64,000 nucleotides of DNA, from NCBI GenBank assembly GCA_031213475.1, contig JARUPZ010000016.1, positions 6,689,046 to 6,753,045 of the forward strand. The letters run 5' to 3'. The notes beneath the pieces are model-generated. The model was not told the origin of the DNA and made no database searches. It was given only the letters and a program-made list of their open reading frames with translations. The stretch is from Nereocystis luetkeana. Taxonomy: Eukaryota; Sar; Phaeophyceae; Laminariales; Laminariaceae. Positions 1-64,000 of this stretch are shown one piece after another (position 1 is the stretch's first letter; every line of letters begins with the position of its first letter). The position numbers and the translations under genes were made by a program.

Positions 1-30
1 TTGGTCCTATTTAGTATGGTCGCCCGTAAT
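1..30. mobile_element. Family A MITE, right end only
   Basis: This is the right end of a TA-target MITE (family A; see 61664-61770 for the cleanest copy). It reads TTGGTCCTATTTAGTATGG and then GCCCGTAAT, and is cut by the window start. Confidence 0.75.
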
Positions 31-180
31 AGTGGTGACTTGTAGTGGGGGTGGGGGTGCTGTGTTTCTGTGTTGATTTGGTTTCTGTGTGGTGGGACTG
101 GTGATGGCGCGGGGCCGGGATGGGGGGGGGGTTCTGGTAGCAGTGGTAGCTGGGAGGGGTGTTGGTGGTTGGGTGGGGGA

Positions 181-700
181 GGGGGGGTGTACTCGATAGG
201 AGATATGTTCTCGATCCCATCCATGGACGTAGTCGTATGACCGTAGAGCCTCGCATCCCTACAATGCCGGGACGAAGCATGTCGGGTTTTCACCGACCAG
301 GCAGGCGTTGCTTGCACCAAGGGCGAAGCGCCGTGAGGTGTCCGGCGAGTCGCATGAAGGGTGAGCTGCATCCTACCAAGAACCGCTTTTGAGGCGGACT
401 TGCGTATGGATGACGGCTTCAATGATTTAATTTAATTGCCGGTGTAGACGCTTCCAGAGACAGCAATGGGAGTACTATGCAACTGCCTCATGGGTGCCTT
501 ACCATAAACACTGCGTTATACGATCATTCCCACTTGTGCAGAGTAAATGTTATTTACCTCGCACAAACGATTTAACTCGACAACCAGCTGTGACCGACCG
601 CCAGAAAAAAACACTAATAAAAGCGGCACCCTGGTTGTCTAGCTCAAGTAGTGAGCGGCATGTTTTACAGTGTCGTTGTCGACCGCCGCCAACCCAACCT
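181..700 (-). mobile_element. Family B retroposon, near full length
   Basis: Read on the minus strand, this roughly 510-bp unit runs from AGGTTGGGTTGGCGGCGG to ATCGAGTACACCCCCC, and its C tail is the G run at 173-187. It contains a short hairpin (GCGAAGCGCC) near 330 and a run of T residues in sense orientation near 605. Near-complete copies lie at 21343-21855 and 63155-63690. Many shorter copies keep only the C-tailed end, which is the pattern of 5' truncation during target-primed reverse transcription. I see no clear Pol III A/B boxes, and the internal T run argues against Pol III transcription. It is therefore called a non-autonomous retroposon rather than a typical tRNA-SINE. Confidence 0.65.
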
Positions 701-979
701 AGGGAAGGGGGTTGGGTGGGGGGGGGGAGAAATTTGGCTGTGTTTTGTAGCAATGTTGTAGGTGGTGGTGGTGGTGGTGGTGGTGGAGGTGATGTAGGTA
801 TTTTTTTTTCTGTGATGACGCTGATGGTGAACATGCTGGTGATGATTGTGACGTTCACGTTTTGCTGTGACGTTCATGCTGGTGATGATACTGACGATAA
901 TGATGCTTCTGATGCTAATACTGACTGACGGCACTGCTGTGGGCATGGATGATGACGCTGCTGATGGCGGATCGCGCAG
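701..979. repeat. Low-complexity GGT/GAT-rich stretch upstream of first visible exon
   Basis: The stretch holds a G run (717-728), a (GGT)n tract near 761-790 and many GAT/GATG trimers. It ends in GATCGCGCAG, used as a splice acceptor for the exon at 980, so it is probably the 3' part of an intron whose upstream exon is outside the window. Reading frames here are simple-sequence artefacts. Confidence 0.5.
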
Positions 980-3900
980 ATGTCAATCGGGCAGTACCTG
1001 CTGAACAACCCGCACAAGAAATTGCTGTACAACCCCCTTGCGGCGGAGTTCGGCATCAACGACATGGCTCAGATGAACGATTTCGTGCGGAACCAGATGC
1101 CCAAATTCAAGATGGTAAGAAAACGCTCAACAGAAAAAAAAAACGGTGCCCGTACACGCAGCTGTATACACGGGCCCCCTATGTATGGATGTACCCCTAT
1201 ACATAATATTATATTACAGTATGATGCGTTCTACGATAGTGGTAGCACATTTCCGCTAAAACGTTTTCTGGATGACGGGGTCCCTTAACCCAAAATCGTC
1301 AGAATGTCAAAATCTTGTTTCGAAAGATGGCGTTTTTTGTGTACTTGTGCCATGGAATTATTCATGGAGAAGCAGTTTGGGTTTTGCTGACGTCAGTTCG
1401 GATGAGGTATGGAGCTCGTTAAGTGGGGGACCTCAGAAAATTTAGAGTGAACCTATATGGTAGAACGCCTCTTATATTATATCAGGTATATTATGTATAT
1501 ATACCCTGGTATACCCTCTGGCGGATTGGTTTAATAACGCTTGACGCTGTTACTGTAGAACCGCAGTCCCGTTTCGGGCACAAGAAACTTGGAAATTGAC
1601 TGGTTTGTCCCCAAAACGGGGCTGCAGTCCTTGTTTTTAGTGTGCTGTTTTTTGTTTGTTTTTTTATTTTTTCTTGTCCATTTCTTCGATTGACAGTTTG
1701 TTCGTTTTTGTTGGTATGTTTGTTTGTTGTTGTTTTTTTTTCTTGTTCAGGTGTTGCTGACCGAGCGCTTCGATGAGGGGCTGGCGCTGCTACAGCGAAT
1801 GCTGAAGTGGGACCCGATCGACATGACGTACTGCAAGATGCTGCAGACCAAGAAGGGGGAGACGCGATGGGACGGGAAGCCTCTCGAGAACGTTCCGAAG
1901 ATCGCCGACCTGCCGCCGGAGGTAAGTCCCGCGTTACCGGCGAGGGGGTGGGGGGGGGGGGGGTACTCATTTGTTGCTTGCCTTAGTCATTCGACCATTT
2001 GCCACGCATCGCTTTCGAGGCGGAGCACCGTTCCTACTCCTAGTAGAGACACCTCTCAACATTTGGGCGCTCAGTACGTTAGTTCCATATATTACATAGA
2101 AACTTTTTACGAATCTGATTCTGTTTGGCCGCCTGTGGCCGCCATATATCTCCTGGGATAGCGATCGTTTTCACGCTACTATTAATATCTGTTGTACCAA
2201 ACTCCTCCGAGTCACTTCCGTTCATTTCCCTCATTCCTTCTTGTAACACGTCTCGTTCCTCCTTTGTGCATTTCACTTTCGCCTACTTCGTATGTGAGTT
2301 ACACTCTCCATTGTTCTGCCACACGGGCATGTCTATCTGTGCATCTACTTCCTCCTCCTCCCGGCTACTGGTATACCTGGTACCTCTTTCTCCTTTCTGG
2401 CAGGCCCAGGTCCCCTATACGAAATCGCAGTTTCTTTTTTTTGCGCGAAATCCATTGGGCCGTGCAAATACGTTCGCATTCTTGTCCCTTCGCTTAGTTT
2501 CATTCTTATCGGAGAGCGTTTTTTCCATAATTTCCAAAGTTTGGAAATAATTGGAGATATGTATCAATATACGGAGGCGTTCTGTCACTATTCGTGAAAT
2601 TCTCCGGAACCAAAAATAACAAGTTCGTTAACATTCCAATATTTGGGAAAAAAAACCCAGGAAAATATGGAAGATTGAAAAATTGCGCGAAAAAAATGTC
2701 GAAAATTTGGAGAAAAAAGCTCTCCGATAAGAATGACCCTTAGTCCTCCATATGTCTCTTGAGTGTTTCTCCGATTCCACCTTGTTTCTCAGCGCTGGCC
2801 TTTGCTTTCTTCTGCTTCTGCGTTGTACCTCCCAAACGTCTCTGCGGGCATCATCTCTCCTCGGTTTCCTCCTACATCCTTCCATATTTTCTCGGCTACG
2901 CTCTCCCACCTTATTCCAGCTCGCCCTTTTGTTTGTTTCTCCCATGCAGTAGTCTTATCAACTATGGCTGGCAACGTCTTATTTTGACATGTGCCTTACT
3001 TTGTATTGCCATTTCAGCTTTTTCGTGTCTCTTGTGTGTTTTGAGTGGGTGCGTTCCCAGTGCTGCTCTTAATACTGTACTATTCGTCGTACTTGAGCAT
3101 CTTGGTATTTTTTTAGCCGCTATCGTATGCACTGCTTCCAACTGTTTTACAAACTTCGCTTCCCCTTCCCATACTTCTCCTGGATATTCTACTGTAGCTT
3201 TGGTACTATCACATTCATCTGGATACATCTGTTACTCCTAGTGTCAAGATGCGAGTCTGCTAGGATCGCATCCATCTCGCCCACGTGTGCTTTTGCTTTA
3301 CCCTTTCCTAACACTTTTGCTGCATGTGTATCCCAAGAGCGGTCTTTTGAGATATCTACGCCAAGGGACGTATACTGGTCTACGATCGGCAATTCATCGC
3401 CTCCCAGGGGAGGGGTGTACTCGATAGGAGGGATGTACTCGATCTCACGCATGTCCGTAGTCGTATGACCATAGACCCTCGTATCCTTACAAATCCGGGA
3501 CGGAGCATGTCGGGTTTTCACCGACCAGGCAGACATTGCTTGCTTGTACCAAGCGCGTCTCCCAGGGGGGGGGGGGGGGGTACTCATTTGTTGCTTGGGG
3601 AGGGGGGGAGCTCCCCGTGTATAGATGTGTGAATGTGTGTGTTGCTCACATTTACTGTAGTGTAAACATGCAACCTGTTTAGCATGGGGTGTGTGTTCTT
3701 CACCCGTCGACACCAAGCAGTGCCCGTGCTTGTGGTTCATCCTTGCGAAGCTCCCGCTCTGTGGTCACAAAACACAACACATGCCTTGATACCAGATATT
3801 TAATACATAGTAAATGCATCTTGTTTAGATCAGATATATTTTCTACCGTAAGCATTCGTATAGTACCAGATACGATTGTCACAGCACTATTAATAGCACA

Positions 3901-6900
3901 GTTTTTTGTGTACCGTTCAGGGATATACAAATATGCCGTTCCAGCTACCGGCGTGAGATTTTTTTATAGGTGTTTTTTTTTCATCATCATACGAGTATCG
4001 TTCGGCTATTTATGATTACGGGGGACCATACCCTGGTAGTTAGTAGGACCTGTCGTACACATAAAAACCTATATAGTTCACCATTCCTACTAACAATATT
4101 TGGTCCTATTAACTATGGTCCCCCGTAATAATACCACGGGTACTCGTACTTGTTTTTTGTGTGTGCCGTTCGGGTAGCATATTGATAAATTGTGTACCAG
4201 GTATACAGTATGATAGCACCAAGTACCACTAACTGTGCATGTTGAGTGTGTACTCTACGGCAGTAAGAGCTGCTGTTGAGGCAGGTATGGATGGCATGAT
4301 GCCAACGCAAGACATGCAGATATGCGCGAGCGCGTATCGACAGGCTTGCAGCGTTTCGGGCTTCGTTCGTCTCGATCAACCCGCAACAACGGGCGTGTTG
4401 GTGCTTGCCACTGCTGTTGCTGTTGCTGTTGCTGATGCTGCTGCTGCTGCTGCTGCTGTTGCTGCCGCTACTGCACTCTGCTACTGCTGCTGCTACTGAA
4501 CTGCTGCTGCTACTGAACTGCTGCTGCTGCTGCTGCTACTGAACTGCTGCTGCTGCTGCTACTGAACTGCTGCTGCTGCTGCTACTGAACTGCTGCTGCT
4601 GCTGCTACTGAACTGCTGCTGCTGCTGCTGCTACTGAACTGCTGCTGCTGCTGCTGCTACTGAACTGCTGCTGCTGCTGCTGCTGCTGCTGCCACTGTAT
4701 GTGCTACTGTGTACTGCTACTGTATGAGACACCCCCCGGGGCGAATATCCGAGCCGAGTTTCATCGAACTCAGGGGTGTGTGTACCCAAGACGAAAATGG
4801 TGGCTCTGGAACGATCTCGTCGGGACCGGTTGCGTGATAGACGCATCGGCCAACGTTTGTTTGCACCTTTTTCCGCCACTGCTGTCGAGAGAATCGGCCT
4901 TGAGATTCGCCCGAAGGGGCGTGGCATGTTGTTTATCATGCGTGCTGCATGTACGGTACCGCCAATACCGCTGTTGCTGCTACTACTACAACCGTTTAAC
5001 CCTTTCAGAGCCGCAGTCCCGGTTTGGGGAAAAAAATACTCAAGAATTCGAGTGGTTTTTGTACCCAAAACGGGACTGCGGTTCTAAAGGGGTTAAGACT
5101 GCAGTCCCGTTTCGGAGACAAAAACCACTCCAATTCTAAGTATTGCGGGGGACCACAGTAAATACCTGGTAGGACGTATGGTACGCACAAAAACCTACCA
5201 GGGTATACATTCACCTATTTTTAGAAGCAATAGTTGGTCCTACTAACTGTTGTCCCCCGTGATAGTTAGTCCCCAGAACGAGACTGCAGTATCCGCACGC
5301 GCTGGTGTTGCTGTTGCTGCTGCTGCTGACCAGAACCAGGACCAAGGGTGATGTGTGTGTATGTGTGTGTGTTTTTCTGCATCAGTGTTGACTTTACGTA
5401 CGTATCGAGCCGTCGCTTTCTCCCGACGTTTTGTTTGTTCGTTTGTTTGTTTGTTTGTTTGTGTGCGTTTATGTTTCTCTGACTCTCTGTGTTTATACAA
5501 GCGTCTGCTTTAAACGTTTCTGCAGTGCTAACACCGACATTCAACAACAGGGTTCTGGGGGGGCCAAACAACAGTAATCAGAACCCACGATAGACCCAAA
5601 AGCCATGTATTCCTCTATATGTATTTTTTTGGCCGTATTGTGGTGTTGATTACTCTGTCGTGTGTGTGTACGTGTGTGTTCCGTTATCGCGCCCTCTGCA
5701 TCGCGCAGATTCTGGCTCATATCAAGGCGAGGACTCAGCTCGACACAAGGCTGTACCAGGCGGGCATCCTCCTATACCGACAGGTGACGATGAGCCGCCG
5801 GTCGATGAGGGAAAAAAAGAAAAACGGGCTGTTTTTTTTTTGGTTCCGATAAAAATGGAAGGCACGAACCTGAGGTGTGGGGAAAGCCCCCCCCCATCGA
5901 TCAGAAAAAAAGTATTTTTGGCCCAAACGTGGTACGACCCCTGCCGAAGAACGCCTCATTATCCCCGTTCGGCGTTCTCACTGCAGAGTCCCAATGGGCG
6001 CGTTGACCCTTTTACAGTAGGGAAACAATTGACCGCGGTCCCGTCTTGGGGACGATAGTTAATAGGACCTGTGGTATACACAAAAAGCTATATATTTAAC
6101 CATTTTTACTAACAAGATTTGGTCCTATTAACTATGGTCCCCCGTAAAAATAGGAGGGTCATTAACGGGGGGGGTGTTTTTTTTTGTTTGTTTGTTACTG
6201 TAGTGGTTGTTTTTGTTGCTGCCCCTGCCGCGGTTTGCTTTTTGTTGGTTTTGCTTGTTGTTGGCGTTCGCGGGGTCGCGGGGGTTGAGGGGAACTCGTT
6301 GTGGGTTTTCTTTGTCGCGGATAGTTGGCGTTGTTCCTATTACGGGGGACCATAGTTAGCAGGACCTATGGTATACATGAAAACCTATATGTTTAACCAT
6401 TTTTACTATCAATGTTTGGTCCTGTTAACTATGGCCCCCCGTAATAGTTGGTCAGTTGGTTGGTTGGTGTTTTGGGCTGTTGTTTTTTTTTTTTTTCAAT
6501 ATAACGCCGGACCATCCTGCAACTGCGACATCAACGAGCAAGCATTTTTTTTTGCAATATACGTACGCGGTCACCGTAGGGGCACGTCTTCACCCTCTCC
6601 CTCTGACTGACCCGCCCCCCGCCCCCGCCGACACAGACATGCCTGATTTCATTTTACCAACATACCGTGTTGCGTCCTTTACTGCGTTTGCGGAGGCCCC
6701 TTACTGCATCCACGGACAAACTGCGCATTAATGTGGCCGTTTTTGTTGCTCAACAGCAACAGCAGCAGTAGCAACAGCAGCAGCATGCTCGATCGCGACA
6801 ACTCCCTCCAATCACCACGTACTTCGCGTGCACGGCCCCACCTTCCGCCGCTCTCTCAAACCAGTACAAGCTAGAGTTCGGGGTCGGAGTCGACGAGCAC

Positions 6901-8671
6901 TTTCAAGCCTTCCAGGGGGTGCAGAAAGTCATGCACAGGTATGTCCCCGGCAACCCCGGGGTTTCCCGCCGGGGTGGCGTTATTTTTGTTGACCCGATTT
7001 CACCAGAGCACACGCCCGTTTTTTTTGGGGGGGCAAAACACTTGGAATTAGACTACTTTAGAACAAGAAATGGTGAGAGGTCAAACGATTTTACTTTAGT
7101 GCGCCTGTAGTTACCGTTGACGCACCGGTAGTTACCGTTGGCGCACCGTCCGTCCGTTACATTTTGTACGAGGGAAGGCGCGAGCTTTTATCTTGGAACC
7201 ACCAAAAAAAAATGTACCAGGTTGTTTACCCCGGTCCAACAAACATGACATTTCTATGTAGGCCAGTAGGGCGGAATCAAGTGTCGGTTTCTTTTTCACT
7301 GCCAACGGAGTTAAACTTATCAGGAGTCACGGGGCTCTGCCCAAGGTGCATTGCGATCAGAGGCGAGACGAGGGGACGGACAAGAAAAGGAGACGCTCAC
7401 TCTCGAGTGCCGTTGGACGTGCGTGGATGCTGCGCCTGGCCACAGCAAGAAGCAGAGACGGCACTACACCGCCCGCTGCCGAGTGATGGGCCTCGACTGC
7501 TGCTGAAGGTCTACTTCTGCGGTTTCTTCGTGAATAAGTTTCTAATTTCACGCCGCACCCTTATTGCTAAGTCTACACCGCGCCGAAAAATGGGATTCTA
7601 CTCCGGAAGAAAATCGGTTTATAATTCTACGCCGCGCCGAAGACTGTTTTTTTTCTACTTTTTTTACACCCGCGCCGAAAAAGCAGGTTGATGTATCTAC
7701 ACCGCGCCGGAAAATGGGTTTCTACTTTTATCGCCCCGCCGAAAAAATACACGTGATATTTATAAGTCTGCACCCCCGGAAAGTGGGTTTCTGCATGGAC
7801 AACGCGCCGAAGAAATAGGTTCATAATTTTTCACCGCGTCAGGAATTTTTCACACCCCCCCGAAAAATAGCCTTGTAAGTGTACACGCTTCGATTACCTA
7901 CTGTGCTTAAAATACATACCATCATACCTGGTACCACGATGTTCGGTTATATATTAATAGTGACGTTTAGGTGTGAAAATGGCATCAAAGCACTCCTTAT
8001 TTTTACGGACACAGTGGTACTTATCCACCAGCAAAAAACATGTATGACTCGAGCCCTAAAACTACTGCCCTACTTTTTACCCCAACCGCCTGGGGAGTTT
8101 TCTCGGAATGAGTGTGGTTGATGTAGTGAGGAGGGTTGGTTTGGACTGTCAACTTTTTCGTCGAGCCTGGGCCCAATGGAGAGAGAGAAAGAGATGGGCC
8201 TTGTCGCAGTACTCTCTACCTTTTCGCTGCTGTCAATCGTGACATTTTTTTTTTAGACTTTCGCTGCGCTCAACAATAGCATCGCGCGCAGAGTTTAGGG
8301 TGGAGTTGCTTCCCCGAGTGACGCTTGCGTTGGAGAGAGAGAGGGAAAGGGAGGGAGAGGGAGGGAGAGAGAGAGAGAGAGATAGAGAGGTGTTATAAGG
8401 TTCGATTCAAGTGCTTGGGGGTCTGACAAATCGCAAGCACTACTGTGTCTGCCCAAACGCCCTATCCTAGCCTCCCCCCACCGCGCCTGACCACACCCCA
8501 CCTCCCCCCCCCCCCCCTGGATATTGCCTCGCTCTCCGCCTTCTTATTACCTGTACGGTGGTTTCGGGTTCACACAGATACCTGGACGTAAACTCGTCCA
8601 GCGATGCCCTGCACTGGTACGTGGGCGATGTGGACATCTACGACCACGGGCCTCCGGTGCTAAACTTCTAG
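980..8671 (+). CDS. Galactose-3-O-sulfotransferase-like protein, 3' part (5 exons)
   Basis: The exons are 980-1114, 1751-1921, 5709-5783, 6865-6938 and 8578-8671 (stop TAG 8669-8671). All junctions are GT-AG and the phases agree (0, 0, 0, 2), giving about 182 residues. The second exon carries LLTERFDEGLALLQRMLKW, which resembles the EYFDESLVLLKRLLCWEL block of the Gal-3-O-sulfotransferase family (membrane-bound Golgi enzymes that move sulfate from PAPS to galactose on glycans). The third exon has a matching TQLDTRLYQAG helix. The N-terminal PAPS-binding P-loop and membrane anchor are not in the window, so 980 is an internal exon start, although it happens to begin with ATG. Exons 4 and 5 join in frame but are less family-typical; they could belong to a lineage-specific C-terminus. 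In a brown alga such an enzyme could sulfate fucan-type polymers, which is inference. Introns 1, 2 and 3 hold MITEs and LINE debris. Confidence 0.6.
1222..1487. repeat. Diverged dispersed repeat D, copy 1
   Basis: About 265 bp here aligns with 13796-14058. Shared blocks include TAGCACATTTC, CTTAACCC, AATCTTGTTTCGAAA and GAGGTATGGAGCTC. The copies differ by many substitutions and small indels, so the repeat is old. The class is unknown, with no terminal repeats or coding signal seen. It lies in intron 1 of the sulfotransferase-like gene. Confidence 0.55.
1551..1632. mobile_element. Family P (piggyBac-like) MITE, diverged
   Basis: An inverted-repeat hairpin with left arm GAACCGCAGTCCCGTTTCGG and right arm CCCCAAAACGGGGCTGCAG. 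The outer CCCTTT/TTAA ends are eroded. See 23337-23433 for an intact copy. Confidence 0.55.
1965..3405 (-). mobile_element. Degenerate LINE (non-LTR retrotransposon), 3' part of ORF2
   Basis: On the minus strand the fragments read, in order: SLGVDISKDRSWDTHAAKVL, then DAILADSHLDTRSNRC and NVIVPKLQ (near 3370-3190), EGEAKFVKQLEAVHTIAAKK (near 3160), AIVDKTTAWEKQTKGRAGIR (near 2960), TYLHGPMDF (near 2470), EERDVLQEGMREMNGSDSEE (near 2260) and finally SRNGAPPRKRCVANGRMTK at 2035-1980. This is the region C-terminal to the reverse transcriptase domain of a LINE ORF2. The catalytic part is absent, so the copy is 5'-truncated or interrupted at the family B copy next to it. The ORF stop is followed by GAGTACCCCCC (G run at 1946-1963). 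Several frame changes occur, one due to a 7-bp insertion at 2374-2382. A MITE is inserted at 2497-2739. The family match is from memory of LINE proteins, not from a search. Confidence 0.75.
2497..2739. mobile_element. PIF/Harbinger-like MITE, copy 1
   Basis: This 243-bp AT-rich element has inverted ends (GTTTCATTCTTATCGGAGAG on the left, GCTCTCCGATAAGAATGACC then C on the right). It is flanked by TTA on both sides (2494-2496 and 2740-2742), the 3-bp TWA-type target duplication of PIF/Harbinger transposons. A second copy with the same TTA flanks is at 49667-49906. No transposase is present. It sits inside the LINE, so it arrived after the LINE. Confidence 0.75.
3407..3605 (-). mobile_element. 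Family B 3'-end copy followed by a LINE 3' tail
   Basis: 3412-3552 is a 5'-truncated family B copy (GTACTCGATAGGAGGGATG and then the ATGACCATAGACCCTCG block). At 3569-3602 lies a C-run tail (G run 3568-3586) joined to TACTCATTTGTTGCTTG, which is the complement of the LINE end CAAGCAACAAATGAGTA. Two retroposon ends thus abut within intron 2 of the sulfotransferase-like gene. Confidence 0.65.
4015..4129. mobile_element. Family A MITE, with 8-bp insertion
   Basis: Ends are ATTACGGGGGACCAT on the left and ATGGTCCCCCGTAAT on the right, with the usual family A interior. Relative to other copies, the left arm carries an extra CCCTGGTA at 4031-4038 that turns a TA into TACCCTGGTA. Confidence 0.85.
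4425..4700. repeat. (CTG)n microsatellite with ACTGAA interruptions
   Basis: CTG tracts are broken at regular intervals by ACTGAA or ACTGTA, giving a higher-order period of about 21 to 24 bp. The long Leu/Cys/Ala frames across it are products of the repeat. It lies in intron 2 of the sulfotransferase-like gene. Confidence 0.9.
4996..5141. mobile_element. Family P (piggyBac-like) MITE plus half copy
   Basis: 4996-5096 is a complete hairpin: TTAA, CCCTTTCAGAGCCGCAGTCC on the left, and GGGACTGCGGTTCTAAAGGG then TTAA on the right. 5097-5141 repeats one arm (GACTGCAGTCCCGTTTCGG) directly after it and is a second, partial copy. TTAA target duplications with CCC ends are typical of piggyBac transposons. 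Confidence 0.75.
5142..5263. mobile_element. Family A MITE, with two short insertions
   Basis: Ends are ATTGCGGGGGACCACAG and TGTTGTCCCCCGTGAT. Compared with uninterrupted copies it has an extra CCTGGTA at 5165-5171 and an extra CCAGGGTA at 5198-5205, both placed exactly after a TA. The copy is longer than the 107-bp norm for that reason. Confidence 0.85.
6003..6147. mobile_element. Family P remnant joined to left-truncated family A MITE
   Basis: 6003-6053 holds one arm of a family P hairpin (TTGACCCTTTTACAG, later GCGGTCCCGTCTTGGGGAC). It runs directly into GATAGTTAATAGGACC, the inner left arm of a family A MITE that then continues to CCCCCGTAA. The outer left end of the family A copy is missing, so the two elements were fused by deletion or by insertion next to each other. 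Confidence 0.65.
6339..6445. mobile_element. Family A MITE
   Basis: Complete copy with ends ATTACGGGGGACCATAG and ATGGCCCCCCGTAAT and TA on each side. It lies in intron 3 of the sulfotransferase-like gene. Confidence 0.85.
8330..8395. repeat. (GA)n / GGGA microsatellite
   Basis: GAGA and GGGAGA repeats in intron 4 of the sulfotransferase-like gene. Confidence 0.85.
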
Positions 8672-9172
8672 AGGGGAAGGGAGGGAGGGGAGGGGGGGGG
8701 GGGGGCTTCGAAAACCCCCCCGATAATTTTCCGAGAGAAATTGTTTTTCGAGATTTGTTTTGAAATAAAACGTTTAGGAGTTTTTTTTTCTCCTTATTGA
8801 ATTTTTTGGAAAAACAAAATATGGCTTTCGCCCCGAGAAAGCTTCCTGGCGGGGACCCTTCCCCTCCCCCCCCCCCCCCCCCCCCAGCATCCCATCGAAC
8901 CCCTGAATGAAAACCGCGCCGGCCGGTGACCCGTCCTCGCGCCTTCCCGGCACCGCATGGAAGATCGTTCGGGCTAGTGCGGTGCGCGGGAGCGTAGGGC
9001 GGGAGAGCGGGGGGGGGGGGGGGGGGGGGGCGCGAGAGGGCGTGCGAAGGGGGAGGGGTTGCTTCGCCGGAGCTGAAACTGTTGTGATAAGGGGGTTGCC
9101 GGCCAGCCAGAGGGTGACATATGTATTTGGGGCGGGGGGGGCGTGGGTGGGAGGGGGGCGCTGGTTGGCGCG
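8672..9172. other. Low-complexity G/C-run region downstream of the sulfotransferase-like gene
   Basis: It holds G runs (8680-8705, 9010-9030), a C run (8868-8886) and little else. No gene, RNA or terminator was recognised. The immediate 3' UTR of the upstream gene must start here. Confidence 0.5.
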
Positions 9173-9496
9173 ATGGCGGGCGGCGGCTTTGCGATAGGCA
9201 AGCCGAAAACGTTCGCTTGCTCGGCGGTGATGCTGGTGCTGCTGCTGCTGGCGGTCGTCGTGGCCGACGGAGGCGGCTTGCAACAAAGCTGTTCGAAAAT
9301 GTTAGAAGATTGCGCGCCGAGGTGCGGCGGCGACGGTGGTGATGTCGGTGGTACTAGCTGTGGTGACGAGGATGGTGATGGTGGCGGCGGCGGGGGTGAT
9401 GGTGATGGTGGTGGGAGAGGCGGGGAGTGGTGGAAGTCGAGGTCGAGACAGAGCAGGCGGTGGGATTGGAAATGTCACATATGGAGGCGGTCATAG
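9173..9496 (+). CDS. Possible first exon of a small secreted cysteine-rich protein
   Basis: From the ATG at 9173 the frame gives a short basic start, a hydrophobic core (CSAVMLVLLLLAVVVADG) like a signal peptide, then GLQQSCSKMLEDCAPRCGG with four regularly spaced cysteines. After that it becomes a Gly/Asp simple-sequence tail encoded by GGT/GAT repeats, so the true exon may end at a GT within 9330-9420. I do not recognise the family and found no downstream exon. The hydrophobic core is coded by CTG/GTC repeats, so chance is possible. Confidence 0.3.
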   Translation: MAGGGFAIGKPKTFACSAVMLVLLLLAVVVADGGGLQQSCSKMLEDCAPRCGGDGGDVGGTSCGDEDGDGGGGGGDGDGGGRGGEWWKSRSRQSRRWDWKCHIWRRS

Positions 9497-10320
9497 CAGA
9501 GGTGGTGTTTGCGGCGCCCCACGCGCGCGCGACGCGCGTGGGCTGTGGTGGACTGCGCCAAGCGCGACGCCTCGAGGCGGGGGGAGAGGGAGGGGGGGAG
9601 GGGGGGGTGGAGGGAGGGCCGGGAGGGCCGGGAGGGCGTTAGGTGGGGACCACTGACCCATGCCGCAAGGACAACCATAGCTAAGACGAAAACGCAAAAC
9701 TCGAACTATGGCGATAACGCCGGCGACAGCAACGAAAACGACGGCGGGGGTGAAAGGACGCGAGTCATCGCCCCACGATTGGCTTGGCCTGCCTTGCCGC
9801 CACGACCAGCATGGCTAGGCGAGGCAGGTGGTGGTGGTGGTGGTGGCGGTGGCGGAGGGGACGCAAAAAGAGGGGAAGGGTATATATAGCGAGTGGGGCT
9901 TGTGATGAGGCGAAGGGGGCTTTGAGGATGTATGTCGCCTCAAGTCTCCTTCCCCCCCCCCCCCCCCACCTCCCTCTCCGTCTCGAAGGGGATGCGTGTT
10001 TCAATCAATGGTCGATGGCTTGAAGCCAGCAACAAACGAGTACGCCCCCGCCTCCTCTCGCCCCTCCTGTTGGCGCTGGCCCAACGTGGCTTTTGAGGGG
10101 CGACGGGAGTACGTATCGTATTGAGGCGTGTTTTTTGTTGGGCTCCTGGTGTTCCCTACGCGCGAGTATAGCGGGGGATAGGAACTACCGGGAAGGCGCT
10201 CGAGCAGCTTGTTTTGTCTTGTTTTTTCTTCGTATTTCAGAACGGGCGCGGGGGGGGGGTCAATGGCTCGGGACAATAGTACAAGACGCGTTCAATGCGC
10301 GTTGTTGTAGCTGCGCCACT

Positions 10321-10361
<41 letters not shown>

Positions 10362-11895
10362 TTTTTCGTTGTTTGTTTTCGGTTAGAAACTTGTGCCGTG
10401 ACGATATATAAAATTGTGTTGTGTGGTTGGGGTATTTTTTTGTTTTGTTTTTTGTTCGTTTTGGCGGGGTGTGGTGCGAGTGTGGTTTGCGTTGCGTTGT
10501 TTCGTTTTCTTTTGGGTTCGAACGAATGGCCGGCCTAACCCTTTTACGACTGCAGTCTCCTTTTGGGAACAATTGGGGACAAATTTCTTTGAATTTGAGT
10601 GCCTTGTTCCCAGAACGGGAATGGAGTTCTGAAGGGTTTAAGACGCGATCGGGACTGGGGTTGGGGAGGGGGGGGGGGGGGGGGGGGCACACGCCCGTTT
10701 TTGCGTCCCGGTCGGCGCTCAGCTTGTTTTTTCGTGCGTGTTTTGTGTGTGTGTGTTTTTCCGTGTGCTTTCGTGCGGTTTGTGTCTGTTTTTTTTTGTG
10801 AGAAAGAGTGAGCGAGAATCATTTAAAATCTCGTTCGGTCCGCGGTGTTGTGGTGGGTTTGTTTGGGGGTCGGAAGGCGGGAGGGAGATGGGGATGAAGG
10901 AGGGGGTAAACGAAGGGCAGACTTTTTTCGCGTGTAACAGGAGTGTCCGGAAGAATCCAGAGTGTTCCGACGGGGGCGGGGGGGGGGGGGGGGGGGGGAA
11001 GGGGTCTGCAGGAGGGAGAGGGTAGGAGGACTCACGGGCGGTGGCTTTCTGGTGTAAACCTGCCCACGGGTGTCGTCCGTTTGTTGTGGGTCACGCTCCG
11101 TAGTAGACGCTGAAAGACGAGCATAGTGTTGGGTCGCTCCGGCGGATTGAGGGAATGGCGAGCGAATTATTGAAAGAATGGATAAACTGACGGAGAGCGA
11201 AAGGGCGAGCCAACGGACCAACAGACGAACGACCCGATTTTTTTTGTTTTTGTTTTTCTCTAGGCGAAAGTAACTGGGGGAAATACAAAAACCTTTTTCG
11301 GTTTGTTTGGGCTTTTTTGGTTTTCGATTTTGGTCCATTTTTTTTTTTTTTTCTTGTGTTGTTTTTCGTTCGTATTGTTTCGTTTTCTTGTGTTGTTTTT
11401 TCGTTGTTCCGATTCGGTTCGTTTCGCTACGTTTCGTTCCGTCTTTTGCTTTTGTTCATGGTTTTGTTTTCGTGTTTTATTCATACCCCCGGGTCGGCGG
11501 GTGTGTACGCAGACGTAACCATCAAACCAACAGCGAATCAATCGGCTTGTCCGCTTTGAGGTAGAGGGGAGGGGGAGGGGGCTGCAAGCTTCGCCCCCCC
11601 CGCCCCCTCACCTCCCCCCGGGACGGTGCTTTGTTTCGAAAGGCATGCGTGATCGATAGTGAAAGAACCAAGGCAAGCAACCAATAAGTACGCCCACCCA
11701 CTCGGACATGCATTTGCGGCACCGCTCTATACTGCACCGTGGCGGGACCGCTACCACCGACAGTTGGTTGAGATTGTTGCCGTCCCTGGGAGACCGCCGT
11801 GGCCCACTTGGCCCTCACTTTCGACGAAAAATATAGGATTGAGCCGTACGACCTGGGCTGGAAAGACGGTGCTTGGAGGAGGAGGGTGGAGCGGG
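9497..11895. other. Gene-poor region: G runs, microsatellites, LINE 3' tails
   Basis: Contents are GGT/GGC-rich simple sequence (9560-9640, 9825-9860), a plus-strand LINE 3' tail at 9979-10048 (CGTCTCGAAGGGGATGCG, then AACAAACGAGTACGCCC), a (CT)n tract at 10321-10356, a family P MITE at 10535-10641, T-rich stretches with TTTCGTT units (11230-11480), and a second plus-strand LINE tail at 11622-11695 (TTTCGAAAGGCATGCGTG, then AAGCAACCAATAAGTACGCC). No convincing gene was seen. Confidence 0.55.
10535..10641. mobile_element. Family P (piggyBac-like) MITE
   Basis: Hairpin with CTAACCCTTTTACGACTGCA on the left and GGAGTTCTGAAGGGTTTAA on the right, arms complementary with a few mismatches. The right TTAA is intact and the left is CTAA. 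Confidence 0.7.
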
Positions 11896-12292
11896 GGGGG
11901 CGGGTGTACTCGATAGGAGATATGTACTCGATCTCATGCATGGCCGTGGTCGTATGACCGAGTAGGAGGGGGGGGGGGGGGGGGGGGGGATAAAATAGGG
12001 GCGGGGGGGGGGTACTCATGTCATGCATGGCCGTAGTCGTATGATCATAGACCCTCGCATCCGTACAATGCCGGGACGGAGCACGTGGGGTGTTTTTTTC
12101 GATCGGGCAGACATTTGCTTGCACCACCCAGCGCGAAGCGCCGGGAGGTGCTCGGGCGAGTCGCATGAAGGGTGAGAGCTGCATCCTACTCCAGCAATAA
12201 TCGCGGACGAGGCGGGCTTTCATGCGTATGGATGGCAAGGTCGAACGAATTGGCGTGTTTTTTAGTGTGGCCACTTCCAGAGACGGCGGAGG
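11896..12292 (-). mobile_element. Two family B copies in tandem
   Basis: A short copy (11906-11960, only the C-tailed end) is followed by G runs and then a longer copy (12010-12292) that reaches the GGCCACTTCCAGAGAC block. Both are oriented with the C tail on the minus strand. Confidence 0.65.
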
Positions 12293-13586
12293 TCGCAGGA
12301 ACTGCTAGGTTGTTGTTGTTGGCGGCGGCGGCGGCGTCTTATGTGAGAGGACCCAATTCTCTCGATTTTCTTGCGGTCCTTCACAGCCCGCACACCAAGC
12401 CTTAGACTTGGGAGTTTCCATGTTCGGAATCGACCTGACATTGGAAAATGGAATTGAAACTGGATTGTGATGATGGGGAGTTTTGGGTTGGGCTTTTGAT
12501 GGATGGACGAATTTTGGACTGGTGGGATGAGACCGGAGCGTTGGTCGTGTTCCGTGGTGTAATTGGTGGGTTGGTGCGACACAGGTCAATTGCTTTGCTG
12601 CCAGAGAAAGAAAATCGAGTGGTGTTGGATATGCGGCTACCTTGAAAAGGAAGGGGGTGTAATCATCTCAGGCATGGCTGTAGTCGTAAGCCTCTAGATC
12701 GTCGCATCAAAATGAGGGAGGGGGGGGGGGGGGCTTACTAGTATGCTGCTTACCTTGGTCGTTTGACCATTGACCACGTATCCCGTTCGAGACGGGGTAT
12801 CAAAAGGCGGAGGGGGGGGGGGGTTCGGAGATTCTTATCGAATCTCAAGAACTCTCACATACCTGGTACGAGTATTTTTCAAGACAGAATATGTTTTTTT
12901 AAGACTGTGAAAAGATCCCGGAAGTGTTGAATCGGTTGCGTGATGAGAAGATTGTTATGGAGAGAAAATATCGTGCGCCCGTCCTTCTCTCCGGAAATTT
13001 GCACACGGCACGGGAATCCTCGTCCCTCTTTCATGGTTTCGTCCGTCTTGCTGTTACCGGCTCTTTTTTTGTTTTCGCCGAAACTTCGTACCTGGTGCGT
13101 CGTCACTTCGGTCCACACACACCCCCAGCCCGCCCGTTGTGGTGTGGCACTGGTGTTTTGCTGCGTTGGCTTTGCGGGTAAGGGGGGGAGGCCGCATACT
13201 GTCGGGGCGCACACAGGCGTTTTGTAGCTGTCCGTAGGAGTAGCAGCGGCAAGAGGAACAGTAGCAGCAGCAGCAGCAGCAGCAGCGGTAGAAGCAGCAG
13301 CAGCAGCAGTGGTGAAGCAGCAGCAGCAGCAGCAACGGTAGAAGCAGCAGCAGCAGCAGTGGTAGAAGCAGCAGCAGCAGCAGCAGCGGTAGAAGCAGCA
13401 GCAGCAGCGGTAGAAGCAGCAGCAGCAGCAGCAGCGATGGGCAGCAAGAACGCTTGGCCGACTGAGACAAGACACCGCATAACCACGGTGAGGCACCGCA
13501 TGTCTCCAGGTGGCGCTTCTCCTTTTTCGGTGGGGCGGACGGTTCCATACCCTCGCGAGCAGACAGTCGATTCCCGCAGTTCACGA
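12293..13586. other. Gene-poor region with LINE tail and trinucleotide repeat
   Basis: 12735-12797 is the complement of a LINE 3' tail (on the minus strand CGTCTCGAACGGGATACG, GGTCAATGGTC and then AGTAAGCCCCCC). 13225-13437 is an (AGC)n repeat. A 65-codon frame at 12448 (tryptophan-rich) has no support beyond its length. No gene was recognised. Confidence 0.5.
13225..13437. repeat. (AGC)n microsatellite with GGTAGA interruptions
   Basis: AGC tracts are separated by GGTAGA or GGTGA about every 30 bp. All long frames across it (poly-Ala, poly-Ser, poly-Leu, poly-Cys) are repeat artefacts. Confidence 0.9.
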
Positions 13587-14058
13587 TCTAGATCTGCGAG
13601 GGCAGGCGTGTTCCTGATCTACACGATCTAGCTCATGTTTCCGAGTGGTGGGAGCTGTACAATCTTCACGGTCGAGGACGCAAGTCCTCATTCGGACCTG
13701 TACTATACAGATCCTGCCCCACGACATCTCACGGTGGCAGGTTGGGATCTCGAGGGTCCAGAATGTGATTTGATTTGCACTTTTTTTGGCGTGTCAGACG
13801 CGTTCTGCGATAGATGTAGCACATTTCGGCGAAAATGTTTTCTGAATGACGAGAACTCACTTAACCCGAAATCGTCGCAATGCCAATCTTGTTTCGAAAA
13901 ATGACGCCTTTGCATACCTGGGCCATGACATTCTCCATCGGAATGCAATCTGATTTTTTGCTGGAAGTCAGTTCTCGGGTGAGGTATGGAGCTCCTCAAG
14001 TGAGGGGCCTCGGAAAATTCAGGGGGAACCTCTATATCGTACAACGCCTCGTCATCAT
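13587..14058. repeat. Dispersed repeats E and D
   Basis: 13587-13680 (GATCTAGATCTGCGAGGGCA, later AGCTCATGTTTCCGAGTGG) matches 49559-49660. 13796-14058 matches 1222-1487. Both are diverged. They form the left flank of the large TIR element that starts at 14098. The 89-codon frame at 13635 covers the repeat and is not taken as a gene. Confidence 0.5.
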
Positions 14059-14128
14059 GTTGAGATGCTGCGGTCACGCTCGGTGGGCTCATACATTCAC
14101 ACGTGGCCAATCGGCTACCACCAAACAC

Positions 14129-14650
14129 CCTCTGGAGGGCAAGATATATTACCCTCTGGAGGGTGCCCAAAAATGGGCTATACTATCGTGCGGTAAATTT
14201 TAGGCCCACCACACCGACGTACAGAGTGGTCGGCCGCGCACGCTCTGGAGGCCGACGTCACAACAAAAACCCTCTGGCGGGCAGAATATCTTTCCCTCTG
14301 GAGGGTGCCCAAAATTGGGCGATACTATGGTGCGGTAATTTTTAGACCCACCACACCGACGTACAGAGTGGTCGGCCGCGCACGCTCTGGAGGCCGGCGT
14401 CACAGTCGAAACCCTCTGGAGGGCAGAATATCTTTTCCTCTGGAGGGTGCCCAAAATTGGGTGACACTATCGCGCGGCAATTTTCAGACCCACCACATCG
14501 ACGTACAAAGTTTTCCGGCGCGCACGCTGTGGAGGCTGACGCCACCCCCCAAAACCCTCTGGAGGGTATGCGACCGTACCCGCTGGAGGGTGCCCAAAAA
14601 AGGGCGACCCTATAGTGCAGTCGAAAACGCACCCACCACACCGACATCTA
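14129..14650. repeat. Left subterminal array, 142-bp tandem repeat x about 4
   Basis: Units start at the GGAGGGTGCCCAAAA block (near 14152, 14294, 14436 and 14579). Each contains two or three copies of CCCTCTGGAGGG or a one-base variant, plus CCCACCACACCGACGTACA. The units diverge toward the interior. Confidence 0.85.
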
Positions 14651-16143
14651 GTGGGTTTGTACGGTGAACCGCCACAAGACGCTGACAGTCATACGCGCCC
14701 CCTGTATTTATATATATATATGCGGAAACAGTACACATTGTTGCATCCAATATTTTGCTTTATATTATGAATCTACTACATGTTTGCTCAATCCAACTGG
14801 CCCTGTGTGGACAGTTGTTTACACACGATGTCCTATATCTGCCACGCCTTTCGAGACTATTCTACGCCATACAAACACCGGTTGCGGGCATGTAATGTAC
14901 AACAATGTGTACAGTATGTCGACCGTGCGGCGTGGTACCCGCCTAACCTACCCCATGCGTGTCCTTCTGCCTCCTCCCTGCTCAATGCATCTACGTGCGT
15001 ATGCTTCGGGGAAGCCCGTGCCTCTCTTTGACGAGTTCTAAACCAATGCGCCACGATGAGGCAACAGTATAACAACTCCCCACATGTCGTGGTTGAGCGA
15101 GTATCATACGTAATTCAAAAATTAGTAACCCCCCTGTCTTGAGCTTTCGCCGACAAACAATTACAATATAGGCAGCAGCCAGACACAGAGATGTGGATAT
15201 TGAAATTCCCAGCATCAACTGATGGCCAGAATACAAAAACGAAGACGGTATCATCATTCGAACACAAGAGGGGGCATCACATTGTGGCAACCTGTGTTGA
15301 GCTAAAACGCGCTTTGAACAAAACACACCCTGCGGGCACTGCAACGGAACAGAGATGGCGCAGCCACAACACATAGGTCAGGGGCATCCCAACAAAATTA
15401 CTCACACCTGCCACCATCGAGCACGGGAAAACAACGAATACGAAGTATGAACGCAATCCAATCTATAGAAAACAGACATGCCCTGATGATCTGATCCCCC
15501 CCTCCCCCCGACTAATCAGAATCCTAGTAATCATCCACGACTGTTCAGGCGCCAGCCGCCTCACCCCCTTCCCCCCTCCTTGTCTATGGCTGAAAGGCCG
15601 TAACCTACACAATAAGAGTCTTCGTCCATGGCAAGTTATCTCCGCGAGTGGAGGTTTAGTCGACCAGGCCCGGGTGATCGTCATCGCAACAGCTGTCTTG
15701 GCTATAGCCCTCGCCATCGCTACTCCTCCCGCCTGTGGATTCCTCTGAATTTCCTCCGTGTCGTCGACGGGGCCACTCTGACTTCTATGAGCTCTTGTTT
15801 TTAACCTTCCGTCGCCGTCGGTTGATGGCTGTGGCTCATCGTCATCGGTTCTACCTGAAATATGGTACGTGGGCCGGGCCGAATATGTGCGAGTGCAATC
15901 AAGAGTACATAGTCGACGTTTGGGAGAATGCAACGGCATTGAGTTGGGTCGTCGCGACTTCAACAACTGGCACGGTATAGTTCTCAAATGGGATGCGGAA
16001 AATCCTAACTATGGCGGCCGACCTCTAGCTACGTAGCTTTATCTACGTGGTACATATTTCAAAAAGGGCTGTGACCAAAATCAGGTACGTATACCTGGCG
16101 ATTTTTGTGCCAAAATCAGTTAAATACTAAAACCAAGTACAAA

Positions 16144-16337
16144 ACGCGCGCCACAATCGGCGTTTAGTCCATGGAGATCTATATAAAAACACCTGCGCCT
16201 CAACATATACGAAGTATAGCGTGTGGCCTCCCAAATCTAAACGCGCGCCACAATCGGCGTTTAGTCCATGGAGATCTATATAAAAACACCTGCGCCTCAA
16301 CATATACGAAGTATAGCGTGTGGCCTCCCAAATCTGA
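16144..16337. repeat. 97-bp perfect tandem duplication
   Basis: Two adjacent units begin ACGCGCGCCACAATCGGCG and look identical, so the duplication is recent. It lies inside the large TIR element. Confidence 0.9.
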
Positions 16338-17686
16338 ATTATTTTGTTTTATTTAGGGTATAGGTCATAGAAAACAACAGATTACACATCACAACAACTG
16401 AAGTACATCGTACACCGAAGATATCAGGAGTAAAACGTGCGCTGTCAAGGATGTAGGGCCGATGTTCCAAACTAAAACCTATAACAGGTACTGTACCACA
16501 GTAGTTTGGTGTCAGTCGAGACATGTCGAGGCAAAGTTGCTGTCCGTCAAGGGGTGAAAATGCGGTCTCCTGACATACTTGCCGTACACCCCAAAGAAGG
16601 AAAAATGGAATCACTGTGCGACATGTATGCATAAATACGTACGTACTACTGGTACGTACAAGCACAGAGCGTACGAGTGTACGCATGAATGTGTACTTAC
16701 GTACGAGTTTCTACACAAGAATTGTGCAACCGATGGACCACACACGCATACGCGGAGAAAAAACTGTGTACGTATGGCCCCTATCATTGGTTCAAAATAG
16801 GCCCAAATCAGTTGAACGTTGAAAGCTAGACGGAGTACTTGTACATAAATCAGGTAAACCCTTGACCAATTCGAACCAAAATCAGTGACGATGTCAGTCT
16901 GGCCAATAGCAGGGCTCCTGGCGTGTGTTTTGAACTTGTTTCTGGTATAATTGATTTTGGCCTAAAAATGACCAGGTATACCTGATTTTGGCTAAAACTC
17001 TTTCTAAAACAAGCTCCAACAGTGGTCAACTGCTTGTACAGCAACGGTGGCGACATGCACTCACCGAGGAGATAAGGGCAGAGACAGCGGCAGAAAGTTG
17101 CCACGGCGTCCGCCTCTTCGCCGATGTAGGTTGCACGTCTGTTTGGAAGGTTGAACGCAAGCCGGCCTTTCCTGAAAGCGAACAGACGCAGCATCTGCGA
17201 CACCAAAAAAAATACCTGGTACACAATACGGACAGCATTCAGCGTAAGAAGGATGCAAAACAACCACAAGAATATGTTTACGTCGATGAGGTGTTTGGCA
17301 CTCTCGACGCCGACATGGCCATCGGGATAAGCCGCCTGCAGATAATCACTCCCCAACTGCACGCTACAGGGGTAGCGCTATGCGGTTGAACTGCTGTAGT
17401 TGAAAAACCTTTAATGGGCGAGACAGAAAAGTAGAGTATCCGTGGCAGACGTCTACCAGACAACTCCAGCAGTACAACAGCACAGCAGTACCCGTAGGAC
17501 TGAGACACCGAGAAATCCCACGAACGTCCAAGGCTCTTCAGTGCACGTAGCTTCAAAACGGCTGTATGTGTAGCAGATAGCATTGGAGTTGTTGTAGATC
17601 TGCATGGCCTATTATACACACATGGCACCAAATGAGACCAGGATACCAGGTGGGCGTTCGGCGGTTCCTGCGGAGGGTTGATCATA

Positions 17687-18310
17687 TTTCTGCGCCTCCA
17701 AGCGAGAGTAGGGTGTCAAATGGGATGGGTCAAACGACCAAATGGGAAAATACAAGGTGATGTAACATATACGTGCCAACCTACTGCTGCTGTAAAAAAA
17801 AAATTCAACCCTTTTAGAACCGCAGTCCCGTTTTGGGGACAAACCACTCAAATTTCAAGTTTGAACGTACGTACATTTTCTCCGCTGGTGGCTGGAGAGA
17901 GTACCAGGATGTCCGTACGTGAAAAAAATCAAAGTTCAAAATTCAAAAATGCAGCCCGTTTGGGTTTTTTAATGTATGCCGTGGAGCATAAAAAAACTCG
18001 TACAACATGTATTTCTGAACCTCCAAGTCGGAGCCGGGTGTCGAATGGGATGGGCCCACTGCGGGGTCAAAGTACCAAATGGAAAAACACCAGGTGATGC
18101 CTAACATACGTATCATACAAACAAACATACTGCAAAAAATCTCCGCCTGTGGATGTAGAGTACAGCAGTACCAGGATGGATGTACGTATACACGTACCAG
18201 GTACGTAATACTCGTACGAAAAAAAGATGCTCGAAGCAAATTCAAAATGCAGCCCGTTGGGTCTTCAAATTTATGCCGTGGGGTAAAAAAAAAACTTGTA
18301 CAACAGGTAC
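17687..18310. repeat. About 325-bp diverged tandem duplication
   Basis: Blocks TCAAATGGGATGGG, ATGCAGCCCGTTTGGG and TATGCCGTGGAGCATAAAA in the first unit recur about 325 bp later with changes. A partial family P MITE arm (17806-17866, CCCTTTTAGAACCGCAGTCC) interrupts the first unit only, so it inserted after the duplication or was lost from the second. Confidence 0.7.
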
Positions 18311-18873
18311 ACCAGCAGGGCATCACAAAATGAAGAACGCAGCAGTGATCTCCTTGCTGCTGTGGGTCTAACAAGAGGGATAGAATTAGGTGGCGAGAAG
18401 GAAATCTGGTAGCATCGCTCCGATTGGCTAGGAGAGCTATCACTGATCAGACGTACAAAAAGCGTGACCCCCTCGTACGACACCGCAGCCGCAGTACCAC
18501 GAGTAGTAATAGTCAGGGGGACCCACTGCTGTATATATCACGCGGTCCACTCCAAGCTATGATGTGTTGCCCACCCACAAGGAAAGTAGCATTCGAGTAC
18601 TCTCACCTTGGGATAGCTGCCATCAACGCTGTCGCTGGTCGTCTAGTCCATGGAGAGAGCTGTCCTCTCCAGCTCTCCAGTCTCGTCCATTTCGAAAAAG
18701 GCTTCTGTTTTGGAGGGACGCTCGCGTACTGCTGTACCTGGTACCTGGTAGTTGTATTTCAAATTGTCGGCCTAGGTGCCCCTCCACGCCCTCACCCACA
18801 GCGTTTCGACTCAATGATTTCACATGCTCAGAGCTACGAGTATATGCGACGGGAATGTGTATATCGCCTGTAA

Positions 18874-19356
18874 TTGCTTGCTGCCAGTGCTGCCATCGGC
18901 AAGAGTTGGCGTGCAGCGTGTGACTTCAACGGACTGGCGGTTTTTGAGGGTTTCGAAACGCTTGTGAAGCTTGTTTTCATAGGGGTTGAAGCAACGTATT
19001 TTGAAAAAAAAAAAACTGGCCGCTGGATACAGGCTGCCGCTGTGCAGCGGTATGTGTGTATGTGCGGTCTGGACCCGGAGCGTATAGTACGCGACATGTA
19101 TCGAGAATCAAGTAGTCAAGAATTCAGGCTGAAATATTTCGAGATATATATAAGGAATTGCAGCGAAGCCTTTGTGCTCAGGCAGAAACGCCATTCTATA
19201 GGCTGTCTATGCTCGATGTTCGCATCACAATTCGCGAGCCTTGTGGCCAGAAAAGGATCGCGTTGTTACTGGTGTATACGCCACGGCCACCCCATGTCGT
19301 GTAATGCTCAATTCGCGAGCGCCGGAGGTTTCGTCAAGCAAGAAACTGGGAGGTAA
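18874..19356 (+). CDS. Uncharacterised frame inside the TIR element
   Basis: An open frame of about 160 codons with non-repetitive composition. Notable stretches are GLAVFEGFETLVKLVFIGVE, CGLDPERIVRDMYRESS and RLKYFEIYIRNCSEAFVLRQ. The likely exon start is after the CTTGCTGCCAG at 18878-18888. An open frame just upstream (18540-18720, with AFEYSHLGIAAINAVAG) may be an earlier exon. I do not recognise the family and it has no transposase signature that I can see. It could be element-encoded or captured host sequence. Confidence 0.3.
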   Translation: MLAASAAIGKSWRAACDFNGLAVFEGFETLVKLVFIGVEATYFEKKKTGRWIQAAAVQRYVCMCGLDPERIVRDMYRESSSQEFRLKYFEIYIRNCSEAFVLRQKRHSIGCLCSMFASQFASLVARKGSRCYWCIRHGHPMSCNAQFASAGGFVKQETGR

Positions 19357-19671
19357 TTTGGATAATTTCCGTCCAAAGAAAGACTCGAGCAAGCCACGAA
19401 TCACTCAAGGGAGGGCAGGTACAGCCAGCCTTTGGAGGGGAACTGATCGAATCGCTGCAGTCACAATGCCTCTGGGGGGCGACATGACCATTCCTCACAC
19501 GCGTGCGCAATCTCAATGCCTCTGGTGGGTAGCATGTTGTTCCACCTTCAGCGGGTGCAATGTCAATGTGCCTCCAGAGGCTGCCCATCCTCATAGACCT
19601 CCACCGGAGCAACTATTTCCCACGGCGCTCCAGAGCGAACGGCACGCAAACACTCTAGAGGCTAGCATTTA

Positions 19672-20340
19672 GTAGAGACCTCCAGCCGTCGCATCAGAAA
19701 AGCTCCCTCTCTCTAGAGGGGCGAAACCTCATACCCTAGACAATCGCCAACGCGCTCTGGAGGGTGAAATGCCGACCCCCCTCCAGAGTTTTCAATACAA
19801 ACCCCTCTAGAGGGTTGAAACGGCCATTGCCCTCCTACGGAACAAACCTGCCGCACTGCCCTCCAGCGGTATATAGACAGCCCACTCTAGAGGCTAGCAG
19901 TTAGTAGAGACCTCCAGCCGTCGCATCAGAAAAGATCTCCCTCTAGAGGGGCGAAACCTCATACCCTAGACAATCGCCAACGCGCTCTGGAGGGTGAAAT
20001 GCCGACCCCCCTCCAGAGTTTTCAATACAAACCCCTCTAGAGGGTTGAAACGGCCATTGCAAACCTGCCGCACGGCCCTCCAGCGGTATATAGACAGCCC
20101 ACTCTAGAGGCTAGCATTGAGTAGAGACCTCCAGCCGTCGCATCATAAAAGATCTCCCTCTAGCGGGGCGAACCTTCATACCCTAGACAATCGCCAACGC
20201 GCTCTGGAGGGTGAAATGCCGACCCCCCTCCAGAGTTTTCAATACAAACCCCTCTAGAGGGTTGAAACGGCCATTGCCCTCCTCCGGAACAAACCTGCCG
20301 CACGGCCCTCCAGCGGTATACAGACAGCCCACTCTAGAGG
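19672..20340. repeat. Right subterminal array, 215-234-bp tandem repeat x 3
   Basis: Units start at GTAGAGACCTCCAGCCGTCG (19672, 19906 and 20121). Each holds CTCTAGAG, GCGCTCTGGAGGG, CCCCTCCAGAG, CCCCTCTAGAGGG and GCCCTCCAGCG motifs. The second unit lacks about 19 bp present in the others. Before (19430-19670) and after it (20380-20490) are single CTCCAGAG and CTGGAGGG motifs. Confidence 0.85.
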
Positions 20341-20510
20341 CTAGCGCGCATGACAAGCCTGTACAGGGTACCAAAGGAAAAAAAATCCCTCTAGAGGGCG
20401 AAAGGCCTGACCCTCCAAGCCTCAAACACCCTCTGGAGGGTGGCCACGCCCTCTGGAGGGTCAAATTGTTCCCTGGAGGGTTTTTGGGGGTAGCCGATTG
20501 GCCACGTGTG

Positions 20511-21342
20511 TTGTCGTTATTCGCAGTTTTCTTGCTTCCTTCCTTGCTTTTTTTTTTCTTTTTCTTCTTCTTCTTCTTGTTCTGCGCAGTGTTATTATTG
20601 CCCACTATAATAACACTTCTATATAGTACGGCTAACTTTTGTGCGTGTGCTCAGCTTGTTGTTTTCTTGGTACGGTGTTGGAAAACAAATAACCTGGTAA
20701 AAAAAAACAGTAGCAATAGAGGTATGTTAAGAGTTCATGCGGACTATTCTCGTTGCGGCTGCTACACACGACGTAGGTGTTTTTTTTTTTTTTTTTGTGT
20801 TTTAATGCGAGTTGAACTACAGCGCGAGATGTAGTGTAACCGCCGCGGAATAACACTAATTGACATTAATGATAAGTTGAAAAAAAAAAATGTGAAGGAA
20901 GCGGTTGCGAGACGCGGCCGAACTATTCCTAAAATACCAAAAAAAAAAGCGGCGTAGTTGCGTAAAGCCGTACATGGTTGACGTGCAAGTGGTCATGCAA
21001 AGACGCCGTGTCGGGTGGGGGGAGGGGGGGGGAAGGGGGGGGGGGGTGTAGTCATTGTCATGCATGGCCGTAGTCATATGATCATGGATCGGGGGGTGGC
21101 ACTATGATTTTCCTCTTCAAGCAAGCAGCAATCAATTGTTGTCTTTTGGGGGTGCTGGTCGTTCCTTTTGGTGCGCGCTACAAAACGGTCCGCTACGATA
21201 CGGTAGGAATTGCACCGCTTGCCGGTTGGCTTCACACGGCCCGATGGCAGTTTGAGGGGGAAAGGAGGCTTTTTGCACCCATCGGCCCTCTTGAGAGGCT
21301 TAACTTAAACGGCCTTGTGGAGGGGGAGGGGGGGAGAGGGGA
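20511..21342. other. Gene-poor region right of the TIR element
   Basis: It contains a T-rich (TTC)n stretch (20545-20580), A and T runs, and a short family B end at 21040-21090 next to a G run. No gene was seen. Confidence 0.5.
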
Positions 21343-21855
21343 GGGTGATGTACTCGTATCATGCATGGCCGTAGTCGTATGACCGTAGACCTTTGCAGCC
21401 CTCAAATGCCGGGACGGAGCAACGTCGGGTTTTCACCGACCAGGCAGGCGTTGCTTGCTTGCACCAAGCCCGAATCGCCGTGAGGTGTTGGGCAAGTCGC
21501 ATGGAGGGTGAGCTGCATCCTGCTAGGAGCCGCCTGTGAGGCGGACTTGCATATTAATGACAGCTTCGTATGACTTGATTTATTTTCTGGTGTGGCCGCT
21601 TCTAGAGACAGCAGTGGGTATACATATGTACCTGCCTCGTGGTTGCCTTACCATATACGCATTGCGCGATACGATTGTTCCCCCCGTCCGAAGCTTAGGC
21701 TCTCCAACCCGCACAAATTATCTAACTCGACCGCCAACCGTAGTGACGGGCAGAACAAAATCAAGAAGAAAAAAAAAACGGTACCCTGGTTGTCGAGCTT
21801 GCGCAGTGAGAGGCGTTTTTTTCAGCGTCGTTGCCGACCGACGCCAACCCAACCT
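21343..21855 (-). mobile_element. Family B retroposon, near full length
   Basis: On the plus strand it starts GATGTACTCGTATCATGCAT after a G-rich tract and ends CGCCAACCCAACCTA. This is the same extent as 181-700 and 63155-63690. It retains the hairpin region and the T run in sense orientation. Confidence 0.65.
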
Positions 21856-22260
21856 ATGCATAACATATTGTATGTAGCATGTACGAAGTATATGATATGG
21901 GGGGGCTCTTTTCGGCAGTAATGCGCCGAGCTTGGCAAGGCATTTGTATGTGCCGAGCTGGACGACATAGTAGGCTGAGCTTAGCGACCAGAGCTGAGCG
22001 GGGGGATGGGCAAGCAGACCTGGGATGCCGTGTTTTTGTTGTTGTTCCATCACGCTGATGTATGTAACGAGCGCGATATTTCCCTAGAGGGGAGACTGAC
22101 TGCCCTGCGGGGATGGCGGCATCGACCGTGCGTGCGCGTGCGTAGCGGTTTTGTCCCATACAAAAAAAGGAGAGACAGAGAGCACACGGTTTGTTTTTGT
22201 TCGAAACTGGAAACTTCGGGGCTCGAACCTTCGTGAGATGCGTGTCTTTGGATGGACCGG

Positions 22261-22450
22261 GAGGGGGGGGGGGGGGGGGGGGGTGTACTCGATAGGAGAG
22301 ATGTACTCGATCTCATGCATGGGCATAGTCGTATGACCATAGACCCTCGCATCCCTACAGGGCCGGGACGGAGCATGTCGGGTTTTCACCGACCAGGCAG
22401 ACCTTGCTGGGAGGGGAGGGGGGGGGGTGTACTCGATATCACGAATGGAA
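22261..22450 (-). mobile_element. Two truncated family B copies
   Basis: 22283-22412 is a 3'-end copy behind a 22-base G run. At 22428 a second, very short end (GTGTACTCGATATCACGAAT) follows another G run. Confidence 0.65.
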
Positions 22451-23336
22451 GGGGTACTCATGGGGGAGGAGTTCCAAGGTCCACAAGGCATTTTGGTACT
22501 GAGGAGAATAAACGCCCGGCTACTACGTACAAAGTACTTGCTCATGACATTTTACGTGTGTATTTGTGTGTGTGTTTTTTTCGTCTTTTTGCTGTTTTTT
22601 ACCGGCAACAGTACGTAGTCATGTGCTGTTTGAGGGTGCCTTTTGGGTTCTTCCGGCCCGTCTTGGGCGAAAGAAAAATCCCCCCGTGGATCGGCGTGTC
22701 GGCCCCCCCTCCCTCCCTCCTGGGCTGCCGTTTCCTGCTGTTGCCGCACGTCGGGGTTTGTTCGTTTGGTGTTGGGTGGATCATGATGGTGATCGGTTGG
22801 TTGGTTTGTTGTTCGATTGATGGTCGTTAATTGGTTGATTGATGTGGTGTTTTGTTCCCCCCGTTGCCGCATCTCCGTCATGCGGGCAATTGGGAGGATT
22901 TTTAACTTTATTGGAGGCGGGGGGGCGGGGGAGGGGGGGGGGGGGGGGGGGGTACGGAGGGCGATTGTATCACGGATGGCAGTCGAGGCAGGCAAACCAG
23001 GTGGTTTCACTGCTGTAGTACTTTCTGCTCTTCATACTGCTTCTTAATTCATACCGGCGAGTCTTGATATGTCGATGAAAACGGCTTCGCTTTTTGATAG
23101 TAGTAGTATTAATAGTAGTTTTAATTCTTCGATTGGGGAAGGAGATCACATTCAAGTCCTCATTCTTCAGCCACTCAGAGCCACTCGGCGGAGTGACTAC
23201 CCTATTTACTCGTTTTACGCATTTCGATTTTGCGATAGGCACCGCCATGGGATCTGTTTATTGCCCTGCGCCAGCAAAACAAAAGTATGCCCCATTTGTT
23301 AGGTGGGGTACAGAGCCACTCGCCCAGTCGAGGGGC
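22451..23336. other. No gene recognised
   Basis: GTT/TTGGTTGG-rich simple sequence (22790-22850) and a G run (22920-22952). Medium frames on both strands have no recognisable domain. Confidence 0.4.
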
Positions 23337-23433
23337 TTAACCCTTTTAGAACCGCAGTCCCGTAATGGGGACAAACCGGTCAAATTCCAAGTAGTATGTC
23401 CCCAAAACGAGACTGCGGTCCTAAAAAGGTTAA
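23337..23433. mobile_element. Family P (piggyBac-like) MITE, intact
   Basis: TTAA at both ends (23337-23340 and 23430-23433). The left arm is CCCTTTTAGAACCGCAGTCC and the right arm is its near-complement ending CTGCGGTCCTAAAAAGG. Total length is 97 bp with a loop of about 20 bp. TTAA duplication and CCC termini point to piggyBac-type mobilisation, with no transposase in the window. Confidence 0.8.
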
Positions 23434-26013
23434 ATGCGGTGTATGGTGAAAATGTGGATAAGCCCCCGCCCTACTTTGAGGTAGCACCATTCTAAACAGC
23501 AGCATCAATGCATTTATTTTGAAGGCATGAAGTTATCGCACCGCACACAACGACTCACAATCCCAACCCGTTCGCTAAACACGTTGCGGCAGCCCCGATC
23601 TGCCCCCGACTCGACATATATGGGCGTACTAACCGCCGCGGGATACCACAACGCCACTCCCCCCCCTCTTCTTGTTCACTATCGGCAGAATGACCCCGCC
23701 GACAGATACGGAGCTCCGCTCCTGCTGCGGCACCCGTAGGGGGGCGGCGTGGACAGTACGGTGCAAGCGTTGGCTCCGGCCGGGCTCCGTGGCCCATGTT
23801 CCACGTGGTCGAAGTCACGTGACCCAGCAAGCAACTCAGGGGATGGGGTCCCACTTCCGGAAAGCCATCCAGGGGTTTGAAAACCTACCTTACGGAGCCT
23901 ACACCGGGGTGCAGTAAATTTCGCAGGCTGCAGTTGCATGGTGCCATAATGCCGCACATCCTTCCACCCTTGGCCGTACACGATTGGTGACTAGCATTGG
24001 CATGCATGCTACAGCAGCAGCAGCAGCAGAAGCAGCAGCACAGTAAGTAGCGACTGGCCAGTTATACCAAGAGAAATCCCCCCCAATCGGACTCCAGTAG
24101 CGCCCACCCATATCCCCCCCCCCCCCCTGGTCCATCCCGGTGTTCTAGGGGTGCGAGGGTCTATGGCCATACGACTACAGCCATGCATAATGTCAAGTAC
24201 CACCCCTCCCCCCCCCCCCCCCCATCTGTCCCGTCGCATTCGTTAAAAGAAAAACGAACAACGAAAACACCACGAACGCATAAACAGAGACAAAAAACAC
24301 AGAGAAGCGAACGTGGACCGCCCAGGCAGCTGACCTGCCGACCACGCTTCGACAAGCTTCCCGACCCCGGCAGCGAAACGCGGCTGAACGGCCGTACCAA
24401 TCGGTACTCTCAACATCCCACCCCCAGAGTTCTGCGCGCCCCACCATCATCCCCACCCCACCCCAACTCCCAACCCCACTCCTTCCCTCATCCAGCCCAC
24501 GACTGGGTGGCAGCGGCGGCCGCGCCAATGACGCGGAGGTGGCAAGATTGAAAACACAGCACCGCACCATCCGCGGTAAATCTGCAAACTTCCACCCAAC
24601 GCCACCATCGGGGGGGGAAACCCATGCTCGCAAGAAAAAGCGAGGGAAGGAACGGGCGGGCGGACAGACGGACGGACGAGCCAACCCATACCAATGACTC
24701 CGCCGGGCCTAGGGACATCGCCGCCTGGAAAAAAAAAACGCACGTCCCTGACGCAGATGCCGCTAGAATTGCCAATGATGGATTCTGGTTGTTGAAGAAA
24801 TGTTGGGATATTTAGATGGCACTGCCATATACCTGGTACCGGTTTACGTAATGTCTTCATACTTTATTTTTGTACGTCGTATGCGAACCTTACGTCGTCA
24901 TGTCCTTCGGGAATATAAACAACAGCGTTATTGATGGTGCGCGCTTGACTCTATTTTCAGAGGGGTACTTTGGATTTTCAGCGTCCCCCCTCACTGTTTG
25001 TCAAGCAGGGGGTTGAGCGCATACGGACGCCCGGAAGATACCGGTATGCAATGCACCGTTCTCGACTATTTACACGGGTGGAAGGGACTCCCCCTCGCAC
25101 GATGTGGGCGCAAACAAACCCTTTTGCAGAGACATAGAAAACGATGTAGCATATATATATATATACCATTCAGGCGCACCGAATCGAGAGATTGATTGTC
25201 GAAACACTTTATTATAGGGTTTGCTACAAGTTGGTGAGAGGTTGTCGACACCTCGTGGGATTTGCGAGTCACCCCACGGTAGGGGTTGCACTTTGTGGGA
25301 CAAAGGATTCCGACCAATTGAGTTCCTTAAGTAAGGAACTACCAGTGAGGATGAAAATTTTACTCCTATATTCGTTTTAGGACTATTAATAGCGCATACA
25401 GGTGCCGGTCGGGTGGCACGAGCGATTTTTTTCCAAGTACTTTATCGGGTGAGATATTGAGCTCCTCATGCTAGGGGCTGAGGAACTTCTGGTGCACCCC
25501 TACTGTGGGATGGCTCTCTCTAGCGAACCACGCGAGGTGTCGACAACCTGTCCCGGTGGTGCGGCTTGCTGTGTGCTGCATTGTGGTCAATGTCTCCACA
25601 AGGAGATTTTAACGCCGACATCCTGCCGACATTGTGCAAGGGGGAGAGGTCGCGGCCACCTGCGCATGGATGGGCTGTGACGGCATTTCTTTGACGTCAT
25701 TGATTACACTCGTACCAGCAATATGTTTCCATTTCGTAATTATAAAATCATTGTTTTTTGGCTTCCAAGTGACCAGTTGCGCCTGTTTTGGGCCGCTTCC
25801 CTGCCTGTTGTGTCCGGAGAGCTAGAAAAGGCCATGCCTCCATCGAGCCTCAACTATGAACACCTACCACCTGGCAGGGAACAGCATGGCAGGGCACAAG
25901 GTTGGTGCTGCATGCACTGCGACAGTGGTTGCGGATTCAAAATATTTCTTCTTTGGAGGGTAGCTTACCTAATACCCCTTAACCCGTAACTAACTAACCA
26001 ATGTTTCAGGGCT
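23434..26013. other. No gene recognised
   Basis: It includes a short (AGC)n at 24010-24040, a family B end on the plus strand at 24155-24225 with its C run, AAAAACG/AACGAACA simple sequence near 24245-24310, and an (AT)n at 25150-25165. Frames at 23527-23917 and 25468-25825 have no recognised domain. The GTGAGATATTGAGCTCCTCA block at 25450 weakly resembles repeat D. Confidence 0.4.
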
Positions 26014-26120
26014 ATTACGGGGGGCCATATCAAATAGGACCTAGGGTACACACCAACACCTATATATTTCGCTATTTTTACTCACAATATTTGGTCCTAT
26101 TTACTATGCCCCCCCGTAAC
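26014..26120. mobile_element. Family A MITE
   Basis: Ends ATTACGGGGGGCCATAT and ATGCCCCCCCGTAAC. It is the first of three family A copies within 515 bp. Confidence 0.8.
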
Positions 26121-26181
26121 AATGCGCGTCGATCACGTCACACCCGCGGATTGACCATGATCTACTGTAGATTAATCTGTT

Positions 26182-26298
26182 CTGACGGGGGGGGCGTATC
26201 AATCAGGACCCATCATACACACAAAAACCTATATACTCCAGTATTTTCACTAAGCTTATTCGGTTGGTCCTGATTACCACTGTACGTTCCTCCGTGAC
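26182..26298. mobile_element. Family A MITE, diverged
   Basis: TGACGGGGGGGGCGTATCA on the left, the ACACAAAAACCTATATA interior, and a degraded GTTCCTCCGTGAC right end. It is the most diverged full-length copy. Confidence 0.65.
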
Positions 26299-26411
26299 AC
26301 TACTCACCTGCAGTTATGAGAGGTTATTCTGTCCATGACCTTAATATCATAGTGCAGGATCTGCGTACAAATGGCACAGATCCCACCCAGGAAACCTGTG
26401 CTACAATAGAT

Positions 26412-26526
26412 TTTACGGGGGGCAATAGTAAATAGGACCAAATATTGGGAATACAATTAGGAAAATATATAGGTTTTTGGGTGTATCGTAGGTCCTATTT
26501 AATATTTAATATGGCCCCACCCGGCA
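26412..26526. mobile_element. Family A MITE, diverged, inverted interior
   Basis: It starts TTTACGGGGGGCAATAGTA and ends TATGGCCCCACCCGGCAA. The interior runs in the opposite orientation to 26014-26120. Confidence 0.65.
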
Positions 26527-26883
26527 ACATGAGGAGCTTCAAAGTAGATCATACAAAGAGCGGGGGGGTATATCTGCCTTGAAAGATCTACGTAGATCAT
26601 GCCAGAGGGAATCGATTTTCTGTCCGAGGTGTGTTTACACACAGTTCTCAAGCGCCTGGGGGTGAGTGGGGCAGCAAGAACGCACAGCAGTACAGTAGGT
26701 ACGAGCCCCCTTATTAATATGTTCGTTCGGGATTGGAGGTCCCCTGTAGTACCGGGAACCGTTCCCTCGTCGGAGTTGGTGCCGGCCCCTTACAAAAGGT
26801 GTCTAAGTCAGCGGTGGCCAGAGGCGATGTGCGCAGAAATTTGAGGTCTCTTGTACACCGCGCTTCCCTTATCGCGGGGCTCC

Positions 26884-27079
26884 TTAACCCTCATAGTGCC
26901 GCAGTCCCGTTTTGGGGACAAACTACTCATAATTTAGGTGCTTTGTCCCCACATATGGGACTGCGGTGCTACAAGGGTTAACCCGCTTAGTACCGCAGTC
27001 CCGTTTTCGGGGCAAACCAGCCAAAATTCTAAGTACTTTTTCTCCCCCCAAAACGGAACTGCGGTACTAAAGGGGTCGA
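26884..27079. mobile_element. Two family P MITEs sharing one TTAA
   Basis: Copy one is 26884-26981 (TTAA both ends). Copy two is 26978-27079 (left TTAA shared, right end TCGA). The arms differ between the copies (GTGCCGCAGTCCCG against GTACCGCAGTCCCG), so the second inserted at the TTAA of the first rather than arising by recent duplication. Confidence 0.8.
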
Positions 27080-27605
27080 ATGGGGCTACCTACTACTACT
27101 GTAGGTGGGGTGTTCTCTCTCTCGTACCTTCTTTCCCTGCCGGCACATTTAGAACTACACCCTCGATTTTGAGGACACATTGTTCATCTTGTTTGTTCCG
27201 TTTTCCTTGTTATTTTTTTTTATTTCCTCAACGTGAGCCCTTTTCCAACGCTACACGAAACAGCGATAAACACGAACATTCCCAGCGAGCGGTTTCCGTA
27301 GCTGGATCGGAAGCGTTCGTAATGTTTTTTCCCCAGCAGATGTAATAGGACATGTCAAGTTTAGGAGACCTCGGTTCGACTCCTTGGCGGACCGCCCGTC
27401 ACACGAAAGTCAACAAAACAATAAGACCGAAAGAGGCATTGACGCACCCGAAAAGGCAGGTCTCTCCCACGTAACATAATTGTTTCCCAGCGGTGCAACG
27501 GCGTTTTTGTTGAGGTTGTTTTTCATCGTCAATTTTACTTTCCAGCTCAATTCGGCGGAGTCTTTTGCATTCAACGACCTTCTGGACAAAAGCCGTGGTC
27601 AGACG
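27080..27605. other. No gene; possible tRNA-like fragment
   Basis: 27366-27385 (ACCTCGGTTCGACTCCTTGG) fits a Pol III B box, but no A box or tRNA fold accompanies it, so it is at most a SINE fragment. Confidence 0.3.
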
Positions 27606-27850
27606 GGGGTCTACCGCCCCCCCCCCCCCCCCGACCCCCGGTTCTTAGTAGAGGATGCAGCTCACCCTTCATGCGACTCGCCCAACACCTCACGGCGCTT
27701 CGCGCTTGGTGCAAGCAATGTCTGCCTGGTCGGTGAGAACCTGACATGCTCCGTCCCGGCATAGTAGGGATGCGAGGGTTTATGGTCATACGACTACGGC
27801 CATGCATGAGATCCGAGTACGTATCTCCTATCGAGTACACCCGCCCCCCC
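27606..27850 (+). mobile_element. Family B retroposon, 5'-truncated
   Basis: From GGTTCTTAGTAGAGGATGCA to ATCGAGTACACCCGCCCCCC. C runs lie on both sides. Confidence 0.65.
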
Positions 27851-28380
27851 GATGCATGCCATCGTTTTCATCGCGCATAGGGTTCGGCATTCCTCCCAGT
27901 GCCCGTCGATTTTCATCGAATACATATTTTCCGACTGACTCTCCGGAAAAAATAAATAAATAACTTGTACCCTGGTATCGTGTGTCGGGTATCTGACACC
28001 ATGATGCCTGGTATTCACCCGGCTACTGGGGTCCTCTGTTGCGGAACGCCTAAACGCGTCACCAACAGCAGCAGCACAGCAACAGCATCGGTAAAAACAG
28101 CAGCAGCAGCGGCAGATGAAGAGAACTCACTAACAGCAACAGTAGCAACAGCACCAACACAACGTCAAACAAAAAAACGCTACACAACGAAGAATAAAAT
28201 AAAATAAAAACAAGAGGGAGACAATCGATGCGCCAACGCAACCATAGCGGCCACGTGCAGAATTACTGGCAACGAAATATACTAATCAAGTACCTGGTGC
28301 AGTACGTGATTGAAACCAGCTAAAATAATCGAAAACGTCCACCCTGGTCTTAAGCCCCTATATTTTTTGCACGCACGCTT

Positions 28381-28800
28381 TTCGGGGACAAAACTACTTG
28401 GAATTAGCGTAGAACATTTTTTTAACATAATGGGTCGACCGAAAAAGAGCAGCAGGACTACTAGAAACAGTCAACACCAACGCTTCCCAGGAACAAACCT
28501 CTGGTGTTCCCTTGTGATCACCACTCCCGCCTGGAAGCGGCCACACCAGAAAACAAATCAATTCATTCCACGCTGTCATCCAATGCAAGTCCGCCTCACA
28601 GGCGGCTCTTCGTAGGATGCAGCTCACCCTTCGTGCGACCAGCCCAACACCTCACGGCGCTTGGCGCTGGATGCAAGCAAAGCCTGCCTGGTCGGTGAAC
28701 AGCCCGACGTGCTCCACCCCGGCATTGTAGGGATGCGAGCCGAAACTCTATGGTCATACGACAACGACCATGCATGACAATGAGCACACACACCCCCCCC
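28381..28800 (+). mobile_element. Family P fragment and family B copy
   Basis: 28381-28410 (TTCGGGGACAAAACTACTTGG) is a single family P arm. 28520-28797 is a family B copy whose end reads GACAATGAGCACACACACCC followed by a C run, a variant of the usual GAGTACACCC. Confidence 0.55.
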
Positions 28801-29019
28801 ATGCCTTGGACTGTTCTACTGCGAAGCGCCCCATGGCATCGTAGGGAAGAAGAGATGTGCTTACACTTGTGACCACGGCCTGTTCCTGATGTCACTAAGG
28901 GAAAATAAAGCCTTCCACGAGGCGAGCTGGGCAGTAAACGTGATGGTAAAAAAAACTCACGAACGAGTCCGGTTCGTGACTGCGCCTACGCTTCTTCTGT
29001 TTACCACTGTGCAGCTCAA

Positions 29020-29640
29020 CACGCAGACCAATGGAAACATGAACAAAGGGTAGCGGTCTGCCGCCAGTCTGCAGCAGTCCGCGAACCATCCGAAAACGCC
29101 AGAAACGTTCTCCAATTTAGCTGAGCAGCAGTGCGCAGCGGACCGATCGAAACACCAGCAAAGTAACGCCCTGCCGTCAACCGCCAGCCCTGACAGCAGC
29201 ACGCACGACAATCGAAAGGCTGGTGGTAGAGTTATACCGCCTATCTGAATAGCAGTACGTAAACCAGCCGAAACGCCAGAAACGGTCTACCGTCTGTCTG
29301 ACTGGAAGAATATACATAGATGAATCTAAACACCAACGAAAACACTTCATCGTCTGTCTGAGCAGCAGTAGGCAGACCAACCCAAACGTAAGTCGCTGGC
29401 TGTACACAAGTACGTAGACCAACCACAACGCCAGGAAACAAACTAACGTTCTGCCATTGGTGGCGCCAACAGAGCAGCGCAGCAGCAGCTACGTAGATCT
29501 ACGAAAACACCAGCAGGGTAACGTTTAGCCACGCCACACTCCGCAGAGCATCGACACGGCAGTAACAAAGCAAGAACAACAACAGCAAAAGTACGCAGAC
29601 CAACCAAACCGCCAGCAGCGACGTACACACCGTTGCTTGT
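29020..29640. repeat. Degenerate minisatellite, about 70-75-bp unit
   Basis: Recurring blocks GCAGCAGTACGTAGACCAAC, CGAAACGCCAGAAACG and CCGTCTGTCTGA, in variable states and spacing. It lies just beyond the 3' end of ALG14. 29640-29960 continues with AACACGTTCAACA-type words. Confidence 0.6.
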
Positions 29641-29961
29641 CTTCGGTATCACCTGCTCAACATGTTCAACACGTTCACAAGTTTCGCAACGTACACACAA
29701 CACATTTCCCCCCCCGATACAACATGTTCAACGCTGTTCGCGTGCTCAACCACACATGCGACAACACACGTGTTTCACACGCCAACGCAGCAGATTGACC
29801 AGATAACATACGAAGTATTAAATACTTTGTAAGGTAACGTGTCCTTACCCGTATGAATCGATGTTCACATGTTCTTCTGGAAACGCTCAACCTATTGAAC
29901 ACGTCCGACAATATCCAACACGTTCAACGTTCTCAACAACGTTCCACCACGCTCGGCACTT

Positions 29962-31376
29962 TCACATGAGCTGCCCGAGGAACTCGGCGCGAGGGTAACG
30001 AACGGAGCAGCTCCGGCCAGTGAACCCACGAAGCGATCCGCAAGGAGGTACATAACACGACCGGTGAGGCTGAGCGATTTGACGCGGCAGAAGCTCTCGC
30101 AGAAGACGGTGCGAGAGGTCGACCCCAGCCCGAGCACACGCAGCGAAAAAGCGGCCACACACACGGGGATGCACGTTCCCTGCAAACAAGGTTTGAGGGC
30201 AAGCGCGTGGGATTGGGGGGGAGGGGGGGGTACTCGTTCATCATGCACGGCCGTAGTCATACGGCCATAGGCCCTCGCATCCCTGCAATGCTGGGGGCGG
30301 AGCACGTCGGGCTTACACCGACCAGGCAGACACATTGCTTGCACGATATCACGCATCGCCGTAGTCGTATGACCATAAAGACCCTCGCATCTCTGCAATG
30401 TCGAGACGGGACACGTCGGGTTTTCACCGACCAGGAAGACATCGCTTGCACCAAGCGCGAAGCGCCGTGGGGTGTCTGGCGAGTCGCATAAAGGGTGTGC
30501 TGCATGCTACTATAATGGGGAGAACAATGTGGTGTGTAAAACATTAAGGGGGAATACTTGTTTTTGGGGTCTATCGTGGGTTCTGATTCTCACTACAGAA
30601 GCCCACCCCGTAACTGTATATAATAGTGACGACGGGGGACGGGGGAGCGGGGGGGAGGGGGGGGGGGGGGGGTGGGAGGGGTGTACTCGATATCACGCAT
30701 GGCCGTAGTCGTATGACCATAGACTTCTCGCATCCCTACAATGCTGGGACGGAGCACGTCGGGTTTTCACCGACCAGGCAGAGATTTCTCTGCACCAAGC
30801 GCGAAGCGCCGTGTGATGAGGTGTTCGGCGAGTCGCATGAAGGGTACCAGGTACGCCGCGTCCTACGAAGAACCACTTGTGAGGCGGCCTTACACATGGA
30901 TGACAGCTTCGATGACTCAGTTAACTTGGAGCGGGAGGTGGTGGGGGGTGTACTCATTATCATGCATGGCCGTAGTCGTATGACCATAGACCCGCGGGAG
31001 GGGGGGGGGGGGGGGGGGAGGGGTTAGGGGAGCGAGTACAAGAACAAAACACGTATAGTATGCATAGTGGTGAATGATACGTGCGGCGACACGATCGAGG
31101 AGTTGGGCTCCAGCACACAACACAAAACAGAGCAAACAAAAAATCATTTTTGAAAAAACAAAAACAAAAACGACGAGCAATAAAAACACGCGTATTCTAC
31201 CCCAGATAGATGTTGAGGGCCCTTCCTATCTTCAAGGAATCGGGTGTAAGTTGAGGACAGGGCCACGGACATTGTGGTCAGCATGACGATAGTTGCCTCC
31301 GCCTCTGCCTGGACCCCACCCCACCGAATAGCCCGCACGAAGACCCGGCAATACACGAAGGTGACCCCTCTCCTCG

Positions 31377-31435
<59 letters not shown>

Positions 31436-34400
31436 CCCATCCCGCCAAGCTTATATGGAAACCCCTAGGGTCGTCATACATGTTTCCATCAAATACGCCA
31501 AAGGCTGCGAATACTTCCAATGATGATGATTTATACCGTACCGGTACGTACACTTTCTACTTTCCAAGGTCCCATTAGCGTACAACTATGAACGGAAAGT
31601 TGTGCATCCAGTAGAAGAGCCGCACCACGACCAGCCCCGCCTTGGTAGCGTGACCTTCGCGAAACCGACGGACGGACGGACGGAGGGACATATCTCATAT
31701 CTACGGAACAGAAAAAGTCGGAACCCCCCCCCCCCCGACAATTGTGCGTATTTCTTTTCGGACGAACAGTAGTGACGCGGATATCAAAAGCAGACGCACA
31801 ACTTGGCAATTCCATGTACGTACTTCGAAGTTGTCACATGTATGTGTAGGTTTGTGTTTTCGTTGTTTCTGTTTTCGGACAGTAAAGTCGGACCACAATC
31901 GGACAGAAAGCCTGAAAAAATCTACATTTATTTTTTTTGGGAGTTTGTTTTCTTTTGGTTGGCCCCTTCTCTGTCCTCACCGGGGCCGTTGACGAGGACG
32001 AGGTCCGGCCGAAGCTTGACCACCATGTAGGCCGCGTGCAGGCCAGCGAGCAAAGTCGTGAATACTGACGTCAGGTACGACTGCCCCACCTGCTTGCGCC
32101 GCGGGTCCACATCGATCGATCCATCGATTTCGGCGAGGATAGTGGTTGAACAAATAAAATATTACGTTTATTCACATGGTTTGATTGTGGTTGCTTGAGG
32201 GGTTGATGACCGCTGTGGCGCGGAAAATGGTAGAGAGCATGAACCGTTACATTCATTCATATGGTTGATTGTGATTGCTTGAATGGTTGATGACAAGATC
32301 GCTTCGGTGCGGACTAAGGGTTGAAAAAACGAACGCCAAATCCCACTCATAACTGAACGATACAGTGGGTTCACATTCCTGCCAGTATGTTTTTCGTTAC
32401 TCGGGAAAAGGTTGAAGAAGTGGTTGCGTTTTTCTTTCATCCCACCTCTCGCTCCACTGGTCTTACATCTTAGCAAAACCAACCCTGGTTTCAAGCCGGA
32501 AAAATCGAGAGCTGCATAGAAACCTCGGCCCAGCTTCGACAAGGTGGGCGCAGCATTGGCCCTAAAGACCCCAACCCCTAACCCCGACCGCTCGAGAACA
32601 TTCTCGGAACGAATCCGTAAAAAAGAAGAGTTAGCATGGAATATCAACCATTCCTTTGAAGCTGTATAGTCCGGGAAAACAAATATGCGCACCTCAAGAG
32701 GAAGGTGCCAAGAAAAGGTATTTGCCATGAAACGTTATTTTTTGGGGGGTTCACTGTGGGCCGAGTCGTAAACACTCGTACTGGTGCCGAATACTGACAC
32801 GGGAGAAAACGACCGCGAGAGCCCAGTGTGACAGCGTTGTCGGGGCGCGCACAACACAATCTATGAAAGGGACCTCATTTTTTCGCGCGATTTTCCCTCT
32901 TCAGACACAGCAGCACGCGCTCGATATTGTTTGCAAAAAAAAACGACAACAAATTAAGGTTTTAGCCCTCTGCTATATTCGCGCCCTCTTTTATTTATGA
33001 GCTCCATGCTGATTGGCTTCGTCTTATGTAATACTGTCCGTCGTTCGTCAGCAAGGGCTAGGTTGGGTTTGTTTCAGCGCACGGCGTGCTTAAAGCTGTG
33101 AGGCTGTCAGCGCTTTTTCTCCCCACATCAGATAGCAACCAAGAATAGTGACACCATTACCCCCCCCCCCCCCTCTCCAAAACCTCTCCCCCTTTGGTCC
33201 ACGCAAAGGACAGCTATTCAGCAGTGACACTCACGTACAACAAACGCGTGAAAACGAAACAGCGACGCAATCCAAGCTAGGTAAAACAGCAGTTGTATTA
33301 GCAATGCCACATGTATGTACAGTAGTACCACGCTGTATGCAGCAGCTACTACAGTAAGTAACTGGTACTTGCTCCCTTTCGCTCGTATCACTCAACCAAC
33401 CTGCATGGCATAGCATGGCCATGCTATGCTATACTAAAACCATGTTGTACCATACAACACCATGCCATGCCATGCCATGCCATGAACATGCCAGGCCGTG
33501 CCATACCAGGTCATACCACGCCATATCATGCCATGCCTTGCTAAGCCGTGCCGTGCAATTCTTCACCATGCCATGCTACAAACTGCTACCAGGTATTGTG
33601 CAATACTGTGATATAATATTCGGTGTCATACCACACCAACCCATTCCATACCATGCCATCTAAATCCACGCAACGGCATGACATGCCATCCCATCCCATA
33701 CTATGCCACACCACACCACACCACACCACACCATACCACTGCCCGTTTTCGTTCTCACCTCCCTGCTGCGAGGGATGGTGCAAAGCCTGCACCGTCCCGA
33801 CCGCAGCCCCTCCTGGGGTATCCGCTTGGCACTTGTGTGGTCCGAGCCGGCCACGACGTAGCAGAGGGGCGTGTACGTCTCGGGCGGGAGGGTGGAGGTT
33901 AGCTTCAGCATCTCAGAGGTATGCCCGCCTATTTTTTTTTTTGGGGGGGGAGGGGTGGGTGGGCGAGGGGGGAGGGGGGGTCGGTGTTCTGTTGGAGGCG
34001 GTGGGACTGTTAGGGTGCTGGTTTATGCAATACCAGGTCTTCAGTTGGCGAGAGGGTTGAGGTCAGCTTCAGCGTCTTAGAGGGGTGTCCATCTATTTTA
34101 GGGGAGGGGGGTTCAGTCGGAGACGATGAGATTGTTAGGGTGTAGGTCAGCTTCAGCGTCTTAGAGGGGTGTCCATCTATTTTAGGGGGGAGGGGGGTTC
34201 AGTCGGAGACGATGAGATTGTTAGGGTGTTGGCATGCCTTGTATGTAATACCACGTTTATCGTCATGCTTAGCGAGAGGGTGGAGGTTAGCTTCAACATA
34301 TCAAGAGGAGGCATGCCCGCCCATTTTCGGGGGGGGGGGGGGGGAGTTGGTGTTCCATGGGAGTCGGTGTTCTATCGGAGGCGGTGAGAATGTTATCATA

Positions 34401-35476
34401 CGAGTACGAGGAGGTTGTTGGTATAAGTATGCAACATCTACAATGGTAAGTCGGAACACGCGGAGGGTTGGGGAGCTTAGAGGGTATATATATACCAGGT
34501 ATATACCATCGTACTACTGTAACTGTACCGATCTTGTTTCATACCAGGTATTTTCTCTGCGGTGATCGATGTGTGTACCGCAACAGCTGCTACTCTATAA
34601 TAGGCTAGGCCACGACCACGACTGTTGCTGCTGCTTCTGCTGCTTCTTCTGCTGATGCGGCGGCGGCATGCCACCTGGTACGTCTTTTGCATTGCAGAGG
34701 GAAAATTTGGGAGCAATCAGGTTGAGAGGTGGAAGCAATCGGTCGTGTTTCGACGTACAGCGTTCGACGTAGCTGACGGCGCGGCCAAGACTGCTTGGTG
34801 TGGCGCACTATTAATATTAATAGCTGCGGTACTGCGGCGCTACACTACGTTGGAACGGTGCGCCAACAGCAGTAATCTACCGGGTTTCACTTCGTCCTGT
34901 TGCTGTCTACAGTCAGCTAGCCAACCAGCCAGCCAGTACGCAAACCGCAGCGGCGGAGGAACAGCAGCACGCCAGCGGCAAAGTGGAGGAACGCGTGAGC
35001 CGGGATAGACCCCCCCGCCACTCCACCAGCACTTGCTGTGCTGATAAAAGGGAGCACGTTTTGCGCCGAAACTCGGAAGGTGGAAACGTGGAAACAGCCA
35101 CGATTCACGGACAGCGCCGCTGACGAACTGTAAAGGTAATCTACAGAAGCTCCTCGAAGACCCTGCCTCTCTCTCCCACCCCTTACCCTAGGGGATGCGG
35201 TCGTGTGGACAGCGGAGACAAGCAGCAAGCATCGCAGTCGCAAAGTCAGCGGCCGTGTTTTTCCGTTGGAACGCATACTTTTGACCCACCTGATCCCAGG
35301 ACGACAAGCGTGTTGACAGTCCTGTGCGGAGATCTCTTTTTGGTTGTGACCTTCTTTTCAACAGCCGATTGCGCGCTCTGTTGGGGCACTCTTCGTCTCC
35401 GCCGGTACGGGAGTATCGACCACGCACGCCATACTAGGAGAATGCAAGCGGTAGCCGCTATCCAGGACAGTGTCAT
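29962..35476 (-). CDS. ALG14: ALG14, UDP-GlcNAc transferase membrane-anchor subunit (4 exons)
   Basis: ALG14 recruits ALG13 to the ER membrane to add the second GlcNAc to dolichol-PP-GlcNAc. Exons on the minus strand are 35476-35290, 33928-33759, 32089-31981 and 30179-29962. Exon 1 gives an N-terminal membrane helix (SWIAATACILLVWRAWSIL) and TVNTLVVLGSG. Exon 2 gives GHTSEMLKLTSTLPPETYTP, YVVAGSDHTSAKRI and TIPRSRE. Exon 3 gives VGQSYLTSVFTTLL and LRPDLVLVNGPG. Exon 4 gives GTCIPVCVAAFSLRVLGL, VFCESFCRVKSLSLTGRVMY and, in shifted frames, VHWPEL and YPRAEFLGQLM-stop. The order and motifs match ALG14 throughout. Junctions 1/2 and 2/3 are in phase. Exon 3 ends in phase 1 but exon 4 needs phase 0 (GGG at the acceptor), and two more +1 shifts fall at GTGGGTT (near 30030) and CGTTACC (near 29998). 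Each is explained by one extra base in a short homopolymer. Whether this is assembly error or decay is open. The ATG at 35474-35476 is the first in frame before the helix. Confidence 0.85.
30213..30520 (-). mobile_element. Family B copy with internal duplication
   Basis: After G runs, 30231-30340 and 30347-30500 repeat the same CGTAGTCGTATGACCATA to GTTTTCACCGACCAGG block, so two truncated copies or one duplicated copy are present. It is in ALG14 intron 3. Confidence 0.6.
30632..31020 (-). mobile_element. Family B copies with G-run tails
   Basis: 30682-30935 is a family B copy (GTGTACTCGATATCACGCAT to TGACAGCTTCGATGA). It carries TACCAGGTA at 30845-30853 where other copies read GGGTGAGCTGC. 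30945-30995 is a second, short end. Long G runs precede and follow them. It is in ALG14 intron 3. Confidence 0.6.
31377..31433. repeat. Poly(C) tract of about 56 bases
   Basis: The longest homopolymer in the window, in ALG14 intron 3. No retroposon end is recognisable directly beside it. The exact length is doubtful in any assembly. Confidence 0.85.
33405..33750. repeat. Pentanucleotide CATGC/CATAC/CCACA microsatellite
   Basis: Degenerate 5-bp repeats (CCATG, CCATA, CCACA) run up to the end of ALG14 exon 2 at 33759. The donor side of the intron begins immediately before it. Confidence 0.85.
33890..34400 (-). repeat. Tandem duplicates of the ALG14 exon 2 start, in intron 1
   Basis: The segment GAGGGTGGAGGTTAGCTTCA then GCATCTCAGAGG, which on the minus strand is the first 40 bp of exon 2 with its acceptor, recurs with changes at about 34050-34095, 34146-34185 and 34270-34325. 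Each copy is followed by a G run and TTCAGTCGGAGACGATGAGA or a relative. The two central units (84 bp) are almost identical. In the copies the acceptor AG or the reading frame is altered, so they do not look spliceable. Confidence 0.75.
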
Positions 35477-38400
35477 CGCGTAAATGGCCAGAGGGTAGGA
35501 GAGCTTAGAAATGGAATGCACTGCTGTGCAAGGTGCAGGATCGGGATCATCACAATTCGGGTTTCAGGAGTTTTATTAGCATGTGAGGCGTTATTTATGA
35601 GGGATACTTGCTCACACGACTCCGGGAGAGTCGGCTACATGGGGCACTTATCTATCTCCACCTGGCTGGGGGGCACAGGAGGTGTGGTGATGATATAGTG
35701 CTGATGGAGTGCTGAAGGAGGGGTAGCGTAAACCGAGGCCGCGCATCCAGAATCAGGACGAGAACACAAGTACAACCGGAAGGAACGACAAGGACACTGC
35801 TGTCTGCGGTCATCAGAGACAGGTTTCCCGTACGAGCACGAGGCGAGACCAGCTTGGCATCTTGGGACCAGGAGCCGTCTGCAGCAATGATTGCAGTCTC
35901 TGCTTGGTTGGTGAGACTACCAACTGAGCGGCACAGCAGCCCACGCAACTGCGAATCACGCCCTCGTCCATCCGCCGCTAAGCTGTAGAGTTGGAGCCGA
36001 TCGCGAGCGTCGGCCATACAACAAAGTGGTTCATGCTTTTTTTTCGCCCACAGCATACGTACCCGTCGTCGATGGATGTTGATGTTTCGTTGCCCGACTA
36101 CTGGCTGTGTGAGATCATGATATGCATACACCTCGAGTATCGTCTACCAGTATCATTACGTACCATCACGGGTGCGCGAGCTGCATTAGCAACGGCAGTG
36201 GCGGCAAGTTGGAGCCGAGACCACCCGCATACTTCCTGCATTGCTCCTCTGCTCTGTAGGTGTGATGCGGCCGCTGCTGGTGTCGCTTGCGCACCGCGTG
36301 CTGGCTTGAACGATCAATCAGGCGCCCGTCCGCAAAGCAGGCCACAACGCTGTGTGGTCCCTCGTACGTAGTCAAGATTTATCAGCCGTTAAAGCACAGT
36401 AGTAGTCAGTAGTACAGCAGAACCTCTATCTGGAGGTATCGTATAGCAGCAGCAGCAGGTAGTGCGGCACAAACTAATTACTTGGAAGGCATCCCACTTC
36501 TTCTCAGCCAGCCGTTTGCGCGTTGTAACACACAGCAAATACGAGAATGTGCGGAACATGCACGCACTTTAGGTGTATCTACGTAACAACAAAATATGAA
36601 ATTTCACCCAGGGTACGTACTCGTAGCACGATCGGTCCTTCGGCCGCTTTGCTGCAACCCCACTGACACCCGTGCACTTAACTGCTGTGCTCGGCTGTCG
36701 GCACCCGTGCTTTAACTGCTGTGCACGGCTGTCGGCGACGTGCAGGTCCTGCGCAGAGAAAACGCCATCCCAGCGGTTTTTCCACTTTGTGCCCCCGCCC
36801 CGAGTACTCCCCCCCCCCTCCCACCCGAATGAGGTCTCCGTCCCTCTCTCTTGCCGATATGGTAACGATACCAATAAATGCAACTCACGGCGGGGCGAAG
36901 TTTGCGTGAACTACTATACAGACTAGTGCTGCTTGTAGCAGCAGCACAACACCAATAGCATTACTGTACGTACGAGCACCCGTATGAAACGCTGGTTGAT
37001 TGCTGATTCGCAGGGGGTTCGTAGAGCCAGCGTCACCCGCGGGGAGGATAAGATCCCATGCCCGGATCGTAAATACTTCCAAATCGCACTTGGTGAATCG
37101 CCGTACGTAGTTGTTGTTGGTCTCGTCGTTTCTGGCGTCCTCTCCTCGAGATCCGACGCGCTTGCCGTGCTCGTTGCACTCGCTCGGATAGCTCGTCTTG
37201 TTGTGCTCGTGTGTGCTTCCAGCCGTACGGGTGTAGAAACACACAAAGCGTACAATAGAAGACCGCAAGCATCCGCTGCCGCACCCGCCGAGCGATTTAC
37301 TTTTTGGTTGGCTGGTTCGATAATTTTGTTGATTGCCGCTGCGGCCACCCGCTGATTGATATGTTGGTTCGTTCGTTCGTTCGTTCGTTCGTTCGTTAGT
37401 TTTGTTGATTTTGTTGGTTGATCGATTGGTTGGATAACGCTGCAGAATTTGTGTCTCCTCTGCTCCTCCGACTATCTCGTGCCCTTGTATTGGCAAGGTA
37501 TCAGATACCTGGGTACAGGATAATCCCCAGAGAATCAACCAAATCATTGTTCGTTGTTCAAACCCCTTCATCGCTCCCTCTCCTCGCCCCGTCCTCCCCC
37601 CCTGACCCTGGCCACCTTGAGGTATCGCGAACATACTTCGCATCGTGGCTACCACCGTCGTGCTGTGTTGCTTGCGTGCGGTGCATGTGATCGATGGCCG
37701 CCCTTTCCACGCCCCTCTATTTCCCGCCGCCAACGTTTTCGCCCCCGCCCCCTCCCTTACCCCCTTGTCCTTCCCACCCCTTCCCTCCCAACCCTCATAC
37801 CCCCCCCCCCCCACTTATCGCCCTACCTTCCCCCGGTCCAGACGACGTTGTTGTTAGCGAGGGCATCGGGTTTCGTCGCTCGCCCCTCCGCCGCCGTATC
37901 GCACTCCCGGTTCGCGCGCACGAGCGGTCGCATCCACCTCCCTTTGCCGACGTCGCGCAATCAGCGTGTCAGCAGCCGAGGCACCCGTAGCCGTACCCTT
38001 GGGAGGGCAGGATGGGGCCACGGGGGCGGTGGCGACCGCCTGGGCGATGAGGGCGAGCGAAGATGTCGTCGGTGTTTTTCGTTGTCGATGGGGACAGGCG
38101 GTGGACAGGGTGGGGGGGAGGGGGGGGGGCAGAGAGGAGGGGGAGGCGAAGTGTCTGGGGAGGTGGGGCTGCGGTTGTTCAACACGGAAGGGCGGGTGAA
38201 GAAGCTTTTTCGCCCGCAGAACAAGAGGCGAGTTTGTTTCATGCGTTTGACACTGCGAGACCGAAAAAAAATGTTCGTCTCTTCATCCGGTGTACTTCGA
38301 GGCATTGGTGTTCACGGAACTTTGGGGGCGGTCGCGAAAGGCTTCTGAACCACGCCGCGGACGATGGGCAACCGAGTTTACGTCCGCGTGTTGAGCGAGA

Positions 38401-39478
38401 GCAGTGTTGCAGTGTTCAACCTATCGTTGCCGAGGATAGGTGTTGCCGATAGACCTCAATGCTATACAGGGCACTCGGAGAAAACGCACGAAATACAGCA
38501 GGTACGAACAGATAACGCTCATCAGCTAATTACCTGCCTGGTAGAACTTCGGGAGTAGTGACTCGGAAGACGAGCTCAACATCAACGCCATTGATGGCAG
38601 GTTCACTGCAGGTCGGTATGTGCAACAACACTAGAATACGGTGGGACACCACCTAAATGATACCATCGCAAATGGGACGTTGTCTGCCTTCGCTCAAGAT
38701 GGTCCGATGATATCTCGTTGCCGTGATTTTTTATCAGGATGTGCTCGATCATGAGGTTGAACCGTTGCTATTCCCCCGCTTTTTGTTTCTGCACATGCTA
38801 TACAACTCGATCAAGCCGTTTCCAAACGCACACGCCCTCGGCCCGTAAGCGTCGGGGCTGAGGAGGCAGATAGCTACCCATCTCCGCACATATTAACATA
38901 CCGGTCGATGCAATGCACGGTGCCCACACTTCCGCGCTGGCTGTCTGTGCCGCGTATGAAGCGCTCCACCTCTGCTCCGCTTCCGATGTTGCTTCGGCAA
39001 GATTCGCCGCCTAGCGACGAATTAGAGTTCATGAAACTCCTGGTCCAGCGAGCGACCGCTGTCCAGCTTGCAAGCAAACAGCCGTGCCTGTTCGCGTGTT
39101 CTACCAGAATGCCAGCACCGTTCCGTGCGGTATCCACTTGGTACTCCCACGAGCGCAATCAACCAAACAATATCAGCTGCTGCTGCTGCTGCTGTCAAAG
39201 TGAGCTACGTACCACCAAAACGTACTCGGACAAACAACATGAACCATAACGCCTAATTTTTTTTCTACAACAACAGACTGCAGATTATTATCGTATCGGT
39301 TCCCGGTCCCTATCAATCTTTGCCATCTCGCACATAGCACCGTGCTTCCAGTTTGGCCCATTTTGACACAATTTTGACCCCTCTCACGGGCTCGCGTTGT
39401 CTTTGTCCTCCCATGGGGTGGTGGGGTGAGCCTCCTTCCTTCCTGCCGCCCTCGCGTTTTGTCGTCGTTTGGGACAAG
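35477..39478. other. Divergent intergenic region ALG14 / cysteinyl-tRNA synthetase
   Basis: It should contain both promoters and the missing N-terminal exon(s) of the synthetase. I could not identify that exon. Contents are a (GTTC)n tract at 37364-37396, C-rich low complexity at 37560-37830, G runs near 38110-38130, and several medium frames, none recognisable. The 309-codon minus frame 36885-37814 crosses the (GTTC)n tract and is not accepted. A signal-peptide-like start at 37645 (MATTVVLCCLRAVHVIDG) is possible but unsupported. No TATA box or other promoter element stood out. Confidence 0.4.
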
Positions 39479-39641
39479 GACAGGAGGGTGAAGTTTTACA
39501 GCTGCGGTCCTACGGTGTACGACACGGCGCACATCGGCAACTTCAGGGCCTTCCTGACGTACGACGTGCTCAAGCGGTGGCTCCTGCATCAAGGGTGAGG
39601 AAGGAAAAGGGCGGAAGTGAAGAAAGGGAGATAGGAATGAA

Positions 39642-39675
<34 letters not shown>

Positions 39676-42600
39676 GGAAGATGAAAGGAGGGTGGCCAAG
39701 AAGGAAAGAAGGAAGGAAGGAAGGAAGGAAAGGGAAACACGAAGGAAAGAAGGAAGAAAAGAAGGGAGGGAGGGAAGGACAGAGGGAGGAAGAAAGGAAA
39801 GAGTAAAGGGAGCAAGGAAGGAAGGAAAGAAGGAAGAGAGCAAGGAAGGGAGGGAAGAAGGAAAGAAGGAAGAAAGCAAGGAAGGAAGGAAGGAAATATG
39901 GAACCAAAAAAAGGAAGAAGTGCCCTCTGCTTCACAAAGGCGGCGTTTTCCGGACAGCTCGCCTCCGCATCGTTCGCTCTTGTGCCCGGGGCATGTGTAT
40001 CGATGTTCAGGGCATCGAAATCGGTGTCCGATTACGCCTATCACCCCCGTTCGCATACTTTCGGCGCAGCCGGAGTCGCGCGCACCCACACTCGTAGCGT
40101 GCGCGAATTTCGATGTATTGAAACACGTTAAGGGCGCTTGGTTCTGCGATCCTGCCAGAGCATTATGATGGGGGAACCCGAAACCCCACACATCCCCCTA
40201 TGTTTATGAGCGAGAGTTGGTTCTGAACACTCCGTTCCGCCGTGATAGAACAGCTGCGTGTCTAGATACGCGTGAGAAACGATTTCGCGGAATAGACTGA
40301 GACGCCTTTTTTTTGTTTGTTTTTGGTCAGAAATCTCCTCGGTTTACGTGGTGCCTTTTTTTTTTGTTTCACGGCAGTGTCGCCGTTTTTGTCGTATCCA
40401 TGGCGGTGGTGGGTTACGTACTCGTGCTGGGCTTCGGCGTACGGTGCGTGCAGGAACGCGAGGAGGACACTTGCGAAGCGGTTTAAGTTGTTCAGTTGTG
40501 CTGTGTGTTTCGAGCCACAACCCGATCGGACCACCACTCAGCTACGGTCCGAAGTGTTGGGCTTTGCTTCTTCTACCTGTTCCCTTGTTCAGAACGGGGG
40601 AACTACTCAAATGTGAAAGTACCGTATCCCGTTCTTTCACGCGGAGACAAAACTATCTTCCCCGTGCCCCCCCCCCCCTCCCCTCCCCTCTCTCTTCCCC
40701 CGGCCTGTGCCGACTGAAACCCTCTCTCAGCTTCGAGGTGGACCACGTGTGCAACCTGACGGACGTGGACGACAAGATCATCGCCCGCATGGCTCGCGAC
40801 GGGGTGACCCTCAACGACCTCACGAACAAGTACGCCTCGCTCTTCTTCGACGACCTGACGTCGCTCAACATCGTCCCGGCTTCCCGCTACCCCCGGGCGA
40901 CGGAGCACATCGATGACATCGTCGAGATGGTGCAGGTGCGCGGCTGTTGCTCTTTTTGCTGAGCAGGGAAAGTAAACTGAATAGGCTGCTGCGTGGACCT
41001 AGGCACCTTCGACCTGCGATCGCTTTTGCGCCTCCACGCGTTGCGAGCTGCAGGGTGAGGTTTTCAATGAAGAGGAGAGAGTGAAATAAGGGGCATTGTT
41101 TAATAGTTGGATGTTGGGATGCCCAGCGATGACGATGCTGGTATGTGTCTCTCTCGTGGCTTGCAGTTTTTCGATGTGCAGCAGTAGTACCGCGCATTGC
41201 TGTGTGCGCACGACATTCGGCACGTTGGCACGCGACATTCGAGGCTTCTTCAATGCGCGAACCCAAGCGCAGGCCACGAAACGCCCCCCCCCCCCCCCCC
41301 CCCGCCACTTTCCCATCCTCCCTCCATCCCTCTCGCCCTTGCTGCCTCCTTACCTCCATCCTTCCCCCGCTCCCTTCCTCCCTAATTTCCCCCTTGTCCT
41401 GCCCCCCTCCACGCCGGACGGAAACTCTTGCCCACGCCGCTTGCACCTGATCTTGTACGCCCGACACAGGGCCTGATGGACAAGGAACTGGCGTATGAGA
41501 TCAACGGCTCGGTTTACTTTAGGGTGTCCAAGCACGGCAAGTACGGCTCTCTGGCCAGCCTGGACAAGTCGGGCATGGAGGTATACACAATATGCAGTAG
41601 CAATGCACTCGAACCGGGCCGGGGATAGAATACGACGCTTGCGTTGCTTGCGTCGAACAAGCGGAAAATACCATTCTGGGCCACCTCGCTCGCTCGCTCG
41701 CTTTGTGGCGCACGTAGCGTTGCGTTTTTGTTGGTGATATTGACTGATGTCGGAACCGGATGTTTCCGTGACGGACCACTTGCGATTACCGACCTTTCCT
41801 TCATACCCTACAACCGATTCGCCCGTTTGTTCTTCCCTCCCATCAAACCCCGCACAGACGCTCCTGCCCCCCCCCCCCCTCCCCCCTTCCCCGTCATACT
41901 ACGGCTATGCATGATATCGGGTACCCCCCCCCCCGACTACGGCTGTGCTTGATAATGAGTACACCCCCCCCCCCCCTGCCATACCCCCCCACCCTACTTT
42001 CGTATTTCCTTGCCCCATCTCATGTCTGTTGCCGACCTTGCCTACCGACCGATCGATCCTCCCGACGGAAATCCCCGCTGTGGGTGGTCGTTGTTTTCCC
42101 AGGACGGAGCTGGCGAAGGCGGGGGCATCAGCGATCCGAGCGAGTTCGGGTCGGAAAAGGAGAACGCAAAGGACTTCGCGCTGTGGAAGGTATGGTGCCC
42201 CAGAGAAATGCCCCCAAGCTGGGCCGAAGTGTTGCAGCAACGGTGCTGTTGCAGCGGCCGTGTCGGTGTAGCAGCGGCGCACTCCAGCGGCAGACCCGGC
42301 ACAAGTGCTTGGAGCATCGTGCGAGGGCGGACGTGCTTTGCCTCTCCTCTCAGGGTCAGCGGAGAGAGGGGGGGAGGTGGCGCTGTCTGTCGGACTGCCG
42401 GTTGCATGTGTAGCTTTGGCCGTCGGTCGGGATGTTCGCTCACCGCCGCCGCCGCCGCCGCCGCGACCGGCGGTAGCGGCTTGGTTAGCGTCGTCCACAA
42501 GTGTTTCCCTTTTCCCTCGCTTCTCGGTCGAGCGATCCGGTTTCGATGCGCCCTTGAAATAGACTCCAACTAAAACATACCACAAACAAGAGGACGGAGA

Positions 42601-45600
42601 AGAGAGAAACCTGCATCTTCTCCTCCCCCCCTCTCCCTCATCCTTATGCTTTCCGTGCCTCTGTATGTTTTCCGTCCGTTTTCCGCGGGGCAGGCTTACA
42701 AAGACGAGGACGGCGACGTCTTCTGGGAGACTCCCCTGGGGAAGGGGAGACCGGGGTGGCACATCGAGTGCAGCGCGATGGCCCGTCGTTACCTGGGAGA
42801 CACGGTGGACGTGCACGCCGGCGGCATCGACCTGGTTTTCCCCCACCACGAGAACGAAATCGCGCAGTCGGAGGGTTTCACGGTGCGCGATTCCGACGCT
42901 CCCTTCTTCCTTGCGGTCCTCCGTGTCGCCTCAAATCTCTCGCGTGAAACGTTCAGTCGGTGGCTTTGCAGCGGTGATACTCCCCGTGCGGAGTGGGTCT
43001 CCCGTGGTTCGAGCGTTCCTGCCGGCGCTGCCTGGTCCTTTACGTGCTTCTGTTGAGCTTTCCCGCCTTCTCTCGCACGGATCGAGTTACCAGCTCAGTC
43101 CATCCACCCCCCAGCACAAGTTTGTCTTGTTCGGTTGCCTGTGAGAGAGAAATTCGCTTTTGTAAGGCCTTAGCCAATATTGCTGTACCGTCTGCGTGTT
43201 TTCTCCTGCATTACATCTATGGGCGCTGTCGTACGCACCGGCCACGTGGTGTTGTATACCTGGTGCGTAGGAAGGGGATTGTCTCCAACGTTTTCGTTGT
43301 TCGTCGCGACCGGCGGGGGGAGGACTATAGCACCAGAAATCATGCGCGCAGATCTTGAGCATATTCACACCCTCGTTTTACGGCGCTTTCCGCCCTGTCG
43401 TCCCCCTCCTTCGACATGCATCCCTGCGTCTGCCAGGGGAAACCCTTCTGCGGTTGCTGGGTGCACAACGCCTTCGTGAATGTGGACGGCGAGAAAATGT
43501 CCAAGTCCAAGGGAAATTTCCTTGCGCTGAAGAGCACCCTGGAGACGGCTCTGGACGTCCGCGCCTTCCGTTACCTTGTGGTGTCTTCGCAGTATCGGAC
43601 GACGCTGGGCTTCTCGAAGAAGTCGTTGGAGGGCGCGAAAAACACGGTTCGACGCCTGGACAAGTTGCGGGTGAGACCAATGCGTTTTACTTATCAGGGG
43701 TGGTGGTTTACTTTCTGAGCTCCTCTCGTGAGCAGCTCAATCTCTCACCCGAAGCGTGACTTCGAAGAAGCATGTTCGTGCGACCCGACCAACAATTCTA
43801 TACGCCACTAGTCCTAGAGCGAATATGTCAGTAAGGGTATCATACTATTACGGAGGACCATAGTAAATAGGACCTAATATCGTTAGTTAAAATAGGTGAA
43901 TATATGGGCTTTTGTCTGTACCGGAGGTCCTATTTACTATGGTTCCCCGCAATAACCGGTATACTTCTAGTTGCTCACTTGAGAACCTCAACCGAGCAGA
44001 AATGTTGCCTCAGAAGGCAAAAAGTACAACCTCTGCCGTAGGAGTCGTGATATATGTTTTTTATTTGTTTTACTGTGTGCAGTACGTACGCATCATGATT
44101 TTAAGAATTTGGGCGGCACGAATTCCAGACTAACATTTTGTTATTCAAGACTTTACAGCTAAGCGTTTGTGCTCGGCGAGGAAAACCACTCTAAAACCTA
44201 CGTTTATACTTGCCTTTTAAAAGCCTATGTTAAGCGTTGGCATCACAGTCAGTCGAGATAGGAATTTCAGGCTAAGTTTTTTTTTATTTATGAATTTACA
44301 GCCCAGCATTTTTGCTCGGCGAGAAACACCACTCTAAAATCTACGTGTATATAGTAGCCTTTCACGAATCCATGCTTATCGTTGGCATCACAATAAGTCG
44401 CGAGCCTTACGTGGGCAAAGTAGGAGATTATTAACTGGTGCCGCGAACTGTATGGCGAGTACTTGAGCTAGCTGTGGCGTCGGACTTGTTGTGATTTCAG
44501 TTTCGTGTTTCATCAATATTTCCACAAAACCCGCCCGATCCTCTGTTCAACTTTGCCGCGTAGCCGGGTGATGCGTGAGTCGCGCGTGTTCATGCTGTTC
44601 CTCGCGAGTTGTGTACAGCAACATTAGCCTCGGCAACCTTCCTGATCGCGCCAGGGTCAACAAGTCGGGGTTGTGTTTTACAAGGACATTGGTTCATGCT
44701 CGTTCTGCTCAACAAGTCGGGGTTGTGTTTTACAAGGACATTGGTTTATGCTCGTTCTGTGCATGGGAGCCGCAGTTATACAACACGCTCTGAGAGATAC
44801 ATTTTTACTCTAGGCCACTCTTGTCACCATGCATCCTGTTTCCTGTGCGGAGCAGGACACTAACACTTGGTTTTGTTTTGCGCGCGGAAGAATGACGGGT
44901 GGGCGCGTACACCTGTGTGCGTTCTAGAAAGTCGATGCCCCGTATATGTCACGCTGCGTTAGCTTGGTCGCTTGCTCGCGGAATTGCGTTGTTTTTTCGT
45001 CGCTGCAAAAATCAGAGGTATTTTTTTTCACGCTCTTACTTTCGGCGCATCCATGAAAATGGCCCTTAGAATTGCTCAGCCAAGGATTCTGGCGTAAACG
45101 ATGACATGTCGTCTGTTCATTCCTGCTTGTTTGGTGGGCGGCGCAGACGGCGTTAGAAGCTGCGGCGACAATCGCAGGGATTGAAGCGGGAGGGGATGAC
45201 TCCGAAGCGTCCCCGGAGTTACGAGAAGCCGTATCGAAGAGCTTGGAAGGCTTCGACGCTGGCATGAACGACGATCTCAACACACCCAGGTAGGCTCGAG
45301 AGAGAGAGATGAAGGACTGTAAAGCGGGAAAACCATCACACCTGGTATACTGTATAGCAATAACTTCTGCTTGAATCGTGCGGCAGCTAACCTCAGGGTT
45401 GTTAACCAGCTCGCGAAAAACATCGACAGATAATCGAAGCTATCTTTTAGGTGCTTTAGCCTTGGACTAATCGCGGCCGTCACTCTGGGGGGGGGCTGTA
45501 AACGGATGCCAGGAAAAAGGGTGCCGGCAAAGGCTCTAACTCAACCCCCGTACGAGTGAGTAGCTGCCAGATGTTTTTCGGGTGGGACTAGAGCTGGCGA

Positions 45601-46784
45601 AATGCAGCAGTCTCCGTCGTGCAAATACATGACCATATGATCAACCACCACCATATCACCATGCTACCCCCCCCCCCCCCCCCCCCCCCGCCGGCCCACG
45701 CGCCCCGCGCCATCGTCTTCGGCATTGCTGTTGTTGCCACCTCCTCGCTTGACGCGCTTGCAGGGCAGCCGCATCTTTGTTCTCCGTGGTAAAGGCCGGA
45801 GAAGTGGCGCTGAAGGCTGCGAGGTCTGGCAGCGGGAGCGGAGATTCGACCGAGGATGGCCCTACGTTGCGGCCAGCCGACGCCACGTACTTGCTCTCCG
45901 CGCTGGACCGCATGGATTCGGTGTTCGGTATTTTTTACGAACCGGCCGGGTATGAAACGGCGGGCGGTGGTAGCGGTGGTAGTGGTGGCGAGGGGGCGGA
46001 TGAGGTGCCCGAGGAGATGGCGGCGCTGCTGGCAAGACGGCTTGCCGCGAGAGAAAACAAGGACTGGACCACGGCAGACGCGGTCCGGGACGAGATTAAG
46101 GCGCTGGGATATGCGGTAAAGGTGAGATAACTGTTTCGCACGTATTTCCACCACATGAGTCGCTGCACGGCGCAGCGCGTAGGGGTTGTTACTCTTCAGA
46201 CGTTGTTGGTGCTACAGCAGTAGGGCCCATTCCTGCTTAACAAGAACAATGTCACGAATCATGACAAGAACAGAACGCGACTTTTTCGTGCTTTCTTTGA
46301 AAATGCGGCGTAACGCCTATTCACAAATGCCACTCATCGTTTTTCTTTGTCGTCGTCGTATCGCGATTTTTGACACTCCTTAGCCCTTTTAGTACCGCAG
46401 TCCCGTTTTGGGGACAAAACACTTGAAATTTATCGTGGTTTGTCCCCATAACCGGACTGCAGTACTAAAGGGGTTAGGAACGACCCTAATACATGGAGCT
46501 CCGGTATGCATGCCGTGGGTTTTTACCAACGGGCTTGCGAGCGTCCATATCGCGCAGCCGCGACCCTGGCATATGCAAGAGGTCAGCCAGTGGCCGGTGA
46601 TACAGCAGTACTCTTACCGCACGCCACTATATTGGGGAAGACTTTGCTCGTTGTGCTGACGTCACCAACGGCGCCTTCAAACCGTTTGCAAGTCCCTCTT
46701 TTCCCCCTGCTGCCTTCGCTCGGCACCGTGACCGTTTTACCGCAGGACGTCAAGGGCAAGGATCCCGTCGTTTCACGGATTTGA
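39479..46784 (+). CDS. Cysteinyl-tRNA synthetase (9 exons, N-terminus missing)
   Basis: This class I synthetase charges tRNA-Cys. Exons are 39479-39594, 40731-40935, 41470-41580, 42103-42189, 42694-42882, 43437-43670, 45147-45289, 45764-46121 and 46746-46784. All introns are GT-AG, all phases agree, and together they give 493 residues with no frame break. Exon 1 holds [18 protein letters not shown] (zinc ligand Cys and the HIGH-type motif). Exon 2 has [10 protein letters not shown]. Exon 5 has [19 protein letters not shown] and [18 protein letters not shown] (the remaining Cys/His zinc ligands). Exon 6 has [13 protein letters not shown] (KMSKS loop). Exons 7 and 8 cover the anticodon-recognition helices ([28 protein letters not shown]). 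The last exon is only 13 codons ([12 protein letters not shown]-stop). The exon 1 acceptor could also be at 39484. The N-terminal exon, and so any organelle transit peptide, was not found, so the compartment is unknown. The synthetase would usually be named CARS or cysS, depending on its compartment. Confidence 0.92.
39637..39900. repeat. G run and (GGAA)n microsatellite
   Basis: G run at 39647-39674, then degenerate GGAA/GAAGG repeats, in intron 1 of the cysteinyl-tRNA synthetase gene. The long Lys/Glu/Arg frames are artefacts. Confidence 0.9.
41880..41975 (+). mobile_element. Two family B 3' ends with C runs
   Basis: ATACTACGGCTATGCATGAT then ATCGGGTACCCCCC, followed by GACTACGGCTGTGCTTGATA then ATGAGTACACCCCC. 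Both are only about 40 bp, in intron 3 of the synthetase gene. Confidence 0.55.
43847..43953. mobile_element. Family A MITE
   Basis: Ends ATTACGGAGGACCATAG and ATGGTTCCCCGCAAT, TA flanks, in intron 6 of the synthetase gene. Confidence 0.8.
44126..44402. repeat. About 138-bp diverged tandem duplication
   Basis: The two units share TTGCTCGGCGAG-like, CACTCTAAAAT/CCTACGT and CGTTGGCATCACA blocks. In intron 6 of the synthetase gene. Confidence 0.75.
44660..44760. repeat. 50-bp tandem duplication
   Basis: CAACAAGTCGGGGTTGTG and the following 32 bp occur twice with one difference, so it is recent. In intron 6 of the synthetase gene. Confidence 0.9.
46380..46477. mobile_element. Family P (piggyBac-like) MITE
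   Basis: TTAG at both ends (a variant of TTAA), arms CCCTTTTAGTACCGCAGTCC and GGACTGCAGTACTAAAGGGG. It lies in the last intron of the synthetase gene. Confidence 0.75.
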
Positions 46785-47004
46785 GGAAACGCAGCGGTGC
46801 GGAGTGGTGCGACTCCACGCAGACGCTGCTTATCATTCGCTGTGGCAACTACTGTAGTTCTGAGGCATTTTTGTGTCCGCATGGCGGCTCCGGTGTAGAG
46901 ACATGCTTCAACACACACTGCTTATAACGCGCCGTGAAAGCTAGTTCAGAGGCACTTTCGCGTCCGCATGGTGGTTGCCGTCTTCGCATATTCGGTGAAA
47001 CTGC

Positions 47005-47175
47005 GCGCTGGATGCAGTGATAGCCTTGAACAGCCATAACAAGGCCATAATTAAGGTGGATATATAAAGTGCACCGCGGAGACGAATCGCGCTGGATGCA
47101 CCGATAGCCTTGAACAGCAAGAACAAGGCCATAATTAAGGTGTATATATATAAAGTGCACTACGGTGACGAATCG
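47005..47175. repeat. 84-bp tandem duplication
   Basis: GCGCTGGATGCA, TAGCCTTGAACAGC and AAGGCCATAATTAAGGTG blocks occur twice with small changes, each followed by a TATATAAA-like word. It lies just downstream of the synthetase gene. Confidence 0.85.
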
Positions 47176-48144
47176 CTGTGTTCTGGCGGCCTTATTCGCG
47201 CACGGCTTACTCTTCGCCGTGGTTGAGACGCAGCATATGCCCGCGACGGGAAAGCCATGCTAAGATGGCTGCCCCCCGATCTCGTGTCAATATCCGAAGT
47301 ATTGTACTGACTGAAGACCTCTCGTCTCGTCCATGCGGCATGACTCTCTCGTGAGCGAAGCGAGCAGGCGCCACGTGGGGGTTGAGGGGGGAACCACCCA
47401 GGCCACGTCGCTTCCCGGGCTTCAGGTGTCCCGCCCCACTTTAAGGCCTTTACCACTTCAGCACTTCGAACGACCTCAGCTTGTGAACGAGCCCGCTGGT
47501 GGAGTTGTCCTGCGTAAGGTTGCGGTGAGGCATCCGCCTAGAGGAACAAAGCAAGGAGAGCAAAACTTGTTCATTACGACCCTTCGAAAAGTCTGCAAGA
47601 GAACAAGGCTTCCTGTTGGTTTTCCTGTCCGTATATATTCGCGCGGCCGCTTCGCGCCTGCGCACATGTGTCGTCTGAAGCAAGGACATCGTTGGCCAGA
47701 GAAATGTCCGTGTTGCGAGCGAGGCAGCTGCCGCTCGGACGACGCGTGTGAGACTTTGCAAGCGCACGCACAAGAAGACGGACACAGATAGCTCTCTCGA
47801 AAGTTGTTGGTGGCACTGCACTACAGTAACGGAAAGCTCCCTGAAAGCTACCAGGTACAAGATACCTGTAGACACCTGTTGTGATAGTCGACGTAGCTAT
47901 GTGTTTTCTTCCATCCTTGTACGCCCCCTCTAGCAGCAGCGCCAGGCTTGAGGGTTCTTGGGTCAGCTGTCATCCATGAGGCGGGACCGGCCGTGGGCCT
48001 CGTGTCACTCTGCCCGGAAATGGAAGGACACTTTGGGTATTAACATGCAAGTACCCAAACGGTCATCACATGCCCGGGCATGATCTTCAACGGTAACGGT
48101 CACGTACAAACAATCGTTCGCATCATCCATCACTGGGGATCAAT

Positions 48145-48257
48145 GGCCGGTCGCCCCGGTGGTTCAAGTGGTTAACCTCGAATTCTACTTGTTTGAGTCC
48201 TGGGTTCGAGCCCTAGGAGGGTCGGACTTTGACTTTATTTGCAAAAATAAAAAAAAG
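48145..48257 (+). mobile_element. tRNA-derived SINE-like fragment
   Basis: 48159-48175 (GGTGGTTCAAGTGGTTA) fits a Pol III A box and 48202-48213 (GGGTTCGAGCCC) a B box about 40 bp later, followed by GACTTTATTTGCAAAAATAA and an A run. A T arm can fold, but the acceptor stem does not pair and the anticodon loop is too long. It is therefore a SINE head rather than a tRNA gene. A partial relative may be at 61300-61460 (TGGGTTCGAACTCC). Confidence 0.5.
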
Positions 48258-49666
48258 GGATTCAATTGTTGAGAGCGCCTTGCAGCGTGGGTAGGCACAA
48301 TTCGATGCGAGTCGACGAGGGAAGAAAAGGCTGAAATCTTCTCGCGATAAAAAATGAAGGCACGTACCGTAGCGGGAAGGGGGGAGAAGAGCCTGCTATG
48401 TGACCCCGGATCTGAGTTACGAGTTGGAAGGAGAGAGAGAAGAAGATGTGCGAAGATAATGAATGGGATGGAAAAAAAAAAAAAAAAAAAATATGCAGCG
48501 CTGCACCGTTGTCTCCAAGTCGAAAATGCCCTTCTCGAAATCAGTAGCATCAGCGCAGCATCACCAACCAAAGCATTCTCCCGGTCCAGTACGGCATCTC
48601 GCCTTGCCTACAGGCAATCAGCGCACACTCGGGCACCCTTCGGACGGGTGTGACTCAGAAAATATACCAAGCACCTGGTCCCTGTACCAGATACCGCTAT
48701 GTGATTCCTGGTAGGCGGCTGCGTCCGAGTCGAGGTTGGTGTGCGGAGAGCAAAAAAACTCGGTCGGGGATCGTGCCACCTCTACTTCTGTGGAAGATCG
48801 ACCATCACCACGTTGTCTTGCCCTCGTTGCCCTCGTCGTGTGCGCGTGCATATCGGAGGATTACGGTTGTTGGGTGCCGCGCGTGTTGTTGTGTCGGCTG
48901 TTGGCAGTAGGGCCTTTTTTTTTGGATTTTGGCTGCAAGCTTGGAACGCAATCAGCCCCTAAACGAACATCCTTCCGCAATACATACAACTCTTTCAAAG
49001 CCAGCGGGAGTGGAGTTTAGAGTTTTGGCTCAAAGCGCGTCGACAACTCCACACTCCGGCTACGAGTAGCACATCCATACCGCAAAAGTCATAACGCCAT
49101 GTCCGGGAGTGCTCGGGATCCCGGGAAGAGTACCGATTGCCTCAGGTATGGTGATGCGTCGTTATGATAACCCTCTTTCGTTGCCGCTGTATGCCTTCAG
49201 CCCCGTTGGAAATGTCGACTTCAAAGCTGACAGTCCCGTGCGATACATACAATTTTGTTATTTTGCTAATTTTGGGATGCGATATTCACGGTGACCATTT
49301 GTAGAAGCAACCGCACAACCCTTTCGTTTCCCAATCTGGAGAACAGCGGGGTGAGGTTTACTACAAGTAGATTTACATGGCGTTCGGTCTCCGCTCTGCT
49401 ATTATACGCACTGCGGCCTTTCTTCAGACGGAGCTGCTCGTGGGAGCTTATGGCCCGCAGCAGTGTATACGTACGTAGACATTCAAACTTCCCACACGTC
49501 GGGCAGACAGATCATGTACAGATCATCTGCAGATCATCTACAGATCAGTGCCACTTGATGATCTAGATCTTTGAGGGCAGATAGATCCCTGATGATTTAC
49601 TAGCTCATGTTGCCGGGTGGCATCTTGCCGGGTCGTAGCTGTATCATCTGCATGATCTACTGCTTA

Positions 49667-49906
49667 GGTTAATTCTTATCGGAGAGCGTTTTTTCCATAA
49701 TTTCCAAATTTTGGAAATAATTGGAGACATGTACCAATATACGGAGGCGTTCTGTGACTATTCGTGAAATTCGCCAGAACCAAAAATATCAAGTTTGTTA
49801 ACATTCCAATATTTTGGAAAAAAAGCAGGAGAATATGGAAGATTGAAAAATTGCGCGAAAAAAATGTCGAAAATTTGGGAAAAAAGCCCTCCGATAAGAA
49901 TGACCC
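49667..49906. mobile_element. PIF/Harbinger-like MITE, copy 2
   Basis: 240 bp, TTA on both sides (49664-49666, 49907-49909), ends GGTTAATTCTTATCGGAGAG and CTCCGATAAGAATGACCC. It is closely similar to 2497-2739 over its whole length. Confidence 0.8.
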
Positions 49907-49944
49907 TTAGCCCGTGTATCCTGGATGGGATCTGTACGATTAAT

Positions 49945-50052
49945 AATACAGGGGACCTGATAGTAATGATAACCCACCATATACACCAAAACCTATAGAA
50001 TCCAGTATTTTACTGATCATATTTGGTCCTGATTACTATGTTTCCCCGTAAT
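49945..50052. mobile_element. Family A MITE
   Basis: AATACAGGGGACCTGATAG on the left and ACTATGTTTCCCCGTAAT on the right. It lies 38 bp from the PIF-like MITE. Confidence 0.75.
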
Positions 50053-50456
50053 ACGTGCACTAATCCTGCACAAAATCTCTCATAACGGCACGCTAGGATC
50101 TAGATATATATGATCTGCATGTAGATCGCGATCTATCAGTTCGACGGGCGAATAAATGGGCAGAGTATCGCCTACCGCCGTGTCACACGGGTGATAAGAT
50201 AACACACCTTTCTCGGACGAATTCCCCAAGCTGAGTTTCACGACAACGGAAACGGCACACCTGCTGCTGCTGCTGCTGCCGAGCGACGATGCGTCCATGA
50301 AAATATCTCTACGATGTGCTTCCGAAACGCAAACGTTTTCGTTATGTGTGCCCGTGTGCCCCCCCGCCCCTGTTGTGAAGAAAATAGGCTCCAGAAATTC
50401 GTCCTAGGTACCTGGTATACGGTACGTACGGGCTACATAGAGCAGTAGGAACTACT

Positions 50457-50557
50457 ATTACGGGGGACCATAGTAAATATGACCAAATATTGTCAGTAAA
50501 AACAGGTAAATATATACCTGGTATGTTTTTGTGTGTACCGCAGGTCCTATTTACTGT
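50457..50557. mobile_element. Family A MITE, right-truncated, with 7-bp insertion
   Basis: ATTACGGGGGACCATAGTAA on the left. The right end stops after GGTCCTATTTACTGTG. An extra CCTGGTA at 50517-50523 interrupts the AAATATATAGGTTTTT block of other copies. Confidence 0.8.
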
Positions 50558-52598
50558 GAGTAGCTCGACTACATACTTCGTAGCTTACAGTAGTTTTGTA
50601 CGGACAACTACAGCACGTTGCTGCAGGGTCGAACATAACAGGAATGCTGCACACGTACTGGTATAAAAAATCGGCTACTTTAGGCTTACTTTCTGCTGTG
50701 CAGTGCTCATTGTCTTAACAGTCTCGCATGTATCATACTTCTACTCGCACCGCACTGCTTCACTTGTGCATACTGTAGACACTCCTGTTGATGCCATTTT
50801 AATGTTATTGCTACTCTCACTGTTCGTGTTGCTGCTGCCGTTATTGCTGCTGCTGATGAATCTGTATCAAGGGAAGGAAGCAAACTTCTCGTACCGTAGA
50901 CAGCAGTGATCGGCCGCACCTTTTTATGTGGCATCATCCACGTTTTTTCAATGCAGTGCCATGCTGCATGTACTCCATCATTGCGACCTTCGACCTTGCC
51001 ATGCTTTCATATAAAGAGCAAGACTCGTATACTTCTATACCATCAACAGCAAGAAACTTAAGTAGCCCGAGAGCTTTGCACGTTACTTTTTGCGGCGTTC
51101 GGTACTCACCACCGGAAAACGAAAGCAATAACAAGACAGAATACCCCACCAATCCCGAAACGTTCCGCCCCAAAAAAACGCCTCCGGCAGTTGCCGGATT
51201 ATCGGGACGGCGACGATGCTGGGCGTCTCGACGTACGGCCTGGTTGTAAGGGCCCAAACGCCCGTAGCGCAGCGAGGCAACCGACTGTTTTTGCTCGGGG
51301 TGTCCGGGGTCTTCGCCGCGGCAGGGGTCGCGAGAGCGGTTTGGCCAGATAACGAGGCCCCCGCCACCATCAATGCTAGCAACGGTAGCAACGCCATCAA
51401 TGAGAGTAGCGCCTACAAGGGGAGTTCAGAAGGAGCTGTTGCCGCCGGTGGCATCACAAGAAGATAGTGGTCTTGGGGGGGATTTTTCGGCGGCGAAGAC
51501 GGGGAAAGGGGGGGAAACGTTGTACTCATGTTACGCATGGCCGTAGTCGTATGACCATAGACCGTCGCATCCCTACAATGCTGGGACGGAGCACATCGGG
51601 TTTTCGTCGACCAGGTAGACATTGCTTGCACCAAGTACGAAGCGCCGTGAGGTGCGAGGGGGGCAGGGCTGCGGGGGGGCAAGCTATGAGCAGTGCCATG
51701 CCTAAGAAGCGGTGCCCAATTTGGCGACAGTCTCCGACTAAAAACTACCGTATAGTAGAGAAGGAGGCAGAGCGGTAGACGTTTAGGCCTGAGACCTGTC
51801 GAGTATGACGGACAAGGTTGAGGACGCTCCGCAGCCGCGCTATGTAACTGTAGCAGCCTTGTATTCGCAGCTGGCTGCGCCTGTGGAGGCAATTTTCCGG
51901 GCAATAAGCGACGCGTTCAATGGTCTGGGAGAGCGAAGCTATCCCTTATAGCCTCTGTATCACGATGAAAACTCTTCCTGATGGTGCCGAGTAAGCAGTG
52001 CCGCGTGATGCCGTGTGACACGATCTCGCGGAAGGATGCAACCAGGCATCTGAAACGCGAGCGTAGACGCTATGCACGTATATACGATGTGTAGGGGTCC
52101 TGCTTTCTGCGGTTTGCCTACAGTAGACGTAACTTGGGTTCAGGTATATTTCGCGTGCGCTCGTGCACCTTAGATCGCGGTCGGCCAGTTCGTGTTTTGT
52201 CGGACGGGTACGCCATTTTTCCTTTTGTGCGGCCACGGACAAAGTCCAAGATGCGTAGCGCACGCCAGACAGTTGGTTCTGACAGCATACCATGCCTTGC
52301 GGCTTATCGTCAGCGGCCAATCGCTGATATGTCCCAAGTATCACAGTGCTACTTTATTGATGCGGTCCGGGCTTGAGCAGAGATGGCCTTGGTTCTCGTA
52401 CGACATGTTCATCCAAAGGGGGCGAATGCGGGTTCTCTCTACGCCGAGGGATGTCTTCGGCGCCTCGCTTTGGGCTCAGAGGGCTGTTCCTTGCTGCCAT
52501 GCATGCTGCGCAATCGCCGCCGGTACTTTCTCCGCGGAGGGCGCACATATTCTGTTGCAGCAGACGCCTGGGTAGGTAGAGACAACATCGTTGTGCTT
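50558..52598. other. No recognised gene; one family B end
   Basis: 51518-51655 is a truncated family B copy (minus sense). A frame at 51216-51467 has one hydrophobic stretch (LFLLGVSGVFAAAGVARAVW) and could be an exon, but no splice partner or family was found. Other frames near 51946-52580 are unsupported. Confidence 0.35.
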
Positions 52599-52705
52599 AT
52601 TATGGGGGACCATAGTTACTAGGACCAATTATTGTTAGTAACAACAGGGAATTGTATAGGTTTTTGTGTTTACTGTAGGTCCTATTTACTATGGTCCCCC
52701 GTAAT
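52599..52705. mobile_element. Family A MITE
   Basis: ATTATGGGGGACCATAG and ATGGTCCCCCGTAAT, near-perfect arms. Confidence 0.85.
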
Positions 52706-52746
52706 GGCAGGTCTGACGTTTACAAAGGGCGGCATGCGGCGATAGA

Positions 52747-52840
52747 CCTTCCTTGCCTTGTCTTCGGTAACATTTCATCACTTGCCTTGTGTTCGGTGAC
52801 GTTTCACGTTACCTGCCTTGTGTTTGGTAACCGTTAAGGT
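52747..52840. repeat. Short tandem repeat, about 35 bp x 3
   Basis: CTTGCCTTGTGTTCGGTGAC-type units in three variable copies. Confidence 0.75.
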
Positions 52841-55580
52841 TAACTGCACGGCTACTTTCCTTGGATTAGGAGAATGCGTTTTGTGGTTGTGGACGTGAAT
52901 CATTCACAAAAATTCGAGCGAACTATGTCAGCGCCGGGCGTGGGTCGCTGCTTACATGATCTCGTGTGCGTGTAGAAGAGGAGGGTGTACCTGGAAGTCG
53001 CCCTAAGGTCAGTGAGAAGGTGCGGGATCCGCGGTGCGATATAAACTGCTCAGCTACGTCTTGCTTCGGGTGGGAGTTACGACCTGAAAACATTGGAAGG
53101 AGGTAGATGCTGAATCGGGAGTAAGCACCTTATTGGTAGGGACAGCCCTTCGTCCCTCTCGTTATTGACGTAAACGTGGCGGAGTTAATTTGTACCGTGG
53201 GTGCGTGAAGACCCGCCATGCCTTGGGTGCTGTTTTCTCGGCGCGTGGGTGCAGTACGAGTATAAACGCAGGGTTGCTTTTCGACACTGATTCGCGTGTT
53301 TTTTTTTTCAATACCCCGGTAGAGGGTTTTCTCTGAAATTTAAGGGCTTTCGACTCGAGGGACTGCCGCGATGTCGCCTAACCCCCCGACTTGGGGTTGT
53401 GTTGGTGTTTGTGTCGTTCAGACGTAGCATTGTGGACTGACCCAGCCGCTCTCCACACTCCGTCGCGGCCGAAGGAAACAAAGGCGAAAGCGCTTCGACT
53501 CTGAATAGGCGGTGTCGTCGTGTAGCTTCGCTCGTTTTGCTACCAGGTATGCGATGATCTGACTGCTAGCAGACAAAGGAGGAAAGCTTTTTTTGTTAGA
53601 TCGGTGCAGCCATTCACTTTCCAAGTAGTGCTGTTGCGCTACTGCCCGCCTCAACGCCCCGATATTTCATGCAGGACTAGTGATGTTGGGCTAGTACTGC
53701 ACGCCACAAACGTCCCGTTGTAAGCCTTCCCTCCGTCCCGAGGATGTCCGTGCTATCGCTTTTGCTTGAGAGTCCCGCCTGACAAATCGAGCGTGGAAGC
53801 CCTCAGTGATGAGAAGCACTGCCGGCAACCTGATCCCACTCCGTCGTGATCCTACTGTAGGCCGATCCGGGTGTAGGACCGCCGCTTCGCGAAACAGTTC
53901 TACGGGGGTAGAAGGTGATGCGTTTCGGCGGCTTCGTCTTTGCCTCGGGACCACCCCCCCCCCCCCACATCTACCATCCTTCAGTCCCTCCTCTACCTCC
54001 TCCTCCTCCTCCTGTGGCTCTACGAATCGATGCTTGTTTTTTCTTCCTGAGTTGTAACCGAAAAGATTGGGAGCAGCGCAAGACAGCAAGGGCAAAACAG
54101 TCAGTGAAGGTGTCACGTTGGAGTTTACTGAACGATAAAGTGTATCTAGCATTTCATGCCTCTACCGCGGGCTGCCACGGGGCACCACGGAGGGTGCCGC
54201 ATGTGCGCCTGCTATTAATAGTAGCCGCCGTGAAAGTGCAAGCCTACAGGGGAGAAACCTATGGATGATGCTTACGTGCACGCGAGTGTGCGCGTGCACA
54301 CAGTTGTGCCTCACACCAGGCCCCTGTAGAGCTCCGTACGTTTTTTTTTTTTTTGTTTCTCATCCTGAAAGGAGATGTGGGTATTTTTTCTAGCTCGCGC
54401 TTGTGGTGGGGCCACAACAATCTGTTGTTGCTTAGCTCACGGCTACAGAACCCATGAGCATGCCCGACAACAAGTGCAGGTCGGGCGGGCTCGTCTTTGT
54501 CTACTGTTACGGGTGGGCAAATGTAGTAAGAATCAGAACCCGGGAAGGACCCAAAAACTTTTTAATCCCCCGATCTTTACACGCCATATTTGGTTGTGAT
54601 TACTACAGCGATATAAGCCCCCGTACTATTTATAGTCATGACAGTCACCGCCGTACGTGAACAAACGTGCGCAATGAAACAACGGAATTATGGCAAAAGC
54701 CTCGGGGTTGTCAGCGTCAGCGTCATTTTCTGGAGGCTTTCTAGGTGCCTCGTTATGTACGTGCCGCCGCACGTATGTAGATTTTGGTAGTCATGTTGCA
54801 TCGGCGTATGCACGACGTGCGCTGCCGGGTTATCGAGCAGGAGCCCTGTATGCTTTGTTTTGATTTGTAAAAGTGACAGTATTGCAGAAACATGCTATTA
54901 ATATGAGCATCAAGGTTTTGTGTAGGGGGGCTATACGAAATGCATATTTCAGCAGATTCCCGCCCCCCCCCCCCCCCTCGCTTGCCCCCCTGACTGCGGC
55001 CCCATGCAATATATCGGGTACACCGCCCCCCGCCCCTCCGTGGTCATACTACTACGGCCGTGAATGACATGAATACACCCCCCAGGTAGTGAATCGCACC
55101 TCGCTTTGACGCATTACAGTTAGCGCTACAGTAGTAGTCATGACGTCTGTCTTCCAATTCCCGGTTTGTCTTACGCCCCTCCCCTACGAAAAAGCAACCT
55201 AACTAGTGTGTGCGCTCGCGCGTTTAATGTTAGCTTGCTTGTTCACTTGTCCTCGGTTTTCCATCGACGATGTGCTTTTCGAGCCCTTCACTTCGTCCAG
55301 TCGACAACCAACCTCAACCTTCAAAGTATTGTCGCGCGTTGGACTGTCGATTTTTATTTTTATATATTGTTTCACATCAACCGTGCCCTTCATTGGGATT
55401 TCCAGCTCACTAGTGTAGCGTTTTTTTTCTGTTTGCCGGCTTCATAATTAGAAGCCTTCAACATTTTATTTGTGATTTTGTCTGATGCCTTTGTCCGATA
55501 CCAGATGGAGCGTTTGCCTCGCTCTCCTGACCCTTTTTACAGCTGCACAGTTACATACAGAAACGTAAATCCGGCTCTAA
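52841..55580. other. No recognised gene
   Basis: A 153-codon minus frame at 53691-54152 contains an acidic stretch (EPQEEEEEVEEGLKDG) coded by a (CTC)n tract. It is not accepted as a gene without more support. 54995-55085 holds two short family B ends on the plus strand with C runs. Confidence 0.35.
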
Positions 55581-55662
55581 TTCACACAAAAACCTACCAG
55601 GTATCTATGTCCCCATTTGTACCAAAAATATCTGGTCCTATTTACTATGCCCCCCCGTAAAA
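55581..55662. mobile_element. Family A MITE, left-truncated, with 7-bp insertion
   Basis: It begins in the CACACAAAAACCTA interior and ends TATGCCCCCCCGTAA. An extra CCAGGTA at 55597-55603 follows the CCTA. It lies about 175 bp beyond the P4-ATPase stop. Confidence 0.75.
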
Positions 55663-55836
55663 TTATCGTTTGTTTCTACAGTGTAATAGTTGTCGTTGCA
55701 GACACACAACGAGCGCGCAGTCTTCAGCGGGTTGAAAAAAAACAAAGTTCTGACGGCAAGAATACTGTGTTCTTCCTGTGTCGTGGGTTGCTTTGTTTTT
55801 TTCGCTCACCGAACGGCGTCTAAGCTCGCGATGGTG

Positions 55837-58800
55837 CTATTTGTGGAGGGACGATTGCGCCGATACCGGCAGAATCTGCTCCACCCTGGCGGTTCTGACC
55901 CGCTCTTTTCGTCTCTCGGCTGCTTCCCTGCGTAACAGCAAGCAGTCACGGTGTCGGCAGCAGCAATCATGCATTTCAGTTGAGCGCTCTGCAAAAGTCG
56001 GCAGCAAGGAGGCGAACTCCTCGGCACTACTCGTACGAAGAGAGCTAGCCGTGTTTTGGCCGTGGGAAGCTATTGTAGGGTCGCAGAGACTACCAGAGAG
56101 GGCATCTTCAAGCTTCGAGGGCCTCACCATAACGGCATCGGGCATTGACATGTGCGTGGCAAATAGTTTTGACCTGAGTAGCGCAGGGTGTAGGGACTAA
56201 AGGAAATTCCGATTGCCGTAGGTTAGAGCAAAATTTAAGCGTTTCGTTGCGTGTGACTTACGAAAGCGTTTTTGCTGTAGTGCAATTGTCACCTGCGCCT
56301 CTGGGCCGATGATATCTCCTGCCCGATCACATCCCTCGTTGGCCAGAACAGCGCGGACCAGGCCATCCCGAGGTAGGACAGGAGAAGCGCGGCAGAGACC
56401 GTGACGATCAGCGTTAGCCAGAGCCAGGAGCTTCCGCCCATCATCCGCATCGTCCCGGAGATTTGCGGAAGATCGGCGCTGAAAGCCGGCCTGAGCATAT
56501 AGAGGAGCGAACCCAACCCGTCCGTTTTTCGCGCGACGAGCCGATAGCCGGGGTAAGCGACGCAGATAGTAGGCGAGGAGTATACGATAGCATTTCGCGT
56601 GTTGTATTTAACCAGCGAGGCGGGGGTGGGGTACTCGACGTCATGAATGGCCGCAGTGGTATGACCATAGACCCGTGCATCTCTACAATACCGGGACGGA
56701 GCGCGGTTGGGTTTTCATCGACCAGGCAGACACTGCTTGCACCAAGCGCGAAGCGCCGTGACGCGAGGGGGGATAAATCTAAATATTCAATATACAGCAG
56801 CGACGATCATGGTAGCTACTATTTTTTCCCATTGCGAGGACGGTGGTTTGACTGCTTGACTGACCGCTCCCCTACACTGAATCCAGTATATTAAGACCAA
56901 AAGTGACCTTGACCCCGAGACCGCGATTTTTCCCCTTGGTTGACCTCCTCCCTGCACTGAAGTAGGCATAATTAGGCCAGAAGAGACCTTGACCGCGATT
57001 TGACCCCTTGACGGACCGTTCCCCACACTGAAACCAGTATAAGTACGGTCGTCAATATAAGGACCGTTTATGCGTATAGTATGAATACGAAGCGGTCCTT
57101 TTATTTACGCCCATAGTAGCACGACAAAGACCAAAAGAGGCCTTGACTCGAGACCGCGGTTTGACCCTTCAATTGACCGCCCCCCTAAACTGAAGTCAGT
57201 ATAGTAAAGTCACTCCATACTGCACCCAGTTTAATAAGGCCAAAAAAGAGGCCTTGGCGCGCTCGAAGCGGCCGGTCCTATCAAGTGCATAGTTTCTATG
57301 TGGGCACTCCTTTCGATAAGCGGAGGATACCTCTACGAGTACGTACTGCCTCCCGTTTTCCGCTGTGTTGTGTTGCGGCGGTCACTGCAGAGGCGCTTGG
57401 CAGGAAAAAATGGCCGCCCGATCTTCATCCGCAAGGGGCTTTGTACACGCATGCATCGCAGAATACGAGCCGCATCCGTCCACGTGTATTGCTGGGTTTT
57501 GTCGGGACTCTTTTGACGGCTGCTACAAGTACAACACCCGCCGCCCCCCCCCCTGAAGACATGTTCCCACGGGCACAGTCAAAGGAACGCCGTTATCCTA
57601 GAGTAGTTAGAAAGGGGAAAGCTGGTTCAGGCTGGGTTTATCATCTCGGCATTGGGCGCGTTCTACACTACCTTCGGTATAGCGACTGCCGAAACGATTA
57701 TTTTCCTGTCGGTCTCAGGCTGCCGTTTCTCATGTCAGTGATTTGGTTGCTTCTCCACCCGCAGTACGTGCAACAGAGTCAGAACTATCGAGTCGCTGCT
57801 GTAGCAGAAGATACACGTAGCTTCTCACACGCACAACAGAGAAAACAATGGCGCTCAGCGTGGTTATGCTTTCACTCGACGACGAAACATGAGCCCACAT
57901 GGGCCCGCTCTCTCGTTAATTGTACGTACGCACATACGACTCGCACTCACACTTCGGCGAAAATGAACCAGCTCATGATGAACGCGACCAAGGACAGCGC
58001 GAACACCGCCGCGAACAGGAGGGTCCATTGCTTGTTTTCCATCGCCAAGCGGCAGTTCGCCACCACCACCACGGCGAAAAAGACGGTCAGGCCGTAGCCC
58101 CAGAGCCCTACCCCTTGCCCCCCCGCCAGAACGCCTCCAGAGCCCAGCGTCGCCATGGGTAAGAAGGTCGCGATCGCCGCGTGCAGGGCTCCTTCGGCCA
58201 TCCACCTGTGATTTTGTTTATTTTGTGTACACGCGGCGCTCGGATGCTATTGGTCGCGTTTCCATGTTTGGAGCGGGAGGGGGGGGGGGGGGGGAAGTGC
58301 GCTCGATAGGAGAGATGGACTCGATCTCATGCCTAATGGCCGTAGTCGTATGACCATAGGTGTGGGGGGGGTACTCGATAGGAGAGATGTACTCAATCTC
58401 ATGCATGGCCATAGTCGTATGACCATAGGGGGGGGGAGGGGAGGGGGGTTAAGATGAACAGTTCGGCGGAAGTTTTGCTGTTTTAGCACCTAAGGCAGAT
58501 CACCAATGCTGGTGATTAATATTACGGGGGGCCATAGTTAATAGGACCAAATATTGTTAGTAAAAAATGTTAAATATATTGTTTTTTTATGTGTACTATA
58601 GGTCCTATTAACTATGCCCCCCCGTAATAGTATACGTCCCCAGATCAGTGTCAATCTACATGCTGTAATATCCACAGCTTGGGAGAATTTCCAGGTGCTT
58701 CAGCCCCTTTCACGTTCTTACCGTATCACACGGTGGATAAGACGGCCTACCCCCGTACCCCCTGGGCTGATTTTCAGAGCCGATTTTACCTCCAAACCCA

Positions 58801-60609
58801 GGGGCCTTGCACACAATGAAATTAGTGGCTGCGGGAAAAACCTCGACGATAGCTTTCCATGTTGTATATCGGCAGACGCGTCGCTCGGCGTTTGTACTCC
58901 CTCCATTGGCCGAGGAAATCAGCTTCGGAAATCGTTCGAGGGGGTGTGCTAGCTTATCACGCGTGTGATAGGGGGTGTGCTAGCTTATCACACGTGTGAT
59001 AGGGGGTGTGGTATCGTATCCCACGTGTGATAGGGGGTGTGCTAATAGCTTATCACACGTGTGACAGGGGGTGTGCTAATAGCTCATCTCACGTGTGATA
59101 GGGTGTGTGTTATCGTATCACACGTGTGATAGGGGGTGTGCTAGCTTATCACACGTGTGATAGGGGGTGTGTTATCTCCTCACACGTGTGATAGGGGGGG
59201 GGGGGTGTTATCTTTCTACACGTGTGACACGGTACCTTGCCGTATGTGGCAGAACACATATCGCCGCCTTAAGGCTCAACAGTGTAGAGATATCGTAGCG
59301 GTGGTTGTCACAAACATGAAACCTCTAGCACGAGCGAGCCATTGTAGCCTTATCGTGGTCCCAACCTTGATTGAGCACCCTCAAACTTGGGCTACCATAT
59401 AGCAGGCACCTGGTAGGATTTAGCGCAACGCTTGCCGCTGAGCATGCTTTCTAGCCACTCTGACCGCGAAGATAAGGACCAACTGCACATTAATATGAAG
59501 ACTATTTGTTCCTTTTATTGACAGACACTCAGAGCGGTACCTAGCGTCCCCCCCAAAAGTGAGCCTCACGTTCTTGTTGGGCTTTTCTTACTCGTGGTCG
59601 CGTAACGTCAATCAACCGCGGCGGGGGCACCTTTTATTATTCAGACCAGCCAGCTCCCCACGAGCCGGGCTATATATATATATACGTGTATATGCGCACG
59701 GCAGGTGTCGATGGAGGTTGCAAACGTTTATTTTCTTATTGACCACGGAGTAGTTCCTCAACCATTGCTTGTGGGGAGCTATGTCAAACCAACATCGTTG
59801 GATCGGATGTGTGTTGCCTCAAGAAAAGTATCCGTTAGATACATATACCTACAACAGCTCATGGGATTGTCTGCAGACAGCGGTATCGAGCCTGTGATTT
59901 GTTGTGTTCCTCAAGTCCAGTTTGTTCGGGAGGGGAGGGCGAGGTACTGCAGAGAGGTCCTCAAGCAGCGGCTATTGTAGCCGCGCCCTACCCACTGAGC
60001 GAACAGTCAGAGCTGACCGAAGGGACTGCAGCCCTTGAGTAAATCCGAGGTCCCCGCTTAGCAGCCAGTGAACCCCGGACTGTGCCGATTTTTATTTACA
60101 GATAGGTCCTACCTAGCCACTGACCTACTATTAATAGTAGCAGTAAGCGCTGACTGTTAACTCTCAGTGATTAGGGTTCACTGTATCTCAGAAAAATGAG
60201 GTGCTGTGATACCCCCCTACCACAGCACGCCTCCTACGGAAAGTAACGCCCGGTCGACCCGGCCCGCAGCCTCTACATAATTTGATGCGTGCGAGACTAG
60301 AGCACATGGCATTGCATGCATTATCTACCCTGATTACTGCATAACAATGTAGTATATCTGTCGCGTAGTTTTGTGACGAAATAACTTGCATCTCTCTAGG
60401 ATTGAAGAACCGTCACGGACGCTATCGTTGTGCTGGATGTCGACGGGTAGAAAGAACGGCTGAAGGCCAAGAACACGCACACGACTACTGCACAAGCACA
60501 TACGTACAACAACCGCGCACCTCCAGAATATCTTGGGGTTGAGAAACGCCTCCTCCGCCCCGTCGCGGTAGAGAACGGGGTGCGCCAGAGCCACTTCCGA
60601 CGTCACATC
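55837..60609 (-). CDS. P4-type ATPase (phospholipid flippase), C-terminal part (4 exons)
   Basis: P4-ATPases flip phospholipids to the cytosolic leaflet. Minus-strand exons are 60609-60521, 58205-57951, 56490-56293 and 56173-55837. Exon a reads DVTSEVALAHPVLYRDGAEE then FLNPKIFW, the family's DxDVS...P.LY..G....FN...F block before TM7. Exon b continues WMAEGALHAAIATFLPM and LWGYGLTVFFAVVVVANCRL then MENKQWTLL, the TM7-TM9 region. Exon c holds SSWLWLTLIVTVSAALLL and SALFWPTRDVIGQE, the last helix and post-TM motif. All three junctions are phase 2 and join without a break. Exon d (112 codons, with KLEDALSGSLCDPTIASHG and basic RREAAERRKERVR) is phase-compatible and would be the cytoplasmic tail. 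If it is not used, the protein ends at the TGA at 56289-56291. The catalytic DKTGT and the earlier domains are outside the window or in exons I could not find upstream of 60609. Confidence 0.75.
56627..56765 (-). mobile_element. Family B retroposon, 5'-truncated
   Basis: GGTACTCGACGTCATGAATG to ACCAAGCGCGAAGCGCCGTG, in the P4-ATPase intron between exons b and c. Confidence 0.65.
56830..57250. repeat. Degenerate minisatellite, about 80-90-bp unit x 4-5
   Basis: Repeated blocks CACTGAAnCAGTATA, AAGACCAAAAG, CCTTGACCCCGAGACCGCG and TTTGACCCCTTGACnGACCG. A 46-bp hairpin (TAAGGACCG...CGGTCCTTTTA, 57059-57104) interrupts it. In the P4-ATPase intron between exons b and c. Confidence 0.7.
58262..58440 (-). 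mobile_element. Two short family B ends in tandem
   Basis: 58296-58360 and 58371-58430 each hold only the last 60 bp (GATAGGAGAGATG...CTCATGC...GTCGTATGACCATAGG). Each has its own G run. In the P4-ATPase intron between exons a and b. Confidence 0.65.
58521..58628. mobile_element. Family A MITE
   Basis: ATTACGGGGGGCCATAGTTA and TAACTATGCCCCCCCGTAAT, TA flanks, in the P4-ATPase intron. Confidence 0.85.
58945..59235. repeat. 31-bp minisatellite carrying a CACGTG palindrome, about 9 units
   Basis: Each unit is close to AGGGGGTGTGCTAGC followed by TTATCACACGTGTGAT. The 14-bp palindrome ATCACACGTGTGAT has an E-box core (CACGTG) and is kept in nearly all units, while the AGCTT/ATCGT linker varies. 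In the P4-ATPase intron between exons a and b. Confidence 0.9.
60068..60182. mobile_element. Possible small inverted-repeat element
   Basis: CAGTGAACCC on the left and GGGTTCACTG on the right, about 115 bp apart, with a central ACTATTAATAGT palindrome. The ends resemble CAGTG-type Tc1/pogo termini, but no clear TA duplication is seen. Confidence 0.4.
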
Positions 60610-60667
60610 CTGTTCAACCCAACAGGTATAGCCACGAGAAAATCGCAGTATAAAAAAGAGCACCATT

Positions 60668-60779
60668 ATTACGGGGGACCATAGTTAATAGGACCTACGG
60701 TGCCCACAAAAACCTCTATGTTTCGCTATTTTTGCTATAATGACAATATTTGGTCCTATTAACTATGGTCCCCCGTAAT
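60668..60779. mobile_element. Family A MITE
   Basis: ATTACGGGGGACCATAGTTA and AACTATGGTCCCCCGTAAT, TA flanks. It lies 59 bp upstream (gene sense) of the first visible P4-ATPase exon. Confidence 0.88.
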
Positions 60780-61663
60780 AGCATCAACACGAAGAGAAAT
60801 AGCACGGTATGCACGGCATGCAATACATTCACTCTACCCCTTTTTTTCACTGCTGTAGAGAATGACCCAGCTCGATAATAGCCTTCAATCCTCCTTCGAC
60901 GCACCAATACACATCTCAGGCTCGAACAGCACCCCATTGAGCCAATGTGCGCGAAACCCCTAGCACCCCGCACCCCTGCTACAGACATGGCGAATCGTGG
61001 GTGAAACCCCTCGAAAGATGCAACGCAGGTACCCTTGGACTGCTGCAGACATTTACTCGATTTTCGTTATCGCCCTTTTTGAACCCCACCCACCCTTGGT
61101 CTGAGCACCACAAGCAACCCAAAAATAGAGTTGGAGAACTGGGTATCTCCACCGCACCTGCCCCTCTCGGGGTTCAGTCAAGTCAGGTCGGGTCAACGTG
61201 CCCAAGCGCCAGTAGCAACAGCAGCCTGTGCTGATGCTGCAACGGGAGCTATACTAGTTGGTTGAATTGACACACGACACGAAACTGGAACGTGCAAGTG
61301 TGGTGACCTTAAGCTTTATTTTTGCCAATCCGCCGGATTATAAAAATAAAATAAAAAATGGAGAACTGTGTGCCACACGAAGCAGCAGAAGGGTGAGAGC
61401 AATAGACTGGCCGGTGGGTTCGAACTCCGGAACGAGTTCGATGCACCAGGGTGGGTATGCAAACAATTTCATGGTGTTTTGTTTTTCAGGTCGTATGCCT
61501 GGTATGCAGTAGCGGTATACCGGGGCCCGCTTGGGTATCTACATCTACCGTGTTGCATACAGTATCGCCCCCCCCCCCCCCCCCCCCCCGTAAGGAAGCA
61601 ACACACACTCCAAGAAATCTAGTCGATGATTCCCGAAAATAGAAAAAAGAAAGCGTGTAACCT

Positions 61664-61770
61664 ATTACGGGGGACCATAGTTAATAGGACCTATGGTGTA
61701 CATAAAAACCTATATATTTAACCATTTTTACTAACAATATTTGGTCCTATTAACTATGGTCCCCCGTAAT
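61664..61770. mobile_element. Family A MITE, reference copy
   Basis: 107 bp with perfect 28-bp arms (ATTACGGGGGACCATAGTTA then ATAGGACC, and its complement) flanked by TA. Outside the arms the core is TATGGTGTACATAAAAACCT then ATATATTTAACCATTTTTAC. TA target sites point to a Tc1/mariner-type source. No transposase is present. Confidence 0.9.
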
Positions 61771-63082
61771 AGGCGCTCGCTGTCTACAGGAAAATGGCGA
61801 GAAAATCTCCCACATTCTCGTTCGGCGAGAGTAGGGATCTAATAAGCCTACTTAGCCTTCACGAGATGATGGCCGATGCTATATACGCGTCCGTCACCAA
61901 CACGGCGGTCGCTTCTGAGACAGAGGCATCCTACTATAAGTAATACTATATTACAGTACTACTATACCATGATACTTTACATATACCTACTCTATACTAA
62001 AACCAATATGATAGTGACCACACACTAAAAAAAAGGCATTTGGGGGTCCCACACTGAAACCAAGACACTTGGGGGTCCCCAGGGGAAAGAAAGTGTCGAA
62101 AAATAAATCTCTTAAAAATTCTCAAAAAAGGGCCAAAATGGGCATATTTTGACTTCATTTTAGTATAGAAAACTGGCTTTTTTTGCTTTTTTTTTTGCAT
62201 CAGCTTCGTTGCTTCGTTGGGGCTCCATCTTTCCCACGAACCTAACCCTAACCCTATCGGAAAAGTATGAATGCGCAAACAACTACACGCTCATAACTCC
62301 CCAGACTTACGGGACAGAGGAAGTACTATAATACTACAATATCATGATGCTAGAATACTATAATACGACAATACTATAATACTATAATGCTGTAATACTA
62401 CAATGCAATAATACTATAATACTGCTTAAATATAATAATATTACAGTACTATGACACTATCATACGGTACTGGGATCCACCCAAAAACTGTTTCTGAGAA
62501 AAACCAATAAAAGTGCAAACCCGATGAGCATCCCCAAAAACCTATACCACTCTGGGTGTCTGTAAATGTAAGGACCGTTGGGTATTCATGTTACTCTACA
62601 AACGATCCTTATGTTTCCGTCCAGGGTGGTGTAGGAATATCACGAATATTCCAATGATGCTGGGTGCTGGGTGAAGGAGCCCGGTCAGTCGGATACGTTT
62701 TGGCCAAAACTGTGGTACCCATCTTATCGTGCGTATCACGCTCTCAGGCGAGCGGGTGATGCGCACCTACTCGTAGCGTTTTGGATATCTGTATACGTAC
62801 GTACATGCATACACCTCAGACCAAACAATATAAAATAAAACCTCCTTTTTCGCAAAAAAGTTGTACGTAGGGTGAACTGCTTGATCCCCCGGGCTAGGTA
62901 ATCCAAGGCATGCCTTGTCGTAAAACACGAGTGTGATTCCAACCAGAAGGCATGCCCTATGAGGCGCATGCCCCATAAGGCGCATGCCTTGTTGGGCAGT
63001 TCCTCGGTGCCCTTAAGGAGCTCCGAGGTCAGTCAGAAAAGTGTCCGGCCCAAAAGTAACCTCCCCCCTGCTCCCCCCCTTC
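61771..63082. other. AT-rich region with TACTATA words, no gene
   Basis: Degenerate AATACTATA repeats (61930-61990, 62310-62460), a short telomere-like CCTAACCCTAACCCTA at 62243-62258, and a 43-bp hairpin (TAAGGACCGTTGGG...GATCCTTA, 62570-62612) like the one at 57059. No exon of the flippase gene was found here. Confidence 0.45.
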
Positions 63083-63135
63083 CGTCTCGAAAGGGATGCG
63101 TGGTCAATGGTCTGATGACTAAGCCCCCCCCCCCC
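63083..63135 (+). mobile_element. LINE 3' tail
   Basis: CGTCTCGAAAGGGATGCGTG, GTCAATGGTCTGATGACTAA then a C run, the same end as the LINE at 1965-3405. It directly precedes a family B copy. Confidence 0.6.
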
Positions 63136-63154
63136 CTATTTTATATAGATTGGG

Positions 63155-63690
63155 TTGGCGTCGGTTGGCAACGACACTGTAAAACATGCCGCTCACTACG
63201 TGAGCTAGACAACCAGGGTACCGTTTTTTTTTTTTTTTGGCGGTCACCCACAGCTGGTTGTCGAGTTATAGATCATTTGTGCGAGGTAGAGAACCTTTAC
63301 TCCGCACAATTGGGAATGATTGTATCACGTAGTGTTCAAGGTAAGGCACCCAAGAGGCAGTTACATAGTACTCCCATTGCTGTTTCTGGAAGTGCCTACA
63401 CCGGAAATTAAATCAACTCATTGAAGCTGTCGTCAATATACAAGTCCGCCTCAAAAGCGGTTCTTAGTAGGATGCAGCTCACCCTTCATGCGACTCGCCA
63501 GACACCTCACGGCGCTTCGCGTTTGGTGCAAGCAATGTCTGCCTGGTCGGTGAAAACCCGACATGCTCCGTCCCGGGATTGTAGGGATGCGAGGGTCTAA
63601 GGTCATACGACTACGGCCATGCATGAGATCGAGTACATCTCTCCTATCGAGTACACCCCCCCCCCCCTCTCCCCCCCCCCTCCTCCCCCT
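63155..63690 (+). mobile_element. Family B retroposon, near full length
   Basis: It runs from GGCGTCGGTTGGCAACGACA to CTATCGAGTACACCCCCC in sense orientation, with a T run at 63225-63238. The remaining 63691-64000 holds no recognised feature. Confidence 0.65.
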
Positions 63691-64000
63691 GCAACCGCAC
63701 TGTAGTTAGTGGCATACCGCATTGTGGAGGCATTCCTCGACAGCGACGGGCTTTCGCAAAGGTTGTCAAGCCGGCGGGACGAATGAAATACATCGAGCAG
63801 GCCTGCGCGACACTGCTGCTTCTTTTTTTTTCTCCTTGCGCTCCCTGCAGCGACTCTGCGCTATCTATTTATCACCCCCGGTTGTGCCGCAAGCAAAAGC
63901 TCCCAGCGTCCTACCCCCCTTCGCTTTCAGATGCTCCCGCTGCGGTACAAGCAGGCTCCCAGAGGCACACGGTGGTCAATCCCCGAGCGGTACGTAGAAA

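Follow-up and report, generated by a model that had tools for sequence, protein, structure and literature searches.

Studies of the excision footprints of DNA transposons usually deal with only a few of them each. In Sleeping Beauty, the CAG/CTG footprint arises by pairing of the overhanging ends around a single A:A mismatch in the middle. According to one source, excision leaves 3-nt 3' overhangs, and the footprints made by non-homologous end joining are identical to these overhangs (PMC7827188). Sleeping Beauty and Tc1/mariner footprints share with the word described here, TACCWGGTA, a TA target that is duplicated and a few terminal bases that are left after joining. Unlike Sleeping Beauty, the main scar here has 5 nt (CCWGG) instead of 3, its parent was not found, and about 182,000 scars are present; the scar is TACCWGGTA and not TACWGTA, the Sleeping Beauty-type 3-nt CWG footprint. 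The genome also holds pogo-like elements with the terminal inverted repeat CAGTACCGG (loci L035 and L038), which have TA flanks, matching inverted ends and a DDE_1 match, but their CAG ends predict TACWGTA and not TACCWGGTA; TACAGTA is enriched only 2.6-fold. A further comparison is offered by the TA-bound IESs of ciliates, which are described in one report as transposon-derived, TA-bounded and removed in large numbers (PMC9942856), whereas the TACCWGGTA scar persists in the assembled genome. No such scar is described in the titles and opening lines of abstracts listed by literature searches. Of 119 papers containing the word TACCAGGTA, the 10 whose titles were listed deal with unrelated subjects, and the terms 'footprint', 'excision' and 'MITE' are absent from the main text of a survey of Ectocarpus transposons (PMC12477816).

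Abundance of the TACCWGGTA word

The window, a stretch of 64,000 nucleotides from Nereocystis luetkeana, had been predicted to carry 19 copies of the nine-mer and four ten-mers with CCCTGG or CCAGGG, and all of them were recovered at the predicted starts, the ten-mers at 1502, 4029 and 27968 (TACCCTGGTA) and at 5196 (TACCAGGGTA):

1502..1511, no strand, minor product TACCCTGGTA
2374..2382, no strand, TACCTGGTA scar
4029..4038, no strand, minor product TACCCTGGTA within MITE A copy 4015-4130 (profile match)
4195..4203, no strand, TACCAGGTA scar
5163..5171, no strand, TACCTGGTA scar within MITE A copy 5141-5263 (MITE profile match)
5196..5205, no strand, minor product TACCAGGGTA, second insertion in MITE A copy 5141-5263
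7925..7933, no strand, TACCTGGTA scar
12860..12868, no strand, TACCTGGTA scar
17213..17221, no strand, TACCTGGTA scar
18195..18203, no strand, TACCAGGTA scar
18735..18750, no strand, tandem scar TACCTGGTACCTGGTA, two overlapping words
24830..24838, no strand, TACCTGGTA scar
27968..27977, no strand, minor product TACCCTGGTA
30845..30853, no strand, TACCAGGTA scar within a repeat, absent in six alignments to other copies
33587..33595, no strand, TACCAGGTA scar
34493..34501, no strand, TACCAGGTA scar
34542..34550, no strand, TACCAGGTA scar
47849..47857, no strand, TACCAGGTA scar
50409..50417, no strand, TACCTGGTA scar
50515..50523, no strand, TACCTGGTA scar at the hot TA of MITE A copy 50456-50558 (profile match)
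53541..53549, no strand, TACCAGGTA scar
55595..55603, no strand, TACCAGGTA scar at the hot TA of MITE A copy 55584-55660 (profile match)

The 19 nine-mers compare with 0.41 expected in the window (mean of 100 dinucleotide shuffles; largest shuffle 3). In a 264-kb sample, made up of the window and 20 further 10-kb stretches (in L012, 2,500 bases are N), 96 copies were counted against 2.4 expected under a second-order Markov model. Far from lying near expectation, the count in the 465-Mb genome reached 182,395, whereas the same pattern reversed, used as control, gave 1,744. Within the sample, TACCWGGTA is by far the most frequent TA-N5-TA word (192 of 2,086 two-strand counts; runner-up 36). The spacing from TACC to GGTA peaks at 1 nt (125 versus 6 in a reverse-order control). 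With the TA density of the sample, intact CCWGG scars occupy about 0.7% of all TA dinucleotides and total about 1.3 Mb of DNA. The figure of about 182,000 counts intact scars; there are more with decayed ones.

Filled and empty sites in MITE family A

An excess of this size over chance would also be expected of a functional host motif, such as a regulatory or methylation site, held by selection and involving no insertion. This explanation is highly improbable, since the word is 7-8 nt of extra sequence relative to other copies of MITE family A, occurs in tandem and nested copies, and is accompanied by an excess of one-substitution variants (135 versus 55 expected), as neutral decay predicts. 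The profile of MITE A gave 29 matches in the 264-kb sample, some of them partial, with 11 insertions of at least 3 nt. Seven of the eight insertions of 7-8 nt are the TACCWGGTA word or near variants of it, at model positions 15, 48, 48, 49, 49, 59 and 85, where other copies keep plain TA. Copies in the window that lack the scar include the following:

6339..6446, plus strand, MITE A copy without scar (profile match)
60668..60780, plus strand, MITE A copy without scar, bearing a different 5-nt insertion (profile match)
61664..61770, plus strand, MITE A copy without insertion, the empty reference, with ends TA-TTACGGGGG...CCCCCGTAA-TA (profile match)

The original prediction had placed the word, as an extra insertion, at five different positions of the MITE. 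Its insertion at plain-TA sites is borne out, as is its occurrence in both orientations; the five places (4029 at model position 15, 5163 at 85, 5196 at 59, 50515 at 48 and 55595 at 49) occupy only four sites, because positions 48 and 49 are the same TA, a hot spot. The word thus does not sit at one MITE position common to all copies. In MITE A and likewise in other repeats, empty copies show plain TA and filled copies TA...TA, as in a target duplication. An unguided screen of 289 insertion loci in repeats returned the TACCWGGTA type as the commonest class of at least 7 nt, with six loci, one site in shifted register and two of the 8-nt form.

Target preference and tandem scars

The scars favour a symmetric, AT-rich TA target. 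Across 192 half-sites, A/T reaches 83% at -7 (p 5e-15), A 54% at -6 (p 2e-18) and T only 4% at -1 (p 7e-12), and the preference persists once scar-like flanks (51 of 192) are dropped. The same preference at -6 is seen in the ten-mers (24 half-sites).

Tandem scars number 15,917 genome-wide against 2 in the control, and nested copies also occur. Orientation is mixed in 19 of 59 tandems listed, so slippage alone is insufficient to produce them, and the same in 40 of 59, which is above one half (p = 0.009). If hits fell uniformly on TA, tandems would also be 12 times rarer than they are, which counts against the excision reading; together with the same-orientation bias, this excess indicates that a second process may contribute.

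Junction series and probable end structure

The hot TA of MITE A carries the main product CCWGG at 2,316 places (control 0) and another sequence starting with CC at 829 (control 24). Short inserts flanked by TA make up 75 of the first 100 of the latter: CCGG (23), CCAG (18), CCAGGG (11), CCATGG (5), CCAGGGG (3), CCACGG, CCAAGG and CCCTGG (2 each) and nine others. The six-base pattern covering CCATGG, CCTAGG, CCAAGG and CCTTGG has 5,159 occurrences as a whole versus 1,529 in the control, and the 50 places listed comprise 35 CCATGG, 5 CCTAGG and 10 CCAAGG/CCTTGG. The predominance of CCATGG over CCTAGG (35 versus 5) makes the third base of the element ends probably A, which refines the CC(A/C)...(T)GG ends first proposed. 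The pattern TACCANNTGGTA has 967 occurrences versus 534 in the control, and 31 of its 50 places listed are TACCAGGTGGTA, which reads as CCAGG+TGG.

These minor products, taken as a junction series, suggest parent ends that start with CCA, perhaps CCAGG. They also bear on the ultra-short insertion first proposed as an alternative, in which the 7 bp would have been inserted in their own right by an enzyme adding CCWGGTA at TA, with no longer element ever involved (for example by aborted transposition or oligonucleotide capture). The near-constant product length and the failure to find a parent element in the searches run speak for such an activity, but CC-GG, CCA-TGG, CCAG, CCAGG-G, CCAGG-GG and CCAGG-TGG resemble two trimmed ends joined together, and an analogous scar, TATTAATA, accompanies a resident transposon in the same genome; we regard micro-insertion as quite improbable. 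Two observations, both bearing on the overhang length, count against the excision-scar reading: the full join CCAGG-CCTGG was met once among 99 places listed, and CCAGCTGG is absent from the 264-kb sample and found at 4 of the 50 TACCANNTGGTA places listed.

The scars might also stem from several unrelated families with similar ends. Multiple TA-flanked families are present (TTACGGGGG; CAGTACCGG, with a DDE_1 gene; CGCGACAGC; GTACCGTAATC), and the CCAGGG/CCCTGG share differs between the sample (about 12%) and the hot site (about 5%). Against this stand the single symmetric target preference, extending at -6 to the ten-mers, and a CCGG share of about 8% in sample and hot site alike, so that an origin in several families appears unlikely. 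One orientation predominates at the hot site, both for the main product (25 CCAGG versus 12 CCTGG among 37 C1 rows) and for the minor one (11 CCAGGG versus 2 CCCTGG in the first 100 places), which counts against the excision reading; amplified scar-bearing MITE copies may account for this skew and inflate the hot-site counts.

Search for the parent element

TA-bounded inverted repeats (18 nt, within 5 kb) were sought in the 264-kb sample; of the 440 rows, those with at most three mismatches were considered, with all CC rows covered, and the single CCA row is the interior of MITE A. No recurrent TA-bounded repeat start in the sample begins with CCA, no recurring filled copy appears among 100 + 100 hot-site places listed, and no CCA-ended case occurs in the first 90 of 227 long insertions in repeats. 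The best 25 CCA...TGG pairs with longer matching arms, drawn from all loci, contain no parent; they comprise a nested scar (L038), a large palindrome (L033), tandem scars and chance matches. A look-alike of a CCAGTGC element (L004:2587-2690) was discarded, as it sits in low-complexity sequence.

Among transposase profiles, PF03184 gave 28 matches. Four of 12 loci with a DDE_1 match have convincing inverted ends, CCA in none of them; at the other eight no ends were found, in stretches that are possibly too short. PF13358 had no match in the organism's own genome, nor had PF01359, in a search run without a working control. Nothing was found when one MITE region was compared with plasmids at the DNA level, or when viral contigs were scanned with a MITE A end. 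Because the parent was not found, excision is a step that we infer.

A second scar associated with MITE A

The word TATTAATA occurs in 93,112 copies genome-wide, including the following in the window:

2180..2187, no strand, TATTAATA, second scar type, probable MITE A footprint
60129..60136, no strand, TATTAATA, scar of the second type, flanked as is typical (TAC-TATTAATA-GTA)

Its flanks before TA (T.62, A.59, C.52; 126 half-sites) parallel those of MITE A (T.63, A.63, C.70; 27 ends). This common TAC-TA target preference makes TATTAATA the likely footprint of MITE A (TA-TTACGGGGG), although G at -7 differs, at 56% of only 27 MITE A ends versus 18% of TATTAATA flanks, which counts against the link. 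Judged from these sequence features, TATTAATA is very probably MITE A's own 2-nt footprint and thereby an internal positive control. MITE A (TA-TTACGGGGGACC) and TATTAATA resemble TACCWGGTA in TA target, short scar and high copy number; in their case the element is present beside the scar, and the two have the TAC-TA target preference in common. They differ from it in having 2-nt ends (TT/AA), another target preference and an element that is still common (29 matches per 264 kb).

Excision as the probable source of the scar

The filled and plain sites of MITE A, the symmetric target, the minor junctions and TATTAATA best fit the explanation first proposed, in which a TA-target transposon leaves a near-constant scar on excision, and we hold with considerable confidence that TACCWGGTA is the footprint left when a TA-inserting cut-and-paste DNA transposon was excised. 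Insertion would duplicate the TA, excision would leave a few end bases on either flank, and end joining would close the gap, mostly as TA-CCAGG-TA (TA-CCTGG-TA on the other strand). Both flanks would derive from an element with ends starting CCA, perhaps CCAGG. By analogy with Sleeping Beauty, the main product may form by pairing of the two overhangs around a single central A:A mismatch. The parent would be extinct or rare today. A more specific version, offered tentatively and as the less probable case, is a 'ghost' TA-target transposon whose CCAGG ends were cut about 5 bases inside and paired into a near-constant scar, and which was excised so completely that about 182,000 intact scars are left with hardly any fossil; scars alone would then record its activity. 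That many excisions should leave few visible fossils is unusual and counts against the excision reading. What is unusual is not the mechanism, which is known, but its scale and the fact that no parent was found.

This one genome offers very many like events, together with a second family in which element and scar lie side by side, so that sequence alone suffices to measure how ends are joined, which targets are chosen and how excisions compare in number with resident copies. About 1.3 Mb of scar DNA is likely missed by ordinary repeat annotation, and the scars provide a means of detecting a transposon whose copies are gone.

A recurrent insertion at TA dinucleotides

All 19 nine-mers TACCWGGTA and the four ten-mers with CCCTGG/CCAGGG lie in the window where the original prediction had placed them, and 100 dinucleotide shuffles of the window give the nine-mer 0.41 times on average and 3 times at most. 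Across the genome (465,085,209 bases) there are 182,395 copies of the word, compared with 1,744 of the reversed pattern. A 264-kb sample (the window plus 20 stretches of 10 kb from the same genome) contains 96 copies where 2.4 are expected, and the word ranks first there among TA-X-TA words of equal length. One-substitution variants are likewise in excess in this sample (135 versus 55 expected); the scars are thus not entirely recent, and 182,395 probably understates how many there really are.

The word is an insertion. MITE family A, with ends TA|TTACGGGGG and CCCCCGTAA|TA, gave 29 profile matches in the 264-kb sample, some of them partial, with 11 insertions of at least 3 nt relative to the model. 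Seven of the eight insertions of 7 or 8 nt are ACCWGGT-like or ACCCTGGT (model positions 15, 48, 48, 49, 49, 59 and 85). Insertions had been claimed at different positions of the element, and several sites are indeed filled; however, positions 48 and 49 represent a single TA in two registers, so that the sites total four, one of them filled in four copies. The copy at 5141-5263 of the window carries two scar insertions. A separate scan examined the gaps in every repeat alignment (3,046, with 289 insertion loci). The 7-nt scar class was found at 6 loci and, read in a shifted register, at one further site (window position 55598), while 2 loci hold the 8-nt form, making the scar the commonest insertion class of at least 7 nt; some shorter classes outnumber it, e.g., a 6-nt class with 8 loci.

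Junctions at the hot TA of MITE A

The most frequently filled TA of MITE A, AYAAAAACC-TA-TATATTTA, served as a reporter site. Genome-wide, it holds the main product at 2,316 places (control, 0) and CC plus other sequence at 829 (control, 24). Among the first 100 listed of these 829, 75 are short inserts leading back into the TA-flanked, AT-rich context; the 25 unclassed places include tandem scars, a different repeat in four copies and one longer remnant, CCAGTCTGATGG.

Table. Minor junctions at the hot TA (first 100 listed of 829 places)
CCGG: 23
CCAG: 18
CCAGGG: 11
CCATGG: 5
CCAGGGG: 3
CCACGG, CCAAGG, CCCTGG: 2 each
nine others

CCGG amounts to about 8% of the main product here (23% of 829 versus 2,316, scaled up from the 100 places listed), and likewise TACCGGTA occurs 12 times in the sample against 3.9 expected, an excess of about 8% of the main word. 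The share of CCAGGG/CCCTGG differs more (about 12% in the sample versus 5% at the hot site). For a second hot-site pattern (434 places, control 14), as for the first, no recurring filled element appeared among the 100 places listed, many of which, in this second case, are main-product or multiple scars. Orientation is skewed at the hot site (25 CCAGG versus 12 CCTGG among 37 rows on contig C1), to which amplified scar-bearing MITEs may contribute. Few hot-site scars, 6 of the 37 listed, fall in the first 14 Mb of this contig (G000:C1), whose start nevertheless has many copies of the scar word; MITE A may be sparse over that stretch.

Equal A and T in the middle of the scar by itself shows merely that both orientations occur. 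Because CCATGG outnumbers CCTAGG (35 versus 5 among 50 places listed; whole pattern 5,159, control 1,529), the ends of the parent transposon probably begin with CCA, not CCT. The junctions CCAGG+G, CCAGG+GG and CCAGG+TGG point to putative CCAGG ends; in a listing of 50 TACCANNTGGTA places, 31 are CCAGG+TGG (967 for the whole pattern, 534 for its control). Against such ends, CCAGCTGG makes up 4 of these 50 and has 0 occurrences in the 264-kb sample, and of 99 places listed for the full join CCAGG+CCTGG, 1 is that join; in most of the rest the main scar adjoins TGGTA. If CCAGG protruded at both ends, the two could pair with one A:A mismatch, and such pairing would account for the near-constant product.

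Target preference and tandem scars

Scar flanks (192 half-sites) depart from the base composition around TAs overall, with A or T at -7 (83%), A at -6 (54%), A at -3 (42%), T at -2 (40%) and T in just 4% at -1. After removal of scar-like flanks (51 of 192, a filter that alone already reduces C and G there), the preference is roughly W-A-N-N-A-T-A before the TA, plus its mirror. An integrating dimer is expected to leave a symmetric preference of this sort beyond the word, which cannot itself generate it.

The tandem scar TACCWGGTACCWGGTA occurs 15,917 times genome-wide (control, 2), and tandem scars reach about 12 times the expectation from uniform hits on TA. Scars may attract further insertions, since the TA of a scar sits 7 bases before its other TA, matching the -7/-6 preference. 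Slippage is not the source of the mixed-orientation pairs (19 of 59 listed); the same-orientation pairs (40 of 59) exceed one half (p = 0.009), so that slippage or a bias in orientation may contribute.

A second scar as internal positive control

The word TATTAATA occurs 63 times in the sample against 1.5 expected and 93,112 times genome-wide against 10,689 for the reversed pattern.

TATTAATA in the window: 2180, 3888, 7952, 23107, 25384, 26712, 34809, 34815, 54213, 54896, 60129

It reads as TA-TT-AA-TA, the 2-nt footprint predicted for MITE A, and a 6-nt insertion class at 6 loci in repeats fits it (TATTAA in all four examples printed). The flanks before the TA favor T, A and C both for this word (.62,.59 and.52; 126 half-sites) and for MITE A (.63,.63 and.70; 27 ends), giving a common target preference of TAC before TA; the two disagree at -7, where G stands in 56% of the 27 MITE A ends versus 18% for TATTAATA. 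On the whole, this genome very probably accumulates the excision scars of a TA-target family. Between 34815 and 47849 the window holds neither TACCWGGTA nor TATTAATA. By eye, frames at 40276-43056 look like exons of a cysteinyl-tRNA synthetase.

Search for the parent

A TA-bounded family with CCA ends was seen neither in the 264-kb sample nor among the best 25 end pairs; therefore, a resident family visible to those searches would number at most about one copy per 100 kb, up to some thousands. The genome contains 28 matches to pogo-like DDE_1 (PF03184) genes. Inverted ends were found in 4 of 12 loci inspected, with CCA ends in none of the four; in the remaining 8, convincing ends were not found within the stretch inspected.

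L035:1936-4123, element that has a DDE_1 transposase match and inverted ends TA-CAGTACCGGCC; inverted ends in this locus, CAGTACCGG
L038:908-2885, element with the same inverted ends and a DDE_1 transposase match; inverted ends in this locus, CAGTACCGG
L036, inverted ends in this locus, CGCGACAGC
L033:112-7094, 7-kb palindrome-like structure with two opposed DDE_1 matches and ends TA-GTACCGTAATCATGCG; inverted ends in this locus, GTACCGTAATC

The L038 match has an open frame of 542 aa, stop-free within the match, and a TACCAGGTA scar provides the TA in which this element sits. TACAGTA is enriched 2.6-fold in the 264-kb sample, with C favored before the TA; this is what a CAG-ended element would leave, and local repeats may contribute.

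Implications

The recurrent insertion was rightly observed in the original prediction, and its main interpretation, an excision scar of a TA-target transposon, is the best one. Footprints of this kind are a known mechanism; what is unusual is a 5-nt scar that is nearly constant, its scale and the lack of visible parents, and the case merits strain comparison.
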